A stretch of DNA of 64,000 nt from Mangrovibacillus cuniculi (GCF_015482585.1 NZ_CP049742.1:1849277-1913276), one strand, 5' to 3'; counted from the stretch's first letter, positions 1 through 64,000 are shown. Notes: generated by a model not told the origin, from the letters alone. A program made the numbers and translations.

Positions 1-1005
1 CAGCAAACCCATTTCACTTGCTACTTTTTTCGTTAGGTCTACTACACGGCATGAGTAGCCCCATTCGTTGTCGTACCATGCTAATACTTTGATTTTTGTC
101 CCTTCCATAACCATTGTTGATAAAGAATCAATAATAGCGGAGTGAGGGTTTGTATTAAAGTCAATGGATACTAATGGCTCATCGCAGACTTCTAGCACAC
201 CGTTTAAGGAAGTTCTAGACATGCGTTTAAACATGCTGTTTACTTCATCAACAGTAACTTCTCTTTCTACATCTACAACTAGATCAACTAATGACACATT
301 TGGTGTTGGAACACGTAATGCCATTCCATGTAATTTCCCCTTTAATTCAGGCAGTACTAGAGCTAAAGCTTTTGCAGCTCCTGTTGATGTTGGGATGATG
401 GATTGACCACACGCTCTTGCACGACGTAGATCTTTATGCGGATTATCGATATTTTTTTGATCATTCGTGTAAGCATGAACTGTAGTCATTAAACCATTTA
501 CAATTCCAAACTCTTCGTGTAACGCTTTTACCACAGGTGCCAGACAGTTTGTCGTACACGATGCATTTGAAATAATATCATGTTGTTCTATATTTAACTT
601 TTCGTCATTAACTCCCATAACAATGGTGATATCTTCTTCTTTCCCAGGTGCAGTAAGGATTACTTTTTGTGCTCCAGCTTCCAAGTGAAGTGCCGCATTT
701 TTGCGATCGTTGAATTTACCAGTAGCTTCAATAACTATATCTACCTCTAATTCATTCCAAGGAAGAAGGGCTGGATTTCGTTCGTTTACCAATGTAATCA
801 CTTTTCCATTTACAAGCAAACCTTCTGAACACGGTTCAACAGACCCTATAAACGGACCATGTGTGGAATCATATTTTAACAAGTGTGTTAACGTCTCTGC
901 AGAGTAACTTGCATTAATTGCAACAATGTTCATGTCACCTTCTGTCATCGCTCTACGAAATACCATTCTTCCGATACGCCCAAAACCGTTTATCGCTATT
1001 CTCAT
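1..1005 (-). CDS. gapB: NADP-dependent glyceraldehyde-3-phosphate dehydrogenase GapB (partial, C-terminus cut by window edge)
   Basis: Interconverts 1,3-bisphosphoglycerate and glyceraldehyde-3-phosphate in the gluconeogenic direction in the cytosol. The 335 codons read open from the ATG at 1005 to the window edge; the family is about 340 residues, so only a few residues are missing. Visible are the N-terminal Rossmann motif INGFGRIGR, the catalytic cysteine in SNASCTTNC and the catalytic histidine in TTVHAYTND. The residues after the second beta strand are INASYSAET instead of the Asp-containing sequence of glycolytic GapA; this is the known signature of the NADP-preferring GapB type. An SD GGGGGAG precedes the start. 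It is followed on the minus strand by whatever lies left of the window. Confidence 0.95.
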   Translation of the reverse strand, partial: MRIAINGFGRIGRMVFRRAMTEGDMNIVAINASYSAETLTHLLKYDSTHGPFIGSVEPCSEGLLVNGKVITLVNERNPALLPWNELEVDIVIEATGKFNDRKNAALHLEAGAQKVILTAPGKEEDITIVMGVNDEKLNIEQHDIISNASCTTNCLAPVVKALHEEFGIVNGLMTTVHAYTNDQKNIDNPHKDLRRARACGQSIIPTSTGAAKALALVLPELKGKLHGMALRVPTPNVSLVDLVVDVEREVTVDEVNSMFKRMSRTSLNGVLEVCDEPLVSIDFNTNPHSAIIDSLSTMVMEGTKIKVLAWYDNEWGYSCRVVDLTKKVASEMGLL

Positions 1006-1055
1006 GATTGCTCCCCCTTTTAGTGTAACACATATATACCCCTTAATATGTAATT

Positions 1056-1084
1056 AGTATATCACATTAGGACTTTTTTGACTA
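1056..1084 (-). promoter_or_regulatory. Candidate gapB promoter with extended -10
   Basis: On the minus strand TGA-TATACT (1056-1064) forms an extended -10, with TAGTCA (1079-1084) at 17 bases as a weak -35. It lies about 50 bases upstream of the gapB start. The -10 region resembles the CcpN operator consensus known from B. subtilis gapB (about 9 of 11 positions by eye), which is only suggestive. Confidence 0.4.
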
Positions 1085-1101
1085 TACTATATAGAATATT
1101 T

Positions 1102-1115
1102 TGAAAGCGCTTAAA
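1102..1115. promoter_or_regulatory. cre-like site upstream of gapB
   Basis: TGAAAGCGCTTAAA matches the CcpA operator consensus TGWAARCGYTWNCW at 13 of 14 positions. It sits just upstream of the candidate gapB -35. Function is inferred only. Confidence 0.4.
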
Positions 1116-1173
1116 TATTTCTATATTTTCATCTATTTTTGCAAAATTACTGAATATTTCTGTTGTACTAATC

Positions 1174-1239
1174 GAGACTCATCCAGTACAAACCACATCA
1201 TGTGAATGCCCTTGTGTTGTACCTAATTACAACAAAAAA
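1174..1239 (-). repeat. Terminator-associated repeat (copy A, most diverged)
   Basis: One of seven related copies of a roughly 70-bp element. It begins at the T-tract of the coaE terminator and extends downstream of it. Recognisable parts are GAGACTCATC, the inner hairpin CACAT-C-ATGTG and the end hairpin TTGT/ACAAC, followed by six A on the plus strand. It is the least conserved copy. Confidence 0.6.
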
Positions 1240-1283
1240 GCTGCATCGTGTAGTGGCTTTCGCTCATACAACGTGCAGCTTTA
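1236..1283 (-). terminator. Intrinsic terminator of coaE
   Basis: On the minus strand the arms AAAGCTGCA and TGCAGCTTT enclose about 28 bases and are followed by a T-run. It lies about 20 bases after the coaE stop and directly abuts repeat copy A. Confidence 0.7.
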
Positions 1284-1304
1284 ACTTAAATGACAAGACT
1301 GAAC

Positions 1305-1895
1305 TTAGTACCTTAAGTTGCTTAAGTATTTATCTAATTGAATAGATAAATCTTCCTTACTTCCTGAATTATCTATCGTCACATTTGCCAATTTCTTTTT
1401 CTCATTAATTGGCATTTGAGATGCAATTCTACTTAGCGCTTCTTCTTGAGAATAGCCATTTCTTCGCATCAATCTCTCTAGCTGTATCTCCTTTGGAACA
1501 TAAATTAATAACGTTTGATCTACAATAGAAGTTAATTTACTTTCAAATAGTAATGGTATATCTAAAAAAACTATTTGGTTTCCCTCTTTTAGGTATTCAT
1601 CTGCTTGAAAGAGCATTTCTCTTCTAATAGCTGGGTGCATAATGGAGTTAAGAGTAAGCCTTGCCTCTTCATTTTGAAACACTATAGATCCTAATTTCTC
1701 TCTATTCAAACTACCATCTTCATGAAGCATCCCTTGGCCAAAATGCTCTGCAATTTGGGTTAACGTTGGCTTGTTAGGCTCTACAATTTCTTTTGCAATT
1801 TTATCAGCATCTACCACAGGGTACCCTTGATCCTCTAAATAATTAGACGCAGTAGACTTACCAGAAGCAATTCCACCAGTAATACCTATAATCAT
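1305..1895 (-). CDS. coaE: Dephospho-CoA kinase
   Basis: Phosphorylates the ribose 3'-OH of dephospho-CoA, the last step of coenzyme A synthesis, in the cytosol. The 196-residue product has the usual family length and begins with the P-loop GITGGIASGKST; DADKIAKE and the lid-region FLDIPLLFES motif follow in the expected order. SD AAAGGAG lies upstream of the ATG. It follows ytaF by 19 bases and is the last gene of a mutM-ytaF-coaE cluster, ending in its own terminator. This is the same neighbourhood as ytaG in B. subtilis. Confidence 0.95.
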   Translation of the reverse strand: MIIGITGGIASGKSTASNYLEDQGYPVVDADKIAKEIVEPNKPTLTQIAEHFGQGMLHEDGSLNREKLGSIVFQNEEARLTLNSIMHPAIRREMLFQADEYLKEGNQIVFLDIPLLFESKLTSIVDQTLLIYVPKEIQLERLMRRNGYSQEEALSRIASQMPINEKKKLANVTIDNSGSKEDLSIQLDKYLSNLRY

Positions 1896-1914
1896 TCGCG
1901 TACTCCTTTATCTC

Positions 1915-2544
1915 TTATAACTTTAAAATTCCTATCACTATCAGTATCACACCTGGGAGAAAGGAAAGTCTTTGTAACCATGATATGTGTGAAAACCATT
2001 TCCCTAGTTTCAGTCCGCTGGCTAGGAAGATAAAACACATACATCCCACTAATGTGGATAGCATTAAAGGAGAGACACCCAACAGTGCGGCACCAATACC
2101 TGCTCCAAACGCATCCAATGAAAGGGCCAATCCCAGCATTACTGCTTCAATTCCTGTAATTGTTCCACTTTTATCAAAATCAGCTTCCGTTGGTCTTTTT
2201 AAAATTTGAATTACTAATCCGATAGACTTTAGTTCTAATTTTACAATCACTTTTTCATGAGGTAACTTTTCTTCCGTTAGTTTCTCAGGTCTAAAAAATT
2301 GATATAATACCCAAGCCCCAAGTAATACGAGGATTACCCCTCCTAAAGTTTCCCCTATAGTAGGGTCGAAAAATTGACTCAACCATCTTCCTAAAAGCAT
2401 AGCAACTATTAATGTTATCCCAGAAAACAAACCAATAATCGCTATCGACTTTATCGGTAACTTCATTCCCCTTAACCCATACGTAAAGCCCGCACTAAAG
2501 CTATCTAAGCTTACTGCAAAGGCTAAAATTAATAGAACCGCCAA
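1915..2544 (-). CDS. ytaF: Sporulation-associated membrane protein YtaF (MntP-like)
   Basis: A 209-residue polytopic membrane protein with an internal duplication: FAVSLDSFSAGFTYGL near the N-terminus and LALSLDAFGAGIGAAL in the second half each carry a membrane-embedded Asp, as in the MntP manganese-export family. About six membrane helices are apparent, with a charged loop in the middle. The start is TTG, preceded by AAGGGG. YtaF is known in Bacillus as a sporulation-expressed membrane protein; the transported ion is not shown by this sequence. It sits between mutM and coaE, as in B. subtilis. Confidence 0.85.
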   Translation of the reverse strand: MAVLLILAFAVSLDSFSAGFTYGLRGMKLPIKSIAIIGLFSGITLIVAMLLGRWLSQFFDPTIGETLGGVILVLLGAWVLYQFFRPEKLTEEKLPHEKVIVKLELKSIGLVIQILKRPTEADFDKSGTITGIEAVMLGLALSLDAFGAGIGAALLGVSPLMLSTLVGCMCFIFLASGLKLGKWFSHISWLQRLSFLPGVILIVIGILKL

Positions 2545-2620
2545 AACTTACAACCCCTTCCAAGCACGTCATGTTAAACCAGTATATGATGACGGCCTGG
2601 GCAGGTGTTCCGCGTCCTTT

Positions 2621-3448
2621 TTAAGGCACGATTTGGCAAGAGAGACATATGTGTGTGCCTCGACCCGCAACTTTTATTTTCTCTATTGGTTTTCCACAAA
2701 CTAAACAAGGTTCTCCTGTTCTTCCATAGACATATAATCTTTTTTGGAAGGTTCCGATTTTCCCTTGAGAATTAACATATGTTCGTATCGTGCTACCTCC
2801 AAGTTCTACCGCTTCTTGAAGGGTATCGATAATTTCTTGATAAAGTAAGGCAATTTCTTTTTCTGTTAAACTTTTTGCTTCTCGTAACGGATGAATCTTT
2901 GCACGGAATAATGCTTCATCCACATAAATATTTCCTAATCCTACTACTGCTTTTTGATCCAATAAAACTGCTTTAATAGACCTAGACGTTTTTTCAAATG
3001 CTTGTTGTAGAACTTCTGGTTGAAACAATGCAGAAAAAGGCTCAGGACCTAAATCTACTAAAGAGGAATGATGTAATGCCATTCCTTTCTTTACAAGGTG
3101 CATGGTACCAAACTTCCTTACATCTCGATACCTTAGTTCCGTTCCATCTGTAAAAGTGAACACAACGTGTGTGTGTGGTTCTTCTTTATCTCCTTGGTCA
3201 TGAACGGAAAACTTCCCCTCCATTCTAAGGTGGGAGATAAGTGTCCAATTGGATAATTCAAATAATAGAAATTTCCCTCTTCTTTCTATTGTTTCAATTA
3301 CTTCTCCATCTAGTTGTAAACGAAATAGGTCTAACTCAGGCTCCTTGACAATTTTCGGCCACCTAACGTCAACAGATTGAACTTTCTTCCCTTGCACTAA
3401 ATGAAGAAGTGTACGTCTGGCTGTCTCGACTTCTGGTAATTCTGGCAA
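2621..3448 (-). CDS. mutM: Formamidopyrimidine-DNA glycosylase (Fpg/MutM)
   Basis: Bifunctional DNA glycosylase/AP lyase that removes 8-oxoguanine and formamidopyrimidines. The 275-residue product starts PELPEVET, giving the catalytic N-terminal Pro and Glu after Met removal. The C-terminal zinc finger is CLVCGKP...HICLSCQ and the helix-two-turn-helix region VGLGNIYVDEALF is intact. The start codon is TTG with SD AAAGGAG. It follows polA by 15 bases, so the two are probably co-transcribed, as in other Bacillaceae. Confidence 0.96.
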   Translation of the reverse strand: MPELPEVETARRTLLHLVQGKKVQSVDVRWPKIVKEPELDLFRLQLDGEVIETIERRGKFLLFELSNWTLISHLRMEGKFSVHDQGDKEEPHTHVVFTFTDGTELRYRDVRKFGTMHLVKKGMALHHSSLVDLGPEPFSALFQPEVLQQAFEKTSRSIKAVLLDQKAVVGLGNIYVDEALFRAKIHPLREAKSLTEKEIALLYQEIIDTLQEAVELGGSTIRTYVNSQGKIGTFQKRLYVYGRTGEPCLVCGKPIEKIKVAGRGTHICLSCQIVP

Positions 3449-3463
3449 AATATTTGCTCCTTT

Positions 3464-6094
3464 CTACTTTGCTTCGTACCAAGAAGGACCAAAGCTGACA
3501 TCTGCTTTTAATGGTACAGATAGTTCTGCTGCTCGCTCCATCACTGTTGGTACAAGCTCCTTCATTAGTTCTAGTTCTTCTTCTGGAACTTCAAATACCA
3601 ATTCATCGTGTACTTGTAGTAGCATCTTAGATGTTAATCCTTGTTCATCTAATTCATTTTGCATATCAATCATTGCCTTTTTAATAATATCTGCTGCGCT
3701 TCCTTGAATTGGAGTATTCATAGCCGTTCTTTCAGCAAAACTCTTTAAATTAAAGTTTCTGCTAGTGATATCTGGCAAGTACCTTCTTCTGTGAAGTAAT
3801 GTTGAAACGTATCCTTGTTTCTTCGCATCCTTCACAATTTCATCCATATACTCTTTTACACCTGGGAAACTGTTTAGATATTTCTCGATAAACGTTCCTG
3901 CTTCTTTACGCGAAATAGATAAACTTTGTGATAGCCCGTAATCGCTAATTCCATAAACAATACCAAAATTAACAGCTTTCGCGTGTCTTCTCATTAACGA
4001 GGTAACTTCCTCTTCTTTGACACCAAAGACATCCATTGCGGTCTTCGTATGAACATCCCGATCTTCTAAGAAAGCTTCTTTGAGCCCCTCATCATCAGCA
4101 ATATGCGCTAACACTCTAAGCTCAATTTGAGAGTAATCAGCAGCAAGAATGGTCCATCCTTCTGTAGAAGGCACAAAGGCTTGTCTAATTTTACGGGCTT
4201 CTTCTAACCTAATAGGGATGTTTTGTAAGTTAGGGTCAATAGAACTTAAACGACCTGTTTGTGTCAGCGCTTGATTATATCTGGTATGAATTCTAGAAGT
4301 GTCGTCGGTTATAACTTTTGTTAATCCTTCTACATAAGTCGATTGTAGTTTAGATAGCTGTCGATAATGAAGAATCTCTTTTACAATTTCATGTTCTGAT
4401 TCTAATTTCTCTAAAACATCTGCTGAAGTCGAATATCCAGTTTTCGTTTTTTTCAAAACAGGCAATTCTAATTTCTCAAAAAGAATTACACCTAATTGTT
4501 TTGGAGAATTGATGTTGAAAGTATCACCAGCTAGGCTATAGATTTTCTCCTCGATATCTTTTAAACGCGATAACAATTCTGTCCCCATTTGATTTAATCG
4601 TTCTTTATCCACCTTTACACCATAAGATTCCATCGCACCTAGTACAAGCGCAAGTGGCAGCTCTAATTCTTCAAGCAGTTCCATTTGCTCATTTTTAACT
4701 AGCTCATCGGTACATTCACCTTTTACAGCAAATACACCATACACTTTTCGTCCTAGATGATCTGCTAACACATCTTCTGCAGGTACTGTCCATTTAGCAC
4801 CTTTTCCGTATACCTGCTCATCTGAGGAGATATTAGTAAAGCCATGTCTACTAACGACTCCGGCAAATTCAGCCGCTGCTTCTGAAGGATTTAGAATATA
4901 AGAAGCTAAAAATAAATCAAATGTAATACCTTTTACTTCACAACCAAATCGTTTCCCAACAACAAACGTTTTCTTTGCGTCGTATACCCATTTCTCTTTG
5001 GAATCGTCTGTGAACCATGTGGTAAAGGCTTCTGATTCAAATGCCTTATCTCCACCTACAAAAAATGTACCTTTTTCATTATGTAAGGTAACGCCTAATA
5101 TTTCTTGACGATGATAATTTTCTCCCGCTATTTCAATGTGAAGTGCACTTGGAGATGCTAAGTGCTCTTGTTCAAAATTCGAAAGTATTGTTACCTCTAT
5201 GTTTGTTAACTCTTGTGTATCTTCTTCTACTTCCACGTTCATTTTTTCTAGAATAGTGTTAAATTCAAGTTCTTTTAACAGCGGTATTAACTTTTCGTCA
5301 TTCGCTCCTATATAACGAAGGTCTTCTACTTTCACTTCTATTGGTGCATTTCTTTCAATAGTTACTAATTGTTTACTAAGAATCGCAAGTTCTTTATTTG
5401 TTTCTAGTTTTTCTTTTAATTTTTTCCCACTGACATCTTCTAGATGGTCGTATATCTTTTCGATAGTGCCGAACTGAGCCAATAATTTTATGGCTGTTTT
5501 TTCTCCTACTCCAGGTACGCCAGGTATATTATCGGAAGAATCACCCATTAAACCTTTCATATCAATAATCTGATCAGCAGTTAATCCGTACTTCTCTTGA
5601 ATATGACTTGGTGTATACGGCTCAATATCTGTAATCCCTTTTCTCGTGATTCCAACTGTTGTTTTTTCCGAGCTTAATTGTGTTAAATCTTTATCTCCGG
5701 AGATTACCTTTACTTCATAGTCTGCTGCTTCCGCTTCTTTTGAAAGTGTCCCAATAATATCATCAGCCTCATAGTTTGGGAGTTCGTATTGTTTAATATC
5801 GTAAGCATTTAATAATTCACGGATCATCGGAAATTGTTCTGATAATTCAGGTGGAGTTTTTTGGCGGCCACCTTTATATTCTTTGTACGATTCATGTCTA
5901 AATGTGGTTTTACCCGCGTCAAATGCTACAAGCATATGTGTAGGTTTTTCTTCTTCAATAATTTTGTTTAGCATGGTAGTAAAACCATAAACAGCATTCG
6001 TGTAAATACCTTTTTCATTATTTAATAAAGGTAGTGCAAAGAAAGCACGATACGCGATGGAATTCCCGTCAATCAACACTAACTTCTTCGTCAT
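3464..6094 (-). CDS. polA: DNA polymerase I
   Basis: Gap-filling and Okazaki-fragment processing polymerase, 876 residues from the ATG at 6094. That start is chosen because GGAGG lies 7 bases before it; an upstream in-frame ATG at 6112 overlaps the SD. The N-terminal 5'-3' exonuclease domain (LVLIDGN, YEADDIIGT, GLMGDSSDNIPGV) is complete. The middle 3'-5' exonuclease domain has lost the DxE metal site (it reads LHIEIAGEN), as in other Bacillus Pol I, so proofreading is probably absent. Polymerase motifs A (DYSQIELRVLAHI), B (RRHAKAVNFGIVYG) and C (QVHDELVFEVP) are intact. First gene of a polA-mutM-ytaF-coaE run. Confidence 0.97.
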   Translation of the reverse strand: MTKKLVLIDGNSIAYRAFFALPLLNNEKGIYTNAVYGFTTMLNKIIEEEKPTHMLVAFDAGKTTFRHESYKEYKGGRQKTPPELSEQFPMIRELLNAYDIKQYELPNYEADDIIGTLSKEAEAADYEVKVISGDKDLTQLSSEKTTVGITRKGITDIEPYTPSHIQEKYGLTADQIIDMKGLMGDSSDNIPGVPGVGEKTAIKLLAQFGTIEKIYDHLEDVSGKKLKEKLETNKELAILSKQLVTIERNAPIEVKVEDLRYIGANDEKLIPLLKELEFNTILEKMNVEVEEDTQELTNIEVTILSNFEQEHLASPSALHIEIAGENYHRQEILGVTLHNEKGTFFVGGDKAFESEAFTTWFTDDSKEKWVYDAKKTFVVGKRFGCEVKGITFDLFLASYILNPSEAAAEFAGVVSRHGFTNISSDEQVYGKGAKWTVPAEDVLADHLGRKVYGVFAVKGECTDELVKNEQMELLEELELPLALVLGAMESYGVKVDKERLNQMGTELLSRLKDIEEKIYSLAGDTFNINSPKQLGVILFEKLELPVLKKTKTGYSTSADVLEKLESEHEIVKEILHYRQLSKLQSTYVEGLTKVITDDTSRIHTRYNQALTQTGRLSSIDPNLQNIPIRLEEARKIRQAFVPSTEGWTILAADYSQIELRVLAHIADDEGLKEAFLEDRDVHTKTAMDVFGVKEEEVTSLMRRHAKAVNFGIVYGISDYGLSQSLSISRKEAGTFIEKYLNSFPGVKEYMDEIVKDAKKQGYVSTLLHRRRYLPDITSRNFNLKSFAERTAMNTPIQGSAADIIKKAMIDMQNELDEQGLTSKMLLQVHDELVFEVPEEELELMKELVPTVMERAAELSVPLKADVSFGPSWYEAK

Positions 6095-6194
6095 ATAAAT
6101 CCTCCATTGCACGCGTTAATAGAACGCTTGTTTTGGTTTAATAGTAACATTTTTTATATGTAGAAACAAAAAGATGCTTGGGCAAATAGCAAAA

Positions 6195-6384
6195 TGATTG
6201 CAATGGGATTTTCGCTACAGGGGGACGCTTTCCGCGGGGTGGGCATCTGAGCCTCCTCGTCGCGGTCGCTGAGTAACGCTCTTAGCTCCTGTGGGGTCTC
6301 AGCTACCCACCTATTCCGCAGGAGTCGCCCCCTTACGCTCCAATCCCTAAATATTATTTAATTTAAGCATTATTTCTGCAATAT
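6195..6384 (+). repeat. GC-rich palindromic intergenic repeat (copy 1 of 3)
   Basis: A core of about 143 bases (6205-6347) runs from GGGATTTTCGCT to CAATCCC and is an imperfect palindrome, flanked by conserved AT-rich tails ending in CTGCAATAT. It is much more GC-rich than its surroundings. Related copies are at 29429-29610 and, inverted, 35992-36179. Repeats of this general type are common in Bacillaceae intergenic DNA. With the terminator at 6435 it fills the gap between polA and hflC. Confidence 0.8.
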
Positions 6385-6434
6385 CTCTGTTTCGCAATAC
6401 ATTATTATTAAAATACTGGCCAAAAAAAAAAAAG

Positions 6435-6474
6435 AAAACAGATGAACATTTATTAAATAAATGCATCTGTTTTT
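6435..6474 (-). terminator. Terminator after hflC
   Basis: Arms AAAACAGATG and CATCTGTTTT enclose an AT-rich inner stem, with a long T-run on the minus strand (the A-run at 6422-6433). It lies just past the hflC stop. Confidence 0.75.
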
Positions 6475-6499
6475 CTTTAAATTTACAATCAATATCCTC

Positions 6500-7429
6500 T
6501 TAGTTATTCCCTTGAAGATACTTAGCAAATGATGAAGTTGATGGAATCATGATGACCGTTTCGTCATTAATTGTCTTTTTGTAAGATTCTAACGTTCTAT
6601 ATAAGGAATAGAAATTTGGATCTTTTGAGAATGATTGATTATAGATGGACGCTGCTTCTGCTTCTCCTTCTGCTCGAATAACAGATGCATCTGCTTTCGC
6701 TTGTGCTAACAGCTCCGTTACTTCTCGATCTGTTTCTGCAATGATTCTATTCTTCGATGCATCTCCCTTAGAAAGATATTCTTGCGCTTTTGACTCACGT
6801 TCTGAAATCATACGCGTGTACACCGCCTGCTCATTCTCTGATGGAAGATCTGTACGTTTCATACGCACATCCAAAACTGTAATACCAATTGAATTTTTTT
6901 GAAGTAATTCATTTACTTTCAGTGTCACTTGTTCATTCAAACTTCCGCGAGATGATTTTTCATCATTCACAATTTCTTTATACTCTAGGCTTCCAAGTTC
7001 CGAGCGAACAACAGAATAAATATACTCTTCCATTTTTGACTCTGCTCCAGTAACGGAACGAACATTCGTAATCATTAGTTTAGGGTCTGTAATTTGCCAA
7101 ACAGAATAGTTATCAATAATGATTCGTTTTTTATCTTTTGTGTTTATCTCCTCTTCTGTTACGTCGTATGTCATTTTTACTTTTGGCAACGTTGTCGTAC
7201 TTTGAATAAAAGGTATCTTTACCTTTAACCCAGGTTGGTCATCTATACGTACAACCTCTCCAAACTGACGTACAACTTTATATTCACCTTCTTTTACTAT
7301 ATAAACGTTTGTGAGAAAGATTAGCATTATAGCAATTACGGAAGTGAAGAAGATGGATAACTTTACCAATTGTCTATTATTAATCTTTTTATTTTTTGTG
7401 TTCAAATTTACCACCTGTTCGTTACTCAT
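6500..7429 (-). CDS. hflC: SPFH-domain protease modulator HflC
   Basis: A 309-residue membrane-anchored prohibitin-like protein. One membrane helix (about residues 22-46) is followed by an SPFH/band-7 domain (YIVKEGEYKVVRQFGEV) and a long charged coiled coil (about 200-265, rich in A/E/K/R). In other bacteria HflC and HflK form a ring complex that regulates the FtsH protease. The start ATG overlaps the hflK stop (ATGA), showing translational coupling. It is the distal gene of the pair and ends at a terminator. B. subtilis has no HflKC here, so this pair is an addition to the conserved block. Confidence 0.88.
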   Translation of the reverse strand: MSNEQVVNLNTKNKKINNRQLVKLSIFFTSVIAIMLIFLTNVYIVKEGEYKVVRQFGEVVRIDDQPGLKVKIPFIQSTTTLPKVKMTYDVTEEEINTKDKKRIIIDNYSVWQITDPKLMITNVRSVTGAESKMEEYIYSVVRSELGSLEYKEIVNDEKSSRGSLNEQVTLKVNELLQKNSIGITVLDVRMKRTDLPSENEQAVYTRMISERESKAQEYLSKGDASKNRIIAETDREVTELLAQAKADASVIRAEGEAEAASIYNQSFSKDPNFYSLYRTLESYKKTINDETVIMIPSTSSFAKYLQGNN

Positions 7430-8385
7430 TGGCCTTCACCTCCAGATTGATTTTCTTTAGGAGCTTGTTTTTCAATGGGACGAATAGGCAAATAACTCAT
7501 GGTATTTTGGTTATCATCCATAATATATAACTCTGCATTCGGCAATACTTGCTCCAATGTTTCAAGCACCAAACGCTCTTGTGTAATTTCAGGATTTAAA
7601 CGATACTGTTCATAAAGTTCATTAAAAACGGCAACATCCCCACGTGCAGCTTGGATACGAGCAGTTTTTTCTCCTTGCGCCTTAGAGATAATTGCGTCTT
7701 TTTCCCCTTCTGCTTCGTTCTTACGTTTATTCTGGTACTTTTGTGCTTCGTTAATCTTCGTATTCATCGTTTCTCGTGCATCTGTCACATCCGTAAATGC
7801 TTTTCTGACCTCAGCACTCGGCAGTTCTACATCTTGCAACTTTACAGTAATCACAGAGATACCTATACCATACTCATCAATTAGCTCCGACAGCAGACTA
7901 TATACTTCTTGTTCAATTTCTGCTTTCCCTGATGTTAGTGCATCATCAATTAAGGAGCTACCAATAATGCTTCGAAGGGAAGCTGATGTTGCATCGTAAA
8001 GAATTTTATCAGGATCTTCTGCTTGAAATAAATATGATTCTGGATCAGTAATTTTCCATTGAACCACCATATCTGCTAATACGATATATTCATCACCAGT
8101 TATCATCTTTGTTTCACTAGGAAACGATTCCACTTCACCATCTTTTTGTTTATAACCAAACTGTAAACTAAATGTTTCTTTAGAGACCTTTTCAACAGAT
8201 TGGATTGGCCATGGTAGTTTAAAATGTAAACCAGATTCTTGATGCGTTTCATCAACTTTACCAAACGTTAAAATAACAGCTTGATCGGATTCATCTACCG
8301 TGTACCAAGAAGTAAAAATAATAATACCTAAAATGACTGCTCCGAACAGAAATCCTGTTCCTTGCATAAGTTGTTTTGCGGACAT
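7426..8385 (-). CDS. hflK: SPFH-domain protease modulator HflK
   Basis: Partner of HflC in the FtsH-regulating complex. Starting at the ATG at 8385, which has SD AAGGAGGAG 7 bases upstream, it has 319 residues; an in-frame ATG at 8442 lacks an SD. A single membrane helix (about 9-29) is followed by the SPFH domain (WYTVDESDQAVILTFGKV) and a coiled coil (about 195-250) containing the family signature KRKNEAEGEKDAIISKAQGE. The C-terminal tail is Gly/Glu-rich. It overlaps hflC by 4 bases. Confidence 0.88.
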   Translation of the reverse strand: MSAKQLMQGTGFLFGAVILGIIIFTSWYTVDESDQAVILTFGKVDETHQESGLHFKLPWPIQSVEKVSKETFSLQFGYKQKDGEVESFPSETKMITGDEYIVLADMVVQWKITDPESYLFQAEDPDKILYDATSASLRSIIGSSLIDDALTSGKAEIEQEVYSLLSELIDEYGIGISVITVKLQDVELPSAEVRKAFTDVTDARETMNTKINEAQKYQNKRKNEAEGEKDAIISKAQGEKTARIQAARGDVAVFNELYEQYRLNPEITQERLVLETLEQVLPNAELYIMDDNQNTMSYLPIRPIEKQAPKENQSGGEGQ

Positions 8386-8545
8386 GTTGTACTCCTCCTT
8401 TTCCTCGTATATATTTACGGAATGAGAAGTAAATAGTTTCATTTTTCTTATGATTAAGGATATTTATTGGGTGTATTTTTTACTATGATATTTAGGACTA
8501 CAATCTAGCACACATTTAATTGTGGAAATATAAATAGGATAATAA

Positions 8546-8617
8546 GGATACTCCGTTAAGTGCAAGCCACATCACGTGGCTAACATGGAGTTGTTACTGT
8601 TCGCGTAACAGAAAAAA
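8546..8617 (-). repeat. Terminator-associated repeat (copy B)
   Basis: Contains the outer stem ACTCCGT/ATGGAGT (one G-T pair), the inner hairpin GCCAC-ATCAC-GTGGC and the end hairpin TGTTAC/GTAACA. It starts at the T-tract of the phoR terminator. Confidence 0.85.
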
Positions 8618-8642
8618 GCGAGAACGGGGTCAGTTCTCGCTT
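8616..8642 (-). terminator. Intrinsic terminator of phoPR
   Basis: Perfect arms AAGCGAGAAC/GTTCTCGCTT with a T-run on the minus strand. It lies about 120 bases after the phoR stop and abuts repeat copy B. The 8386-8765 gap otherwise shows nothing definite. Confidence 0.85.
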
Positions 8643-8765
8643 CTTGTTGCTCCTTGGATGAAGGGGTTTTCATAGTTATAGTATCAATAGATTATTAACT
8701 CATCATAAACCTGTTGTAAATGTTTTGTAAATTAAGGCAATCGTTAACTATATTTCTCCGTTCCT

Positions 8766-10526
8766 TTACTCTTTTGGAAAAGTAACGGTAAAAGTTGTAC
8801 CTTTCCCAACTGTGCTTCTTACCTCAATTTTCCCTTTATGCGCTTCTACAAGATGTTTTACTATCGCAAGTCCAAGTCCTGTCCCGCCTGAATTTCTGCT
8901 TCTAGCTTTATCTACACGATAGAATCTTTCGAAAATACGAGATAACTCTTCTTTTTCCATTCCAATCCCTGAATCACTAACGACCACTTCCATGTTCTTT
9001 CCTAGGTCATTTGCCGTAACTACTACTTGACCTTCTGGTGGAGTATACGTTAATGCATTAGAGACTAGGTTTAAAAATACTTGCTTTAATCGGTGAGTAT
9101 CTCCTTTGATGAAAATATTAGTAGGTGCTTCGACAACTAATTTCACTTGTTTGTCTTCCGCTTTTCCGTTCATTAAAAGCTTAATATCTTCTAACATACC
9201 AGAAACATTTACATCACCTATGTTTATTTGAAAACCTTGTTGTTCCATTTTAGATAAGTCTAATAAATCTTGTATTAAAGATTGAAGCCGTTCACTTTCT
9301 TCCAAGATAATAGATAGGAATTGAGTCAAAGCTTGTTCGTTGTGCATTGCACCATCTAGCAAAGTTTCAGAAAATCCTTTAATAGATGTTATTGGCGTTT
9401 TCAATTCATGCGAAACATTGGCTACAAAGTCTTTTCTCATTTGTTCTAATTTTTTCAATTCAGATATATCATGAAAAACTAATAAAATCCCTTTCCATTC
9501 ATCGTTTGTACCAATAATAGGAGCACCATATACCTCAAAATGCTTGCGCTCTATCCCCATAGATAAATGAATTTGTCTTCTAATCTTTTGTTCTGTCATG
9601 AAAATTTCTTCTACCAATTGAACAACATCTGATTGGTTCATTGCTTCATGATAACGTTTATAGAGGAATTCTGAAGGATCTACTTGAAATATCTCTTTGT
9701 AAGCTCGATTAATCAGGACTATATACCCTCTACTATCAATTAGTACAAGTCCACTTCCCATGTTTTCTACAAGTGTTCCCAGTCGATCCTGGTGCATTTC
9801 CTGCGCTTTTACCATCTCTTGAAGGTTTCTGGCTAGAACGTTAATGGAGGTACTTAGCATTCCTGTTTCATCTAAGTGATTTTCATAAGTTCTAGCACGA
9901 TAGTTTCCCTTCGCTAACTCTATAGCAACTCTTGTAGCAGATTCAATTGGCTTTGTGTATCGGGAGGTAATCCTTGTACCAAGTAGAATGATTACTACTA
10001 AAGCTAACCCCAATGATATCCCTAATATTATCCATATTTGATTATAGATTTTCTTCAACGCGTATATTTTTGTACTTAGGACTAGTATTCCTTCTTCTCC
10101 ATTCATCTCTGTAGAAATATCTCTCCATACATAGAGAAGATCATATCCGCTGTTTACACTTTTTCGATGAGTTTGTGTATTATCTTCATTTGTTAGAATT
10201 TCCTTTATTAACTTTTTGTGATCAACAGATGAACTTGAATCTTCTAACCCACTGTCATATAGCATTGTGCCGTCCGCACGAGCTATGGATATTCGTAAGT
10301 CTAATTTATCGGAAGCACTATCCAGTTTTTGAACATCAATGTTACCTAAACCACCGTCTTCTCTGATTAAATCTGCTAAATAATAACTTTCTTTTTCAAG
10401 ACGATCGTTAAACGTCGTAAAGTAATAACTTTTAAAAAGTTGTCCTAAAAGTACTCCAAGCCCTATTAGAACGACCATAATTAACGTAACAAGGGCGAAT
10501 AGAAGCCTTGTTCGAAATCGAATCAT
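8766..10526 (-). CDS. phoR: Phosphate-starvation sensor histidine kinase PhoR
   Basis: A 586-residue membrane kinase partnering PhoP. Domains in order: membrane helix (about 6-31), an extracytoplasmic sensor of about 130 residues, second membrane helix (about 163-186), HAMP, PAS (about 245-350), HisKA with the phosphorylated His in NVSHELKTPITS, and an HATPase domain with SNALTYTPP, DSGIGM and GTGLGLAIVKHLVEAH. Its start overlaps the phoP stop by 4 bases. Length and architecture match B. subtilis PhoR (about 580). It responds to phosphate limitation through cell-wall metabolism in that relative. Confidence 0.95.
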   Translation of the reverse strand: MIRFRTRLLFALVTLIMVVLIGLGVLLGQLFKSYYFTTFNDRLEKESYYLADLIREDGGLGNIDVQKLDSASDKLDLRISIARADGTMLYDSGLEDSSSSVDHKKLIKEILTNEDNTQTHRKSVNSGYDLLYVWRDISTEMNGEEGILVLSTKIYALKKIYNQIWIILGISLGLALVVIILLGTRITSRYTKPIESATRVAIELAKGNYRARTYENHLDETGMLSTSINVLARNLQEMVKAQEMHQDRLGTLVENMGSGLVLIDSRGYIVLINRAYKEIFQVDPSEFLYKRYHEAMNQSDVVQLVEEIFMTEQKIRRQIHLSMGIERKHFEVYGAPIIGTNDEWKGILLVFHDISELKKLEQMRKDFVANVSHELKTPITSIKGFSETLLDGAMHNEQALTQFLSIILEESERLQSLIQDLLDLSKMEQQGFQINIGDVNVSGMLEDIKLLMNGKAEDKQVKLVVEAPTNIFIKGDTHRLKQVFLNLVSNALTYTPPEGQVVVTANDLGKNMEVVVSDSGIGMEKEELSRIFERFYRVDKARSRNSGGTGLGLAIVKHLVEAHKGKIEVRSTVGKGTTFTVTFPKE

Positions 10527-11239
10527 GACTCTTTTGGCTCCTCAAGTTTGTATCCTAAACCTCTTATCGTTTTGATATATAGTGGCTTTTTCGTGTTTGC
10601 TTCTATCTTTTCACGTAAATGACTTATATGAACATCTACAATTCGGGTATCACCTGCAAAGTCATAGTTCCAAACAGCACTTAAGAGTTGATCTCTTGTT
10701 AGTACTCTTCCTTTGTTTTCTATCAAATACATTAATAGCTCAAACTCTTTCGGTGTTAGCTCAAGGTGTTTAGATGCAAAATATGCTTCATAATGCTCTG
10801 GAAACACTTTAAGTTCTCCAACTTGCATAAAATCAACTTCTTCTTCAACCGTCTCTTTTACAGATATAATTGTCTGAGTTCGTCTTAATATAGCTTTAAC
10901 CCTTGCTACAACTTCTCTCGGGCTAAATGGTTTTGTCATATAATCGTCTGCACCCAATTCTAGGCCAAGAACTTTATCAAATTCGTCATCTTTAGCTGTT
11001 AACATTAAAATCGGAGTATTTATTTTTTGTTGGCGCAACTGTTTACATACTTCTATCCCATCAAGTTTAGGAAGCATTAAATCTAGCACAATTAAATCTG
11101 GTTCTAAGGAAAGTGCTTTTTCTCTTCCTTCTTCTCCATCTTCAGCTGTAAATACTTCATAACCAGCTTGCTCTAAATTATATTGAAGTAATGTTGCAAT
11201 AGACGGTTCATCGTCAACTACTAATATTCTTTTACTCAT
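10523..11239 (-). CDS. phoP: Phosphate response regulator PhoP
   Basis: An OmpR-type response regulator of 238 residues. The start at 11239 is chosen for its GGAGG SD and agreement with the family N-terminus MSKRILVVDDE. Receiver domain: acidic pair DDE, phospho-acceptor Asp in LIVLDLMLPK, TAKDDEFD and the Lys in YMTKPFSP. The winged helix (about 145-236) carries LTPKEFELLMYL and TRIVDVHISHLREK. It activates or represses the Pho regulon (phosphate uptake, teichuronic acid synthesis in relatives). First gene of phoPR. Confidence 0.96.
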   Translation of the reverse strand: MSKRILVVDDEPSIATLLQYNLEQAGYEVFTAEDGEEGREKALSLEPDLIVLDLMLPKLDGIEVCKQLRQQKINTPILMLTAKDDEFDKVLGLELGADDYMTKPFSPREVVARVKAILRRTQTIISVKETVEEEVDFMQVGELKVFPEHYEAYFASKHLELTPKEFELLMYLIENKGRVLTRDQLLSAVWNYDFAGDTRIVDVHISHLREKIEANTKKPLYIKTIRGLGYKLEEPKES

Positions 11240-11327
11240 GTTAACCTCCGATATGTACAAATGGATTTACGTTCATGTTTAAGATAAACAAAGTGGAAAT
11301 AGTTGTCCAGTTTAAGTTACTGCTTCT

Positions 11328-11333
11328 ATTATA
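11328..11333 (-). promoter_or_regulatory. Candidate phoP -10 box
   Basis: A perfect TATAAT on the minus strand about 90 bases upstream of the phoP start. The best -35 at 18 bases (TGTGAA) is weak. The 302-base gap 11240-11541 otherwise holds repeat copy C and a terminator. Confidence 0.35.
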
Positions 11334-11411
11334 CTTTTTTTCGTTAAATAATTCACATGCAATTCATCAATTAGATTTCCGTCCTGAATATCGGCGCCAT
11401 TATTAACTTAT

Positions 11412-11480
11412 GGAGATTCCTCTAAGTACAAGTCACATAATGTGGCAACAATGAATTGTTACTTATCACGTAGCAAAAAA
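11412..11480 (-). repeat. Terminator-associated repeat (copy C)
   Basis: A diverged copy: it starts GGAGATTCCTCTAAGTACA, has the inner hairpin in altered form and the end hairpin TTGTTAC/GTAGCAA (one G-T pair). It begins at the T-tract of the terminator of the MaoC-like gene. Confidence 0.75.
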
Positions 11481-11514
11481 GCGCATGAATTCAATTACCT
11501 GAATCCACTGCGCT
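11479..11514 (-). terminator. Terminator of MaoC-like gene
   Basis: On the minus strand AGCGCA...TGCGCT with the inner pairing ATTC/GAAT, then six T. It lies about 27 bases after the stop at 11542. Confidence 0.7.
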
Positions 11515-11541
11515 GATTAAACTATCACTAATATGTATTTG

Positions 11542-12015
11542 TTAAAAATTATCTAGGGCCGTACCAGTAAACTGTTTCACAGGGACTGGTGGGATCACAA
11601 CAAATTCTCCATGAAGGATTTGATCTCCGCCTTGATTATTTGCATGAACTTGAATAATCACTTTCTTTGTAGAGTCTATCTTTTCTTTTACTTCAAAATG
11701 ATATTGTATCGTTTCATAGTGATAAACTGGTTTCACAAAAGTGATTTGTTGTTCCGTTAGATGTGATCCTGGTCCAGGTAAATATTTTGAGATTGCAGAA
11801 GTAATAATACCTGTAAGCATAATTGATGGAACGATTGGTTTACCGAAGTCTGTTTGCGAAGCATAATCATGCTGGATGTATAATGGATTTGAATCATTTG
11901 TAAGGCCAAGGTACAACAGAAGATCTTTATCTTCTATTTTTTCTGTTAACTGAAGCTTTTCCCCAACTTGTATTTCAGAAAATTTCCTTCCAAGCTTTCG
12001 CTTTTTCCCTAACAT
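11542..12015 (-). CDS. MaoC-like (R)-specific enoyl-CoA hydratase family protein
   Basis: A 157-residue single hot-dog domain protein. The segment TNDSNPLYIQHDYA followed by FGKPIVPSIM carries the Asp and His of the hydratase-2 active site seen in PhaJ/MaoC proteins. This suggests hydration of a trans-2-enoyl-CoA, but the substrate cannot be read from the sequence. SD GGGGGTG lies 8 bases before the ATG. It stands between phoP and mdh with its own terminator. B. subtilis has no gene here as far as I recall, so it may be a lineage-specific insertion in the block. Confidence 0.78.
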   Translation of the reverse strand: MLGKKRKLGRKFSEIQVGEKLQLTEKIEDKDLLLYLGLTNDSNPLYIQHDYASQTDFGKPIVPSIMLTGIITSAISKYLPGPGSHLTEQQITFVKPVYHYETIQYHFEVKEKIDSTKKVIIQVHANNQGGDQILHGEFVVIPPVPVKQFTGTALDNF

Positions 12016-12099
12016 CTTGACAACACCCCCACTATAATTGTAAACGTTTTCTTTTTGGATTTCAAAGTAAAGATCGATTAACTACATCTAGATATAAAA

Positions 12100-12129
12100 A
12101 AAGGTGCACGTATCAATCTATGCACCTTT
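12100..12129 (-). terminator. Terminator of mdh
   Basis: Arms AAAGGTGCA/TGCACCTTT with a T-run on the minus strand, 15 bases after the mdh stop. Confidence 0.85.
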
Positions 12130-12144
12130 CCTAAACAGCTTACT

Positions 12145-13083
12145 TTATGCTAATACCGTCATTACTTGCTTAACGGCATCTGCAGACTTTTGAAGAGCTG
12201 CCTTTTCATCTTCTGTTAAGTCTAATTCAATGATTTGCTCTAAGCCGTTACCACCTAGAATGGTTGGTACTCCTAAGTAAATACCATCAAATCCATACTC
12301 TCCTTCAAGGAAAGCTATTGTTGGTAGAACTCGACGTTGGTCTTTCAAAATTCCTTCTGCCATCTCCACTAATGAAGCAGCTGGAGCATAATAAGCAGAT
12401 CCATTTCCTAAAAGATTTACAATCTCTCCGCCACCTTTACGTGTACGTTCCACAATAGCATCTAGGCGGTCTTTCGGGATAAGTGTTTCTAAAGGTATTC
12501 CACCTGCGTAAGAATAACGGACAAGTGGTACCATTTCATCACCATGTCCACCAAGAACAAATCCTGTCACGTCTTTAACAGAAAGGTTTAATTCTTGTGC
12601 AACGAAAGTACGGAATCGTGCTGTATCAAGAACTCCTGATTGACCAATTACTCTTTCTTTCGGTAATCCAGATTCCTTAAACACTGTGTACGTCATAGCA
12701 TCAACAGGATTTGTCAGAACAATGATGATAGTGTTAGGAGAATATTTCACAATTTCTTGTGTAACACTCTTCATGATTTTTTGATTTGTTTGGACTAAAT
12801 CGTCACGGCTCATACCAGGTTTACGCGCGATACCAGCTGTAATGATAACAATGTCAGAGTCTTTTGTATCTGCGTAGTCAGATGTACCGATAATAGATGC
12901 GTCGAACCCTTGTACGGGACTAGCTTCTAACATATCTAATGCTTTCCCCTTTGTAGGGTTTTCTAGTTGTGGAATATCCACTAATACCACATCAGATAAT
13001 TCTTTTTGGGCTAATAAAAATGCCGTAGTCGCTCCAGTAAAACCTGCTCCAATAACAGAAACCTTTTTACGTTTATTCGCCAT
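12145..13083 (-). CDS. mdh: Malate dehydrogenase
   Basis: Oxidises malate to oxaloacetate with NAD in the TCA cycle. The ATG at 13083 gives 312 residues, the family length, and lies 8 bases from GGGAGG; the alternative ATG two codons earlier is too close to the SD. Rossmann motif [15 protein letters not shown], acidic NAD-selecting residue in DVVLVDIPQ, substrate arginines in [11 protein letters not shown], and the catalytic His in [11 protein letters not shown] are present. Unlike B. subtilis, where citZ-icd-mdh are tightly clustered, a terminator-bearing insertion separates it from icd. Confidence 0.96.
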
Positions 13084-13105
13084 TTGCATTTCCTCCCTTT
13101 AGTAA

Positions 13106-13244
13106 GAGGCTGGGACAAAACCAAAAGAGATTGCAATTTATCTGCAAAACTATTATTTTTTCTCCTTGGTTCACTTCCTAACTTATAAAAACAGGTGCGT
13201 CTTTTAGAAAGAATGCACCTGTTTTGTATGTTCGTACCAGCCTC
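13106..13244 (-). repeat. Nested inverted element GAGGCTGG...CCAGCCTC between icd and mdh
   Basis: The outer ends GAGGCTGGGACAAAAC and GTTTTGTATG...CCAGCCTC are largely complementary and enclose about 125 bases that include the icd terminator hairpin. GAGGCTGGGAC ends are a familiar repeat/terminator motif in Bacilli. No clear mdh promoter was found inside it. Confidence 0.6.
13188..13225 (-). terminator. Terminator of icd
   Basis: Arms AAAACAGGTGC/GCACCTGTTTT around a loop, bidirectional in appearance, about 30 bases after the icd stop. Confidence 0.8.
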
Positions 13245-13255
13245 TAAATTATTTC

Positions 13256-14524
13256 TTATAGGTTTTCAATTAATGCTGTTCCGAACTCTGAACATTTAAC
13301 TTCTGTTGCTCCGTCCATTAGACGTGCGAAGTCGTACGTTACAACTTTAGAAGCAATTGTTTTTTCCATTGAAGCAGTGATTAAGTTAGCCGCTTCGTTC
13401 CAACCCAGGTGCTCAAGTAATAGAACGCCAGATAGAATAACGGATGAAGGGTTTACTTTATCTTGTCCTGCATACTTAGGAGCTGTTCCGTGCGTTGCTT
13501 CGAAAATTGCATGACCAGTTTCGTAGTTGATGTTTGCACCTGGTGCAATTCCAATTCCACCTACTTGAGCAGCAAGAGCGTCAGAGATATAATCTCCATT
13601 TAAGTTCATTGTTGCTACTACATCAAACTCACGAGGGCGAGTTAAAATTTGTTGTAAGAAGATATCTGCAATAGAATCTTTTACAATAATCTTTCCTGCT
13701 GCTTCCGCTTCTGCTTGAGCAGTGTTTGCAGCGTCAGTACCTTGTTCTTCCTTAATACGGTCATACTGAGCCCAAGTAAATACTTGATCTCCGAATTCTT
13801 TTTCTGCTAATTCATAACCCCAGTTTTTAAATGCACCTTCTGTAAATTTCATAATGTTACCTTTATGAACTAATGTTACAGATTTGCGACCTTCTTTAAT
13901 TGCATAGTTAATAGCAGCACGAACTAAACGGCTAGTTCCTTCTTCAGAAACTGGCTTGATTCCAATACCTGAAGTTTCTGGGAAACGAATTTTCTTCACT
14001 CCCATTTCTTCTTGTAAGAAGCTGATAAGCTTAGCTACTTCTTCGCTACCTTTTGCATACTCAATTCCAGCATAAATATCTTCTGTGTTCTCACGGAAGA
14101 TTACCATGTCTGTATCTTCTGGGCGTTTAATCGGAGAAGGAACACCTTGGAAATAACGAACTGGGCGAAGACATGTAAATAAATCTAATTCTTGACGTAA
14201 AGCAACGTTAAGAGAACGAATACCACCACCAACTGGAGTAGTTAGAGGTCCTTTTATAGCGATAAAGTATTCACGAACAGCATCTAACGTAGCTTCTGGT
14301 AACCACTCACCAGTTTGGTTAAACGCTTTTTCACCTGCTAATACTTCTTTCCATTCAATTTTACGCTCACCATCGTATGCTTTTTCTACCGCTGCATCTA
14401 ATACGCGTTGAGATGCTGCCCAAATATCTGGACCAATACCGTCTCCCTCGATAAAAGGAACGATAGGATTGTTAGGAACGTTTAGTACACCATTTGATAC
14501 GGAAATTTTTTCTGCTTGCGTCAT
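13256..14524 (-). CDS. icd: NADP-dependent isocitrate dehydrogenase
   Basis: Converts isocitrate to 2-oxoglutarate and CO2 with NADP. The start at 14524 (SD GGAGG, 8 bases) gives 422 residues, as in B. subtilis Icd (423). The phosphorylation-loop/substrate segment [18 protein letters not shown], the arginine-rich CLRPVRYF, the metal-binding region [14 protein letters not shown] and the NADP-binding HGTAPKYAG are all present. It follows citZ by 97 bases without an obvious terminator, so citZ-icd read-through is likely. Confidence 0.97.
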
Positions 14525-14621
14525 AAAAAGGCCTCCTTGAATATGTAAATGAAAGGGGAACATAAAATTCCCCTCTTTTCTTTAGCTTATCTCACAAACT
14601 TAAAACTTGTAAACTATCAGC

Positions 14622-15737
14622 TTAACGTTCTTGAATTGGAACGAATGTCTGAATACCTGGTCCATTGTAGTCTGCACGAGGACGAATTAGACGATTATTA
14701 TCATATTGCTCCAAGATGTGTGCTAACCATCCAGACACTCGGCTTACTGCGAAGATTGGTGTAAATAGATCGTGATCAATACCTAGGCTGTGATATACAG
14801 AAGCTGAGTAGAAGTCCACATTTGGTGGAAGTTTTTTCTCTGCTGTAAAGATTTCTTCAATCTTCACTGACATCTCATACCAATGCGGCTCACCAGTTAG
14901 GCTTGTCAATTTTTCTGACATAGCTCTTAGATGTTTTGCACGTGGATCACCTTTACGATATACACGATGACCGAAGCCCATTATTTTTTCTTTGTTTGCT
15001 AATTTCTCACGAATGTAAGGCTCTACATTTTCTAGAGAACCAATTTCAGAAAGCATCTTCATTACTTGCTCATTTGCTCCACCGTGTAATGGACCTTTTA
15101 GAGCTCCAATTGCGGAAGTAACACCCGAGTAGACATCTGATAGAGTAGCAACACAAACACGCGCAGTGAAGGTAGATGCATTTAATTCATGATCGGCATG
15201 AAGTACTAATGCTTTATCAAATGCTTCTACAGCAATTGCTTCAGGTTCTTTACCTGTTAACATGTATAAGAAGTTGGCAGCAAAACCTAATTCTGGTTTA
15301 GGTGCTACAGGCTCTAATCCTTTACGGATACGAGCAAATGCCGTAACTAAAGTTGGCAGTTTCGCTTGTAAACGAATTGCTTTTCGTACATTTGCATTTT
15401 TCTCCATTACGTCCGCTTCTTCATCATATAGTCCAAGTAAAGAAACTGCCGTACGTAACGCAGCCATCGGATGAACATCATTAATAGGATACGTTCTAAA
15501 ATGTTGAATTACTTGTTCAGGTAAGGATGCATTAGAAGCTAATTCTTTTTTAAATGCCTCAAGTTGTTCTAAGGTAGGAAGTGTACGATTCCATAATAAA
15601 TAAATGACTTCCTCAAAAGAAGCATTTTCTGTTAATGTGTCGATGTCATACCCTACATATGTAAGAGTATCATCAATAATGGAACTGATTGACGAAGTAG
15701 TTGCTACAATCCCTTCTAAACCTCTTGTTGCTGTCAT
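14622..15737 (-). CDS. citZ: Citrate synthase (CitZ type)
   Basis: Condenses acetyl-CoA and oxaloacetate, the entry step of the TCA cycle. The 371-residue protein has catalytic His in DHELNASTFTAR and GFGHRVYR and catalytic Asp in NVDFYSASVY, the standard short Gram-positive type II form. SD AAAGGAGAGG precedes the ATG. The upstream region carries a good sigma-A-type promoter flanked by two cre sites, indicating CcpA repression as is known for B. subtilis citZ. It heads citZ-icd. Confidence 0.97.
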   Translation of the reverse strand: MTATRGLEGIVATTSSISSIIDDTLTYVGYDIDTLTENASFEEVIYLLWNRTLPTLEQLEAFKKELASNASLPEQVIQHFRTYPINDVHPMAALRTAVSLLGLYDEEADVMEKNANVRKAIRLQAKLPTLVTAFARIRKGLEPVAPKPELGFAANFLYMLTGKEPEAIAVEAFDKALVLHADHELNASTFTARVCVATLSDVYSGVTSAIGALKGPLHGGANEQVMKMLSEIGSLENVEPYIREKLANKEKIMGFGHRVYRKGDPRAKHLRAMSEKLTSLTGEPHWYEMSVKIEEIFTAEKKLPPNVDFYSASVYHSLGIDHDLFTPIFAVSRVSGWLAHILEQYDNNRLIRPRADYNGPGIQTFVPIQER

Positions 15738-15889
15738 AAAAAACCTCTCCTTTACCGCTAAATTTCCCCAAGTTTTGATGGACTAGCTAAATTTTATTAA
15801 CTAACTCCACTTTCTTACATTCCCCACTTGATCTAACAAAAATCATCTAACTGACCGAACGCTCGCTCAGTTTAGCAAAGCACTATTAT

Positions 15890-15903
15890 TGAAAGCGTTA
15901 CCA
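15890..15903. promoter_or_regulatory. cre site (CcpA operator) at the citZ start point
   Basis: TGAAAGCGTTACCA matches TGWAARCGYTWNCW at all 14 positions. It covers the predicted transcription start of the promoter at 15910-15938, a position where bound CcpA would block transcription. Confidence 0.75.
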
Positions 15904-15909
15904 CCACTA

Positions 15910-15938
15910 ATGATAAATAATAGCGAACCATCTTTCAA
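15910..15938 (-). promoter_or_regulatory. Predicted citZ promoter
   Basis: On the minus strand TTGAAA (15933-15938), 17 bases, TATCAT (15910-15915), about 170 bases before the citZ ATG. The 15738-16159 gap between citZ and ytvI holds nothing else clear. Confidence 0.6.
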
Positions 15939-15953
15939 GGGATACGCTTACAT
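15938..15953. promoter_or_regulatory. Second, weaker cre-like site touching the citZ -35
   Basis: AGGGATACGCTTACAT matches the 16-base B. subtilis cre consensus with two mismatches and abuts the -35 box. Confidence 0.4.
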
Positions 15954-16159
15954 TTCCTATTATAAACAATTATCAGATTTTTGTGAATGAAAACACACAA
16001 ATTATTCACAATAAATTTTCGCGCAATAAGAATTGTCTCTCTACTTAACTTCGACAATAACTATCATTTTACGCATTGCATGTCGTAATTCTTCTAGAGG
16101 AATCAGCGCTTTTACGTGGAATGTTTTTGATATAGTTCGTGTTTGGAAGGTGGAATTAA

Positions 16160-17281
16160 ATGAATACAGTTGTTCTACAACGCCTTGGTAGATTAATTCT
16201 TGTTGTAGGGGGATTCCTACTACTCTTATATCTATTCTTTTGGAGCGCAAAACTTGCATATCCTTTTTATATCGCACTAGGAATAGCGTTTTTGGTAAAT
16301 CCTGTCGTGACATACTTACAAGAAAAACAAAAACTACCGAGAACGTTATCTGTCATAGTAGTTCTTTGCTTTTTAGGTTTTTCACTTATTGGGATACTAT
16401 TTTTTCTTATAACTGAAATTGTAGAAGGTGCAAATGTTCTTTCTCATATGGTACCTGTCCATATAGAGACACTCGTAAATTCTATAGAAGATTGGATTAT
16501 GAACACCGTCATACCCTTTTTCAAACAAATGTTTAATCAAATTAACGTTTTATCTGCTACTGATGACCAATCTCTCAATGACCAACTAAGAAATTTAAGC
16601 AACCAGGTAATTGCTCAAGCAAGCCAATTCACTCAAGGTTTCTTGCAAAAATTACCTAGTCTATTTGCTTGGATCCCTAATGTGGCTACCGTTTTTATCT
16701 TCGCCATACTTGCTACTTTTTTTATTAGTAAAGATTGGTACACTTACTCAAGAAAAGTACATAGATGGATACCTGTAAAGGCGAAAAGTGGAACGATGCA
16801 AGTAGTGACAGATTTGAGGAAAGCGTTTTTCGGTTTCATCCGTGCTCAATTAACATTGGTTTCGATTACTGGTTTTATCGTGTTGGTAGGCCTACTAATT
16901 CTAAGGGTGGAGTACGTCTTTACAATCGCTCTAATTAGTGCAATTGTTGATATTTTACCTTATTTAGGAACTGGAATTTTATTCGTTCCTTGGATTATCT
17001 ACTCATTTATTATGGGAAACATCTCACTGGGGATAGGGTTATCTGTTTTATATGTAATTATTGTTGTTCAAAGACAAATTATGGAGCCTAAGATATTATC
17101 TTCTAGTATTGGCCTTGATCCATTAGCAACATTAATTGCTGTCTTTGTCGGTTTTCAATTGTTTGGTTTTTTGGGTCTTGTAGCTGGGCCTGTTGTATTA
17201 GTCCTATTTAGTTCTTTAAGGAGAGCAAATGTTTTTGGAAATGTATGGAGCTACATCTATCATGGTTCTAATATTAGGTGA
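16160..17281 (+). CDS. ytvI: AI-2E-family transporter, sporulation integral membrane protein YtvI
   Basis: A 373-residue polytopic protein with about eight membrane helices in the pattern of the AI-2E/UPF0118 family: an N-terminal helix pair, a soluble region (about 85-165) and a C-terminal bundle with the family-typical IVDILPYLGTGILFVPW and GLDPLATLIAVFVGFQLFG. YtvI is known in Bacillus as a sporulation membrane protein; no substrate is shown here. SD GGAAGGTGG precedes the ATG. It is the only plus-strand gene between citZ and fxsA, divergent from citZ and convergent with fxsA. Confidence 0.85.
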   Translation: MNTVVLQRLGRLILVVGGFLLLLYLFFWSAKLAYPFYIALGIAFLVNPVVTYLQEKQKLPRTLSVIVVLCFLGFSLIGILFFLITEIVEGANVLSHMVPVHIETLVNSIEDWIMNTVIPFFKQMFNQINVLSATDDQSLNDQLRNLSNQVIAQASQFTQGFLQKLPSLFAWIPNVATVFIFAILATFFISKDWYTYSRKVHRWIPVKAKSGTMQVVTDLRKAFFGFIRAQLTLVSITGFIVLVGLLILRVEYVFTIALISAIVDILPYLGTGILFVPWIIYSFIMGNISLGIGLSVLYVIIVVQRQIMEPKILSSSIGLDPLATLIAVFVGFQLFGFLGLVAGPVVLVLFSSLRRANVFGNVWSYIYHGSNIR

Positions 17282-17287
17282 TAGTAT

Positions 17288-17355
17288 GGGACTCTTCTAA
17301 GAGTAAGCCACACCACGTGGCTAACGATGAGTTGTTACTGGTAACGCCACAAAAA
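17288..17355 (-). repeat. Terminator-associated repeat (copy D)
   Basis: Outer stem ACTCTTC/GATGAGT (one mismatch), inner hairpin GCCAC-ACCAC-GTGGC, and an end hairpin altered to GTTAC-TG-GTAAC. It starts at the T-tract of the fxsA terminator and ends 7 bases from the convergent ytvI stop. Confidence 0.82.
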
Positions 17356-17381
17356 GGTGGTGACGCAAATGCGTCACCACC
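17356..17381 (-). terminator. Terminator overlapping the end of fxsA
   Basis: Near-perfect arms GGTGGTGACGC/GCGTCACCACC with T-run TTTTTG on the minus strand. The 5' arm contains the last codons and the TGA stop of fxsA. Confidence 0.85.
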
Positions 17382-17775
17382 TTTTATTTCCATTTATAAT
17401 AATCGTGTTTCCATTTTGCATTCTATTTCTAAAAAAAGTGTATATTGGCTTCTTTAATGTTTTCCTTGTTACTGGTAACAATAAATAAAACCCTATGAAG
17501 TCTGTGATAAATCCAGGAGTTAATAGAAGTACTCCACCTACTAATACACATAAACCATCTACTATATAGTCAGCAGGTTGTTGTCCAGAAGCAATTGATT
17601 GTTGCAAGGCTATCCATGTTTTTTTACCTTGTTGTTTGGCCAAGTAAGCACCCAATACTCCGGTAGCAATAATTAGTAAAATGGTATTCATAACGCCAAT
17701 GTTTGTCCCCGCTAGTAATAACACCCAAATTTCCAATGCAGGAATAATAATTAAAAATGGTAGTAAATATCTCAT
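17374..17775 (-). CDS. fxsA: FxsA family membrane protein
   Basis: A 133-residue protein with three to four membrane helices (about 3-19, 25-43, 70-98) matching the FxsA family: LLPFLIIIPALEIWVLLLAG at the N-terminus and the VLVGGVLLLTPGFITDFIGF signature. FxsA overexpression lets E. coli exclude phage T7 from some F-plasmid strains; its native role is unknown. SD AAAGGAG lies upstream. The last codons and stop lie inside the terminator hairpin. Same neighbourhood as ytzA/fxsA near pyk in B. subtilis. Confidence 0.9.
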   Translation of the reverse strand: MRYLLPFLIIIPALEIWVLLLAGTNIGVMNTILLIIATGVLGAYLAKQQGKKTWIALQQSIASGQQPADYIVDGLCVLVGGVLLLTPGFITDFIGFYLLLPVTRKTLKKPIYTFFRNRMQNGNTIIINGNKRW

Positions 17776-17862
17776 TTATACAACTCCTTTAAGGAATCCT
17801 ACTACTATTGTACCTAATTTATGAGCTAATTAAAAGAAAACAGAACAATGCTAGGAAAATAC

Positions 17863-17894
17863 AAAAGGTACATTCGTTTTGGAATGTACCTTTT
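17863..17894 (-). terminator. Terminator of pfkA-pyk
   Basis: Arms AAAAGGTACATT/AATGTACCTTTT around cgttttgg, about 70 bases after the pyk stop. The arm sequence is almost the same as that of the terminator after nrnA (29634). Confidence 0.8.
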
Positions 17895-17965
17895 GGGTAT
17901 TATCTTTATAGTTTATTTAAATCTTGATACTGCACAATTAACACTTTTAATAAATAGATTATTAA

Positions 17966-19726
17966 TTATAGTACGCTCGCACGACCGTTATAAACGATTC
18001 CTCGTGGTGCGTTTACTGTGATCTCTTGACCTGTTTTTAATACAGAAGTTGCTTGGTCAGCACCTACGATAACAGGAACCCCTAAGTTAATTCCTACTAC
18101 GGCAGCATGACTTGTTAATCCGCCTTCTTCTGTGATGATTGCTGCACATTTCTCTAAAGCAGGCATCATGTCTTTGTCTGTTCCAACAGTTACTAGAATG
18201 TCACCAGTTTTTACTTGGCTGTTCGCTTCTTCAGCAGTTTTTGCCACTACTACGCGACCGTATGCAGAGCGACGACCTACACCTTGTGCTTTAAGAATGC
18301 TGTCACCAATTACATGGATTTTCATCATGTTTGTTGTACCAGACTCACCAACTGGTACTCCAGCTGTGATAATAATTGTATCACCTTGGCAAACTACATC
18401 TGTTTTTTCAGCTTGCTCAACAGCCATAGCTAACATTTCATCAGTAGTACTAGTTTCTTGTCCAACAGTTGGGTATACTCCCCAAACAAGTGCAAGACGA
18501 CGTGATACGGATTCATTAGCTGTTACAGCAATGATTGGAGCTTTAGGACGATACTTAGAAATCATACGAGCTGTATGACCGCTTTCTGTAGGTGTTACAA
18601 CAGCAGCAACGTTAAGATTTAACGCTGTGTGAGCAACAGATTGAGCTACTGCATCTGTTAAGCTTGGTTCAGTAGAACGGCTACGGTCTGAAAGCAGGTT
18701 TGTATGGTTCAAAGCTTGTTCCGCACGTGTTGCAATGCTAGACATTGTTGCTACGGATTCTAGAGGATATGAACCTGCTGCTGTTTCACCAGATAACATA
18801 ATTGCATCTGTACCATCAAAGATTGCGTTCGCTACGTCAGACGCTTCTGCACGAGTAGGACGAGGGTTACGTTGCATAGAATCTAACATTTGTGTAGCGG
18901 TGATTACTGGTTTACCTAATACGTTACACTTTTTGATAAGCATTTTTTGTACTAGAGGTACTTCTTCTGCTGGGATTTCTACTCCAAGATCTCCACGAGC
19001 TACCATTAAGCCGTCGGATACTTCTAAGATCTCATCGATGTTATCCACACCTTCTTGGTTTTCGATCTTAGGGATGATTTGAATATGAGTAGCATTGTTT
19101 TCTTCCAATAGTTGACGGATTTCCAACACGTCAGATGCACGGCGAACGAAAGATGCAGCAATGAAATCAACACCTTGCTCGATACCAAACTTGATATCAG
19201 CAGCGTCTTTTTCTGTAATACCAGGAAGTTTTACAGATACGCCTGGAACGTTAACACCTTTTTTGTTTTTAAGTGTTCCTGTGTTCATTACAAGTGTGTG
19301 GATTTCTCCGTTTGCTTTATCAATTTCTGTTACTTCAAGTCCAATTAGACCGTCATCAAGTAAGATTTTAGATCCTACTTCTACATCGTCAATTAAACCT
19401 TCATAAGAGATAGAGAACTTTTCAGGAGTTCCTTCCACTTCCGTCATTGATACGATTGTTTTCGTACCTGCAACAAGGTCAAATCCACCGTTTACCATGC
19501 TATGCGTACGGATTTCCGGTCCTTTTGTATCAAGAAGGATTGCAACGTTCTTACCCGTTGCTTTTGCAGCTTCACGGATGTTAATAATACGAGCACCATG
19601 CTCTTCGAAATCACCATGTGAGAAGTTTAAGCGTGTTACGTTTAACCCCGCTTCAAATAACTTTGTTAACATTTCAATGCTTTCACTAGCTGGTCCAATA
19701 GTACCGACAATCTTTGCTTTTCTCAT
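17966..19726 (-). CDS. pyk: Pyruvate kinase with C-terminal PEP-utilizer-like domain
   Basis: Transfers phosphate from PEP to ADP, the last glycolytic step. The 586-residue length reflects the extra C-terminal domain (about 475-586, with [20 protein letters not shown]) typical of Bacillus and Geobacillus enzymes. The N-terminal [10 protein letters not shown], the active-site signature [13 protein letters not shown], the RGDLGVEIP loop and the ATQMLDSM motif are intact. SD GGAGG precedes the ATG. It follows pfkA by 32 bases as pfkA-pyk, a co-regulated glycolytic pair. Confidence 0.97.
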
Positions 19727-19758
19727 TTATATTTCCTCCTCAAATTTACCCTCGTATA

Positions 19759-20727
<969 letters not shown>

Positions 20728-20810
20728 TCACCTCATTATGTATTCTCATGAGCATCTATTTAGAAGAAAACTCTTTATACACTTTTGTATTTAGTAAGTA
20801 CTTATGACCC

Positions 20811-20838
20811 ATTAAATAGAAATGTCGAAACTTATCAA
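20811..20838 (-). promoter_or_regulatory. Candidate pfkA promoter
   Basis: On the minus strand TTGATA (20833-20838), 16 bases, TTTAAT (20811-20816). A partial cre-like core TGAAAGCGTTTT lies further upstream at 20948. The 20722-21197 gap holds otherwise only the accA terminator. Confidence 0.4.
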
Positions 20839-21156
20839 AAAATGTAGTATGTTCGGGTCTTCACTAATATTTCTAAAATACCATGAAGCCCGCATCTTCT
20901 CAACTATTCTCGAAACATTGAACAAATAGACAAAATAGTCCGTCAAGTGAAAGCGTTTTACTTAGTATAAATTCCCAAATATTATCATGTGAAATATTTC
21001 ACAGATATTTTATATTATTTCTGTACATCATATTTAGTAAACTTAAAACTAGTCAAGCTTACCTGTTAGCTTATGAATAACTTTTCAAAAAGGCCCAGTT
21101 CCGTCCTTGATACGTTATGTTGCCGACATCAAGTTGTTGCAGATCTCTCAACAAAG

Positions 21157-21183
21157 AAAAGGCACATTTAGTATGTGCCTTTT
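21157..21183 (-). terminator. Terminator of accDA
   Basis: Arms AAAAGGCACAT/ATGTGCCTTTT around a short loop, 14 bases after the accA stop. Confidence 0.85.
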
Positions 21184-21197
21184 CTAGAATGTATATT

Positions 21198-22154
21198 CTA
21201 TTCGCTTTGATATGCACCGATCTTTTTGAATTTCTCGTAACGATGTTGTACAAGCTCTTGTTTTGACATGGAGATTAATTGAGCTAATGATGCACGAAGT
21301 ACTTCTCTCATATACTCCGCTTGTCTTTTAACATCCAAGTGCGCTCCACCGCGTACTTCTGGAATAATTTCATCAATAATTCCAAGTTGCTTTAAATCTG
21401 GAGCAGTGATCTTCATCGTTTCTGCAGCTACTTTTGCTTTTGATGCATCTTTCCATAAAATCGCTGCTGCGCCTTCTGGAGAGATGACGGAATACGTGGA
21501 GTTTTCCAACATATGCAAATGGTTTCCAACACCTAAGGCTAATGCTCCACCACTTCCTCCTTCACCAATAACAACACAGATGACAGGAATGGTCAGACCA
21601 GCCATTTCATACAAATTTCTTGCAATCGCTTCTGACTGTCCACGCTCTTCTGCAGCTTTACCCGGATATGCTCCCTTTGTATCAATAAAGCAGATAACAG
21701 GTCTATTAAATTTTTCCGCTTGTTTCATTAACCGAAGCGCTTTACGGTAACCTTCAGGATGCGGCATTCCGAAGTTACGTCTAATATTCTCTTTTGTGTC
21801 TTTACCACGCTGATGTCCAATAATTGTAACAGGTCTACCATCAAATCGTGCAATTCCACTCACTATTGCCTCGTCATCTCCGTACAAACGGTCACCATGT
21901 AATTCCACAAAATCTTCCATTAACAATTGAATATAATCAAGTGTAGTAGGACGTTCTGCGTGTCTTGCAACTTGTACCCTATCCCATGGTTTCATCGATG
22001 CATAAACTTCTTCTTGAAGCTTTGTTAATCTCTCTTCTAACCTCTTAATCTCTGCTGTGAGATCAACATCACTTTCCGAAGTAAAATGCTTTAATTCATC
22101 TATTTTTTGTTTTAATTCTATAATTGGCTTTTCATATTCTAATGTACTAACCAT
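21198..22154 (-). CDS. accA: Acetyl-CoA carboxylase carboxyltransferase subunit alpha
   Basis: With AccD forms the transferase that moves CO2 from carboxybiotin to acetyl-CoA, making malonyl-CoA for fatty acid synthesis. The 318-residue protein has an N-terminal helical region (about 1-50) and the crotonase-like carboxyltransferase fold, with [43 protein letters not shown] and [21 protein letters not shown] is inside the end of accD, and the start overlaps accD by 8 bases, so the subunits are translationally coupled. Ends at a strong terminator. Confidence 0.97.
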
Positions 22155-23013
22155 GGTTTACTCCCCCTGTGTGCATGGATACTATATTAGAGATGGTCTC
22201 CTTTAATTCTGTCCTAGGAATAACCGCATCAAGTTGTCCATGTTTTAACAGAAATTCAGCCGTTTGAAAGTCCTCTGGTAATTCTTCTCGAACCGTTTGC
22301 TCGATAACACGACGACCAGCAAAACCAATCAATGCTCCTGGCTCAGCGAAATTCATATCACCTAAAGAAGCAAAACTTGCAGACACACCACCAGTAGTTG
22401 GATGAGTCATTATAGATATAAAGAGATTTCCTTTTTGGCCAAAAGATTGTAAGGCAACACTTGTTTTAGCCATCTGCATTAAAGATAAGACACCTTCTTG
22501 CATTCTAGCACCGCCGGAAGCAGTAAAAATAATAAAAGGTATAGATCTTTTTTCTGCTTCTTCTACAGCAAGTGTGATTTTCTCTCCAACAACAGAACCC
22601 ATACTTCCCATTCTAAATCGACTATCCATTACTGCAATCATCAAAGGGTTCCCACCTAATCTAGCTGAACCAACTACTACCGCTTCGTTAATACCTGTTT
22701 TTTGTTGGTCTTTTCGTACCTTGTCTTCATAATCAGGGAACCCTAAAGGATTGCTGGAGGTATAGTCTCCGTATAATTCTTCAAAGGAATGGGCATCTAC
22801 AAAAGAATCTATTCTTTCACGTGAAGACATCGGATGATGATAGCCACAGCTCAAACAAACCTTCTCGTTTTTCTTTAGTTCTTTAGAATACATAATTTTT
22901 TTACAAGAAGGGCATTTCGTCATAATACCTTCTGGAACATCGTGCTTAGCTGCTTCTGAAGGGATCGTAGCATATTTCTTTTTCTTAGATTTCACAAATA
23001 AATCTTTTAGCAC
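22147..23013 (-). CDS. accD: Acetyl-CoA carboxylase carboxyltransferase subunit beta
   Basis: Beta half of the carboxyltransferase. The 288-residue product has the N-terminal zinc ribbon CPSC...CLSC (about 34-56) followed by the crotonase-like domain with [28 protein letters not shown] and [16 protein letters not shown]. The start is GTG with SD AAGGAG 8 bases upstream. It lies upstream of and overlaps accA and follows the GntR regulator by about 110 bases. No FapR-type operator was seen in that gap. Confidence 0.96.
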
Positions 23014-23125
23014 CTCTATTACTCCTTCCTTTTCGTAACGATTATCTATCTACTTTACAGAAGTTTTTGCTCAGTGTGTGTCAAAGCATGTCGAGGTGTT
23101 TTCGTCAAAATTCTCCAAACGAAAA

Positions 23126-23740
23126 TTAAACTAGTTGATCATATAATGCAAATACTCTAGCTGATTCCTTTTGATTAAGTGCATGCAATAGTTGGAGCAG
23201 TGTTTCTACACGTTCTTCCGTCAAAGACTTTTGTTGACCAACTTGTAATGCATAATCATATAAAATAGTCCAAATTCTAAATAGTAGTCTATTATCTGCT
23301 GTTTTTAAGATGTCACTAAATACATGATCAACATGTCCATAGCGATTGGAGCGAAGTAGTCTTTCTACTTCACTCAAATCAGTATGTTTATTTAGTATCA
23401 ATCGAAGAGCATTATGTTCTAAAAGTGTTTTCATCTCACTTAAGTCAGAAACAACATTCTCATCTTGTAAAATAAAAGTGCTTAAAAGACGAACAAGATG
23501 ATGATCACGAAAATCTCTTAAAAAAGTACCTTCACCTCTTCGTGTCTCAATTAAACCTAATAACTCTAAAGCACGTAGAGCCTCGCGGACAGATGATCTA
23601 CCAACTTCTAACCTGTCAGATAACTCTCTTTCGGAAGGTAATTTATCTCCGGCAACTAAGCCGTCTTTCGCGATCATATCTCGCAATTGATTTACAATAT
23701 CTAAGTAAACTTTATTCGTCCTCTCAAGCGCCACTTTCAC
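23126..23740 (-). CDS. FadR/GntR-family transcriptional regulator
   Basis: A two-domain repressor-type protein, about 204 residues from the GTG at 23740 (SD GGAAAG, 7 bases); a TTG at 23755 is an alternative. The N-terminal winged helix has LPSERELSDRLEVGRSSVRE and ALELLGLIETRRGEGTFL, a strong GntR signature. The C-terminal helical FCD-like domain (about 85-200) would bind a metabolite, but the ligand is not evident. Its start lies inside the end of the malic enzyme gene, upstream of accDA, so control of malate or fatty-acid carbon flow is a plausible inference. Confidence 0.85.
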   Translation of the reverse strand: MKVALERTNKVYLDIVNQLRDMIAKDGLVAGDKLPSERELSDRLEVGRSSVREALRALELLGLIETRRGEGTFLRDFRDHHLVRLLSTFILQDENVVSDLSEMKTLLEHNALRLILNKHTDLSEVERLLRSNRYGHVDHVFSDILKTADNRLLFRIWTILYDYALQVGQQKSLTEERVETLLQLLHALNQKESARVFALYDQLV

Positions 23741-24977
23741 TATCACTCTTTCCAATTAAAGATAAATTCATTGTTTTTTCTCGAATTTCTTCAGGATCTA
23801 CTTTTAATCTAGCAACCCCTGTTTCCATTGCTGCTTTAGCCACTGCCGCTGCTACTGCAGGTGCAACACGAGGATCAAAAGGTGCAGGAATTACATAATC
23901 CTCACTCAATTCTTCCGTGGTGATTAAGCTTGCTATTGCTTCTACAGCAGCCTGTTTCATTTTTTCATTGATATGCGTTGCACGAACATCTAGTGCTCCG
24001 CGGAAGATTCCTGGGAACGCTAGAACATTATTTACTTGGTTAGGAAAATCTGAACGTCCTGTTCCAATCACCTTTGCTCCTGCTTCTTTCGCTTCTTCTG
24101 GCATGATTTCTGGAACTGGGTTAGCCATAGCAAAAATAATGGCATCTTCTTTCATGGAAGCAACCATTTCTTTTGTAAGGGCACCAGCAACGGATACCCC
24201 AATAAAAACATCTGCATCTTGGATAACATCCGCAAGAGTACCATCAACTTTTGAACGATTTGTGTAAGTTGCCACTTCCGCTTTTGTTGCATTCATACCG
24301 GTTGGCCTACCTTCATAGATGGCACCTTTCGTGTCACACATAATAATATCTCTAACGCCATAACGATATAATAATTTGATAATAGCAATACCTGCAGCTC
24401 CTGCACCGTTAGCTACTACTTTAATTTCTGATAAGGATTTATCAACTAATTTTAAAGCGTTCATTAATCCAGCAACCGTCACGATAGCCGTACCGTGTTG
24501 ATCATCATGGAATATTGGTATATTCGTTTCCTTTTTAAGTCTCTCTTCAATCTCAAAGCAGTTAGGAGCAGCAATATCCTCTAAGTTAACGCCTCCGAAT
24601 GTTGGTTCTAATAATTTCACAGTACGGATAATCTCTTCTACATCCGTAGTGCCTAGACAGATCGGAAATGCATCTACACCAGCAAAACTCTTAAATAGAA
24701 CTGCTTTTCCCTCCATTACTGGAAGTGCTGCCTCAGGACCAATATTCCCTAATCCTAATACCGCTGTCCCATCAGAGACTACAGCAACCATATTTCCTTT
24801 CATTGTATATTCATATACAGATTCAGGCTTATCATGGATTGCTTTACAAGGTTCTGCAACACCAGGTGAATACGCTAAGCTTAAATCCTGCGCATTACGA
24901 ACTTCTACCTTTGATTTTGATTCTAGCTTTCCTCTGTTTACTCTGTGCATATGTAATGCTTCTTCACGTAATGACAT
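23724..24977 (-). CDS. NADP-dependent malic enzyme (YtsJ-like)
   Basis: Oxidatively decarboxylates malate to pyruvate. The start at 24977 is chosen for SD GGAG 8 bases upstream and agreement with the family, giving 417 residues. Catalytic Tyr in LAYSPGVAEPCK, Lys in FPICLGT-adjacent KSFAGVDAFP, metal-binding EDIAAPNCFEIE and HDDQHGTAI, and the Rossmann motif VVANGAGAAGIAI are present. This short form matches B. subtilis YtsJ. It is followed by an overlapping GntR regulator and lies about 90 bases downstream of dnaE. Confidence 0.94.
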   Translation of the reverse strand: MSLREEALHMHRVNRGKLESKSKVEVRNAQDLSLAYSPGVAEPCKAIHDKPESVYEYTMKGNMVAVVSDGTAVLGLGNIGPEAALPVMEGKAVLFKSFAGVDAFPICLGTTDVEEIIRTVKLLEPTFGGVNLEDIAAPNCFEIEERLKKETNIPIFHDDQHGTAIVTVAGLMNALKLVDKSLSEIKVVANGAGAAGIAIIKLLYRYGVRDIIMCDTKGAIYEGRPTGMNATKAEVATYTNRSKVDGTLADVIQDADVFIGVSVAGALTKEMVASMKEDAIIFAMANPVPEIMPEEAKEAGAKVIGTGRSDFPNQVNNVLAFPGIFRGALDVRATHINEKMKQAAVEAIASLITTEELSEDYVIPAPFDPRVAPAVAAAVAKAAMETGVARLKVDPEEIREKTMNLSLIGKSDSESGA

Positions 24978-25068
24978 GCAAGACACTCCATTCTGATACC
25001 TCTGAATTGGTCTGACCACACTTATACTTAGCATAAAGCATTAAGACCAAGTCGTAAAGTATTTCGAT

Positions 25069-26016
25069 TTATTTTACTACTACATTTTCATTTCCAATTA
25101 AGCTTCTTAATTGTTGAAGGAATGAGTCTTGTAAAGATACTCCGTTTTTCCACTCATATATCCTGCCATCAGACTCTTGTCTAATGTAGAGAGAATGGGG
25201 ACCTGTAAAAGAGTTGATAAGCTCTTTTACTTTCTCTTTCACAGAGGCATCATGTCCTCCCTTAATATTAATGTAAACACTTTCTTTGTCATCTTCAAGA
25301 ATATTTGTCAGTAAGTTTGCATCTTGCATAATAATTTGTTTCTTGTCATTTCTAGTTTCTACTTTTCCTTTAATCAAAAGTAGTTGTTGATCTGTTAAGT
25401 GCGTTCCAATTTTTTTATAAACATCAGGAAAAACAACCGCTTCCGCTTCAGAAAATTCGTCACTTATTCGAAGAAAAGCCATTTGATCTCCTTTTTTCGT
25501 TCGAATTCTCCTTACATCTACTACGTAGACCCCTGCGGTACCTGACCCTTCTTTTAGAACTGCTGACAATGATTTGGCACCTTTTTTCCTTAACCCCTTT
25601 GCGTACATTTTTATGGGATGATCAGAAAAATAAAATCCAAACACTTCTTTTTCATGTGCTAGTTTATGCATTAGAGGCATGGGCTCGACTGACAATACTT
25701 TCGGTTCAGGGATAAAAGTGTCGTCTCCTTCGAATAAGTCATCTTCAAAAGGTTGTACAAATTCTTTGTGTTCGTATGCAACATCGATCGTAGCAAGTAG
25801 TGTTGCTCTATTTAAATTGAATTCATCCAGTGCTCCCGATAATATTAGTGATTCTAGTGTTTTACGGTTAACTAATTTAGATGAAACCCTTAACACTAAG
25901 TCAAATATATTTTTATAAGGACCATCTTCTCTTTTAGATAGTATCTCTTTTAATGCTGAAGATGGCACTCCCTTTAATGCACCTAAACTATATCTCAACT
26001 TCCTCCCCTCTATCAT
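25069..26016 (-). CDS. dnaE: DnaE C-terminal fragment (HhH and OB-fold region)
   Basis: 315 residues that continue the upstream fragment after the frameshift. It has the helix-hairpin-helix (YSLGALKGVPSSALKEIL), FGFYFSDHPIKMY, and the OB-fold region (GTAGVYVVDVRRIRTKKGDQMAFLRISD). The apparent ATG at 26016 forms an ATGA overlap with the first frame's stop, but no good SD precedes it, so this is probably an internal Met codon rather than a real start. Confidence 0.85.
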   Translation of the reverse strand: MIEGRKLRYSLGALKGVPSSALKEILSKREDGPYKNIFDLVLRVSSKLVNRKTLESLILSGALDEFNLNRATLLATIDVAYEHKEFVQPFEDDLFEGDDTFIPEPKVLSVEPMPLMHKLAHEKEVFGFYFSDHPIKMYAKGLRKKGAKSLSAVLKEGSGTAGVYVVDVRRIRTKKGDQMAFLRISDEFSEAEAVVFPDVYKKIGTHLTDQQLLLIKGKVETRNDKKQIIMQDANLLTNILEDDKESVYINIKGGHDASVKEKVKELINSFTGPHSLYIRQESDGRIYEWKNGVSLQDSFLQQLRSLIGNENVVVK

Positions 26017-28385
26017 GAAAGGAAAATGACTTTTGTTGATAGAAGGGGAAGTATTGTTACATCTGATTCTTTAGCCTCCATAAGTAACATAGCTAATCTA
26101 TCTTGATTACCTATAGATGTAGTTAACAATACAGATAAAAACTCCAATGGAAAATGAGCTTTCGCATATGCAAGTTGATAAGAAATCATACTGTATGCTA
26201 CAGCGTGGCTTTTATTAAATCCATACTGTGCGAAACGGACGATTAAATCATATAATTGTATAGCCCTTTCTTGACTGTAGCCGTTGTTTACAGAACCTTG
26301 CACAAACTTTTGTCGTTGTTGTTGTAACACCTGTACGCTTTTTTTGGAAACAGCTCTTCTCAATAAATCCGCTTCTCCTAGTGTGAAACAAGCGACCTTG
26401 TGAGCAATTTGCATAATTTGTTCCTGGTACACAATAATTCCATACGTCTCTTGTAAAACTTCCTTCAATACTGGTTCATTTTCTTGATAGTTTTCTATCT
26501 TTTCTTTCCTTTTTTGATACAGAGGAATTTGCGCCATCGGACCAGGACGGTAAAGAGCGTTTACTGCTACTATATCCGAGAATTCAGTTGGTTTGATTAA
26601 TTGTAAAGCTTTCCTCATACCTTCCGATTCCAATTGAAAGACTCCTGTTGTGTCCCCTCTTTGTAAAAGCTTATACGTACGCTCATCTTCAAGTGGAAGC
26701 TCGTCCCAATTAATAGTTGTATTGGTCGTTTGTCTAATTAAGGATTGCATTCGTTCTAGTAAAGACAGGTTTCGTAACCCAAGGAAATCCATCTTTAGTA
26801 GTCCAATTGATTCTAGTATATCCATTGTAAACTGCGTAAGGGGAATGTCTTCACCGCCATGCAGTAACGGTACTTTCTCGACTAAAGGGAATGGAGAGAT
26901 AATAATTCCGGCTGCATGGGTAGAAGCATGTCTAGGAAGACCTTCAATTGTCTTTGCCACATGCCACATTTGTTGATTCTGATCTGTTTCTTGAATGAAA
27001 CTGCGTAGTTCCTTTGATTGCTGGTAAACGTCCTCTAATGTTGTTCCAGGTTTAGAAGGAATGAGTCTAGACCATTGTTCTAATTCTTTTGTAGAAAGGC
27101 CAAAGGTTCTCCCGGTATCTCTTATGGCAGCTTTAGCAGCTAATGTACCAAAAGTAACAATTTGGGCTACGTGTTTTTTTCCGTACTTATTTGCAACGTA
27201 TTCGATAACATCGTCTCGTCTATGATCTGGAAAATCTATATCTATGTCTGGTAAAGAAACTCGATCAGGGTTAAGGAACCTTTCAAACAGCAAACCATAT
27301 TTTAGTGGATCTACTTTTGTTATTTGCAGCAAATAGGCAACTAAAGAACCTGCAGCAGACCCTCGACCTGGTCCTGTGATAATTGAAGATTCTCTTGCAA
27401 ATTTCATGAAGTCCCATACGATTAAGAAATAGTCAACAAAGCCCATTTCTTCAATAATCTCTACTTCATAATTTAATCTCTCTTCATATTGTTTTTTGTC
27501 TGCTAAATTGATGGAACTCAACCGATCTCGACATAAATTTCTCAATAGATTCGATGGTGTCAGGTCATTATCAATAGGATACTTCGGTAAATAAGTTTTA
27601 GTTAGATCTATTTCTACTTCACATTTTTCTATAAAGTCCAGTAGGTTCTCTAAAAGTTCAGGAATATCGTAATAACCTTGTTCCCAATCTTGCTCCGTCC
27701 ACATGTGTTGGTCAGGAATTTGGTGCCATGCGTGCCGATCCGAAAGTTTCTCATTATCTCTAATGCAAGATAAAACAGAATGCGCGAGCTTCTCTTCTTC
27801 GTTCGTATAACGAACAATTGGTGTAGGAATAGTTGTAATATTTAATTCCTTGGCTAATGTTAGTATGCTTGTTCGAATGGAGTTATCTTTTTCTTCATCG
27901 TTCTTTGGTGGGACTCCAACAAAGAACGAAAACTCATTTGCTATCTTTTCAACAATTGCTCTTTCTACATGTTGATTTAGATGATTTATCATCAATCCAT
28001 TATTCGTTGGATCAACCAAAAGGAGACCTTCTTTATAAGCTGTTAACCAGTTTAATGGCAAACCTTTAGATGAGATTGTTTGAAGGGCACTAGAAATTTT
28101 CAGTAAATTCTCGTAACCTCTATTGTTTTCAGCAAAAAGTAACGTAGAAGCAGAGAATTCTTCTGTCCATTGCACTGTTGCCCGCATACCTATTAAAGGT
28201 TTAATAGTTGCTTCTTTACAAGCTTTATAAAAGGGAATTACACCGCTTAACACACCTTCATCAGCTATTGCCGCGGCCTTTATTCCATGATGTTTGTAGT
28301 GATCTATCAATGTCGGAATGGTTATGGTACTAGACAAGAGACTGTAGGAAGTCTGGAGGTCTAGTACAGTTCCTTTAAATGCCAT
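26013..28385 (-). CDS. dnaE: DnaE N-terminal fragment (PHP and polymerase domains)
   Basis: 790 residues from the ATG at 28385, which has SD AAAGGGGG 7 bases upstream; an in-frame ATG at 28403 lacks one. It contains a degenerate PHP domain (about 1-210), the GPGRGSAAGSLVAYLL segment, the catalytic PDIDIDFPDHRRDDV with its Asp triad, and the C-family polymerase fingers (GLPRHASTHAAGI, ALYRPGPMAQIP, GFNKSHAVAYSM). The last ten or so residues (LLSTKVIFLS) are out of frame. In Bacillus, DnaE extends RNA primers at the replication fork beside PolC. Confidence 0.85.
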   Translation of the reverse strand: MAFKGTVLDLQTSYSLLSSTITIPTLIDHYKHHGIKAAAIADEGVLSGVIPFYKACKEATIKPLIGMRATVQWTEEFSASTLLFAENNRGYENLLKISSALQTISSKGLPLNWLTAYKEGLLLVDPTNNGLMINHLNQHVERAIVEKIANEFSFFVGVPPKNDEEKDNSIRTSILTLAKELNITTIPTPIVRYTNEEEKLAHSVLSCIRDNEKLSDRHAWHQIPDQHMWTEQDWEQGYYDIPELLENLLDFIEKCEVEIDLTKTYLPKYPIDNDLTPSNLLRNLCRDRLSSINLADKKQYEERLNYEVEIIEEMGFVDYFLIVWDFMKFARESSIITGPGRGSAAGSLVAYLLQITKVDPLKYGLLFERFLNPDRVSLPDIDIDFPDHRRDDVIEYVANKYGKKHVAQIVTFGTLAAKAAIRDTGRTFGLSTKELEQWSRLIPSKPGTTLEDVYQQSKELRSFIQETDQNQQMWHVAKTIEGLPRHASTHAAGIIISPFPLVEKVPLLHGGEDIPLTQFTMDILESIGLLKMDFLGLRNLSLLERMQSLIRQTTNTTINWDELPLEDERTYKLLQRGDTTGVFQLESEGMRKALQLIKPTEFSDIVAVNALYRPGPMAQIPLYQKRKEKIENYQENEPVLKEVLQETYGIIVYQEQIMQIAHKVACFTLGEADLLRRAVSKKSVQVLQQQRQKFVQGSVNNGYSQERAIQLYDLIVRFAQYGFNKSHAVAYSMISYQLAYAKAHFPLEFLSVLLTTSIGNQDRLAMLLMEAKESDVTILPLLSTKVIFLS

Positions 28386-28477
28386 AAGACTTCCCCCTTT
28401 CATATAATTCTAGTATATCACCTTATGCAAGAAATACTTCGAACTTCTCCTTCTGTTTTATAAGTTGGGACAAGTTT

Positions 28478-28506
28478 TCATAACTGTAGACATTAGACCA
28501 TATAAT
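28478..28506 (+). promoter_or_regulatory. Predicted sigma-E promoter of ytrHI
   Basis: TCATAAC (28478-28484), 14 bases, CATATAAT (28499-28506) matches the Bacillus sigma-E consensus (KMATATT-N14-CATACAAT) at 5 of 7 and 7 of 8 positions with ideal spacing, 32 bases before ytrH. ytrHI are known sigma-E genes in B. subtilis. Confidence 0.65.
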
Positions 28507-28538
28507 GAATCAATTAGAAGACTAAATGAGGTGATAGG

Positions 28539-28877
28539 ATGAGCGCATCAGAGGGGTTTTTCCCTGCATTTTTTTATAGTTTTTTTATTGCTCTAGGGGT
28601 TTTAATTGGAGGGGTTTTATTAGGTGGCTTAGCTGCGTATTTATTAGGAGATCCTCCGTTAACAGAGATGGGACGGTTAGTGTCTAAGCTTCGTATATGG
28701 GCGATTATCGCTGCTATTGGTGGCACGTTTGATACTTTGTATAGTTTCGAGCGAGGTTTCTTACAAGGGGAAACGATTGATTTGTTTAAGCAATTTTTAT
28801 TAATTTTGTCAGCAATGGGTGGAGCGCAAGTTGCAAATCAATTGTTCACTTGGTGGCTACAGGAGCATATCTCATGA
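28539..28877 (+). CDS. ytrH: Sporulation membrane protein YtrH
   Basis: A 112-residue membrane protein with three helices (about 8-36, 48-64, 84-106), Gly-rich in the first (IALGVLIGGVLLGGLAAYLLG). It matches YtrH, a forespore-envelope protein made in the mother cell and needed for efficient sporulation in Bacillus. SD GAGGTG precedes the ATG, and a sigma-E promoter is predicted upstream. The stop overlaps the ytrI start (ATGA). Divergent from dnaE, as in B. subtilis. Confidence 0.88.
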   Translation: MSASEGFFPAFFYSFFIALGVLIGGVLLGGLAAYLLGDPPLTEMGRLVSKLRIWAIIAAIGGTFDTLYSFERGFLQGETIDLFKQFLLILSAMGGAQVANQLFTWWLQEHIS

Positions 28878-29380
28878 GACTACCTTCTGTTCATCAAAGA
28901 AAAGAGTGGCACCGTTTCTTTGCAGGAGCAATTATAGGTGGTTTTGTCAGCTGGGCTATTTTTATCTATATCCATGGTGAGTTACAAGAGTATCAAACAA
29001 AAACACTACAGTTTCAAAAAGATCAGATTCAGGATTTAACGAATGATATTGCAATATGGCAAGATGAATATACGAAAATAAATGAGCAAACAGAGAAAGA
29101 TTTGTTAGTGGAAGATATTGAAGTGAAGATTTTAAATGCTAAAAAGTACGGTATTTTGGCACTTGATAGTAGCCTAGTTGCACAAGATCTAGTGAAGGAA
29201 GATTTGAAGCCACTTTTGACGAAGAGAGTGTTAACTGTTTATCAAAATAGAGACCTCGTTAAGAGAGTGATAGAAAATAAAACAGTAGTAATCAACGATC
29301 GCCGTTATTCCTTTGTTGTAAGAGAAATGTTCATGTATACGAGGGTCCAAATAACGCTTGAATTGCAGTTGGCTAGTTAA
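28874..29380 (+). CDS. ytrI: Sporulation membrane protein YtrI
   Basis: 168 residues from the ATG at 28874 (SD AGGAG 8 bases upstream, overlapping ytrH by 4 bases). One N-terminal membrane helix (about 14-34: FAGAIIGGFVSWAIFIYI) is followed by a coiled coil (about 40-85) and a small alpha/beta C-terminal domain. This matches YtrI, the partner of YtrH in sporulation. An in-frame upstream ATG at 28850 lies within ytrH and lacks an SD. Confidence 0.86.
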   Translation: MRLPSVHQRKEWHRFFAGAIIGGFVSWAIFIYIHGELQEYQTKTLQFQKDQIQDLTNDIAIWQDEYTKINEQTEKDLLVEDIEVKILNAKKYGILALDSSLVAQDLVKEDLKPLLTKRVLTVYQNRDLVKRVIENKTVVINDRRYSFVVREMFMYTRVQITLELQLAS

Positions 29381-29428
29381 CTAATCTAAAATTAACCAAA
29401 CAAAGAAGAGGAAGTTGCAAAAGACAAA

Positions 29429-29610
29429 AGTGACTGCACAGGGATTTCCGCTGCAGGGGGACGCTTTCCACGGGGCGGGTTGCTGAGCCTCCTCGTCGCG
29501 ATAGTTCGCGCTCCTGTGGGGTCTCAGTAACCCACCTTTCCCGTAGGAGTCGCCCCCTTCCGCTTCAATCCCAAAAATATATTGTATAAAAGCATTAATC
29601 CTGCAATATT
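29429..29610 (+). repeat. GC-rich palindromic intergenic repeat (copy 2 of 3)
   Basis: Core 29441-29572, from GGGATTTCCGCT to CAATCCC, with tails GTGACTGCA and CTGCAATATT shared with the other copies. It lies in the 373-base gap between the convergent ytrI and nrnA genes. Confidence 0.82.
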
Positions 29611-29633
29611 ATTAAAGTTAATTCAACGCAAAT

Positions 29634-29665
29634 AAGGTACATTCGTTTTTTGAATGTACCTTTTT
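29634..29665 (-). terminator. Bidirectional terminator between ytrI and nrnA
   Basis: Arms AAGGTACATTC/GAATGTACCTT with T-run TTTTT on the plus side and a shorter one on the minus side. Nearly identical in its arms to the pyk terminator. Confidence 0.8.
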
Positions 29666-29753
29666 AGTACTGTCCCAAATTCTTTCTGAAGATATTACTT
29701 TCAGCTTACAAGTTCTAGTAATGATATTCCCGAAATCATTATTACCTTTTCCC

Positions 29754-30695
29754 TTAACGCGAGTCCTCACAAATCTGCATGAGTTTCTCTTTTACTTCTT
29801 CTGCTTCTTCCCAAGAATAAACAGAAGCACCAGATGCTAACGGATGGCCTCCACCATTGTATTGAGATGCTAATTCATTAATGATTGGACCTTTAGAACG
29901 TAGCCTTACTCTTATTTGATCTTCTTCCTCAATAAAGAAGCACCATGCTTTCATTCCTGCGAGGTTACCTAAAGAACCGACTAATTGACTAGCTTCTGTT
30001 GGTTCAACATTGTATTCTTTCAAAACGGGTAAAGGCAATTTAATAAAGGCTGCTCCATCACTAGTCATCTCGTAGTTTTGTAACACGTATCCTTGTAATT
30101 TAGCGACATGCGGTTTCATTTCATACATTTGGTTATACAAATCTGTTCTATCAAAATCGTAACGAATTAATTCACCAGCTACATCAAAAGTTCTCTGTGA
30201 TGTACTAGGGAATAAAAACCTACCTGTATCACCAACTATTCCAGCATAAATTAATCTTGCTGCCTTGTCAGATAAGACAAGACCATTTTCTTTTTCACTT
30301 GTATACCATTCATAAACCATTTCACTTGCCGAAGAGGCAGTCGTATCAACCCATAGTAGATCTCCGTAAGGGTCTTGATTAGGATGGTGATCTAATTTAA
30401 TGACTGTCTTCGCTAATGCATAACGTTGGTCACAAATTCTTTCTTTGTTTGCCGTATCACATATAATGGCTAGTGCATTCTCAAATTCGCCATCTTCTAT
30501 ATTATCTAAACTCATTAAAAAAGATAGAGAAGGCTCTTCTTTCCCAACTACATAAACTGTTTTATCTGGAAAGGAGGATTTAATAATTTCCGCCATTCCA
30601 CCTTGCGAACCATACGCATCTGGATCTGGTCTAACATGTCTATGTACGATAATCGTATCGTGCTTTTTTATTTCTTCTAGAATGTTCTTTTTCAT
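29754..30695 (-). CDS. nrnA: Bifunctional nanoRNase / pAp phosphatase NrnA
   Basis: A 313-residue DHH-DHHA1 phosphoesterase that degrades oligoribonucleotides and dephosphorylates pAp in the cytosol. The DHH motifs are VRPDPDAYGSQGG, IICDTA, KLDHHPNQDPYG and GDTGRF; the DHHA1 substrate motif is YNGGGHPLASGA near the C-terminus. These match YtqI/NrnA of B. subtilis (313 residues). SD AAAGGGG lies upstream of the ATG. It stands alone, divergent from ytpI. Confidence 0.95.
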   Translation of the reverse strand: MKKNILEEIKKHDTIIVHRHVRPDPDAYGSQGGMAEIIKSSFPDKTVYVVGKEEPSLSFLMSLDNIEDGEFENALAIICDTANKERICDQRYALAKTVIKLDHHPNQDPYGDLLWVDTTASSASEMVYEWYTSEKENGLVLSDKAARLIYAGIVGDTGRFLFPSTSQRTFDVAGELIRYDFDRTDLYNQMYEMKPHVAKLQGYVLQNYEMTSDGAAFIKLPLPVLKEYNVEPTEASQLVGSLGNLAGMKAWCFFIEEEDQIRVRLRSKGPIINELASQYNGGGHPLASGASVYSWEEAEEVKEKLMQICEDSR

Positions 30696-30794
30696 TCTTT
30701 TGAAACCCCTTTCTATTTAGGTAGAATATAGTGGAATAATTTTGTACAATAAACATATGCATTAGATTTATCTATATTTGAAGGAGCTTACGTT

Positions 30795-31085
30795 ATGCCT
30801 ATATTTGCGTTCTTAATTATTTTATCATTCTTCGCCTACATCATGTACAAAGTACGTACCATACGAGCAACCCTTCCGTATACCAAATTATATTGGTCTT
30901 CGAAAGCAAGTATTTCACTTGGTCTAACAATGTTTCTATTTGGGGTTAACCAATTATTTGTACGAATTACAACCGTCTCCGTTTTTATTTCTCTTTTGTT
31001 TATCTTAGTTGGTGTTTTTAGTGCTTTTTATGCATTTAAACGCCTTAAAGAAATTCGTTCTAAAGCCGAAGCAGAATGGGCATAA
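30795..31085 (+). CDS. ytpI: YtpI-like small membrane protein
   Basis: 96 residues with three membrane helices (about 1-17, 36-52, 57-76) and a charged C-terminal tail. It matches the YtpI family by sequence pattern (TIRATLPYTKLYWSSKASISLG) and by position between nrnA and ytoI. No function is known. SD GAAGGAG precedes the ATG, and a terminator follows at once. Confidence 0.82.
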   Translation: MPIFAFLIILSFFAYIMYKVRTIRATLPYTKLYWSSKASISLGLTMFLFGVNQLFVRITTVSVFISLLFILVGVFSAFYAFKRLKEIRSKAEAEWA

Positions 31086-31106
31086 TAGATGAGTTAACTC
31101 CAGATT

Positions 31107-31140
31107 ACCGCTATCTAGAAACAGATAGCGGTTTTTCTTT
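31107..31140 (+). terminator. Terminator of ytpI
   Basis: Perfect arms ACCGCTATCT/AGATAGCGGT with T-run TTTTTCTTTT, 21 bases after the ytpI stop. Confidence 0.88.
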
Positions 31141-31249
31141 TGTGCCTCTTCATGACGAACCATCCATCACGTAATATGGTCTACTGTTAACTAAATCTCC
31201 TGACCAATTTAAACGACCAGCTTTAGCCTAATCTTTTTAAGTTTCGTTT

Positions 31250-32566
31250 CTAATGGCGATCAATTAATTGACACATTAACATCGCTTTCCCAACTAATAG
31301 TTGATCTTTATATAATTCTACATCCACTTTTCCGAATTTTCTTCCTACATCAAGAACATGTGGTTTTACAAGTAATGTACTTTCCATTTGTACCGGTTTC
31401 AAGTGATATACTGTCATATTCTCCACAACTAGGTCACCCTTCTTCAACATTCGAAGTGTCCTATTAGCTGTTTCGGTAATTATTGTAGTAAATACCCCAT
31501 TGGAGATGGTACCAATGTTATTGACCATTTGCGGTGTAACGTCAAATTGAAATATTGGAGCTTCCCCCTCTGAGGAAATTAGTTGCAACTGTTTTGTCAC
31601 CGTGTCATCTATTGTTTCACCTACTTGAGGTTGTCTTTGACTCATTTGTAGCGCTTTTAACACGTCTTGTCGGCTAATGATTCCAAGGAGTTTTCCTTGT
31701 TCATCAATGACAGGTAACATTTCTATACCTTCCCAAATCATTACATGCGCTGCAGATGCCACACTTGTTGTAGGTTGAACACTAATAGGGTGTTTCGTCA
31801 TGACTTGTTCTATCTTTGAGTCTTTTGTCTGCCCTAATATATCTTTTGACGTTACGACACCTACCACTTTATTGGAAGAGTCTACTACTGGGAATCTACT
31901 GTGGGTCGTATGTTGATTAAGTTTTATCCAATCTTCTATTGTAGACTTATCAAAAAGTAAAGCTGTATCTTCGTAAGGTGTTAATATATCTTCCACTAAT
32001 AAGATCTCTTTCTTGATCAATTGATCATATATTGCTCTATTAATCATTGTTGCAACAGTGAAGGTATCGTATGTAGTTGAGATAATCGGTAACTCTAAAC
32101 GATCTGCTAATTGTTTTACCTCATCATCTGTGTCAAAACCACCTGTAATCAACACAGCCGCCCCTGCTTTTAGCGCTTCTTCATGCGCCTTTGTTCTGTT
32201 ACCGATAATGAGTAAGTTACCAGCACCGGTATAACGCATCATCGCTTCGATTCGCATGGCACCTATGACAAATTTTGTTAACGTTTTATGTAATCCTGTT
32301 CTACCTCCTAAAACTTGACCATCTATGATATTAACTATTTCAGCAAATGTTAGCTTTTCAATGTTTTCTTTTTTCTTTTTTTCAATTCGAATTGTACCTA
32401 CCCGTTCTATAGTACTGACATATCCTTTATTTTCTGCGTCTTTTATGGCTCGATAAGCAGTCCCTTCGCTTACCAAAAGGGCTTTGGCTATTGATCGAAC
32501 AGAGATTTTTTCTCCAACTGGTAGTCCGTCAATATAGGCAAGTATTTGTTCATGTTTTGTCGGCAT
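31250..32566 (-). CDS. ytoI: YtoI: HTH, DRTGG, CBS-pair and hot-dog domain protein
   Basis: A 438-residue cytosolic protein. Domains in order: N-terminal winged helix-turn-helix (about 5-62, SVRSIAKALLVSEGTAYRAI), DRTGG domain (about 70-175, VLITGGFDTDDEVKQLADRL), a CBS pair (about 192-308, PVVDSSNKVVGVVTSKDIL and PVIDEQGKLLGIISRQDVL), and a C-terminal thioesterase-like hot-dog fold. This architecture and length match B. subtilis YtoI (439). CBS pairs usually bind adenine nucleotides; the target genes are unknown. A perfect TATAAT lies about 35 bases before the start with a weak -35. Confidence 0.88.
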   Translation of the reverse strand: MPTKHEQILAYIDGLPVGEKISVRSIAKALLVSEGTAYRAIKDAENKGYVSTIERVGTIRIEKKKKENIEKLTFAEIVNIIDGQVLGGRTGLHKTLTKFVIGAMRIEAMMRYTGAGNLLIIGNRTKAHEEALKAGAAVLITGGFDTDDEVKQLADRLELPIISTTYDTFTVATMINRAIYDQLIKKEILLVEDILTPYEDTALLFDKSTIEDWIKLNQHTTHSRFPVVDSSNKVVGVVTSKDILGQTKDSKIEQVMTKHPISVQPTTSVASAAHVMIWEGIEMLPVIDEQGKLLGIISRQDVLKALQMSQRQPQVGETIDDTVTKQLQLISSEGEAPIFQFDVTPQMVNNIGTISNGVFTTIITETANRTLRMLKKGDLVVENMTVYHLKPVQMESTLLVKPHVLDVGRKFGKVDVELYKDQLLVGKAMLMCQLIDRH

Positions 32567-32621
32567 TTCATTCCACCCTTTGTCATCCTTTATCTTCCTA
32601 TTATACTACAGATTACATAGG

Positions 32622-32652
32622 AAAAAGCCAGGCGAAAGTACCTGACTTTTTT
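32622..32652 (-). terminator. Terminator of the DUF4097 gene
   Basis: Arms AAAAAGTCAGG/CCTGGCTTTTT (one G-T pair) with T-rich ends, overlapping the last region before the stop at 32656. Confidence 0.75.
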
Positions 32653-32655
32653 CAC

Positions 32656-33501
32656 TTAATTTAGATGAACACTTCCACTTGAAACAGAAAGCTTTATTTC
32701 ATATTTACCAGTCCCACTTACACCCTTAATGACACCATTTTCACTATCTTCAAATTTCAATATTTTATTACTCGCAATATTTCCACTACTGTACTTACCG
32801 TTCAAAGTAAAATCAGCATTATCTGGCAGTGTTAACTGAACATCCCCTGAACTAACATCAAGGTCTATATCTCCAAGAAGTTGAGAGATTGTTACTTTTA
32901 GTTCACCAGAGCTTACATCCCCAGATAGTGCCCCTTCAAAGTCCTCTAATCGTACATCTCCTGAACTAATATTTAACTCTGCTTCTTTTGTTATCACTTT
33001 TTTAGCATGTAAGTCACCTGAAGAACCATTGTGCTTCAGAGTCTTCGCTGTAATGTTATCTAACTCCATATCTCCTGAACTTAGATTCAAAGATAATTCT
33101 TCTAGCTCCATCCTTCCGCCATCAAACGTTAGATTTCCTGATCCAATTGATACAGATAATTTTTCTTGAAAATCCTTCGGGACATTAACTGTTACATTTG
33201 ATTTAGCATTTAAACCGAAGCGTTCATACCATTTTCGTCTTACTTCTATTATTAGCTCCTTCTTATTACCTTTTACATATAAAGCTCCTTTTCCATCAAT
33301 CTTTACTTCTATAAAATCTTGTTCTACTGGAATAATGGTTGTATCGCTACTTTCTAGACGCAGATTAAGTGATTTTATATTACTATCCAACTCAATAGGA
33401 TTTCCTTGTTCCGTTTCTTTTCCAATACCTTCCCCGTATACGACAAAATAAAATACACCAAGTGTAATAGCTGCCAAGAGAATAGCTCCTAGATTTTTCA
33501 T
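32656..33501 (-). CDS. DUF4097 beta-helix protein with SSGD repeats, membrane-anchored
   Basis: 281 residues: an N-terminal membrane helix (about 4-22, LGAILLAAITLGVFYFVVYG) with an outward-facing right-handed beta-helix. At least six repeats of SSG(D/E/N/S) spaced about 20 residues apart (for example SSGDMELDN, SSGDVRLED, SSGDVQLTL, SSGSVHLN) mark the DUF4097/LiaG-like fold. Such proteins are often coded with cell-envelope stress systems, but no kinase or regulator is adjacent here. It is absent from this place in B. subtilis as far as I recall. The binding partner is unknown. Confidence 0.8.
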   Translation of the reverse strand: MKNLGAILLAAITLGVFYFVVYGEGIGKETEQGNPIELDSNIKSLNLRLESSDTTIIPVEQDFIEVKIDGKGALYVKGNKKELIIEVRRKWYERFGLNAKSNVTVNVPKDFQEKLSVSIGSGNLTFDGGRMELEELSLNLSSGDMELDNITAKTLKHNGSSGDLHAKKVITKEAELNISSGDVRLEDFEGALSGDVSSGELKVTISQLLGDIDLDVSSGDVQLTLPDNADFTLNGKYSSGNIASNKILKFEDSENGVIKGVSGTGKYEIKLSVSSGSVHLN

Positions 33502-33621
33502 CTCTTCTCCTCTTTTCCTAATTTATACACTTATTGTATGATAATCCCTTAAACCACTCAATGATCAGAAGTACGAAATTCCTCTACGTCTTAAGTCTTA
33601 CATATCTTTGGACAAAAAGAA

Positions 33622-33658
33622 GAAACACAGACAAGAATGGAACACTTGTCTGTGTTTC
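33622..33658 (-). terminator. Terminator of the small membrane protein gene
   Basis: Arms GAAACACAGACAAG/CTTGTCTGTGTTTC, fully paired, with T-rich sequence TTCTTCTTTTT on the minus strand, 5 bases after the stop. Confidence 0.85.
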
Positions 33659-33663
33659 GTAGA

Positions 33664-33912
33664 TTATCCATATACTCTCTGACGCTCTTTTACTTTCTTT
33701 TCTACCTTACGAACGTTATTCGCTACCGCAACGGAAGGTTTATTTAACATTCCATGTAAGTTCGCACCAATAGCAACGAATGCAAATAAAACCCAAGAAA
33801 TTGCGAATACTTGCTGCACCCCCCCAGCTTGTAATCCTAAATACGGTAAAGACCAAAACACCATACCGAGTAACGCCACAAAGCTAATGGAATACCTAAT
33901 TCGTCTGTTCAA
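33664..33912 (-). CDS. Small two-helix membrane protein, unknown function
   Basis: 82 residues from a TTG at 33912, chosen because AAGGGGG lies 7 bases upstream; an in-frame ATG at 33933 has only a weak SD and would place this SD inside the gene. Two membrane helices (about 8-27 and 36-53) are followed by a basic tail (VRKVEKKVKERQRV). It is not a family I can name. It lies just after ytkL on the same strand and ends at a strong terminator, so it is probably a real gene. Confidence 0.65.
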   Translation of the reverse strand: MNRRIRYSISFVALLGMVFWSLPYLGLQAGGVQQVFAISWVLFAFVAIGANLHGMLNKPSVAVANNVRKVEKKVKERQRVYG

Positions 33913-33977
33913 TAAAATACCCCCTTGTCCCATAAGATCCTATACAACAACCTATGCAACACAAGGAAGGTTCATGC

Positions 33978-34658
33978 TTAAAGTTCTAAAGCTTGTCCAG
34001 CTTCTAATACAACGCCAACTCCTTCTGGTAAAGAAGAAACGTAATTTTGTGGGTCTTGTTGGATTGGCGGGAAGGTATTGTAATGCATAGGAACCACCTT
34101 TTTCGCATTTAACCACTTCGCAGCGGTCATCGCATCCTCTGGCCCCATTGTATAATTATCTCCTATAGGTAAGAATGCAACATCAATAGAATGACGTTCT
34201 CCTAACCATTTCATATCTGTAAATAATCCAGTATCTCCAGCGTGGTAGACCGTTTTCCCTTCTGACTCTACAATAATTCCTGCAGGCATTCCCATATATA
34301 AAATTTGGCCATCTTCGGTTTCATAACCACTTCCATGAAAAGCTTGAGTAAGTGTTACTCTACCAAACTCAAAATGATAACCTCCGCCGATAGACATACC
34401 ATGAGTTGTTAATCCTTGTCTTCCTAAATAAGTAGCAAGTTCATGACAAGCAATCACCGTTGCGCCAGTTCTCTTAGCAATAGCCATGGTGTCACCAACA
34501 TGGTCATTATGGCCATGCGTTAAAAGAATATAATCTGCTTCCACAGTATCAGCAACTAAATCTGTTTGTGGATTACCTGTAATAAATGGATCGAAAAGCA
34601 ACTTCTTTCCTTTTACTTCGACTTGTACTACTGAATGTCCATGAAAAGATACCTTCAT
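33978..34658 (-). CDS. ytkL: UPF0173 metal-dependent hydrolase YtkL
   Basis: A metallo-beta-lactamase-fold hydrolase, 226 residues from the ATG at 34658 (SD AGGGGG, 7 bases); an upstream ATG at 34694 is not supported. The zinc motif [20 protein letters not shown], and [13 protein letters not shown] follow in family order. It matches B. subtilis YtkL (227). The substrate is unknown. Divergent from the downstream peptidase gene. Confidence 0.92.
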
Positions 34659-34803
34659 ACCGTTTCCCCCTAAAAAATTTGATAATTCACTCATCTATCT
34701 TATCCTAAAGTAGGATGATCTACACTTGATATGCATGTGAAATCGGTTTACATCAGATGAAAAGCTTGATAGTGTAGAAAAAAAGGTACCTGGAGGAAAA
34801 ATG

Positions 34804-35895
34804 ATGAAAACAAACCGAATTACTAAATTGCGAAATTGGATGACAGAAAGAAAAGTTGATTTATCCATCATTACATCAAAAGAATCCGTATTCTATTTTA
34901 CTGGATTCTTAAATGATCCCCATGAACGTCTCAATGCATTAGTGGTTACGAGCAATGAAGTGTACTTCGTGTGCCCATCAATGGAAATAGAAGATGTAAA
35001 AAATGTTGGGTTTACTGGACCCATAATTGGTTATTCCGATACAGAAGACTCTATTGAATTGTTAGTAAATGCATTACCATCTGAATTAACAGTACCAGTC
35101 CAAACTGTCTCTTTAGAATTATCGCAACTCTCCGCTGAACGCTATCTACGTTTACAAGAAGTATTAAGCTGGACTAATGTATACTCTTCTGATGAATTAA
35201 TAAACATCCTTCGTATGAAAAAAGATCAAGAAGAGTTGTCGTATTTACGTGAAGCAGCTGCTCTAGCAGACTACGCAATTGAAGTAGGAGCAAATGCATT
35301 AGCAGAAGGTAAAACAGAAATGGATATTCTTGGACTGGTAGAATATGAATTAAAGAAAAAAGGAATTAACAAAATGAGCTTCTCTACAATGGTTCTAACT
35401 GGAGCCAACGCGGCGTCTCCACATGGTGTTCCTGGGACCACAGAAATTAAAAATGGAGACTTAGTCTTATTTGACCTTGGAGTTGTGTACAAAGGATATT
35501 GCTCTGACATCACAAGAACGCTTCCCTTTGGTGAGATAAATGAAAAACAACGAGAAATTTACACTGTTGTGCTAGAAGCCCTAGAAAAAGCACTAGCCAT
35601 AGCTAAACCTGGAGTGAAGGCAAAAGATCTTGATCTAGTTGCAAGAGAACACATTGCAAAAGCGGGCTACGGAGACTACTTCCCACATCGCCTTGGCCAC
35701 GGCCTAGGTATAAGCGTCCATGAGTATCCATCATTAACATCAACAAACGAATTAGTACTAGAAGAGGGAATGGTTTTAACAGTAGAACCAGGAATCTATG
35801 TCCCGGGAGTAGCAGGAGTAAGAATCGAGGACGACATCCTAATAACAAAGGGCGGCATAGAGATCTTAACAAAATATCCGAAGAAGTTGGTATAG
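34804..35895 (+). CDS. M24-family Xaa-Pro dipeptidase (PapB/YkvY-like)
   Basis: A cytosolic metallopeptidase that cleaves X-Pro dipeptides. The N-terminal creatinase-like domain (about 1-130) is followed by the pita-bread domain with metal ligands in FDLGVVYKGYCSDITR (two Asp), GHGLGISVHEYP (His), TVEPGIYVPG (Glu) and GVRIEDDI (Glu). About 363 residues, the length of B. subtilis YkvY. GGAGG lies 7 bases before the ATG at 34804; the ATG at 34801 is only 4 bases from it. Ends at a strong terminator. Confidence 0.9.
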   Translation: MKTNRITKLRNWMTERKVDLSIITSKESVFYFTGFLNDPHERLNALVVTSNEVYFVCPSMEIEDVKNVGFTGPIIGYSDTEDSIELLVNALPSELTVPVQTVSLELSQLSAERYLRLQEVLSWTNVYSSDELINILRMKKDQEELSYLREAAALADYAIEVGANALAEGKTEMDILGLVEYELKKKGINKMSFSTMVLTGANAASPHGVPGTTEIKNGDLVLFDLGVVYKGYCSDITRTLPFGEINEKQREIYTVVLEALEKALAIAKPGVKAKDLDLVAREHIAKAGYGDYFPHRLGHGLGISVHEYPSLTSTNELVLEEGMVLTVEPGIYVPGVAGVRIEDDILITKGGIEILTKYPKKLV

Positions 35896-35930
35896 ATCTC
35901 TTAGGATTATAAAAAAATAGGTATAAAAAC

Positions 35931-35977
35931 CAAAAGCAGGTGCGATTCATCATGAATGCACCTGCTTTTGATTTTTT
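35931..35977 (+). terminator. Terminator of the peptidase gene
   Basis: Arms CAAAAGCAGGTGC/GCACCTGCTTTTG with the inner pair ATTCAT/ATGAAT, then ATTTTTT. Very strong. Confidence 0.92.
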
Positions 35978-35991
35978 AAAAAATGAAAATC

Positions 35992-36179
35992 ATATTTCTG
36001 CAGATATAACGTTAAGTCTTAAAAATTTATTTAGGGATTGGAGCGGAAGGGGGGCGACTCCGGCGGGATAAAAGCGGTAAGCCGAGACCCCACAGGAGCG
36101 CGTTCTTTAGCGACGAGGAGGCTCGGCACCGCCCCGCGGAACGCGTCCCCCCTGGAGCGGAAATCCCCTTGCAGTCACT
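35992..36179 (-). repeat. GC-rich palindromic intergenic repeat (copy 3 of 3, inverted)
   Basis: Core 36034-36168, running in the opposite direction to copies 1 and 2: GGGATTGGAGCGGAAGG on the left and GGAGCGGAAATCCCC on the right, with tails matching the other copies. It fills the gap between the convergent peptidase and ald genes. Confidence 0.82.
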
Positions 36180-36218
36180 ACGCTGCTTTATCTCAATTTT
36201 TTCTAACTTAAATAAGTG

Positions 36219-37337
36219 TTAAACCTGTTGTAATTGAGTTAAAGCATCCGCATAAGATAAATCATGAGCTTCCGCCACCGCTTGATATGTTACATATCCA
36301 TTTATCGTATTCAACCCTTTTAACAACGCCGCATTAGAACGAAGCGCTTCAACATATCCCTTAGATGCAATTTGAACAGCATAAGGAACCGTTACGTTCG
36401 TCAAAGCAATCGTAGACGTACGAGGCACTGCTCCTGGCATATTCGCTACAGCATAATGCACTACCCCATGCTTTACATAAGTAGGATCATCATGCGTTGT
36501 AATCTTATCCGTTGTCGCAAAAATACCACCTTGGTCAATAGCAATATCTACTACAACTGATCCTGGAGTCATTTGCTTAATAAGATCTTCTGTTACAAGT
36601 TTTGGCGCCTTTGCACCTGGAATCAGTACAGCCCCAATCACAAGATCGGATTGCTTAACAGCTTGTTCGATATTTAAAGGGTTAGACATTAAAGTAGTAA
36701 CATCTTTCCCAAACAAATCATCTAACTGACGTAAGCGATCTGGGCTTAAATCTAGAATAGTAACATCTGCACCTAGACCAACAGCCATTTTTGCAGCATT
36801 TGTACCTGCAACTCCCCCACCAATAATCGTAACTTTTCCACGCTGAACACCTGGAACTCCTCCAAGTAAAATTCCTTTTCCACCATGGATTTTTTCTAAG
36901 AACTGCGCTCCGATTTGCGTTGACATACGACCAGCGACTTCACTCATAGGCGTTAGAAGAGGCAACGCATTACCAACTTGAACAGTCTCATAAGCAATAC
37001 CAATAACCTTTTTCTCAATTAGAGCTTTTGTTAACTCAGGCTCTGCTGCTAAATGAAGGTAGGTAAATAAAATTAATCCTTCACGGAAATATTCATATTC
37101 ACTCTTTAATGGCTCTTTTACCTTCATTACCATATCCATGGACCAAGCTTCTTGAGCTGTATCAACTATTTTAGCTCCAGCTGCTACATACGTTTCGTCT
37201 GTAAAGCCAGAACCTAATCCAGCTCCACTTTCAATATATACTTCGTGACCAGAACGAACTAGGTTTACTACACCAGCTGGCGTCATTGCCACGCGGTTTT
37301 CATTATTTTTAATTTCAGTTGGTACTCCAATACGCAT
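36219..37337 (-). CDS. ald: Alanine dehydrogenase
   Basis: Reversibly deaminates L-alanine to pyruvate and ammonia with NAD; used for alanine catabolism and in sporulation in B. subtilis. The 372-residue protein has the family N-terminus [20 protein letters not shown] with Lys/His substrate residues, the NAD motif [17 protein letters not shown], and the C-terminal [13 protein letters not shown] and [18 protein letters not shown] precedes the ATG. A cre-like site and a weak promoter lie upstream in the gap shared with the divergent permease gene. Confidence 0.97.
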
Positions 37338-37415
37338 GAAGAATCCCTCATTTCGTCAAAATTCAATCTTTACTATAACACTATGAATTAAAAAAATCGA
37401 TAACGGAATAAAATT

Positions 37416-37431
37416 TTGTAATCGTTTTCAC
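37416..37431. promoter_or_regulatory. cre-like site upstream of ald
   Basis: On the minus strand GTGAAAACGATTACAA matches the 16-base cre consensus WTGNNARCGNWWWCAW with one mismatch. It lies about 80 bases upstream of the ald start and about 85 before the permease. Confidence 0.5.
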
Positions 37432-37512
37432 AAAAGTTTCTATTTAGTCCCTTACGCAAATGGACCTCCCTAGTTTAAAATAAGTAAATGTGAAGGAAAA
37501 GGAGGTCACAAT

Positions 37513-38826
37513 ATGGCAACAGCTTTACTAGAAAAAATAGGACTAGAACGTGTGCCTCAAGAACAAAAAACTACTTCTTGGCTCGAATACGCAATTATGC
37601 AACTATCCTTTTCAGCCAATACTGGAAATTTCTTATTACCTGCTTTAGCAGTTCTTCATGGAGGCCTTTCTCCATTAGCAGCTTTTGGCTCTACTTTTAT
37701 TGGAGCTACACTAGCATTTATCCTAGTTTCTTTATTAACTCTACCTGGTTCTCGTTTAGGTTTACCAGCACAATATGTAATGCGATTACTCCTTGGTACT
37801 AAGCTTTCTCGTTTCTTTGCGTCTCCAGTTAGATCTATCACATCTTTATACTGGTTTAGTGTTCAAACAATTGGTGGTACATATGTCATTCAATCTATTA
37901 CGGAGATCGTATTAGGAAAAAAAGCTCCCTTCATCCCAATTGCTCTTCTACTAGCGATTATTATGTCCGTGCTTGCCGTTGTTGGATTTCATGCAGTAAA
38001 AAATGCTATAAAATTATTTTTACCTTTATTATTGACTGGGCAACTCTTAATGTTATTCTTATTAGTTCCTTCCTACCAAACTTCTGTCTCAGCTTCAGAA
38101 GGTCCTTTTTCATGGTCTATGTTTATGTTGTATGTCGGTCTGACTTTTGTTCAATATGTATCAGGAGTAAGTGCTTCCTCTGACATTACTAGATATGCAA
38201 AAAGTCCCACTCAAGGGGCCGTTGGAGTAGGAATTGGGAATATCATAGGATTTGCGATAACTGCAGTCATCGCAATTTTATGTGCAACGGTGTATCAAAC
38301 TAGCAATCCATTTGTTTCCCTAATTGATGAGGCTACTTCAGTTTGGATAATTATAATATTGGGATGTTATGCCGTATTATCCATGGTATCCATTAACCTT
38401 AGTAATGCATACACTGGAAGTTTCAGTTTATTGAATATTTTTCCACAAATTGGTCGAATGACATCTGCAGCTGTTTTCGGAATAATTGCTACGTTAACAA
38501 GCTTATATACTCCTCTTGTTACAGAAGCACAAGGAATTATTCAATTATTCGGATATGTTATCATACCAGTATCCGCAATAATTGTTGCCCAATATAGCAT
38601 TGTAAAAAGACTACGTCTAACAGAGCAAGAAGTATTACAATTAACAACTAACGTACCAACTAAAAGGATTTCCGTCTTCTCTTTATTATTCGGAGCGGTT
38701 GTTTATATTTTACTTCCGGATTCTATTTCACCAGGATTTGTAACCTTTATTATTACTTTTACTTTTTATCTAATTGGGAAGAGGAATGAACTTAGGCTTG
38801 CAGAAAAGAATGTAGTAAGTGCATAG
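37513..38826 (+). CDS. NCS1-type purine/cytosine permease family transporter
   Basis: A 437-residue transporter with about 12 membrane helices. The first helix region (LEYAIMQLSFSANTGNFLLPALAV) and the LPAQYVMRLLLG loop resemble the cytosine/purine permease (CodB-like NCS1) family; the fifth-helix region VVGFHAVKNAIKLFLPLLL also fits. The substrate, probably a nucleobase or related heterocycle, cannot be told. SD AAAGGAGG lies before the ATG. It is divergent from ald and not part of the B. subtilis order I know, so it may be an insertion. Confidence 0.78.
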   Translation: MATALLEKIGLERVPQEQKTTSWLEYAIMQLSFSANTGNFLLPALAVLHGGLSPLAAFGSTFIGATLAFILVSLLTLPGSRLGLPAQYVMRLLLGTKLSRFFASPVRSITSLYWFSVQTIGGTYVIQSITEIVLGKKAPFIPIALLLAIIMSVLAVVGFHAVKNAIKLFLPLLLTGQLLMLFLLVPSYQTSVSASEGPFSWSMFMLYVGLTFVQYVSGVSASSDITRYAKSPTQGAVGVGIGNIIGFAITAVIAILCATVYQTSNPFVSLIDEATSVWIIIILGCYAVLSMVSINLSNAYTGSFSLLNIFPQIGRMTSAAVFGIIATLTSLYTPLVTEAQGIIQLFGYVIIPVSAIIVAQYSIVKRLRLTEQEVLQLTTNVPTKRISVFSLLFGAVVYILLPDSISPGFVTFIITFTFYLIGKRNELRLAEKNVVSA

Positions 38827-38872
38827 CGAAGATTGTTTAGAGGATTTCATATACCACATGATAAAACAAAAG

Positions 38873-38905
38873 AACTTCCAAGAGTTATTCACCCTTGGAA
38901 GTTGT
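38873..38905. terminator. Bidirectional terminator after the permease gene
   Basis: Perfect arms AACTTCCAAG/CTTGGAAGTT, with T-rich ends on both strands (GTCTTTTT on plus, CTTTTG on minus). It also serves the minus-strand small gene that ends at 38910. Confidence 0.8.
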
Positions 38906-38909
38906 CTTT

Positions 38910-39056
38910 TTAATGAAGGTCATTCATATTTTTTTCTTCTGCATGAAGTGGTTCTTGCACCATTCCAGAGCTGTAAGAGTCCATAATTTGACGACTTGTT
39001 TCTTCTGCACCTTGCTCGTTGTACGTTAAAAATTCTTTTGGTTCGCGCTTTTTCAT
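38910..39056 (-). CDS. Small hydrophilic protein, 48 residues, unknown function
   Basis: ATG at 39056 with GGGAGG 9 bases upstream; ends in TAA just before the shared terminator. The product begins MKKREPKEFLTYNEQG and is rich in Glu, Asn and Gln with no membrane helix. The middle segment QIMDSYSSGMVQ faintly recalls the YozQ-like (DUF4025) family of small spore-former proteins, but this is not enough to assign it. Good SD, a terminator and a normal composition argue for a real gene. Confidence 0.6.
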   Translation of the reverse strand: MKKREPKEFLTYNEQGAEETSRQIMDSYSSGMVQEPLHAEEKNMNDLH

Positions 39057-39131
39057 GTTTCTCATCCTCCCTATAATTGGTCACCTTATTATGAGAAAAG
39101 AAGGCATTTCCTATACAGAAAGGAGTAAAGA

Positions 39132-39419
39132 ATGGAAAAGTATTTTGTTTATGATCAACGCCTTGACCTCCATGTACCATTAAAAACTATTCCATGGGAA
39201 AAATTATCTAATGATGAAACAAAGGCTATAGAAGTATTTTGGGAAACAGAAAGAGGTAAAATCCCTACTAAAATTAAGTCATTGGATCAAAAAATGGAAA
39301 GAATACAAGAATATCTATCGAAAGAAGAATCATTCAAAAAAGCTTGTGAATGGAACGATGCTTTGTCGAATTTAGCTTCCATCGTAAATGACTTATGGCT
39401 TTGGTACCGAATCAGGTAA
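39132..39419 (+). CDS. Conserved-looking hypothetical protein, 95 residues
   Basis: ATG with SD AAAGGAG 7 bases upstream. The product is hydrophilic and mostly helical (DETKAIEVFWETERGKIPTK; two Trp near the C-terminus), with no membrane helix or known motif. I do not recognise the family. It is divergent from the 48-residue gene, and its last 27 bases overlap the convergent EcsC-family gene, so both cannot be terminated independently. Confidence 0.6.
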   Translation: MEKYFVYDQRLDLHVPLKTIPWEKLSNDETKAIEVFWETERGKIPTKIKSLDQKMERIQEYLSKEESFKKACEWNDALSNLASIVNDLWLWYRIR

Positions 39420-40256
39420 CAAAGCTTTTTTCTTTTGTAGTAAATATCTAAATTCATAGTAATGTTTTGCAAAATCAGTAACATTTCTAGTGAACTGATA
39501 ATTACTTGTTGCACCTATCATCATGGATAAAAGAGGTGCACCAGATACTTGCTGGTGACGGAACAAGAAGATGCCATAACTCTTAATGATTTGCTTAATT
39601 GGCTTTTCAAACCAAGTTTCATCTGCAATTACTTCTGGGCCATCATAAAGATATGGATGATCAACTTTCTCCGCTTCTTCCACTAATTCTTTCCAAGCAG
39701 AACCACAATGACGCTTGGACAAAGTTCCTGCATGAAACACCTGTAGGGAGGCTGACATGTCAAAAGGAGACTGTGGATTAACGCCATAACACATAGCAGT
39801 TAGTTGAATTGCTCGGAGATTAATAATCATCATTGCTGGCACATCACTTAATAGAGCAAGTACATCTCCAGTTCCTGTAACAGAACCTTGCACTAAAGAG
39901 TATAAACGTAGCCTAGATACTTGTTGGTCTCTAATATACTGCAACTGATGGATTGGCAGTCGTTGAAGATCTTCAATATTCTCTACACTAGAATCGAAAA
40001 TTTTTGCAGCTTGAATGATTCGAGCTTTTGCATCTTGTTGATATTGACTTCCTTGGATATACGAATGTAAATAAAACATCCATGTGTCCATCTTAGAGAA
40101 AATTTCTTTCTTAATATGTTCCGGTACTCGCTCAATCACTTGTTGTATGACTGTCTCGTAAATCCTTTCAAAATCATTCTTTTCATATTCATAAAGGGAT
40201 TCTTCCCATTTCTTCAAGTTATTCCAATTCTTTTGGTCCTCTATCGTCCACTCCAT
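39393..40256 (-). CDS. EcsC family protein
   Basis: 287 residues matching the EcsC family: helical N-terminus (about 1-90), then LPIHQLQYIRDQQVSRLRLYSLVQGSVTG... with the conserved GSVTGTGDVLALLSDVP, and a C-terminal segment GAPLLSMMIGATSNYQFTRNVTDFA. EcsC is the third gene of the B. subtilis ecs ABC-transporter locus, but here the gene stands alone without ecsAB. The role is not known. SD AGGAGG precedes the ATG. Its 3' end overlaps a convergent gene by 27 bases. Confidence 0.85.
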   Translation of the reverse strand: MEWTIEDQKNWNNLKKWEESLYEYEKNDFERIYETVIQQVIERVPEHIKKEIFSKMDTWMFYLHSYIQGSQYQQDAKARIIQAAKIFDSSVENIEDLQRLPIHQLQYIRDQQVSRLRLYSLVQGSVTGTGDVLALLSDVPAMMIINLRAIQLTAMCYGVNPQSPFDMSASLQVFHAGTLSKRHCGSAWKELVEEAEKVDHPYLYDGPEVIADETWFEKPIKQIIKSYGIFLFRHQQVSGAPLLSMMIGATSNYQFTRNVTDFAKHYYEFRYLLQKKKALLPDSVPKP

Positions 40257-40438
40257 TTGAATCCTCCTAACATATCGTCTCCCTTCTCTAATTCGATATA
40301 AATGAGAGAAACCCTTTTTAAATGGGTGATTGGACGCATATATGTTTTGGTTTGGTGTTGGAATAATGGCAACTTTGGTGGATTAAAGGACCCTTGGCCT
40401 CTTTTTCTGCTTTTGCACTATTTGATTACGTTAGGTAA

Positions 40439-40506
40439 GGAGACTCATCTAATTACAAGCCACGTCACGTGGCTAACGATGAGTTGTTACGTCACGTAAC
40501 AAAAAA
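40439..40506 (-). repeat. Terminator-associated repeat (copy E)
   Basis: A clean copy: outer stem ACTCATC/GATGAGT, inner hairpin GCCAC-GTCAC-GTGGC, end hairpin TTGTTAC/GTAACAA. It begins at the T-tract of the ackA terminator. Confidence 0.88.
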
Positions 40507-40527
40507 CTGCCCAGAAAATCTAGGCAG
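40507..40527 (-). terminator. Terminator of ackA
   Basis: On the minus strand CTGCCTAGA/TCTGGGCAG (one G-T pair) followed by six T, about 10 bases after the ackA stop. Confidence 0.8.
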
Positions 40528-40537
40528 CCTAAGGTAA

Positions 40538-41728
40538 TTATAGAGAAGCTTTGTCCATAGTATCGCGAGCAATCATTACTTCTTCATTTGTAGGTATTAC
40601 TAAAACTTTAACAGGTGAATGAGGATAGCTGATGAATGCTTCTTCCCCGCGGATATTATTAAGAGCTGGATCCCAATAGATTCCCATGAACTCTAATCCT
40701 TTTAGAACTTTTTCACGAACAACAATACTGTTTTCACCAATACCAGCAGTAAACACGATTGCGTCTACACCGTTCATACGAGCAGCATAAGAACCGATGT
40801 ATTTGTGAATACGGTTAGCAAATACTTCAAGTGCTAACTCTGCACGCTCGTTCCCTTTTCCTGCTTCTTCTGTAATGTCACGTAGATCGCTTGAGAAACC
40901 AGAAACACCTAACATTCCTGATTCTTTGTTCAATACGTTTAATACTTCGTCAGCGTTCTTCCCTGTTTTCTCCATAATGAATGGAATTAATGCAGGATCG
41001 ATGTTACCAGAACGAGTACCCATTGTTACACCTGCTAAAGGAGTGAATCCCATTGAAGTATCAATAGATTTTCCACCTTCGATTGCAGCAATTGATGCTC
41101 CATTACCAAGGTGGCATGAAATTAAACGAATTTGTTCTTTTGGACGACCTAATAACTCTGCTGCGCGCTCAGAAATGTACTTATGAGAAGTACCGTGGAA
41201 TCCATATTTACGAATACCTAATTCTTTGTAGAAAGAGTACGGTAAAGAATATAAGAATGAGCTTTCTGGCATAGATTGGTGGAAAGCTGTATCAAATACT
41301 GCAACTGCAGGAACGTTAGGAAGAACCGCTTGGAACGCTTCAATTCCTGTAACGTTTGCTGGATTATGAAGAGGAGCAAGGTCAGATAACTCTTTGATTT
41401 GCTCTAATACTTCGTCTGTAATTAATTCTGAGTCATTGAATTTTTCCCCGCCATGTACAACACGGTGACCAATTCCTTCGATTTCATTTAAAGAGGAAAT
41501 AATACCCGCTGTAACTAGCTTATCTAATAATAATGAAACAGCCACAGTGTGATCCGGGATGTCTGTTACTTCTTCTTGCTTTTCTCCGTTCACAGAGATA
41601 CTAAATACCGCATCGTTTAAGCCAATACGTTCAATTAGTCCTTTTGTAATAACGGACTCTTCAGGCATATTGAAAAGCTGGAATTTAAGTGAAGAGCTTC
41701 CTGCGTTAATAGCAATAATTTTAGACAT
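40538..41728 (-). CDS. ackA: Acetate kinase
   Basis: Makes acetate and ATP from acetyl phosphate, the overflow pathway. From the ATG at 41728 it has 396 residues, the family length; SD AAGGAG is about 11 bases upstream. Signatures: [16 protein letters not shown], the phosphate-binding [22 protein letters not shown] with the catalytic Asp, [13 protein letters not shown] and [11 protein letters not shown] promoter with a cre site at the spacing of the B. subtilis CcpA-activated ackA promoter is upstream. It follows ytxK, from which it is separated by a terminator. Confidence 0.97.
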
Positions 41729-41798
41729 GTTGTGTTTCGCTCCTTCTTTTGCATCATGCATCTATATCGTTCAAAACTATTTTATCTCTCAACTAACC

Positions 41799-41827
41799 AT
41801 TTAATCATTGAGTGTTACCCATTTCAA
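41799..41827 (-). promoter_or_regulatory. Predicted ackA promoter
   Basis: On the minus strand TTGAAA (41822-41827), 17 bases, TTAAAT (41799-41804), about 70 bases upstream of the ATG. Confidence 0.5.
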
Positions 41828-41840
41828 GACAGACCTTGTT

Positions 41841-41856
41841 ATGATAACGCTTCCTT
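41841..41856. promoter_or_regulatory. cre site (CcpA operator) of ackA
   Basis: On the minus strand AAGGAAGCGTTATCAT matches the 16-base cre consensus at 15 positions. Its centre is about 56 bases before the predicted start point, the activating position known at B. subtilis ackA. Confidence 0.65.
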
Positions 41857-41893
41857 TAATAAGTGTTTATTTTCTGAATTATACAATAAAAAT

Positions 41894-41918
41894 GACGCAC
41901 TCTAAATTAGAATGCGCC
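41894..41918 (-). terminator. Terminator of ytxK
   Basis: On the minus strand GGCGCATTCTA/TAGAGTGCGTC with two G-T pairs, followed by ATTTTTATT. Confidence 0.7.
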
Positions 41919-41964
41919 TTCTTCTGATTTTTATCAATCGATAGTACATAGTATCCTAAAAACC

Positions 41965-42966
41965 TCACTGCTTAGATTGCTGGAACCAATTTTCTACATC
42001 TGCTAAGAAGCGTTGCATGGCTGTTTGGTTAGAAAGAGACGGTACTTTTGCTAACAGAACTTCTTGCGGAGCTTGAATTGCTTCCCCTTTTTTCTGAATG
42101 ACTAACAAACTTTTGGCAGTAGCCTCAGAAGTAAATAATGTCTGTGGTAGTTGCATAAACGCTTGAATGTGTCCTTCATGATGAAGATACTCTTGCAGTT
42201 TTTTTGCTTCTTCGCTTTCAAATAAAGTGTTAGGCACAAGGAAAAATAGATAGCCACCTTCTTTGGTATGGCGCATGGACTGTTCCATAATCAGATGATG
42301 AGCATAGGAATGTCCTTTTGTTGATTTCAAGGTAAATTCTTTTGCTTTTTCATCATTGGGGTAATACCCAACTGGCAAATCTGCAACTACTAAATCAACT
42401 GGATCAATAAACCAGTTTTCTAATGTATCTTGAGCTACTAATTCAACTGGTTGTTGGCATAAATTAGCCATTACGTAGGCTAATTGAAGAAGCACTTCGT
42501 CTAAATCAATTCCAACAGCGTGAACTTGTTGGCTACGGTCACTCCATTGTTCTAGCAAAGAAACTACTAGATTTCCCGTTCCAACTACAGGGTCTAGCAA
42601 ACGCACCGTTTCCAAGTTAGTAGTAAATCGATTAGTTAAGTATCCTAGTAACAAACCAATGGAATCAGGCGTCATTTGATGGTTTGGTTGAACATGTTCC
42701 TTCATTCCTTTTAGGACTGCAAGTTGAAAACTTTTACGAATGATACTTTTATCAATAATATCTATTTTAACTGTTTGGTAAGACTTTTCTAATTGTTTTC
42801 GACCTATCTCACTTACCTCGTCTTGTAATATGCTTCCTTGAAACATGTTTTCTCCAGTTTCCGCAAGCGCTTCTAAATAGGTACATTGTAATTCATTTTG
42901 TAATAGAACAGTGGTTTCATTAAAAACTTGAAATAAATGTTCCATTTGTGTAATTGATGATGTCAT
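41965..42966 (-). CDS. ytxK: Class I SAM-dependent methyltransferase YtxK
   Basis: 333 residues from the ATG at 42966, which has GGAGG 5 bases upstream (the preceding in-frame ATG overlaps the SD). The fold is that of adenine-N6 DNA methyltransferases: SAM motif VRLLDPVVGTGNLVVSLLEQW, acidic VHAVGIDLDEVLLQLA, and DLVVADLPVGYYP in place of the usual NPPY. The altered catalytic motif makes DNA methylation doubtful. It is known next to ackA in B. subtilis; no restriction gene is nearby. Confidence 0.88.
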   Translation of the reverse strand: MTSSITQMEHLFQVFNETTVLLQNELQCTYLEALAETGENMFQGSILQDEVSEIGRKQLEKSYQTVKIDIIDKSIIRKSFQLAVLKGMKEHVQPNHQMTPDSIGLLLGYLTNRFTTNLETVRLLDPVVGTGNLVVSLLEQWSDRSQQVHAVGIDLDEVLLQLAYVMANLCQQPVELVAQDTLENWFIDPVDLVVADLPVGYYPNDEKAKEFTLKSTKGHSYAHHLIMEQSMRHTKEGGYLFFLVPNTLFESEEAKKLQEYLHHEGHIQAFMQLPQTLFTSEATAKSLLVIQKKGEAIQAPQEVLLAKVPSLSNQTAMQRFLADVENWFQQSKQ

Positions 42967-43055
42967 ATTGTCCTCCACTACTAATACGTTAATCTATAGA
43001 AATACTATAAGGTCTTATAATAATTACTGGCTACTTGGCGTAACAAACAAAAGAA

Positions 43056-43086
43056 GCCATCCAGAAGTATAACATTTCCGGACAGC
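43056..43086 (-). terminator. Terminator of tpx
   Basis: On the minus strand GCTGTCCGGAA/TTCTGGATGGC (wobble pairs) followed by TTCTTTTG, about 20 bases after the tpx stop. Confidence 0.65.
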
Positions 43087-43105
43087 TCGAACAAAGAAGT
43101 GTTAA

Positions 43106-43603
43106 TTACGCATTCTTCACTGCTTCCACAGCAGCTTCGTAATTAGGGTGATTTGTTGCTTCGGATACATATTCTACATATGTAACTTCATCATTTGCAT
43201 TCACAACAAATACAGCACGAGCTAATAAACGAAGTTCTTGAATATGTACTCCATAAGCTTCTCCGAACGATAAAGAACGGTGATCAGATAGTGTATGTAC
43301 GTTTTCTAGACCATTTGATGCGCACCAACGTTTTTGAGCAAATGGAAGGTCTACAGAAATAGTTAGTACCTCCACATTTTCTACTGAGCTTAATTCTTCG
43401 TTAAATTTACGAGTTTGTTGATCACATACTCCAGTATCAATAGATGGTACAACAGAAATTAATCTAGTTTTTCCTTTACTAGAGTCTAGAGTCACCTCAG
43501 ATAAGTCATTAGCTAATACAGTGAAGTTTGGTGCTTTGTCTCCAACTTTTACTTCATTACCTAACAGAGTTACAGGGTTGTTCTTAAACGTAATAGTTGC
43601 CAT
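43106..43603 (-). CDS. tpx: Thiol peroxidase
   Basis: A 165-residue atypical two-Cys peroxiredoxin that reduces lipid and hydrogen peroxides with thioredoxin. The peroxidatic Cys lies in [18 protein letters not shown], the resolving Cys in [11 protein letters not shown], and the family motif [14 protein letters not shown] follows. SD AAGGAGGTAGTAAA precedes the ATG. Same place as in B. subtilis, between ytfJ and ytxK. Confidence 0.96.
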
Positions 43604-43693
43604 TTTACTACCTCCTTATAGTACTTACATTCTCTATCATCATACCGAATAATTTATCAACGTACCAGTAAAACACTTTTATTAACAAATCTT

Positions 43694-43725
43694 AAAAAGG
43701 CTGCCGGTATGTCGACAACCTTTTT
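43694..43725 (-). terminator. Terminator of ytfJ
   Basis: Arms AAAAAGG.TG.CG/CG.CA.CCTTTTT around tatgt with U-rich ends, about 30 bases after the ytfJ stop. Confidence 0.65.
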
Positions 43726-43753
43726 GCATAACACATCTTATGTCTATGTATCC

Positions 43754-44236
43754 TTAGACACCGAAGTCTTGCCTATTATGCTGATGATTTTGATTGTAAT
43801 CTACATTCTTATTTTCATTGTCACCATGATTATTTTTCTTTAAAATTTGCTGAATTTTATCCACAGCACCCGGAGCTAAGTCTAATATTTTTTCTAACAG
43901 ATGAGTCTGTTCATCTAGATGAAGCATCTTGACACCATGAGTTCCAACGATAAGAAATGCGATTGGAGTAATCGACACTCCTCCTCCGCTACCTCCACCA
44001 AATGGTAGCGCATACTCATCTTCATGTTGCCCAGGTCCGTGATTGTCCTGACTTTTTGAATCCATTTTAAACTCACTACCACCAGCAGCGAATCCAAAAC
44101 CTACTTTAGAAACAGTTAAAATAACACTTCCATCTGGTGTTTCAACTGGATCTCCAATAATTGTATTCACATCAATCATGTCTTTTAAGCTTTGCATTGC
44201 TGTGTTCATTAAGCCTTGGATAGGATGTTCGTTCAT
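43754..44236 (-). CDS. ytfJ: Sporulation protein YtfJ (GerW family)
   Basis: 160 residues. The first 60 or so (HPIQGLMNTAMQSLKDMIDVN, GDPVETPDGSVILTVSKVGFGFA) and the glycine-rich stretch before SITPIAFLIVG fit the GerW/YtfJ spore-protein family; the C-terminus is a hydrophilic Asn/His-rich tail. YtfJ is produced late in sporulation and is needed for normal germination in B. subtilis. It follows ytfI by 16 bases, as in B. subtilis. Confidence 0.9.
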   Translation of the reverse strand: MNEHPIQGLMNTAMQSLKDMIDVNTIIGDPVETPDGSVILTVSKVGFGFAAGGSEFKMDSKSQDNHGPGQHEDEYALPFGGGSGGGVSITPIAFLIVGTHGVKMLHLDEQTHLLEKILDLAPGAVDKIQQILKKNNHGDNENKNVDYNQNHQHNRQDFGV

Positions 44237-44252
44237 TTTTACATCTCCATTT

Positions 44253-44954
44253 CTAATTCATAGTTTCATTCTTCTTTGTTGAGCTTAATTTAGATAGTGG
44301 CAATGTTTTAAACGTCGCTTTGCCACCTCTCCAATATCGAATCATTTTAAATCCTGCCTTCATAGCATTACCGATTCGAAATTGAACCATACATGAAAGT
44401 CTTGACTCTAATCCTTTTCCTTGAAAAACTGGTTGAACATGAATAACCGGTTTGTTCATCAATCGAAAGATAGTAGAAATAACGCTTATGAATGTAGTCT
44501 TTGTCGTCCACATTAAGCCGGTCGCAATTCCTGTCCTTGCTGCATCACCAGTTGCAAACATGGTTTCCCATTTAAAATTTCTTATTTTAATTGTTGCCAT
44601 AAAACTAGAGATAATTTTGTGCATTGCTTTAATATGCTCTAAGAGAGTTTTCATATCAGAAAATGAGTCAGTAACTTCTTCAGGTGTAACTTTTTTAGTT
44701 TCTTTCTTTTCTTTCTTTGGATTATTCCCACTTTTTTTATCTTCCTCGAAAACAACGTTAGGTCCGTCATCATCTATTTTTAAAAATGGAATCTTGATTT
44801 CATAACGAATTAAACCATTCCAACATTTAAATATAAAAATTGCCTCGTTTCGTTTATCACTTTTATGAACTCTGATTAAAATCGTCAATGTCGTAAAATA
44901 AATAACGAGAAAGATCAGGACGAAAATACATAAAACCACTCCCACCCAGATCAT
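44253..44954 (-). CDS. ytfI: DUF2953 membrane protein YtfI
   Basis: 233 residues from the ATG at 44954 (GGGGG 7 bases upstream; an in-frame ATG at 44996 lacks an SD). An N-terminal membrane helix (about 1-26) is followed by a soluble domain containing the charged Lys-rich stretch EEDKKSGNNPKKEKKETKKV and the DUF2953 domain (about 115-215, VQPVFQGKGLESRLSCMVQF). The function is unknown; it precedes ytfJ and is probably co-transcribed with it. Confidence 0.85.
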   Translation of the reverse strand: MIWVGVVLCIFVLIFLVIYFTTLTILIRVHKSDKRNEAIFIFKCWNGLIRYEIKIPFLKIDDDGPNVVFEEDKKSGNNPKKEKKETKKVTPEEVTDSFSDMKTLLEHIKAMHKIISSFMATIKIRNFKWETMFATGDAARTGIATGLMWTTKTTFISVISTIFRLMNKPVIHVQPVFQGKGLESRLSCMVQFRIGNAMKAGFKMIRYWRGGKATFKTLPLSKLSSTKKNETMN

Positions 44955-45010
44955 ATCATTACCCCCATACCCTATAGTCCCATTCAGTATGGTCAAATAA
45001 TAAAAAAATA

Positions 45011-45031
45011 AAACCTGTTTTCACAGGTTTT
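45011..45031 (-). terminator. Terminator of yteJ
   Basis: Arms AAACCTG/CAGGTTT with inner loop TTTTCA, flanked by a T-rich tract on the minus strand. Confidence 0.7.
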
Positions 45032-45035
45032 ATTT

Positions 45036-45620
45036 TTACGCATTATGGGGTTTTTCTATCGTTACAGGAACCACATTTTCATGTATAACAGTTGTATCTA
45101 CGAATAAGTCATGAATTCCTTGCTTTCTTGGGAGAACTGCAACAAATAAATATAGAAATAACAATGTTGCAGAAATAAACCGGCCTATCCATTCCCTAAA
45201 AATAACCGTGCTCCATGATAAGTTTTCACTCGGTTCCTTAATGGATATTACACGTAGTCCGAACACCATTTTCCCAAGAGTTTGACCTTTCCACTTTGTC
45301 ATCAGCACAAAATATCCATAAAACACAACAGCAGAAACAACCATATAAGGTGTAATCCAACCGTTACCTGGAATATCTACACCAACTATCCTTAAAAGAG
45401 GCTTTGTTATAATGCCATGGATACTAAAGATCACAATTAAATCAAGCAAATACGCCCAAAAACGCATCCAAAACCCTGCATAATAGACATGTTGACCTAA
45501 AGTATCCACTTGATCTTCTTCTCTACCTACAATAATAATCGGTGCTTCTGATTTACTATCAACAGTTGGAGCTTCCTTGGTAATTTCTTCGTTTAGTAAT
45601 GAGATATCTTTTTCTGACAT
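45036..45620 (-). CDS. yteJ: RDD family membrane protein YteJ
   Basis: 194 residues from the ATG at 45620 (SD AAGGAGGG 7 bases upstream). An N-terminal hydrophilic region is followed by the RDD domain with three to four membrane helices: FWMRFWAYLLDLIVIFSIHG contains the RxxD motif, then WKGQTLGKMVFGLRVIS. RDD proteins are thought to be ion antiporters or partners of membrane proteases. It follows sppA by 13 bases; in B. subtilis YteJ is known to modulate SppA. Confidence 0.88.
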   Translation of the reverse strand: MSEKDISLLNEEITKEAPTVDSKSEAPIIIVGREEDQVDTLGQHVYYAGFWMRFWAYLLDLIVIFSIHGIITKPLLRIVGVDIPGNGWITPYMVVSAVVFYGYFVLMTKWKGQTLGKMVFGLRVISIKEPSENLSWSTVIFREWIGRFISATLLFLYLFVAVLPRKQGIHDLFVDTTVIHENVVPVTIEKPHNA

Positions 45621-45633
45621 ATTATCTCCCTCC

Positions 45634-46638
45634 TTACTCTGCATATAGGTACATTAATCGAGGAGCATTAGGATTTGAGAAAGTTTGAATTGCTTCTACT
45701 AACCCTAAATCGTCCCCTATCATTTTCTTTGCACCCATTTGGAATAGTGAGGCGAATGAAGTACCTTTGGAAAGACTCACTACTTGGGCATCTCCTAAGT
45801 TATGATCCTTTTTGAGTGCTTGGATTGCATCTTCTTCGTAACCAAACTCATCAATTAAATTTAACTCTTTCGCTTGATAGCCATCATAAATTCGTCCATC
45901 TGCAATTCGTCTAACATCTTGTTCTGACATACCGCGCCCTTCTGAAATAACCTTTACAAATCCATCATAAGAACGGTCTACCATCCCTTGAAGGATGTTG
46001 CGTTCTTCATCCGTCATTTCACGATAAGAACTCATGATATCTTTATAAGGTCCACTCTTAATCGTAACAAAATCTACTCCATACTTTTCAGCTAACCCTT
46101 CAAAATTAATGCTTTGCATAATAACTCCTAGCGATCCAGTTAGTGTTTCTTGACTAGCAAAAATTTTGTCAGCAGGAGCTGCTATGTAATAACCGCCTGA
46201 CGCTGCCATAGCACCCATAGAGATGTATACTGGCTTACCAGCTTTTTGAACCTCTTGAATCTTTTTGTGGATTTGAGCGGATTCCATTACTCCTCCACCA
46301 GGAGTATTTACGGATATTACAGCGCCTTTAAAATCATCAGATTCAGCAATATGCTCCAGCTGTTCGATAAATTGATCATGATTATACGAAACTGATTCAA
46401 AAAGTTGAGAAGGGGCATTTGTATCTTGGATAACACCGTCTACAGTTAGAAGAGCGATAGACTTTGTTGGAGTACCTTCCTCAATAACAACTTGTTCCCA
46501 ATCACCACTGTTCATTAATAAATCTTCAAACGATTGACTTTGTTGACTAAAAACACTTTGACTGACTGCATTTGTAACAAGAGACCCTACTAATAAAATT
46601 CCTGCGATTACTAAGGCTCCCCATCTTTTCTTATTCAT
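45634..46638 (-). CDS. sppA: Signal peptide peptidase SppA
   Basis: A 334-residue membrane-bound serine peptidase that degrades signal peptides and other membrane-side substrates. An N-terminal membrane anchor (about 7-25) precedes the ClpP-like domain with catalytic Ser in MGAMAASGGYYIA and catalytic Lys in VDFVTIKSGPYKD, plus VNTPGGGVMESA. SD AAGGAGG precedes the ATG. Coded with yteJ, as in B. subtilis, where SppA takes part in lantibiotic resistance. Confidence 0.94.
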   Translation of the reverse strand: MNKKRWGALVIAGILLVGSLVTNAVSQSVFSQQSQSFEDLLMNSGDWEQVVIEEGTPTKSIALLTVDGVIQDTNAPSQLFESVSYNHDQFIEQLEHIAESDDFKGAVISVNTPGGGVMESAQIHKKIQEVQKAGKPVYISMGAMAASGGYYIAAPADKIFASQETLTGSLGVIMQSINFEGLAEKYGVDFVTIKSGPYKDIMSSYREMTDEERNILQGMVDRSYDGFVKVISEGRGMSEQDVRRIADGRIYDGYQAKELNLIDEFGYEEDAIQALKKDHNLGDAQVVSLSKGTSFASLFQMGAKKMIGDDLGLVEAIQTFSNPNAPRLMYLYAE

Positions 46639-46772
46639 GTATATCTCCTCCTTATCTTACCTTCAATAGATACGGTTAAAAGTTTGTTTCGTTTCACTTA
46701 TTTGGTAAACTAATGATACAGAGGTAAGTTTATCAAATGTGTTAGTCAAAAGAAAGAATGAGGTGGATACAA

Positions 46773-47570
46773 ATGGAAAGAAGAAATATGTATTTTTATT
46801 ACCGACCTGATCCTTCAAAGACAGAAAAACTAGAGACATTGTTTGAACTTGCAAAACGTTATGATTTTAACGTGGTCACTGATCCAACTATCGCCAATAT
46901 TATTATTAGCGTTGGAGACGATGGCACATTCTTAGAAGCAGTACGTCGGACTGGCTTTAAACAAGATAATTTATACGTAGGTATCTCCACAACTGGTAGC
47001 CTCTCCATTTACTGTGACTTCTTATTAGAAGATACTTCTACAATGATTGAAGCGATGACAACAAAACAAATTGAAGTAAGACGTTATCCTTTATTAGAAG
47101 CTACAGTTGACAAAGAAGGTACGTTTCTTTGTTTAAATGAATTTACTATTCGTTCTGGTATTATTAAAACGTTTGTTATTGACGTTTTTATTGATAACTT
47201 CCACTTTGAAACGTTCCGTGGTGATGGTATGGTTGTTTCCACACCGACAGGCTCTACTGCATACTCTAAGTCATTAAATGGAGCTGTGGTTGATCCGACG
47301 CTACCTTGTATTCAAGTAAGTGAATTAGCATCATTAAATACAAATAGATACAGGACACTTGGATCTTCGTTCTTACTTGGAGAAAATAGAAAATTAACCT
47401 TAAAAGTAGTACAAGATGGTAATGATCACCCTACAATGGGGCTAGACAACGATGCAATGAGCGTTAAAAATGTACACTCTATTGATCTAAAAGTAAGTGA
47501 GCAGAAGATTAAAACAGTAAAATTAAAAGATAACTCTTTCTGGCATAAAGTGAAGAGATCCTTTTTATAA
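46773..47570 (+). CDS. nadK2: NAD kinase 2 (NadK2/PpnKB)
   Basis: Phosphorylates NAD to NADP. From the ATG at 46773 (SD GAGGTG 7 bases upstream) the protein has 265 residues; an earlier ATG at 46758 has no SD. The nucleotide-binding motif reads VGDDGTFLEAVRRTG instead of the common GGDGT; a similar GDD form occurs in some Bacillus NadK2, from memory. NEFTIRSG and SPTGSTAYSKS-like FRGDGMVVSTPTGSTAY follow. Divergent from sppA, convergent with rarD. Confidence 0.93.
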   Translation: MERRNMYFYYRPDPSKTEKLETLFELAKRYDFNVVTDPTIANIIISVGDDGTFLEAVRRTGFKQDNLYVGISTTGSLSIYCDFLLEDTSTMIEAMTTKQIEVRRYPLLEATVDKEGTFLCLNEFTIRSGIIKTFVIDVFIDNFHFETFRGDGMVVSTPTGSTAYSKSLNGAVVDPTLPCIQVSELASLNTNRYRTLGSSFLLGENRKLTLKVVQDGNDHPTMGLDNDAMSVKNVHSIDLKVSEQKIKTVKLKDNSFWHKVKRSFL

Positions 47571-47575
47571 ACACC

Positions 47576-47606
47576 AAAAAGGTGCGTTGATGAAACGCAC
47601 CTTTTT
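47576..47606. terminator. Bidirectional terminator between nadK2 and rarD
   Basis: Perfect arms AAAAAGGTGCGTT/AACGCACCTTTTT around gatga, with T-runs on both strands. Confidence 0.92.
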
Positions 47607-48524
47607 TTATGCAGCCTGAACAGGAGTCTTTGTTTTTCTTTTAAACCATTTTGTTCTTCCCACAGTCAATACAGATAATGCTAACCAAATAAACGTAAAG
47701 GCAATAAAATGAGCCGGTGTAAACGTCTCTTTATAAACAAATATCCCTAAAATCAACATGAGCGTCGGCGCAATATACTGCAAGAATCCGATCATATATA
47801 GCGGAATTCGCTGTGCACCTTTTGTAAATAACAGCAAAGGCGTAGCGGTTACAGCACCGGCTCCCATTAATATTAATGTTGTGATTAACGTGTCAGTTCC
47901 AAAGGCACCTTGACCACTGCCAGCAAAGTAAACTAAAAATGCTAGGGCAATAGGCATTAAGGTAAGTGTTTCTAACGCCATACCAATCTCTGCATCTACT
48001 TTTACCATTTTCTTTACTAGTCCGTAAACTCCAAAAGTAATCGCTAAAGTAAATGCCACCCAAGGAAATACTCCATAGGAGAAGGTAAGAATGCTTACCC
48101 CAACAGCAGCTAGGATAAAAGATAGAATTGCCGGCTTACTAAGCTTCTCTTTCAAAATAGTTACTCCTAAAATAACACTTACTAAAGGATTAATGTAATA
48201 TCCTAGGCTCGCTTCCACCATTTGATCCGTATTCACAGCCCAAATATAGAGGAACCAATTAGACGTTACTATAATAGATGCAGCGGAAAGAGCTAGTAAT
48301 TGTTTAGGGTGAGTCTTCATTAATTTTAAGGTTTTTACAAATGTGCGATGCTTCTTCATAATAAATAATAATAAAAGCATAAACCAAAAAGACCAAAATA
48401 CACGATGCATTAAAATTTCAAATGACCCTACATGATCCACAAGCTTCCAATATATAGGAAGCGCACCCCATAAGATATAGGCGACTGCTGCAAAGACAAT
48501 ACCGGTTTGTTCTTGATTTTTCAT
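47607..48524 (-). CDS. rarD: EamA family transporter RarD
   Basis: A 305-residue membrane protein with ten helices in two EamA repeats. The start MKNQEQTGIVFAAVAYILWGALPIYWK and the motif ASIIVTSNWFLYIWAVN with LGYYINPLVSVILG are characteristic of RarD. The name comes from chloramphenicol-resistance phenotypes, but the substrate is unknown. It follows the amidohydrolase gene by 16 bases on the same strand. Its stop lies within the shared terminator region. Confidence 0.88.
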   Translation of the reverse strand: MKNQEQTGIVFAAVAYILWGALPIYWKLVDHVGSFEILMHRVFWSFWFMLLLLFIMKKHRTFVKTLKLMKTHPKQLLALSAASIIVTSNWFLYIWAVNTDQMVEASLGYYINPLVSVILGVTILKEKLSKPAILSFILAAVGVSILTFSYGVFPWVAFTLAITFGVYGLVKKMVKVDAEIGMALETLTLMPIALAFLVYFAGSGQGAFGTDTLITTLILMGAGAVTATPLLLFTKGAQRIPLYMIGFLQYIAPTLMLILGIFVYKETFTPAHFIAFTFIWLALSVLTVGRTKWFKRKTKTPVQAA

Positions 48525-48540
48525 TTTTTCTCCTCTCCCA

Positions 48541-50136
48541 TTACGGACGAGTGAATACTATATTCCCGCCAATAATAGTCTGTGTGTGTAGATTCTCTGT
48601 TAGTTGTTGTAACGGAATTTCGTCTAATCTTTCTTTAAATACGGTAAAGTCAGCAAAATAACCTTCTGCAATCATCCCCATCTCTTTTTCTCTCCCAATG
48701 GCCAAAGCAGAACCTTTTGTATAAAGAGAAATCGCTTCGTACATAGATAATTGTTCTGTAGGTACGTAAGTTATCGTTTCTCCATCCATATACACAGACC
48801 TACTAACAGCTGCTTTAATCCCTTCTAAGGGATTAATGTCTTCAATTGGTGCGTCAGAGCCTCCAGCACAAATAATACCTGCTTCTAAAAGTGATTTCCA
48901 GGCAAACCGATGTGTGTGTACTTCCTCATGAATCCTATTATGTAGATAGGAACTATCACTAGGTAGGAAAGACGGCTGAATATCTGCAATGATTGGTAAC
49001 ACTTGCATTCTTTGAATTAATTCATTGTTTAATAATGGTACATGTATTAATCGATCCAATAAATTCGGCGGACATGGGTATTTTTCTATCACCTCTAATA
49101 TATCCCCCACAGCTTGATCTCCAATGACATGAACGGCAATATTTTTCTTTTCTATCCTAGCACGCTTTACAAGATCCTCCAATACTTCTTTTGGATGAAC
49201 AGCTATGCCTTTTGTGGAAGGGGCATCTTTATAAGATGTGCTTAATAATGCAGTTCTTCCACCTAAAGATCCATCTACAAATATTTTTATTGCACCTAGT
49301 TCTAAATAAGTATTGTTTATATGGAGCACGTCTAATTCCTTCATTTTATCCACTGCCAAATGGTGCACCAATAAATGCAGTCTGAACGGAAAGTCCCCTT
49401 CTTCTACTTCTTTTATAAATGTTTGAAATGGATTTTGTGGATTCCCGTAATAAGATAAGTCTTCCGAGTGTCCACCAACTAACCCTTTAGACCAGGCATC
49501 TTTTATAGCTAATCTCGTGGCAGAAGTTAAATATTCACTTGTTTTACCAGGCATTGCTTCTAGCATTTTATCCACAGCACGATCTCTCATTACCCCAGTA
49601 ATCTCTCCATTTACCTTGTCATAACTTCCTCCCATGGGATTTTCAGACGTAGATTCAATGGATGCCATTTGTAAAGCAAGCGTATTCGCAGTAAATACAT
49701 GTCGGCATTTCCTCTTTAATACAATGGGATGCACAAGACTTAGTTTATCTAACTCCCACTTTGTTGGAATTTTTTGTCTATCATAGAATAGTTCTTCATC
49801 AAAGCCTTCTGCAATAATCCATTCTCCTGGAGGTACTTGCTGAACTTTTTCTTTTACGCATGTAATTACTTCTTGGAATGAGGATACAGTTGACAAGTTA
49901 ATAGTTAAAAGTGACTCCCCATGACCTATTAGATGCATATGACTGTCTACAAAACCAGGGTAATATACCTGACCGCTACAATCTTTTATTTCATCATATA
50001 ATTCTATTAAAGGCTCTAAATCTTTTCTATCACCAATTTTAATAATCTTATCATCCTGAATGATAATTGCATTAACTTCCTCACCTTCACTCCTCATCGT
50101 GACAAATCGTCCATTAACCCATAACTGACGCTTCAC
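48541..50136 (-). CDS. Amidohydrolase family protein (YtcJ-like)
   Basis: A 531-residue metal-dependent amidohydrolase. Metal-binding HxH in GFVDSHMHLIGHGESL, the Asp/His region SDAPIEDINPLEGI near the C-terminus, and the beta-sandwich composite domain at both ends match the YtcJ group (about 530 residues). The substrate is unknown. It lies upstream of rarD and after mbcS, as ytcJ does in B. subtilis. A simple SD precedes the ATG. Confidence 0.85.
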   Translation of the reverse strand: MKRQLWVNGRFVTMRSEGEEVNAIIIQDDKIIKIGDRKDLEPLIELYDEIKDCSGQVYYPGFVDSHMHLIGHGESLLTINLSTVSSFQEVITCVKEKVQQVPPGEWIIAEGFDEELFYDRQKIPTKWELDKLSLVHPIVLKRKCRHVFTANTLALQMASIESTSENPMGGSYDKVNGEITGVMRDRAVDKMLEAMPGKTSEYLTSATRLAIKDAWSKGLVGGHSEDLSYYGNPQNPFQTFIKEVEEGDFPFRLHLLVHHLAVDKMKELDVLHINNTYLELGAIKIFVDGSLGGRTALLSTSYKDAPSTKGIAVHPKEVLEDLVKRARIEKKNIAVHVIGDQAVGDILEVIEKYPCPPNLLDRLIHVPLLNNELIQRMQVLPIIADIQPSFLPSDSSYLHNRIHEEVHTHRFAWKSLLEAGIICAGGSDAPIEDINPLEGIKAAVSRSVYMDGETITYVPTEQLSMYEAISLYTKGSALAIGREKEMGMIAEGYFADFTVFKERLDEIPLQQLTENLHTQTIIGGNIVFTRP

Positions 50137-50169
50137 ATCTTTCCCCGCCTTACTTTAGAAATTATAAAA

Positions 50170-50240
50170 GGAGAATCATCAAAGAACGAACCACATCGTA
50201 TGGTCAACAATGTGTTGTTACTGATCACATAACAAATAAA
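50170..50240 (-). repeat. Terminator-associated repeat (copy F)
   Basis: A diverged copy with inner hairpin ACCA...TGGT (the first G-C pair of other copies replaced by A-T) and end hairpin TTGTTA/TAACAA. It starts at the T-tract of the mbcS terminator. Confidence 0.75.
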
Positions 50241-50262
50241 GACGGCTTCGTAATGAGCCGCC
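50241..50262 (-). terminator. Terminator of mbcS
   Basis: On the minus strand GGCGGCT/AGCCGTC around an eight-base loop, followed by TTTATTTG, about 26 bases after the stop. Confidence 0.7.
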
Positions 50263-50288
50263 CCTTGTTTATAGTATACTCCTATGGT

Positions 50289-51875
50289 CTATTGATTTAA
50301 AGTTTCTAGATCCCACTTTCTTAACTCTACTCTTCTAATTTTACCGGAAGTTGTTTTTGGTAACTCGCGTACAAATTCTATTTTTCTTGGATATTTGTAT
50401 GGGGCAGTTAGTTCTTTCACATGGTTTTGTAATAATGTCACTAATTCTTCCTCTGGCATTTTTTGCTTTTCCACAAGAACTACGTATGCTTTGACAATAT
50501 TACCTCGATCCGGATCCGGACTTGCTATTACCGCACATTCTTGTACTGCAGGATGTTGCGTTAACGCATCTTCTACTTCAAAAGGCCCGATAGTATACCC
50601 TGAACTAATGATAATGTCATCACTTCTTCCCTCAAACCAGAAGTATCCTTCTTCATCTTTTCTTGCTTTGTCACCAGTTAAGTAAAAGTCTCCTCGATAC
50701 TGTCTCTCTGTTCTTTCTTTATCACGAAAATACCCTTTAAATAGTGCAGGGGTAGATTTGTGAACGGCTATATGTCCGACTTCCCCAATCAGACAAGGTG
50801 TTCCATCTTCATCTACCACTTCTACCCAGTTTCCTGGTGTTGGCTTGCCCATTGCACCTGGCAGCAGGGGTGTATCTTCCATAAAACCTAATAATAGTGT
50901 ATTTTCGGTTTGACCATATCCATCTCGCACATTAACATTAAACAAACGTTTGAACAAATGGATTACTTCCATGTTAAGAGGCTCTCCAGCTGAAACGGCC
51001 GACCTTAAGTGCGGTAAGGAAAATTCACTAATTCTCTTATCTTTTGCCATTAATCGATACTCTGTAGGTGTACAACATAATACTTGGATAGCATGTTTCT
51101 TTAAAAATGCAAGATATGCATACGGATCAAATTTCCCTTCATAAAGGTATCCGGTAGCACCACTGCCAAGTACAGATAGAAAAGGTGACCATATCCATTT
51201 TTGCCACCCTGGTCCTGCAGTTGCCCATACTCTGTCTGCCTCTTGAATACCCATCCAACCACTTGCTGCTGTACGAATATGTGCGTATCCCCAACTATGT
51301 GTATGCATAACTGCCTTTGGATTTCCTGTCGTTCCTGACGTGTATGATAAGAATGCTAAATCATCCCTATTCGTTTTGGGTTGATGCCAATCTGATGATT
51401 CTTCTTCCATTAGAACGGAGATATTGTGTCCAAAACCTGAATTGGTATGACCACCTACGACACATTTTGTTAATGTATCCGGTAAATTCATTTCTTCAAA
51501 GGCTTTAGCAAATTGATCATGTACAATAATAGCTTTAGCATCGCTATGTTCGATTCTATAAAGAATATCTTTCTCTCTTAGCATTTCGGATGAAGGGATA
51601 ATAACTAACCCTAATTTCAAAGCTCCACCATACACTTCGTATGCTGTAATTCCCCTAGGAAGTAAGAGTAAAATGACGTCTCCTTTATGTAGTCCAAGCT
51701 TCGAGAAAGCGTTACCAATTTTATTTATCCTAGTACGCAATTCTCCGTATGTCCTAGTCGTTACATTACCTTCTTCGTTTTCACTGACTATTGCCAATCG
51801 ATCTTGTGGGATAGATGATTTCATCCATTCATCTGTGATGTTATATTCTTTAGGGGCAACTAACTGCGCTTGCAT
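50289..51875 (-). CDS. mbcS: Acyl-CoA synthetase MbcS
   Basis: A 528-residue AMP-forming ligase matching B. subtilis YtcI/MbcS, which makes branched-chain acyl-CoA such as methylbutyryl-CoA. ATP-binding LSYTSGTTGNPKAVMHTH, GYGQTENTLLLG, TGDKARKDEEGYFWFEGR and the C-terminal catalytic Lys in PKTTSGKIRRVELR are all present. SD AAAGGAGG lies 7 bases before the ATG. It supplies primers for branched-chain fatty acids in the relatives studied. It ends at a terminator followed by repeat copy F. Confidence 0.93.
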   Translation of the reverse strand: MQAQLVAPKEYNITDEWMKSSIPQDRLAIVSENEEGNVTTRTYGELRTRINKIGNAFSKLGLHKGDVILLLLPRGITAYEVYGGALKLGLVIIPSSEMLREKDILYRIEHSDAKAIIVHDQFAKAFEEMNLPDTLTKCVVGGHTNSGFGHNISVLMEEESSDWHQPKTNRDDLAFLSYTSGTTGNPKAVMHTHSWGYAHIRTAASGWMGIQEADRVWATAGPGWQKWIWSPFLSVLGSGATGYLYEGKFDPYAYLAFLKKHAIQVLCCTPTEYRLMAKDKRISEFSLPHLRSAVSAGEPLNMEVIHLFKRLFNVNVRDGYGQTENTLLLGFMEDTPLLPGAMGKPTPGNWVEVVDEDGTPCLIGEVGHIAVHKSTPALFKGYFRDKERTERQYRGDFYLTGDKARKDEEGYFWFEGRSDDIIISSGYTIGPFEVEDALTQHPAVQECAVIASPDPDRGNIVKAYVVLVEKQKMPEEELVTLLQNHVKELTAPYKYPRKIEFVRELPKTTSGKIRRVELRKWDLETLNQ

Positions 51876-52006
51876 GTAAAGACCTCCTTTAATATATCAT
51901 TCCTTTCTTAGATTCTTCATCGGAGGCCAAAATCCTTTTATTCACGCAAAATTAGTGAGGTGAATTTGAAACTGAATTTCATTGGGGATTTTTCCACTGT
52001 GTAGGG

Positions 52007-52069
52007 CGACTTAACCCTTTTGTCGCCGTGTCTCCTTCTCCAACATTACGACTTTCCTCATTTGTCGCC
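52007..52069. repeat. Two tandem 21-base repeats, 42-base period
   Basis: CGACTT(N)5-6TTTGTCGCC occurs at 52007-52027 and 52049-52069. The first copy also closes a GGCGAC/GTCGCC hairpin (52005-52027). They lie in the 334-base gap between mbcS and the SASP gene, about 130 bases upstream of mbcS; no clear promoter was identified there. Confidence 0.5.
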
Positions 52070-52096
52070 TCAGTTATCCGTGCTCCCTAACATAAA

Positions 52097-52165
52097 GGAG
52101 ACTCCGTTAAGTACAGGCCACATCACGTGGCTAACACGGAGTTGTTACTGGTCACGTAACAAAAA
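52097..52165 (-). repeat. Terminator-associated repeat (copy G, clearest)
   Basis: Outer stem ACTCCGT/ACGGAGT, inner hairpin GCCAC-ATCAC-GTGGC (one base differs as GGCCAC), end hairpin TTGTTAC/GTAACAA. It starts at the T-tract of the SASP terminator. Confidence 0.9.
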
Positions 52166-52167
52166 TA

Positions 52168-52193
52168 AGAGAGTGGGTCTAAACCCACTCTCT
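52168..52193 (-). terminator. Terminator of the SASP gene
   Basis: Perfect arms AGAGAGTGGG/CCCACTCTCT with T-rich TTATTTTTG on the minus strand, 16 bases after the stop. Confidence 0.9.
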
Positions 52194-52209
52194 GTAGCCA
52201 TTATAACAA

Positions 52210-52407
52210 TTACTTTTGGTATCCACCGCCAAGTTGTTGCTCAGCCATTTGAACTAGACGTTTAGTAATCTCTCCACCAACAGATCCGTTAGCGCGAGCA
52301 GTTGTGTCTGGTCCTAGGTTTACTCCAAATTCAGAAGCGATTTCGTACTTCATTTGGTCGATAGCTTGTTGTGCACCTGGTGCCACTAAGTCGTTTGTAC
52401 GTGCCAT
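52210..52407 (-). CDS. Alpha/beta-type small acid-soluble spore protein
   Basis: A 65-residue SASP that coats spore DNA. The germination-protease site [13 protein letters not shown] (GPR cleaves after the Glu of the EIASEF motif) and the C-terminal DNA-binding half [18 protein letters not shown] are canonical. It lies next to thiI, the position of sspA in B. subtilis. SD AAGGAGG precedes the ATG, and a consensus sigma-G promoter is directly upstream, so it is transcribed in the forespore. Confidence 0.95.
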
Positions 52408-52430
52408 GTGATATCACCTCCTTGTGAGTA

Positions 52431-52460
52431 TAGAATGTGCACAAGGAGAGATGTTCATGC
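52431..52460 (-). promoter_or_regulatory. Predicted sigma-G promoter of the SASP gene
   Basis: On the minus strand GCATG (52456-52460), 18 bases, CATTCTA (52431-52437) matches the sigma-G consensus (gHATR-N18-CATNHTA) in full. It is about 24 bases upstream of the ATG. Confidence 0.75.
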
Positions 52461-52525
52461 ACGATTAATATTGGTAATTTATCCTAAGTGTTTTCATTAT
52501 AAAAATTCTGTACTAAATCTTCGTT

Positions 52526-53737
52526 TTACAGTAATTCCATTAATTCTTCTTCTTGCTTCGCAGTATATCCCTTTGTGATTTCGATTGTTTCTACACTGTC
52601 CACCGCTTCGGCAATATACTCATCAAATGGTAAGAAACTTTCATAATATTTTACTTTTTCTAGTTTTGGTCTTGTTTTAGGTGCAGCAGGAGTAAAAATC
52701 GTACAACAGTCTTCAAACGGTAAAATGGAGATATCATGCGTATCTATGGTTTTTGCTATAGAAATAATCTCTAATTTGTCCATTGATATCACAGGTCGTA
52801 TAATCGGTGTCGCTGTTACGTCATTGATTGCCATCATACTGTGTAGTGTCTGACTTGCAACTTGTCCTAAACTTTCACCGTTTACAATGGCTAATCCTCC
52901 CCTTCTTTCTCTAATTTGATCTGTAATTTTTAACATCATTCTTCGTGTAGAAGTCATCGTATAATTCTCTGGGACTTGCTGTTGAATTTGTTCTTGTATC
53001 TTGGTGAATGGAACAATGTGTAAAGTAACTTTTCCACTAAAAGCCGCTAATTTTTCTGCAAGAGCAATAACTTTTTCTTTAGATCGTTCGCTAGTATAAG
53101 GAGGACTAAAAAAGTGAACCGCTTCTATTTCCACTCCTCTTTTCATTGTCATAAAACCAGCTACAGGACTATCTAAGCCACCTGAGAGCATTAACATAGC
53201 TTTTTCGGAAGTTCCAACAGGGAGACCACCCATTCCCTCAATTGTTTCACACATAATATAAACGCCGTTATCTCTAATTTCTAGTTTCAACTCGATGTCT
53301 GGCTGTTTTAAGGCAACCTCCAGCCCCTCAACATTCCCTTTTACATACCCACCAATCTGTCGATTAACCTCATTTGTTTCTAGGGGAAATGATTTATCAG
53401 ATCTTTTCGTATTTACTTTAAATGTTACTAAACCTTTATTTTTTTGTTCTTGAACCATTTGTGTAGCGATTGTTTTTATACTATCCAGATCTTTCTCCAC
53501 TTTTATTACCGGACTAAATGAGTGGATTCCAAATATCTTTGTTAACCGCTCCATTACTTCATCTTGCTCCTGCTGCTCCGTATACACATACATACGATCT
53601 CTGTCCGCTTCGATTTTGACAGTTAGACCTTTCAAAGCTAATAAACAATTCTTTTTTAACTGTTTAATAAAAGAATTACGGTTTCTTCCTTTTGTACTTA
53701 GTTCTCCATATCTAATTAAAATACGATCTATCTTCAC
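52526..53737 (-). CDS. thiI: tRNA 4-thiouridine synthetase ThiI
   Basis: Sulfurtransferase for 4-thiouridine in tRNA and for thiazole synthesis. A GTG at 53737 is chosen because GGGAGG lies 8 bases upstream and it gives the family N-terminus MKIDRILIRYGELSTKG (403 residues); an ATG at 53743 is only 2 bases from the SD. NFLD and THUMP domains (about 1-165) are followed by the PP-loop MLMLSGGLDSPVAGF. As in B. subtilis there is no rhodanese domain, so sulfur comes from the adjacent cysteine desulfurase. Confidence 0.94.
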   Translation of the reverse strand: MKIDRILIRYGELSTKGRNRNSFIKQLKKNCLLALKGLTVKIEADRDRMYVYTEQQEQDEVMERLTKIFGIHSFSPVIKVEKDLDSIKTIATQMVQEQKNKGLVTFKVNTKRSDKSFPLETNEVNRQIGGYVKGNVEGLEVALKQPDIELKLEIRDNGVYIMCETIEGMGGLPVGTSEKAMLMLSGGLDSPVAGFMTMKRGVEIEAVHFFSPPYTSERSKEKVIALAEKLAAFSGKVTLHIVPFTKIQEQIQQQVPENYTMTSTRRMMLKITDQIRERRGGLAIVNGESLGQVASQTLHSMMAINDVTATPIIRPVISMDKLEIISIAKTIDTHDISILPFEDCCTIFTPAAPKTRPKLEKVKYYESFLPFDEYIAEAVDSVETIEITKGYTAKQEEELMELL

Positions 53738-53750
53738 ATTCATTTCCTCC

Positions 53751-54869
53751 CTAAGATGCTAAAAATGCTTCTAATGCACTCCAAGCTTTGATAAGTTCTT
53801 CCTCTGTTGATTGTATGGATAAAGATATTCTAATAGAGCTTTTTGCTTCTGCATCTTTTCTTCCCATTGCTAATAAAACAGTGCTGGCCTTTGCAAGCTT
53901 AGAGGAACAAGCACTTGTTGTAGATACATAAATACCTTTCATCTCTAAAGCATGAACAAGTACTTCTCCAGGTGTTCCAGGAGCAGAAAAATTAATTATA
54001 TGAGGGGCACTATTTTCTAGTGGACTGTTTAACAAAAGTTTCGGATGATGTTTAACTTTTTCTTTAAATTCATTGGTTAACTTGGAAAGCTCCGTTAGGT
54101 TTTTTCTCTCTTCTACTAACCTTAATGCTTTCGCAAGACTCACAGCTCCTGCAACATTTTCTGTCCCACTTCTTAAATCTTGTTCTTGTCCACCACCTCT
54201 TAACAATGGGGATACAAGCTTATTTTTTTTCAGGATTAATGCACCTGTCCCCTTTAATCCATGAACTTTATGGCCTGAAATTGTAAATGAATCAATATGC
54301 CATTCATCTACCTTTAATTCTACTTTCGTCATTCCTTGCACATGATCAACATGAAAGTGCGCCTTAGAATATTTTTTGACTACTTCACCAATCTTACTAA
54401 TTGGTTGGACGACACCTGTTTCATTATTCACACTCATAAATGTAACTAGCGTTGTATCATTTGTAATTGCTGCTTCTAATTCAGATAACTGAATTAACCC
54501 AGATTCGTCGACAGGAATATACGAAACCTTCGCACCTTGTTTTTCTAAATAATGAACCGTTTCTAAGATAGAAGGATGTTCCGTTTCAGCTGTGATAATA
54601 TGGGTTTTAGAAATCCCATTTTGTTCTGCGACGCCTTTTACTATCATGTTATTTCCCTCTGTGCCTCCAGAAGTGAAGACTACATCTCTAGGTTGCACAT
54701 TACAAATTGTAGCAACTTGTTCCCTAGCTTTTTGCAATAATTTAGACGATTGGCTCCCAAGCTCATGCAAGGAAGATGGATTTCCAAAATATTTAGTAGA
54801 AACGGTAGCAAAAGTATCCACAACTTCTGCAAAAGGTTGTGTCGTCGCACTATTATCTAAATAAATCAT
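53751..54869 (-). CDS. Cysteine desulfurase (NifZ/IscS type for ThiI)
   Basis: A 372-residue PLP enzyme that donates cysteine sulfur to ThiI, 13 bases downstream. PLP Lys lies in TISGHKVHGLKGTGAL; the sulfur-carrying Cys lies in STTSACSSKLAK; GGTEGNNMIVKG and HVDHVQGM mark the cofactor site. The pairing with thiI is conserved in Bacillus (nifZ-thiI). SD AAGGGA precedes the ATG. Confidence 0.94.
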   Translation of the reverse strand: MIYLDNSATTQPFAEVVDTFATVSTKYFGNPSSLHELGSQSSKLLQKAREQVATICNVQPRDVVFTSGGTEGNNMIVKGVAEQNGISKTHIITAETEHPSILETVHYLEKQGAKVSYIPVDESGLIQLSELEAAITNDTTLVTFMSVNNETGVVQPISKIGEVVKKYSKAHFHVDHVQGMTKVELKVDEWHIDSFTISGHKVHGLKGTGALILKKNKLVSPLLRGGGQEQDLRSGTENVAGAVSLAKALRLVEERKNLTELSKLTNEFKEKVKHHPKLLLNSPLENSAPHIINFSAPGTPGEVLVHALEMKGIYVSTTSACSSKLAKASTVLLAMGRKDAEAKSSIRISLSIQSTEEELIKAWSALEAFLAS

Positions 54870-54945
54870 GTTAGTTCCCTTCTGTGATTAACTTATCATG
54901 TATTTTAAGATACGATTACCATTCCCAATATTCACAAATAAAAAA

Positions 54946-54973
54946 ACAAAGGAAGCTTTACCTCTCCCTTTGT
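54946..54973 (-). terminator. Terminator after the ezrA-linked small gene
   Basis: On the minus strand ACAAAGG/CCTTTGT around about 14 bases with a T-run TTTTTT. It overlaps the end of the upstream reading frame. Confidence 0.7.
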
Positions 54974-55260
54974 CCATTTACAAACTGTAGTAAAGAATCG
55001 ATTGAAACAGTTCCATTTTGTACTAAATGACTTACATCTTCAAGCATTAAACCTTGTTCTTTGAAAGAAGACGTAACTTGCACACTCTCTTCACGAGTGT
55101 CACTATTTTCATTTATAGTTTTATCTAAAGGAACAGAAGCTACTAGTTCCTTCGAATCTTGCACGAAGGGAATTGGTTGAAGATACATAAACAATACGGC
55201 TCCCCATACGACAAACGACAGTGCACTTAAAAGGATGAACGTGAAGCTTGGAAGTCTCAT
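54958..55260 (-). CDS. Small membrane-anchored protein linked to ezrA
   Basis: 100 residues with one N-terminal membrane helix (about 7-27, ILLSALSFVVWGAVLFMYL) and an acidic, Gln/Glu-rich tail predicted to be extracytoplasmic. I do not recognise the family. Its start overlaps the ezrA stop (ATGA), so it is translationally coupled to ezrA, which points to a role in division or envelope, but that is inference. Ends at a terminator. Confidence 0.65.
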   Translation of the reverse strand: MRLPSFTFILLSALSFVVWGAVLFMYLQPIPFVQDSKELVASVPLDKTINENSDTREESVQVTSSFKEQGLMLEDVSHLVQNGTVSIDSLLQFVNGQRER

Positions 55261-56948
55261 TCGTCTTCGTTTAGCAACTTCTCTATTTTTTGTAAGGCAC
55301 CTGGTTCTACTTCTTCCAAAGCTGTAGCAGCTTCTTCTAAAGCTTGTTGGTATTGGTAAGAACGGAATGATTTTTCCGCTTGTGTTAATCCTATTTTCAC
55401 CACTTCATAACGGTTACGATATCGATTCCCATACTGAATAACTTGCTCCGCTAAACGACATTGATCCATCAATTCTTCTACTCGCTCATCAAGTTCCTTC
55501 ACACGTGAACTAGCTTCTTCCACTGATTCATTAATAAGCTTCATGTTTAACGGATTTTGTTTTAATAGATCAAACGTATGTTGAACATGGTTTGTTGTTT
55601 CCTCAAGGTACGCTTGGAAAGAAGCAGGAACACCTGGCGTATTACTCTTTAGTAATCTCTGTGCGATATCCATCAGCTGAAGCTTGGTCTTAGCGATAAT
55701 TTCTTTCGATAGTAATTCATCTTTTCTTAACGTTTTTAAGTGAGCTATGTATTCTTTGTAGTGAAGCTCTAACTGCGTTAATTCATTTTCAATCTCTATT
55801 AAAGCTTCATGTGTAGATGAATAAATGACATTTGATTGCGCGAGACCATCCGCTAAACCTTCATATCTCTTTTTTAGTTTATTAAACGTAGAATAAAAAT
55901 TGGTTGGTGCGTCTTTTTCTTCTTTAGCCAATTCATATGACCTTTTTACTTCTTCTACTTGCTCCATCGCTTCTTCATGCAAAATTGTCACAGTATCAAG
56001 TAAATCTTTTACTTTGGGCTCTAATTCTTTGGTATTAGTCCTAGCTTCCACTTCCACTTGGTAATGGTCAAAGATGCTTTCAATTCTGTTTGTTAATTCT
56101 TCTCCTTTTTCTGAAGCTACAGCGATACTTCCTTGATAAAGGTCTTGTAGGATAGTTGCCTGTAAATTCTCTAAGGCTTTTAATTCTTCTTCTAATTTCA
56201 AATGGTTTAAGTTGTAACCCATCTTTTTCATTTCTGCAAATCCTTCTGTTGCATCTAAAATGTCTGCTGTAATAGGATTGGAGAAATCATTAAGGTAAGA
56301 AGGAATTTGAGTTAACTTCTTTTCTAGTACTGTAACGTGTTCTAACAACTCAGTTACCACTGAATTTGCTTTTAAATAGTCGCCATTTCCTGTTAACTCC
56401 TCATACTGACGAATAATGTTTAGCAAGTTCTCATATTCCTTTTCTAACGCACGTGCAGCTCTTCCAAAAGAAGTCTTTTCGTTTATCAGTTTCACATGAA
56501 GTGAATGGATGACTTCGAGTGCACCTTTCACTTTTTCTTCATTGGTTTCATGACTTTCAATTAAGTAAGCAAGTTCTTTTAGAATAGTGTTTATTCTCTC
56601 TTCTATAACTTCTAGTTGTTCTGCTATAAATACAGTTCTTTCTTGGGACTTTTTAAATTTATACTTTTCAGCAGCATCTTCTGCTTCAAAGAACCATTCT
56701 TCAATGTCGGGGAAATGAACTGTGATAATTTCATCCCATTCTTGTCTCCATTTTTCAAACCATTCTTCCGCTTCCCCAGTAAGGTTCAGTGATTTCACTT
56801 TAGAAAGTTCATCTAGTACCGGGCGATTAATTAGTTCTTTTTTAAATTGATCTAAATCATCAATCTCTTTAAATCGTTTACGTTTATTAATTTGTGTATA
56901 GATAATAATGGCAATGATTGTGATTATTGCACCGATGAATATTTCCAT
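55257..56948 (-). CDS. ezrA: Septation ring formation regulator EzrA
   Basis: A negative regulator of FtsZ ring assembly, 563 residues from the ATG at 56948 (AGGGGG 7 bases upstream; an earlier ATG at 56975 lacks an SD). One N-terminal membrane helix (about 2-21) with the cytosolic coiled-coil, spectrin-like repeats making up the rest; VLDELSKVKSLNLTGEAEEW and EWDEIITVHFPDIEEWFFEAED match the family. The QNR-like C-terminal patch region is present. Divergent from hisJ, as in B. subtilis. Confidence 0.93.
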   Translation of the reverse strand: MEIFIGAIITIIAIIIYTQINKRKRFKEIDDLDQFKKELINRPVLDELSKVKSLNLTGEAEEWFEKWRQEWDEIITVHFPDIEEWFFEAEDAAEKYKFKKSQERTVFIAEQLEVIEERINTILKELAYLIESHETNEEKVKGALEVIHSLHVKLINEKTSFGRAARALEKEYENLLNIIRQYEELTGNGDYLKANSVVTELLEHVTVLEKKLTQIPSYLNDFSNPITADILDATEGFAEMKKMGYNLNHLKLEEELKALENLQATILQDLYQGSIAVASEKGEELTNRIESIFDHYQVEVEARTNTKELEPKVKDLLDTVTILHEEAMEQVEEVKRSYELAKEEKDAPTNFYSTFNKLKKRYEGLADGLAQSNVIYSSTHEALIEIENELTQLELHYKEYIAHLKTLRKDELLSKEIIAKTKLQLMDIAQRLLKSNTPGVPASFQAYLEETTNHVQHTFDLLKQNPLNMKLINESVEEASSRVKELDERVEELMDQCRLAEQVIQYGNRYRNRYEVVKIGLTQAEKSFRSYQYQQALEEAATALEEVEPGALQKIEKLLNEDE

Positions 56949-57004
56949 CGTAAGCCCCCTGTTCCATACTCGCACGTTTCTCTTTAACTACTTTACTGTA
57001 GATT

Positions 57005-57033
57005 AAAATAATGTCTTAATGATACCATGACAA
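57005..57033 (-). promoter_or_regulatory. Candidate ezrA promoter
   Basis: On the minus strand TTGTCA (57028-57033), 17 bases, TATTTT (57005-57010), about 60 bases before the ATG. Confidence 0.35.
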
Positions 57034-57114
57034 AGACAAAATTTGACGTTATTTTGCATATTTTTTTCAAATTAACTAACTTATAAGAAAGTATCGTATA
57101 AAGGAGCGATTTTC

Positions 57115-57936
57115 ATGAAGCGTGACGGCCACATCCACACCCCTTTTTGCCCACATGGAAGTAAAGAATCTCTTACCGCTTATGTAGAAAAAGCGATACG
57201 TTTAGGACTTGAACGAATCACTTTTACAGAGCATGCACCACTTCCAACGTCATTCACAGACCCCACACCGTTAAAAGATAGTGCTATGACGGTAGCAGAC
57301 GTACCTCTCTATATAAAAGAAGTTACAGCATTAAAAGATTACTATGCAAATAAGATCACTATTCAATGTGGTTTTGAAGTAGATTATATAGAAGGATTGG
57401 AAGAAGAAACCAAGGATTTCTTAAACGAGTATGGCATGCAGATTGATGATTGTATCCTCTCAGTTCATTTTTTAAAGGACAAAAATCAATGGTTTTGTTT
57501 AGATTATCATGAAGATACATTTCATGTTATGATTCAATCTTTTGGAAGTGTAGAGAGAATTTACGATACATACTACCAGTCCATCTTAGCTAGTATTCAC
57601 GCTGACTTAGGTTCATTTAAACCCAAAAGACTCGGACATATCACGCTTGTACACAAATTCCAGGAACTTTTCCCTGTTTCAAAAGAGTATAAGACAAAAG
57701 AAAAAGAATGGTGGGGTACCATTCTACAAGAAACACAAAAATATAATTATCAGCTAGACTGTAATGGAGCTGGAATAGTTAAACCATATTGCAAAGAGGT
57801 TTATCCTCCTATATCCGTTATTCAACAAGCATTGTCCATGCAAATACCATGTGTATATGGTTCTGACGCACATCATCCAAATGGGCTAGCACAAGGCGTT
57901 ACAAATGAACTACGTGAATTAATACGCCACTTTTAA
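57115..57936 (+). CDS. hisJ: Histidinol-phosphatase HisJ
   Basis: PHP-family phosphatase that makes histidinol from its phosphate in histidine synthesis. The 273-residue protein begins with the metal motif DGHIHTPFCPHGS, followed by ITFTEHAPLP, SVHFLK, a long linker, and GSDAHHPNGLA. The match to HisJ (YtvP) is by sequence and by position between ezrA and refZ. SD AAAGGAGCG precedes the ATG. Its last 18 bases overlap the convergent refZ gene. Confidence 0.94.
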   Translation: MKRDGHIHTPFCPHGSKESLTAYVEKAIRLGLERITFTEHAPLPTSFTDPTPLKDSAMTVADVPLYIKEVTALKDYYANKITIQCGFEVDYIEGLEEETKDFLNEYGMQIDDCILSVHFLKDKNQWFCLDYHEDTFHVMIQSFGSVERIYDTYYQSILASIHADLGSFKPKRLGHITLVHKFQELFPVSKEYKTKEKEWWGTILQETQKYNYQLDCNGAGIVKPYCKEVYPPISVIQQALSMQIPCVYGSDAHHPNGLAQGVTNELRELIRHF

Positions 57937-58545
57937 TCTTTGTTTTGGTGGCAAAACCCAAGTTTTTGTAACCCATTGCATAATTACTTGTGTATGACGA
58001 TCAACAAAGTATGGTTCGTTAGGGAAGAGTTGCCACACTTCTCTTGCGTATTGTGCTTGTAAAAATGGCATAATTAGCATGGATTTAAATTGTAATAATA
58101 AAAACCGATCCGGTATGGCAGGAGTGTCTTGAACAGGAATCTTGTGAAAAAGGGAGATAAAATATTGTCGCTCTTTCATTAAATATGTAGCTGTTAACTC
58201 CCTTACTAATTGAGTATCTGTAGCCATTTCACGCAAGACAAATCTAGAAAGAACATGTTCTTTCGCATGAAAAGATAAAATCGCATGAATATATTCATAG
58301 ATAAATTCACTATCTTCTTTATCGGAATGTTTAAAAACAGTTTCTTCGATAGTTTGAAAGTACTTTTCAAAATACAACAAAAAAATATTCCGTAAAAGTC
58401 CGTCTTTATTATTAAAATAATAACTTATTAATGAAACATTCATTTCTGCTTTCGTCGCTATATCTCTGACAGATGTTCCACCATACCCTTTTGCTTGAAA
58501 CAACTGTATTGCTGAATGAATAATTTGTGCCTTTTTATCTTCCAT
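57919..58545 (-). CDS. refZ: TetR-family regulator RefZ
   Basis: A 208-residue TetR-type DNA-binding protein with an N-terminal helix-turn-helix (ATKAEMNVSLISYYFNNKDGLLRN) and a C-terminal helical domain including FLLLQFKSMLIMPFLQAQY, matching B. subtilis RefZ (YttP). RefZ binds sites near the origin and tunes FtsZ positioning during sporulation. SD TAGGAGG precedes the ATG. An inverted repeat directly upstream (58559) may be an autoregulatory operator. Confidence 0.9.
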   Translation of the reverse strand: MEDKKAQIIHSAIQLFQAKGYGGTSVRDIATKAEMNVSLISYYFNNKDGLLRNIFLLYFEKYFQTIEETVFKHSDKEDSEFIYEYIHAILSFHAKEHVLSRFVLREMATDTQLVRELTATYLMKERQYFISLFHKIPVQDTPAIPDRFLLLQFKSMLIMPFLQAQYAREVWQLFPNEPYFVDRHTQVIMQWVTKTWVLPPKQRLKVAY

Positions 58546-58558
58546 CGTCGCACCTCCT

Positions 58559-58584
58559 AATTGGAAGCTAAATAGTTCCCAATT
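58559..58584. promoter_or_regulatory. Inverted repeat upstream of refZ, possible operator
   Basis: AATTGGAA and TTCCCAATT, separated by nine bases, form imperfect inverted arms just before the refZ SD. TetR proteins often bind such sites at their own promoter. Confidence 0.4.
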
Positions 58585-58743
58585 TCCTTCATTTCATGTA
58601 TAGTTGCAAAAAGAGCAATTACGTATTTACTACCTTCTTACTTTGACTCTTTTATTCCTGCTATAATCTTTCGACAGAAATAGCATTGTAAGATGATTCA
58701 CACGAGAAGAAGAACGTATTTTGTCAATTGGAGGATGATTAGT

Positions 58744-59223
58744 ATGTTCCATGTCGAAAATTATTCTGGTTCACGTGAAGCTAGATATGCAACTGTTATT
58801 AAACAGTTAGAAGCACTTTTAGAAGGCGAACCAAATCAAATTGCAAACTTATCCAATGCAGCAGCACTTTTAAATCAATTCTTAGATCGAGTTAACTGGG
58901 TAGGCTTCTACTTAATGGACGGAAAAGAATTAGTTTTAGGTCCATTCCAAGGCCTTCCAGCTTGCGTTCGAATTCCTTTAGGGAGAGGCGTCTGCGGAAC
59001 TGCAGCAGAACAAGGAAAAACGCAGCTAGTAGCTAATGTTCACGAATTCCCTGGACACATTGCTTGTGATGCGGCTTCTTTGTCAGAGATTGTTGTTCCA
59101 CTTGTAAAAGATGGTGAAGTTATCGGAGTTTTAGATATTGATAGTCCTGAACTTGCTCGTTTTGACGAAGTAGATCGAGTTCAATTAGAAAAGTTCTGTG
59201 AAACGTTATTGAGGTTTCTATAA
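58744..59223 (+). CDS. ytsP: Free methionine-R-sulfoxide reductase (GAF-domain YtsP)
   Basis: Reduces free methionine-R-sulfoxide. From the ATG at 58744 (TGGAGG 9 bases upstream) it has 159 residues; the ATG at 58693 lacks an SD. The GAF fold carries the three conserved Cys of the fRMsr family, in GLPACVRIP, GRGVCGTAA and GHIACDAAS, and the motif EIVVPLVKDGEVIGVLDID. It lies between refZ and dgcP, as ytsP does in B. subtilis, and ends at a strong terminator. Confidence 0.92.
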   Translation: MFHVENYSGSREARYATVIKQLEALLEGEPNQIANLSNAAALLNQFLDRVNWVGFYLMDGKELVLGPFQGLPACVRIPLGRGVCGTAAEQGKTQLVANVHEFPGHIACDAASLSEIVVPLVKDGEVIGVLDIDSPELARFDEVDRVQLEKFCETLLRFL

Positions 59224-59233
59224 CAATGTGGAA

Positions 59234-59274
59234 AAGAGCTGTGAAAGGTGGTGCCGCCACCTTTCACAGCTCTT
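59234..59274 (+). terminator. Terminator of ytsP
   Basis: A very long hairpin with arms AAGAGCTGTGAAAGGTGG and CCACCTTTCACAGCTCTT, then CTTATT. It can also serve dgcP on the minus strand. Confidence 0.92.
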
Positions 59275-59287
59275 CTTATTATCTTGG

Positions 59288-61105
59288 TTAAAATTCAGTT
59301 TGTGATACTACTTGATTTTTTCCATTTTCTTTTGCGAAGTACAAGGCAGTATCTGCTCGATGAAAGACATTTTTCACTTGTTCTTTTGGTTTGTCCCAAT
59401 AAGCAACCCCACAGGATATAGTAATACTTGGCTGAATTTCTTTTCTTACTCGAGTGGACAGTTCATTTGCTAAAAGGACAGCTTTTTCTAATTTCCAATT
59501 TGGTAAGTATATCGCTAACTCTTCTCCACCCCATCGTGCGCCAAACTCTTGTAATCCAAGAATCTTTTGCATAATAGAACCCACCTGTACAATTACTTCA
59601 TCACCAACTTGATGACCATGTGTATCATTTACTAATTTGAAATCATCGATATCAATTAGAATAAACGACCCACACTCATCTCTTTCAAGGGAAGCACCCA
59701 TCATTTTGTCCAGATAACTCCTGTTATATAGTTGTGTTAAATAATCTGTGGAGACTAAGCGTTCCAATTCATCTCGCAAGATCGAATTGTGAATAGCTAA
59801 AGTTGAGTGATCAATAATGGATTGGAGAAATTTAAACATTTCAAAGGTATAGGCATAGGCTTCTTTGTGAAGTACAATACAAACCCCCATCATCTCTCCC
59901 GATTGCATCATTGGCACTGCCATAACAGACTTGTATGGAGCTTCCGTCCAATCCAGTTTTGCTTCAACATCAACCATAAATATACTATCTGGAAATTGTT
60001 TCATTTTCTTCATAATGTGCTCTAGATATCTTGAAACATCTTCATTCATAAATGGTTCGCTTCCATCAACATGGAACTCTCCATGATGCAACAATACGAA
60101 ACCATAAGAGGTAGAATGAAAATGTTTTGTTATCTGTTTTCCTAAAAAGGTAAGCGTGTCCGTAAGTCGCAAACTACGATTTAAGTGATGGGAAGTTTCA
60201 TTGATAAGTTGTAAATCTGAGATAAGTTTCTTTGATTGTTTATATAACTTAGCATTTTCTAGAGCAGACCCTGCTGTATCAGCAAGTAAACGAATAAATT
60301 CTATTTCCGTATCTAAATAAGGAGAATGAAAGGGTGTTTCTACTTGTAATACGCCATATACACCTTGTTTCCCACGTAATGGCGCATAAAATAAAGTGAC
60401 TTCTCCAGGAATTTTTTCAAAAGTTGATACGCCACCTGTAAATGCTTCCATTACTGCAAGATTAGCTGAATCAAAATCAAAATAGGTAACTGGTAATCCA
60501 TCTATATTTTCATATTGATTTGTTAGTAGTAATGTATAGTCAAACCGATGGTACACTCTCTTTAATGTATTCATAAGTTCCATTAAAACTAGCTGATCGT
60601 CCATTGAAGAATGAAATTTTTCCGTCACCCTATACAACTCTTTATAGCGACGTTCATCTTCTATTCTTTCTTGAATGAAAATAATTCTTTGAAAGAACCT
60701 CATAGTCTCTTTACAGAACTCTTGCCAGAACAACTCTGAGTATAAAGTGAAGTCCTTTTTTTCTAAGATTAAAAGTAAGTGGTTGTTATTAATGAAAGGA
60801 AAGGAGAACACTACGTTTGAAGAATGTGCTGTGTAACTAAACGTGTAGGAACTATTTTTACACTTGTAAAATTCATTCAACTTTATATCATATGGATAAG
60901 ATAATGGTCCACTAAAGAAAATGGATCTCAAATCTTCTACACGTTGATCTACAATTTTACCAATACAAAGATGTATTGGTGCATTTAATAATCCTTGCAC
61001 ACCTTCCGACCAAGGTTTTAATAAATAACGAGAAGAACTATGGGATTGTTCGTTTGTTGAAAGTTCATAAAGCATCGCTTTGTATTTTAAGATCACATAT
61101 TCCAT
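59288..61105 (-). CDS. dgcP: GGDEF-domain diguanylate cyclase DgcP (YtrP)
   Basis: Makes cyclic di-GMP. The 605-residue protein has two GAF domains (about 160-290 and 300-440) ahead of a GGDEF domain (about 440-600) whose active site reads RWGGEELAIYL, GGEEL being a functional variant; FILIDIDDFKLVNDTHGHQVGD supplies metal ligands. The N-terminal 150 residues have no clear family. It matches B. subtilis YtrP/DgcP in position and architecture. The SD GAGTGAAG before the ATG is weak, so the start is less certain. Confidence 0.9.
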   Translation of the reverse strand: MEYVILKYKAMLYELSTNEQSHSSSRYLLKPWSEGVQGLLNAPIHLCIGKIVDQRVEDLRSIFFSGPLSYPYDIKLNEFYKCKNSSYTFSYTAHSSNVVFSFPFINNNHLLLILEKKDFTLYSELFWQEFCKETMRFFQRIIFIQERIEDERRYKELYRVTEKFHSSMDDQLVLMELMNTLKRVYHRFDYTLLLTNQYENIDGLPVTYFDFDSANLAVMEAFTGGVSTFEKIPGEVTLFYAPLRGKQGVYGVLQVETPFHSPYLDTEIEFIRLLADTAGSALENAKLYKQSKKLISDLQLINETSHHLNRSLRLTDTLTFLGKQITKHFHSTSYGFVLLHHGEFHVDGSEPFMNEDVSRYLEHIMKKMKQFPDSIFMVDVEAKLDWTEAPYKSVMAVPMMQSGEMMGVCIVLHKEAYAYTFEMFKFLQSIIDHSTLAIHNSILRDELERLVSTDYLTQLYNRSYLDKMMGASLERDECGSFILIDIDDFKLVNDTHGHQVGDEVIVQVGSIMQKILGLQEFGARWGGEELAIYLPNWKLEKAVLLANELSTRVRKEIQPSITISCGVAYWDKPKEQVKNVFHRADTALYFAKENGKNQVVSQTEF

Positions 61106-61237
61106 TTAACTTCACTCATTTGAAATCACCTATTGGTTTATTTTTCCTCTTAAAATAGTTCATTTATCCTATTATAGCATATACGATAAAATTTTTGTGG
61201 TTGAAATACATACTTTCGGACTATCAGTTGGTTTTTT

Positions 61238-61786
61238 CTACCTTTCTAATATTATCCAATCTGTTTCTGTAAAAATAAGATAAATTTCATTTCCTTTAAT
61301 GATATCTAGTACTTTGCTACTTTGGGGTAATTCATAGGATAGATTACTCTCTTTTATATAAAGTTTACGGTTATTTTCTACAGAAAAGGGGATTCTCTTT
61401 GTTGCCTTTTTTTTACTATTTGGAGCTTTAACTTTTTTAATACCCTTTTCACTTACTGCGAAATAAGACTCTGAGGTTTTTATAAAAGTTTCTTGGAAAT
61501 ATGCATCAATATAAATCTCTTTTATATCTGACGACTCTTCAATTTGATCAAATAATACCGTTTTGTACTGGTGATTTTTATCTACTTGATAAAGAGAAAT
61601 ATGTGTTATTTCTCCTTTTTTCATGGATTGAACAAAGTAGATGTAGGCACTATTTTCCGCAACCCACTCTTGCTTAGGTATTTCACTCGATGTTAGTTGT
61701 TGAAATCGGAAAGCTAAGACCACAATCAGTATAGAAACTCCAATAAAAATAAATCTCCATTGCTTCTCTTTTTTGGTTTCTATCAT
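61238..61786 (-). CDS. Membrane-anchored protein of unknown function
   Basis: 182 residues with one N-terminal membrane helix (about 10-27, WRFIFIGVSILIVVLAFRF) and a basic, Lys/Ser-rich outer part. I do not recognise the family. SD AAGGAG precedes the ATG, codon use looks like the neighbours', and it stands between dgcP and rpsD where B. subtilis has no gene I can name, so it is likely a lineage-specific gene. Base composition is slightly more AT-rich. Confidence 0.6.
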   Translation of the reverse strand: MIETKKEKQWRFIFIGVSILIVVLAFRFQQLTSSEIPKQEWVAENSAYIYFVQSMKKGEITHISLYQVDKNHQYKTVLFDQIEESSDIKEIYIDAYFQETFIKTSESYFAVSEKGIKKVKAPNSKKKATKRIPFSVENNRKLYIKESNLSYELPQSSKVLDIIKGNEIYLIFTETDWIILER

Positions 61787-61815
61787 TCTACTTCTCCTTA
61801 ATTTTATATCTTTCC

Positions 61816-61844
61816 TTGACTATAGCATTTATAGATTATATAAT
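61816..61844 (+). promoter_or_regulatory. Sigma-A promoter of rpsD
   Basis: TTGACT (61816-61821), 17 bases, TATAAT (61839-61844), close to consensus. About 190 bases upstream of the rpsD start. Confidence 0.85.
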
Positions 61845-61850
61845 GTTCGT

Positions 61851-62010
61851 TGTGTAAAATAATGCAGCCTAGTATCACGGTTTGATGATTCTATACTGTT
61901 CCTCTAAGTGAGGTGTAACCCGTAACCCGCTGCTGCTAGGGCGAAGTTACATGAAAACAGTATACTCATGACGCTGATGATTGCCGGTTTTTATTTTACA
62001 ACAAAATAAA
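61851..62010 (+). ncRNA. rpsD (S4) leader RNA, autoregulatory
   Basis: The transcribed leader is highly structured: a long-range stem TATACTGTT (61892-61900) with AACAGTATA (61956-61964) encloses hairpins CCTC/GAGG (61901-61913) and TGTAAC/GTTACA (61914-61951). In Bacillus, protein S4 binds such a leader to repress its own synthesis. The match here is by position and pairing, not by family search. Confidence 0.7.
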
Positions 62011-62031
62011 AACAAAAAGGAGGAGTCTCTC

Positions 62032-62634
62032 ATGGCTCGTTATACAGGTCCAGCTTGGAAACTGTCTCGTCGTCTTGGAATCTCTCTAAGCGGCACAGGT
62101 AAAGAATTAGAAAAACGCCCTTACGCACCAGGACAACACGGTCCTAACCAACGTAAGAAAATCTCAGAATATGGTTTACAATTACAAGAGAAGCAAAAGC
62201 TTCGTCATATGTATGGTGTAAACGAGCGTCAATTCCGCACGTTATTCGATAAAGCTGGTAAAGCTCAAGGTAAACACGGTGACAACTTCATGTCACTTCT
62301 AGAAGCTCGTCTTGATAACGTAGTATACCGTTTAGGTCTTGCTCGTACACGTCGTCAAGCTCGTCAGCTAGTTAACCACGGTCACGTTATGGTTGATGGC
62401 AAGCGCGTTGACATTCCTTCTTACAGCCTAAAAGCAGGTCAAACGATTACTCTTCGTGAGAAATCTCGTAACCTTTCTATCGTTAAGGAAGCTATCGAAG
62501 TAAACAACTTCGTACCTGACTTCTTAACTTTTGATGCTGATAAATTAGAAGGTTCTTTCACTCGCTTACCAGAGCGTTCTGAGTGTCCTGCTGATATCAA
62601 CGAAGCTCTTATCGTTGAGTTCTACTCTCGTTAA
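62032..62634 (+). CDS. rpsD: 30S ribosomal protein S4
   Basis: The 200-residue primary 16S rRNA-binding protein of the small subunit, the usual length for Bacillus S4. N-terminal [16 protein letters not shown] and the S4 RNA-binding domain (about 90-150, [20 protein letters not shown]) are intact; this version lacks N-terminal Cys zinc ligands, the C-minus form common in Firmicutes. SD AAAAAGGAGG precedes the ATG at 62032; an upstream in-frame ATG at 61981 lies in the leader. A strong promoter and a regulatory leader precede it. Confidence 0.97.
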
Positions 62635-62662
62635 TCTTTCTAGATGGCAGAGTAATGCACCT

Positions 62663-62709
62663 AAATCCCTTGAAATGTTGTTTCAACAACGTTTCAGGGG
62701 ATTTTTTTT
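62663..62709 (+). terminator. Terminator of rpsD
   Basis: Arms AAATCCCTTGAAAT/GTTTCAGGGGATTT around a second small hairpin GTTG/CAAC, then TTTTTTT, about 30 bases after the stop. Confidence 0.88.
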
Positions 62710-62818
62710 GCCATTATAATTGGATAATGAATATTCTATACAATAGTAAATCTCTCACCCTTGAAATGTTTTGTATATGTATGGGAAAACTAAAAAAAAC
62801 AATTATATGGGGTGACAT

Positions 62819-62944
62819 ATGAAAAAAGCCAAAAAATTAGTAAAATGGGCTTTTTATAGCCTAGCATCGGTTTGTTATTTAGCTGTTTTATATGGGGTAT
62901 TACAAGATTTGTTTAAATTAATCACTGGATTCTTTTCATCTTAA
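62819..62944 (+). CDS. Small membrane protein, 41 residues, unknown function
   Basis: ATG preceded by GGGG (TATGGGGTGACAT). The peptide has a Lys-rich N-terminus (MKKAKKLVKW) and one hydrophobic helix (about 11-30, AFYSLASVCYLAVLYGVLQ). It lies 17 bases upstream of the hydrolase gene on the same strand, so it is probably co-transcribed. Not a family I can name. Confidence 0.5.
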   Translation: MKKAKKLVKWAFYSLASVCYLAVLYGVLQDLFKLITGFFSS

Positions 62945-62961
62945 TGTGATAGAGGTGCTGT

Positions 62962-63693
62962 ATGAAAAAAAGTAGACTGCTATCCCTTTTCATTATTGGA
63001 GTTATATTCCTTACTCTTACTAGCTTTTTTATTTGGACGCAGATGACATATAAAGGAACGGAGAATCTATCAGCAATGTTAGAGGAAGTTCCGTTGAAAG
63101 AGAACAGTACGTATATTTTTACACCGGAAAAAGAGAGTGATATAGGTATCATTATCTATCCTGGTGCCAAAGTAGAGCCAGAAGCTTATTTTTATTTAGG
63201 GCAAGAACTATCTGAAAGTGGTTTTATGGTAGCTATACCTTCCATGCCACTAAACTTGGCGATAACAAATGTAAATAAAGCTAAGGGTATTATTGATAAC
63301 CATGAAAGCATTGATCAGTGGTTCATTGGCGGACATTCACTTGGTGGTGTGGCAGCTGCAAGCTTTGCTTTTGAACAGCAAGATAATTTGAAAGGATTAA
63401 TTTTATTGGCTTCCTATCCAAGTGGAAAAAGTGATTTCTCTAATACTAATTTTCCAATATTAAGTATTTATGGAGAACGAGATGGATTAACAACTTACGA
63501 AGAAATAGAAAAAAATGCAAGATTGTTATCTAAAAATACAATCATTCATGAAATAAAAGGTGGAAACCATGCACAATTTGGTGTATATGGAGAGCAAAAA
63601 GGTGATAATACAGCAGGAATCAGTGTTAAAGAACAGCAAGAGGAAATCGTGTCTACTATTACAAGTTGGATCAATGAAGGATTAGGTAAATAA
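62962..63693 (+). CDS. Membrane-anchored alpha/beta hydrolase (Abhydrolase_5-like)
   Basis: 243 residues. An N-terminal signal anchor (about 8-27, LFIIGVIFLTLTSFFIWTQM) is followed by an alpha/beta hydrolase domain with the nucleophile Ser in FIGGHSLGGVAAAS, Asp in SIYGERDGLTTY and His in KGGNHAQFGVYG, a complete triad. The substrate is unknown; an extracellular ester or lactone is one possibility. SD GAGGTG precedes the ATG. Not part of the B. subtilis order here. Confidence 0.8.
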   Translation: MKKSRLLSLFIIGVIFLTLTSFFIWTQMTYKGTENLSAMLEEVPLKENSTYIFTPEKESDIGIIIYPGAKVEPEAYFYLGQELSESGFMVAIPSMPLNLAITNVNKAKGIIDNHESIDQWFIGGHSLGGVAAASFAFEQQDNLKGLILLASYPSGKSDFSNTNFPILSIYGERDGLTTYEEIEKNARLLSKNTIIHEIKGGNHAQFGVYGEQKGDNTAGISVKEQQEEIVSTITSWINEGLGK

Positions 63694-63753
63694 AGGATTG
63701 AGTTACTTTACAAGTATGTGGTTGTGCCTATGAGAGCCATTTCTTTGGATATT

Positions 63754-63812
63754 TTCCTACGGCTTCGGCTTAAAGCCGTATACCTTCCTTCTCTCTTCCT
63801 ACGGCTTCGGCT
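63754..63812. repeat. Two 17-base direct repeats with GGCTTCGGCT hairpins
   Basis: TTCCTACGGCTTCGGCT is present at 63754-63770 and again at 63796-63812. The first copy closes a hairpin ACGGCTT/AAGCCGT. They lie between the hydrolase and the partial minus-strand gene; a terminator role is unclear. Confidence 0.45.
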
Positions 63813-63839
63813 CTAAGCCACAATTTAAGAAGAAATAAT

Positions 63840-64000
63840 TTAGCATCGACGGATAACTATAAAACTTATACTACCCATCATACTAATTAACCCTAAAGTA
63901 AACCAACCCAATAACGGGAAAAACTGAAATGCTGTCCATGTTTGATAACTAAACACTATGAGTAAAATAGTCAAAAAGACTATACCATTCCTTACATTTT
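63840..64000 (-). CDS. Partial membrane protein (N-terminus beyond the window)
   Basis: 52 in-frame codons plus stop run from the window edge to a TAA at 63840-63842. The peptide has two hydrophobic helices (IVFLTILLIVFSYQTWTAF, then LGWFTLGLISMMGSISFIV) and a short basic C-terminus. It reads on the minus strand with composition like the neighbours. The family cannot be told from the fragment. Confidence 0.45.
   Translation of the reverse strand, partial: NVRNGIVFLTILLIVFSYQTWTAFQFFPLLGWFTLGLISMMGSISFIVIRRC

Follow-up and report, generated by a model that had tools for sequence, protein, structure and literature searches.

A terminator-abutting hairpin element related to Bacillaceae-1 in Mangrovibacillus cuniculi, probably a terminator-targeted mobile DNA

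Introduction

Bacillaceae-1 RNA (Rfam RF01690; Weinberg et al. 2010, PMC2864571) has stood as an RNA without known function since 2010. Its reverse complement was proposed by Gardner and Eldai (PMC4333381) to bind CsrA, the discoverers having been unsure of the strand. Other described systems touch on terminators. Group IIC introns are retroelements that insert just after DNA hairpins such as intrinsic terminators (Robart et al. 2007, cited in PMC3898094). Among the pneumococcal repeats (PMC3049150), BOX can join T-box leaders, SPRITE is terminator-like and lies near the 3′ ends of genes, and BOX and RUP duplicate their target site.

Here we examine a short structured element of Mangrovibacillus cuniculi, of which seven copies lie in the window, that is, the whole stretch of 64,000 nucleotides that was analysed (NZ_CP049742.1:1849277-1913276). 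It shares the architecture of Bacillaceae-1, fails to show its loop and adds contact with terminators. We call it a divergent Bacillaceae-1 variant, not a plain member of the family.

Results

An earlier note on the window had placed seven copies on the plus strand, each against the terminator of a minus-strand gene, and all seven are where it put them. A covariance model, R1, was built from six of these, the seventh (1171–1238) being held out. It recovers all seven, scoring the six training copies at 77–100 bits and the left-out copy at 29 bits; the next match in the window scores 17.5 bits. The six lie downstream of a phoR-like kinase gene (8544–8614, 92.5 bits), a maoC-like gene (11410–11479, 82.7 bits), fxsA (17285–17355, 83.3 bits), ackA (40437–40505, 90.8 bits), the gene of an AMP-binding ligase (50168–50238, 77.2 bits) and a SASP gene (52095–52165, 99.8 bits), and the seventh downstream of coaE. 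The names given to the neighbouring genes also stand: Pfam returns CoaE, a PhoR-type histidine kinase, a MaoC-domain protein, FxsA, acetate kinase and an AMP-binding ligase, and the remaining neighbour is a SASP-like ORF of 65 aa (52210–52407).

The element is 71 bp long and has the form AAGGA-P1-TAAG-N-C-(P2 hairpin)-AAC-P1′-(P3 hairpin)-AAAAA, its A-run being common to the T-tract of the terminator. In the best window copy, that of the SASP gene, folding and covariation place helix P1 (ACTCCGT/ACGGAGT) around hairpin P2, with loop ATCAC, at 52101–52142 on the plus strand. Hairpin P3 (TGTTAC/GTAACA), with TCAC in its loop, follows at 52143–52161 on the evidence of folding, covariation and loop counts, and leads into the A-run. 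Among 113 distinct copies 94.3% of the helix cells are paired, with changes on both sides in 15 of the 19 pairs, and none of 500 shuffles matches this; the covariance-model alignment itself leans toward structure, and slid controls drop to 27–49% paired. From copy to copy the loops are conserved and the stems vary, the P2 loop being ATCAC in 89 of 115 copies and TCAC occurring in most P3 loops. The held-out copy is degenerate: 'CGAGACTC' replaces GGAGACTC, P1 is lost and P2 shortened, and P3 still folds.

At all seven window copies the A-run meets the T-tract of a minus-strand hairpin. That of the SASP gene (52168–52193) sends its T-tract into the element. Those of ackA (40507–40527), fxsA (17352–17385), the phoR-like gene (8609–8649) and the ligase gene (50241–50262) contact it likewise. 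At the copies beginning at 11410 and 1171 the stems are imperfect: the terminator-like hairpins of the maoC-like gene (AGCGCA...TGCGCT, 11480–11514) and of coaE (AAGCTGCA...TGCAGCTT, 1238–1281) were read from the sequence on the same strand, part of each stem being found independently of that reading.

How far does this contact extend beyond the window? A covariance-model search of the genome had been suggested at the outset. Run over the 3.15 Mb, R1 finds at least 146 copies, a lower bound, since the best 150 candidates were scored; later finds (one place from the P3 pattern, two from a tandem array) raise this to at least 149, or about 150 in all. Scores grade down to fragments across the genome, and degenerate copies are common. 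By a symmetric inverted-repeat score, a strong hairpin adjoins the A-run end in 114 of the 146 copies, compared with 4.9 after shuffling, 3.0 at the opposite (5′) end and 7.6 when positions are drawn at random within those loci. The strict contact first claimed from the window extends to the genome at large. With a looser folding criterion contact rises to 133 of 146 (about 60 when shuffled), and the copies that fail it belong mostly to the composite repeat, to tandem units or to the degenerate class. The further claim that no copy lies elsewhere holds in the window and fails genome-wide: some 15 copies belong to a composite repeat, and a few others stand in tandem or nested.

Which terminators carry the element? 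It is indifferent to their kind, standing at those of genes, of tRNA operons (L097, L136), of rRNA (the 5S gene at L144), of RNase P RNA (L080) and of at least 15 riboswitch or T-box leaders; BsrF (L068) also has a copy. The leaders comprise seven T-boxes (L012, L023, L065, L077, L079, L134 and a seventh, under the Rfam threshold, next to the copy at 2630724), two TPP (L109, L113), two SAM (L072, L100) and two purine riboswitches (L092, L105), one lysine riboswitch (L075) and one manganese riboswitch (L128). In those leaders that were read base by base, the order is aptamer, terminator, element, gene, with the copy between the terminator and the ribosome-binding site. Seven of the 17 T-boxes and two of the five SAM riboswitches are occupied. 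As a rough baseline, 3 of the 25 gene terminators detected in the window have a copy (about 12%), most terminators having none. The excess at T-box and SAM leaders together (9/22) gives p ~0.0006 at a rate of 12% and 0.02 at 20%, and hangs on that rough baseline; the apparent excess could hint at a function.

Is the element maintained as RNA? Mismatches in its helices divide into 48 G·T and 42 A·C. In the abutting terminator stems, scored symmetrically on the gene strand, the corresponding numbers are 132 and 12, so the mismatch test is able to detect RNA-level selection where it acts. By the same test neither strand of the element looks maintained as RNA. The RF01690 copies give 5:9, a count from only 33 copies. 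We read 48:42 as the probable decay of DNA copies after insertion, with which DNA-level selection on the hairpin would also be compatible, and the pattern argues that the element works as DNA in this lineage.

These measurements bear on termination or insulation, the reading in which the host keeps a copy because it helps RNA polymerase to stop or prevents read-through from either side. Strict contact and orientation would be expected of it, and the apparent excess at regulated terminators is in its favour. We nevertheless consider it unlikely: the element lies beyond the U-tract, copies stand between riboswitch or T-box terminators and the genes those control, the helices decay without regard to strand, and degenerate copies are frequent, and most terminators go without. 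A termination aid is made less likely by the copies that follow conditional terminators in front of genes, and by the contrast of 48:42 with 132:12. That of an RNA 3′-end protector is improbable as well, because the element lies past the end of the terminated transcript. A sense small RNA with a bidirectional terminator was rejected, the T-run being missing on the other side of most hairpins.

The orientation of the copies follows from their terminators. There is a strand bias by replichore, the copies being mostly minus in one and mostly plus in the other, with the border placed by eye from the copy-strand pattern. Gene context was read from the stretches around the copies, the gene calls being mechanical ORFs. 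Outside the composite repeat there are 134 copies; the first gene beyond the A-run is directed at the element in 110 of them and away from it in 20, with the remaining 4 unassigned. For genes within 80 bases the numbers are 74 toward and 5 away. Of the 21 copies that oppose their replichore, 15 nonetheless face a converging gene, and we conclude that orientation is set by the terminator. A mirrored orientation at genes of the opposite strand, proposed in the earlier note as a check, is what these counts (110 against 20, and 15 of the 21 minority copies) reveal. One point of the note needs correcting: the element runs antisense to the gene, downstream of the U-tract, and so forms no part of the terminated transcript.

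The same counts weigh on a host-kept protein-binding site at the DNA level, for example an architectural or replication-related one with replichore polarity. The overall replichore bias would suit such a site, as would the TCACGT-type loops conserved in both hairpins. Yet most of the minority copies take their polarity from the terminator and not from the replichore, the variant is confined to one lineage, and the retention of loops while stems change points instead to recognition of extruded hairpins. We therefore think this reading quite improbable.

Although the element was at first matched to no named family, cmscan assigns its best copies to RF01690, several of them above the Rfam threshold. 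The copy of the SASP gene scores 36.0 bits (52091–52160) against a gathering threshold of 35; several others pass, and most fall below, among them the copy of the phoR-like gene at 32.8 bits. Of 151 genomes of the order, 82 have RF01690 matches, frequently with many copies apiece; elsewhere these lie mostly within longer composite repeats, occasionally adjoining 16S or falling within a 5S gene. The element resembles Bacillaceae-1 in being multi-copy, as RF01690 is in many Bacillales genomes, and in its layout of AAGGA, P1, UAAG, P2 hairpin, AAC, P1′ and P3 hairpin (from the cmscan alignment and covariation). The loops differ, being RUCAC here and RUCCU, with some RUCGU, in the RF01690 copies elsewhere. 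The element has moreover gained a 3′ CAAAAA, and it is bound to terminators where RF01690 elsewhere is not, a 3′ A4 being present in 133 of 146 copies compared with 2 of 50.

The genomes searched included none from the same genus or family. In the other GTDB genomes a long core of the variant found no match, and the ten single matches of a shorter core, scattered over unrelated taxa, we attribute to chance; the spread of the variant thus appears to be lineage-specific. Plasmids and phages gave no BLAST match, and in IMG/VR the RF01690 core occurs in five contigs and the RUCAC core in none.

Could the element be a CsrA-sequestering small RNA, as published for the reverse complement of Bacillaceae-1? 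The genome has csrA twice, and the reverse-complement loops of RF01690 are AGGAY (PMC4333381). Here, by contrast, loop counts give GTGAT or GTGAC on that strand, there are about 150 copies with no strand bias, and three genomes (G051, G052 and G033) keep RF01690 copies with no csrA match. We give this reading very little credence; strand-neutral decay and the missing GGA argue against the CsrA-sponge role proposed for Bacillaceae-1, in this variant.

If the copies have moved, what traces did they leave? At three places copies are nested, two in L116 and one in L139, the inner copy starting just after the P2 loop of the outer. The copies in the composite repeat lie among GGCGCGC...GAGCTAGACA segments, and most of them end in CAAAAG, not CAAAAA; L077 holds one full copy and two partial tandem units. 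There is no target-site duplication, direct repeats at the junctions being no commoner than in shuffled pairs. The 5′ part is missing from some copies (2933045, 1748647). Neither the folds nor the covariation model, which bear on terminal inverted repeats only indirectly, shows the two ends pairing with each other. An empty-site comparison of L040 with the related genus of G073 met intergenic DNA too diverged to align.

What enzyme might have moved them? The genome has a single Y1/RAYT-like gene (195 aa, L159), which scores under the NCBIfam cut-off. We rejected RAYT as the mover, since this sole gene has no good copy nearby (best 11.9 bits) and there is no dependence across genomes. At E 1e-6 no Y1 transposase match turns up in G072 or G104, both of them genomes rich in Bacillaceae-1. 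A protein family recurring beside the copies was likewise sought and rejected, the largest cluster consisting of four paralogues.

A reverse transcriptase would be required if the element's RNA annealed by its oligo(A) to the T-tract and was copied from a nick, as in the target-primed reverse transcription of SINEs. The geometry suits this, with the A-run over the T-tract; so do the lack of target-site duplication and the copies without a 5′ part, and a like target serves group IIC introns, themselves retroelements (PMC3898094). However, the genome has no RVT_1 (PF00078) match, and the helices lack the wobble asymmetry of a maintained RNA. RNA-mediated insertion seems to us an unlikely route.

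Discussion

We consider it probable, with real room for doubt, that the element is a non-autonomous mobile DNA, related to Bacillaceae-1, that inserts in one orientation at the 3′ edge of sites made of a hairpin and a T-tract, chiefly intrinsic terminators. Among the four readings first offered for it, a mobile element targeting terminators fits best, given the genome-wide contact, the terminators of every kind, the nested copies and the copies within another repeat. That insertion, and not retained function, causes the contact we infer from the indifference to terminator type, the strand-neutral decay, the nesting and the lineage-specificity. Several observations stand against it: no autonomous partner was found in the genome, the Y1/RAYT-like gene is unlinked to the copies and scores low, the two Bacillaceae-1-rich genomes lack a Y1 match, and the apparent excess at T-box and SAM leaders could hint at a function.

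How might such an insertion proceed? The route would pass through single-stranded DNA. In the most likely mechanism the element's two RUCAC-loop hairpins would be recognised as single-stranded or extruded DNA, and the terminator hairpin likewise. The CAAAAA end lies over the terminator T-tract, to which an enzyme acting in trans would join the element with no duplication of the target. Enzymes of the IS200/RAYT type work by a single-strand-hairpin mechanism. A mechanism of that type would account for the hairpin recognition, the polarity and the missing duplication.

More tentatively, and at somewhat less than an even chance, the element would represent a new kind of terminator-seeking mobile DNA that is no group II intron: a hairpin element using stem-loop and T-tract through a lineage-specific enzyme, having arisen from Bacillaceae-1 when both recognition loops changed together from RUCCU to RUCAC. 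If this is true, the Bacillaceae-1 'sRNA' of Rfam would be a family of terminator-seeking mobile elements.

The element departs from a MITE of a DDE transposon in having no target-site duplication. With BOX, RUP and SPRITE it has in common that these are small repeats spread in Firmicutes; it differs in lying beside a terminator without being one, and again in leaving its target unduplicated. The REP sequences and REPtrons with their RAYT transposases (PMC3733652) are likewise high-copy, intergenic, palindromic and non-coding, and here too there is one RAYT-like gene. However, no GTAG or CGTC tag stands at the hairpin foot in the conserved columns of the 113 copies, the RAYT-like gene is not flanked by copies, and the unit is a fixed 71 bp with two hairpins and terminator-specific. 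Group IIC introns, as PMC3898094 describes them, are like the element in target only, the site lying just after a terminator hairpin; the element is 71 bp long, matches no Rfam ribozyme and lives in a genome without a reverse transcriptase. By marking terminators, those of 7 among 17 T-boxes included, a 71-bp element of this sort would offer a natural example of insertion directed at terminators with no reverse transcriptase involved.

How often does the element, a 71-base hairpin repeat abutting terminators, accompany a riboswitch-type leader? In the M. cuniculi genome a copy lies immediately 3′ of the terminator in nine of the 22 T-box or SAM leaders, an occupancy that exceeds the rate at gene terminators, the latter being a rough figure. 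The T-box leader at L077:1300-1570 carries one full copy and two partial tandem units (~72 bp) in the interval between terminator and gene.

Other repeats were also encountered. A palindromic repeat of ~200 bp, GGGGACGCTTTCCGCGGGG...GTCGCCCCCTT, is present three times in the window (6184-6384, 29420-29609 and 36024-36179), one copy being inverted. At two further loci, 948637 and 1021406, part of this palindrome is adjoined by the composite form, the longer repeat that carries the element. The genome's single RAYT-like Y1 transposase gene lies beside an array in which an 85-bp unit is repeated 6.7 times (L159:1234-1821 and 1920-2488), and this array is possibly the gene's own repeat family.

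How does RF01690, the Bacillaceae-1 family, behave in other Bacillales? In the set comprising L060, L050 and L052, copies occur within a 5S rRNA gene and, facing either way, immediately upstream of 16S rRNA. The loops of RF01690 differ (RUCCU vs RUCGU), at times inside a single copy (L031-L060, L180-L199); this variation may be a sign of lineage-specific loop recognition.
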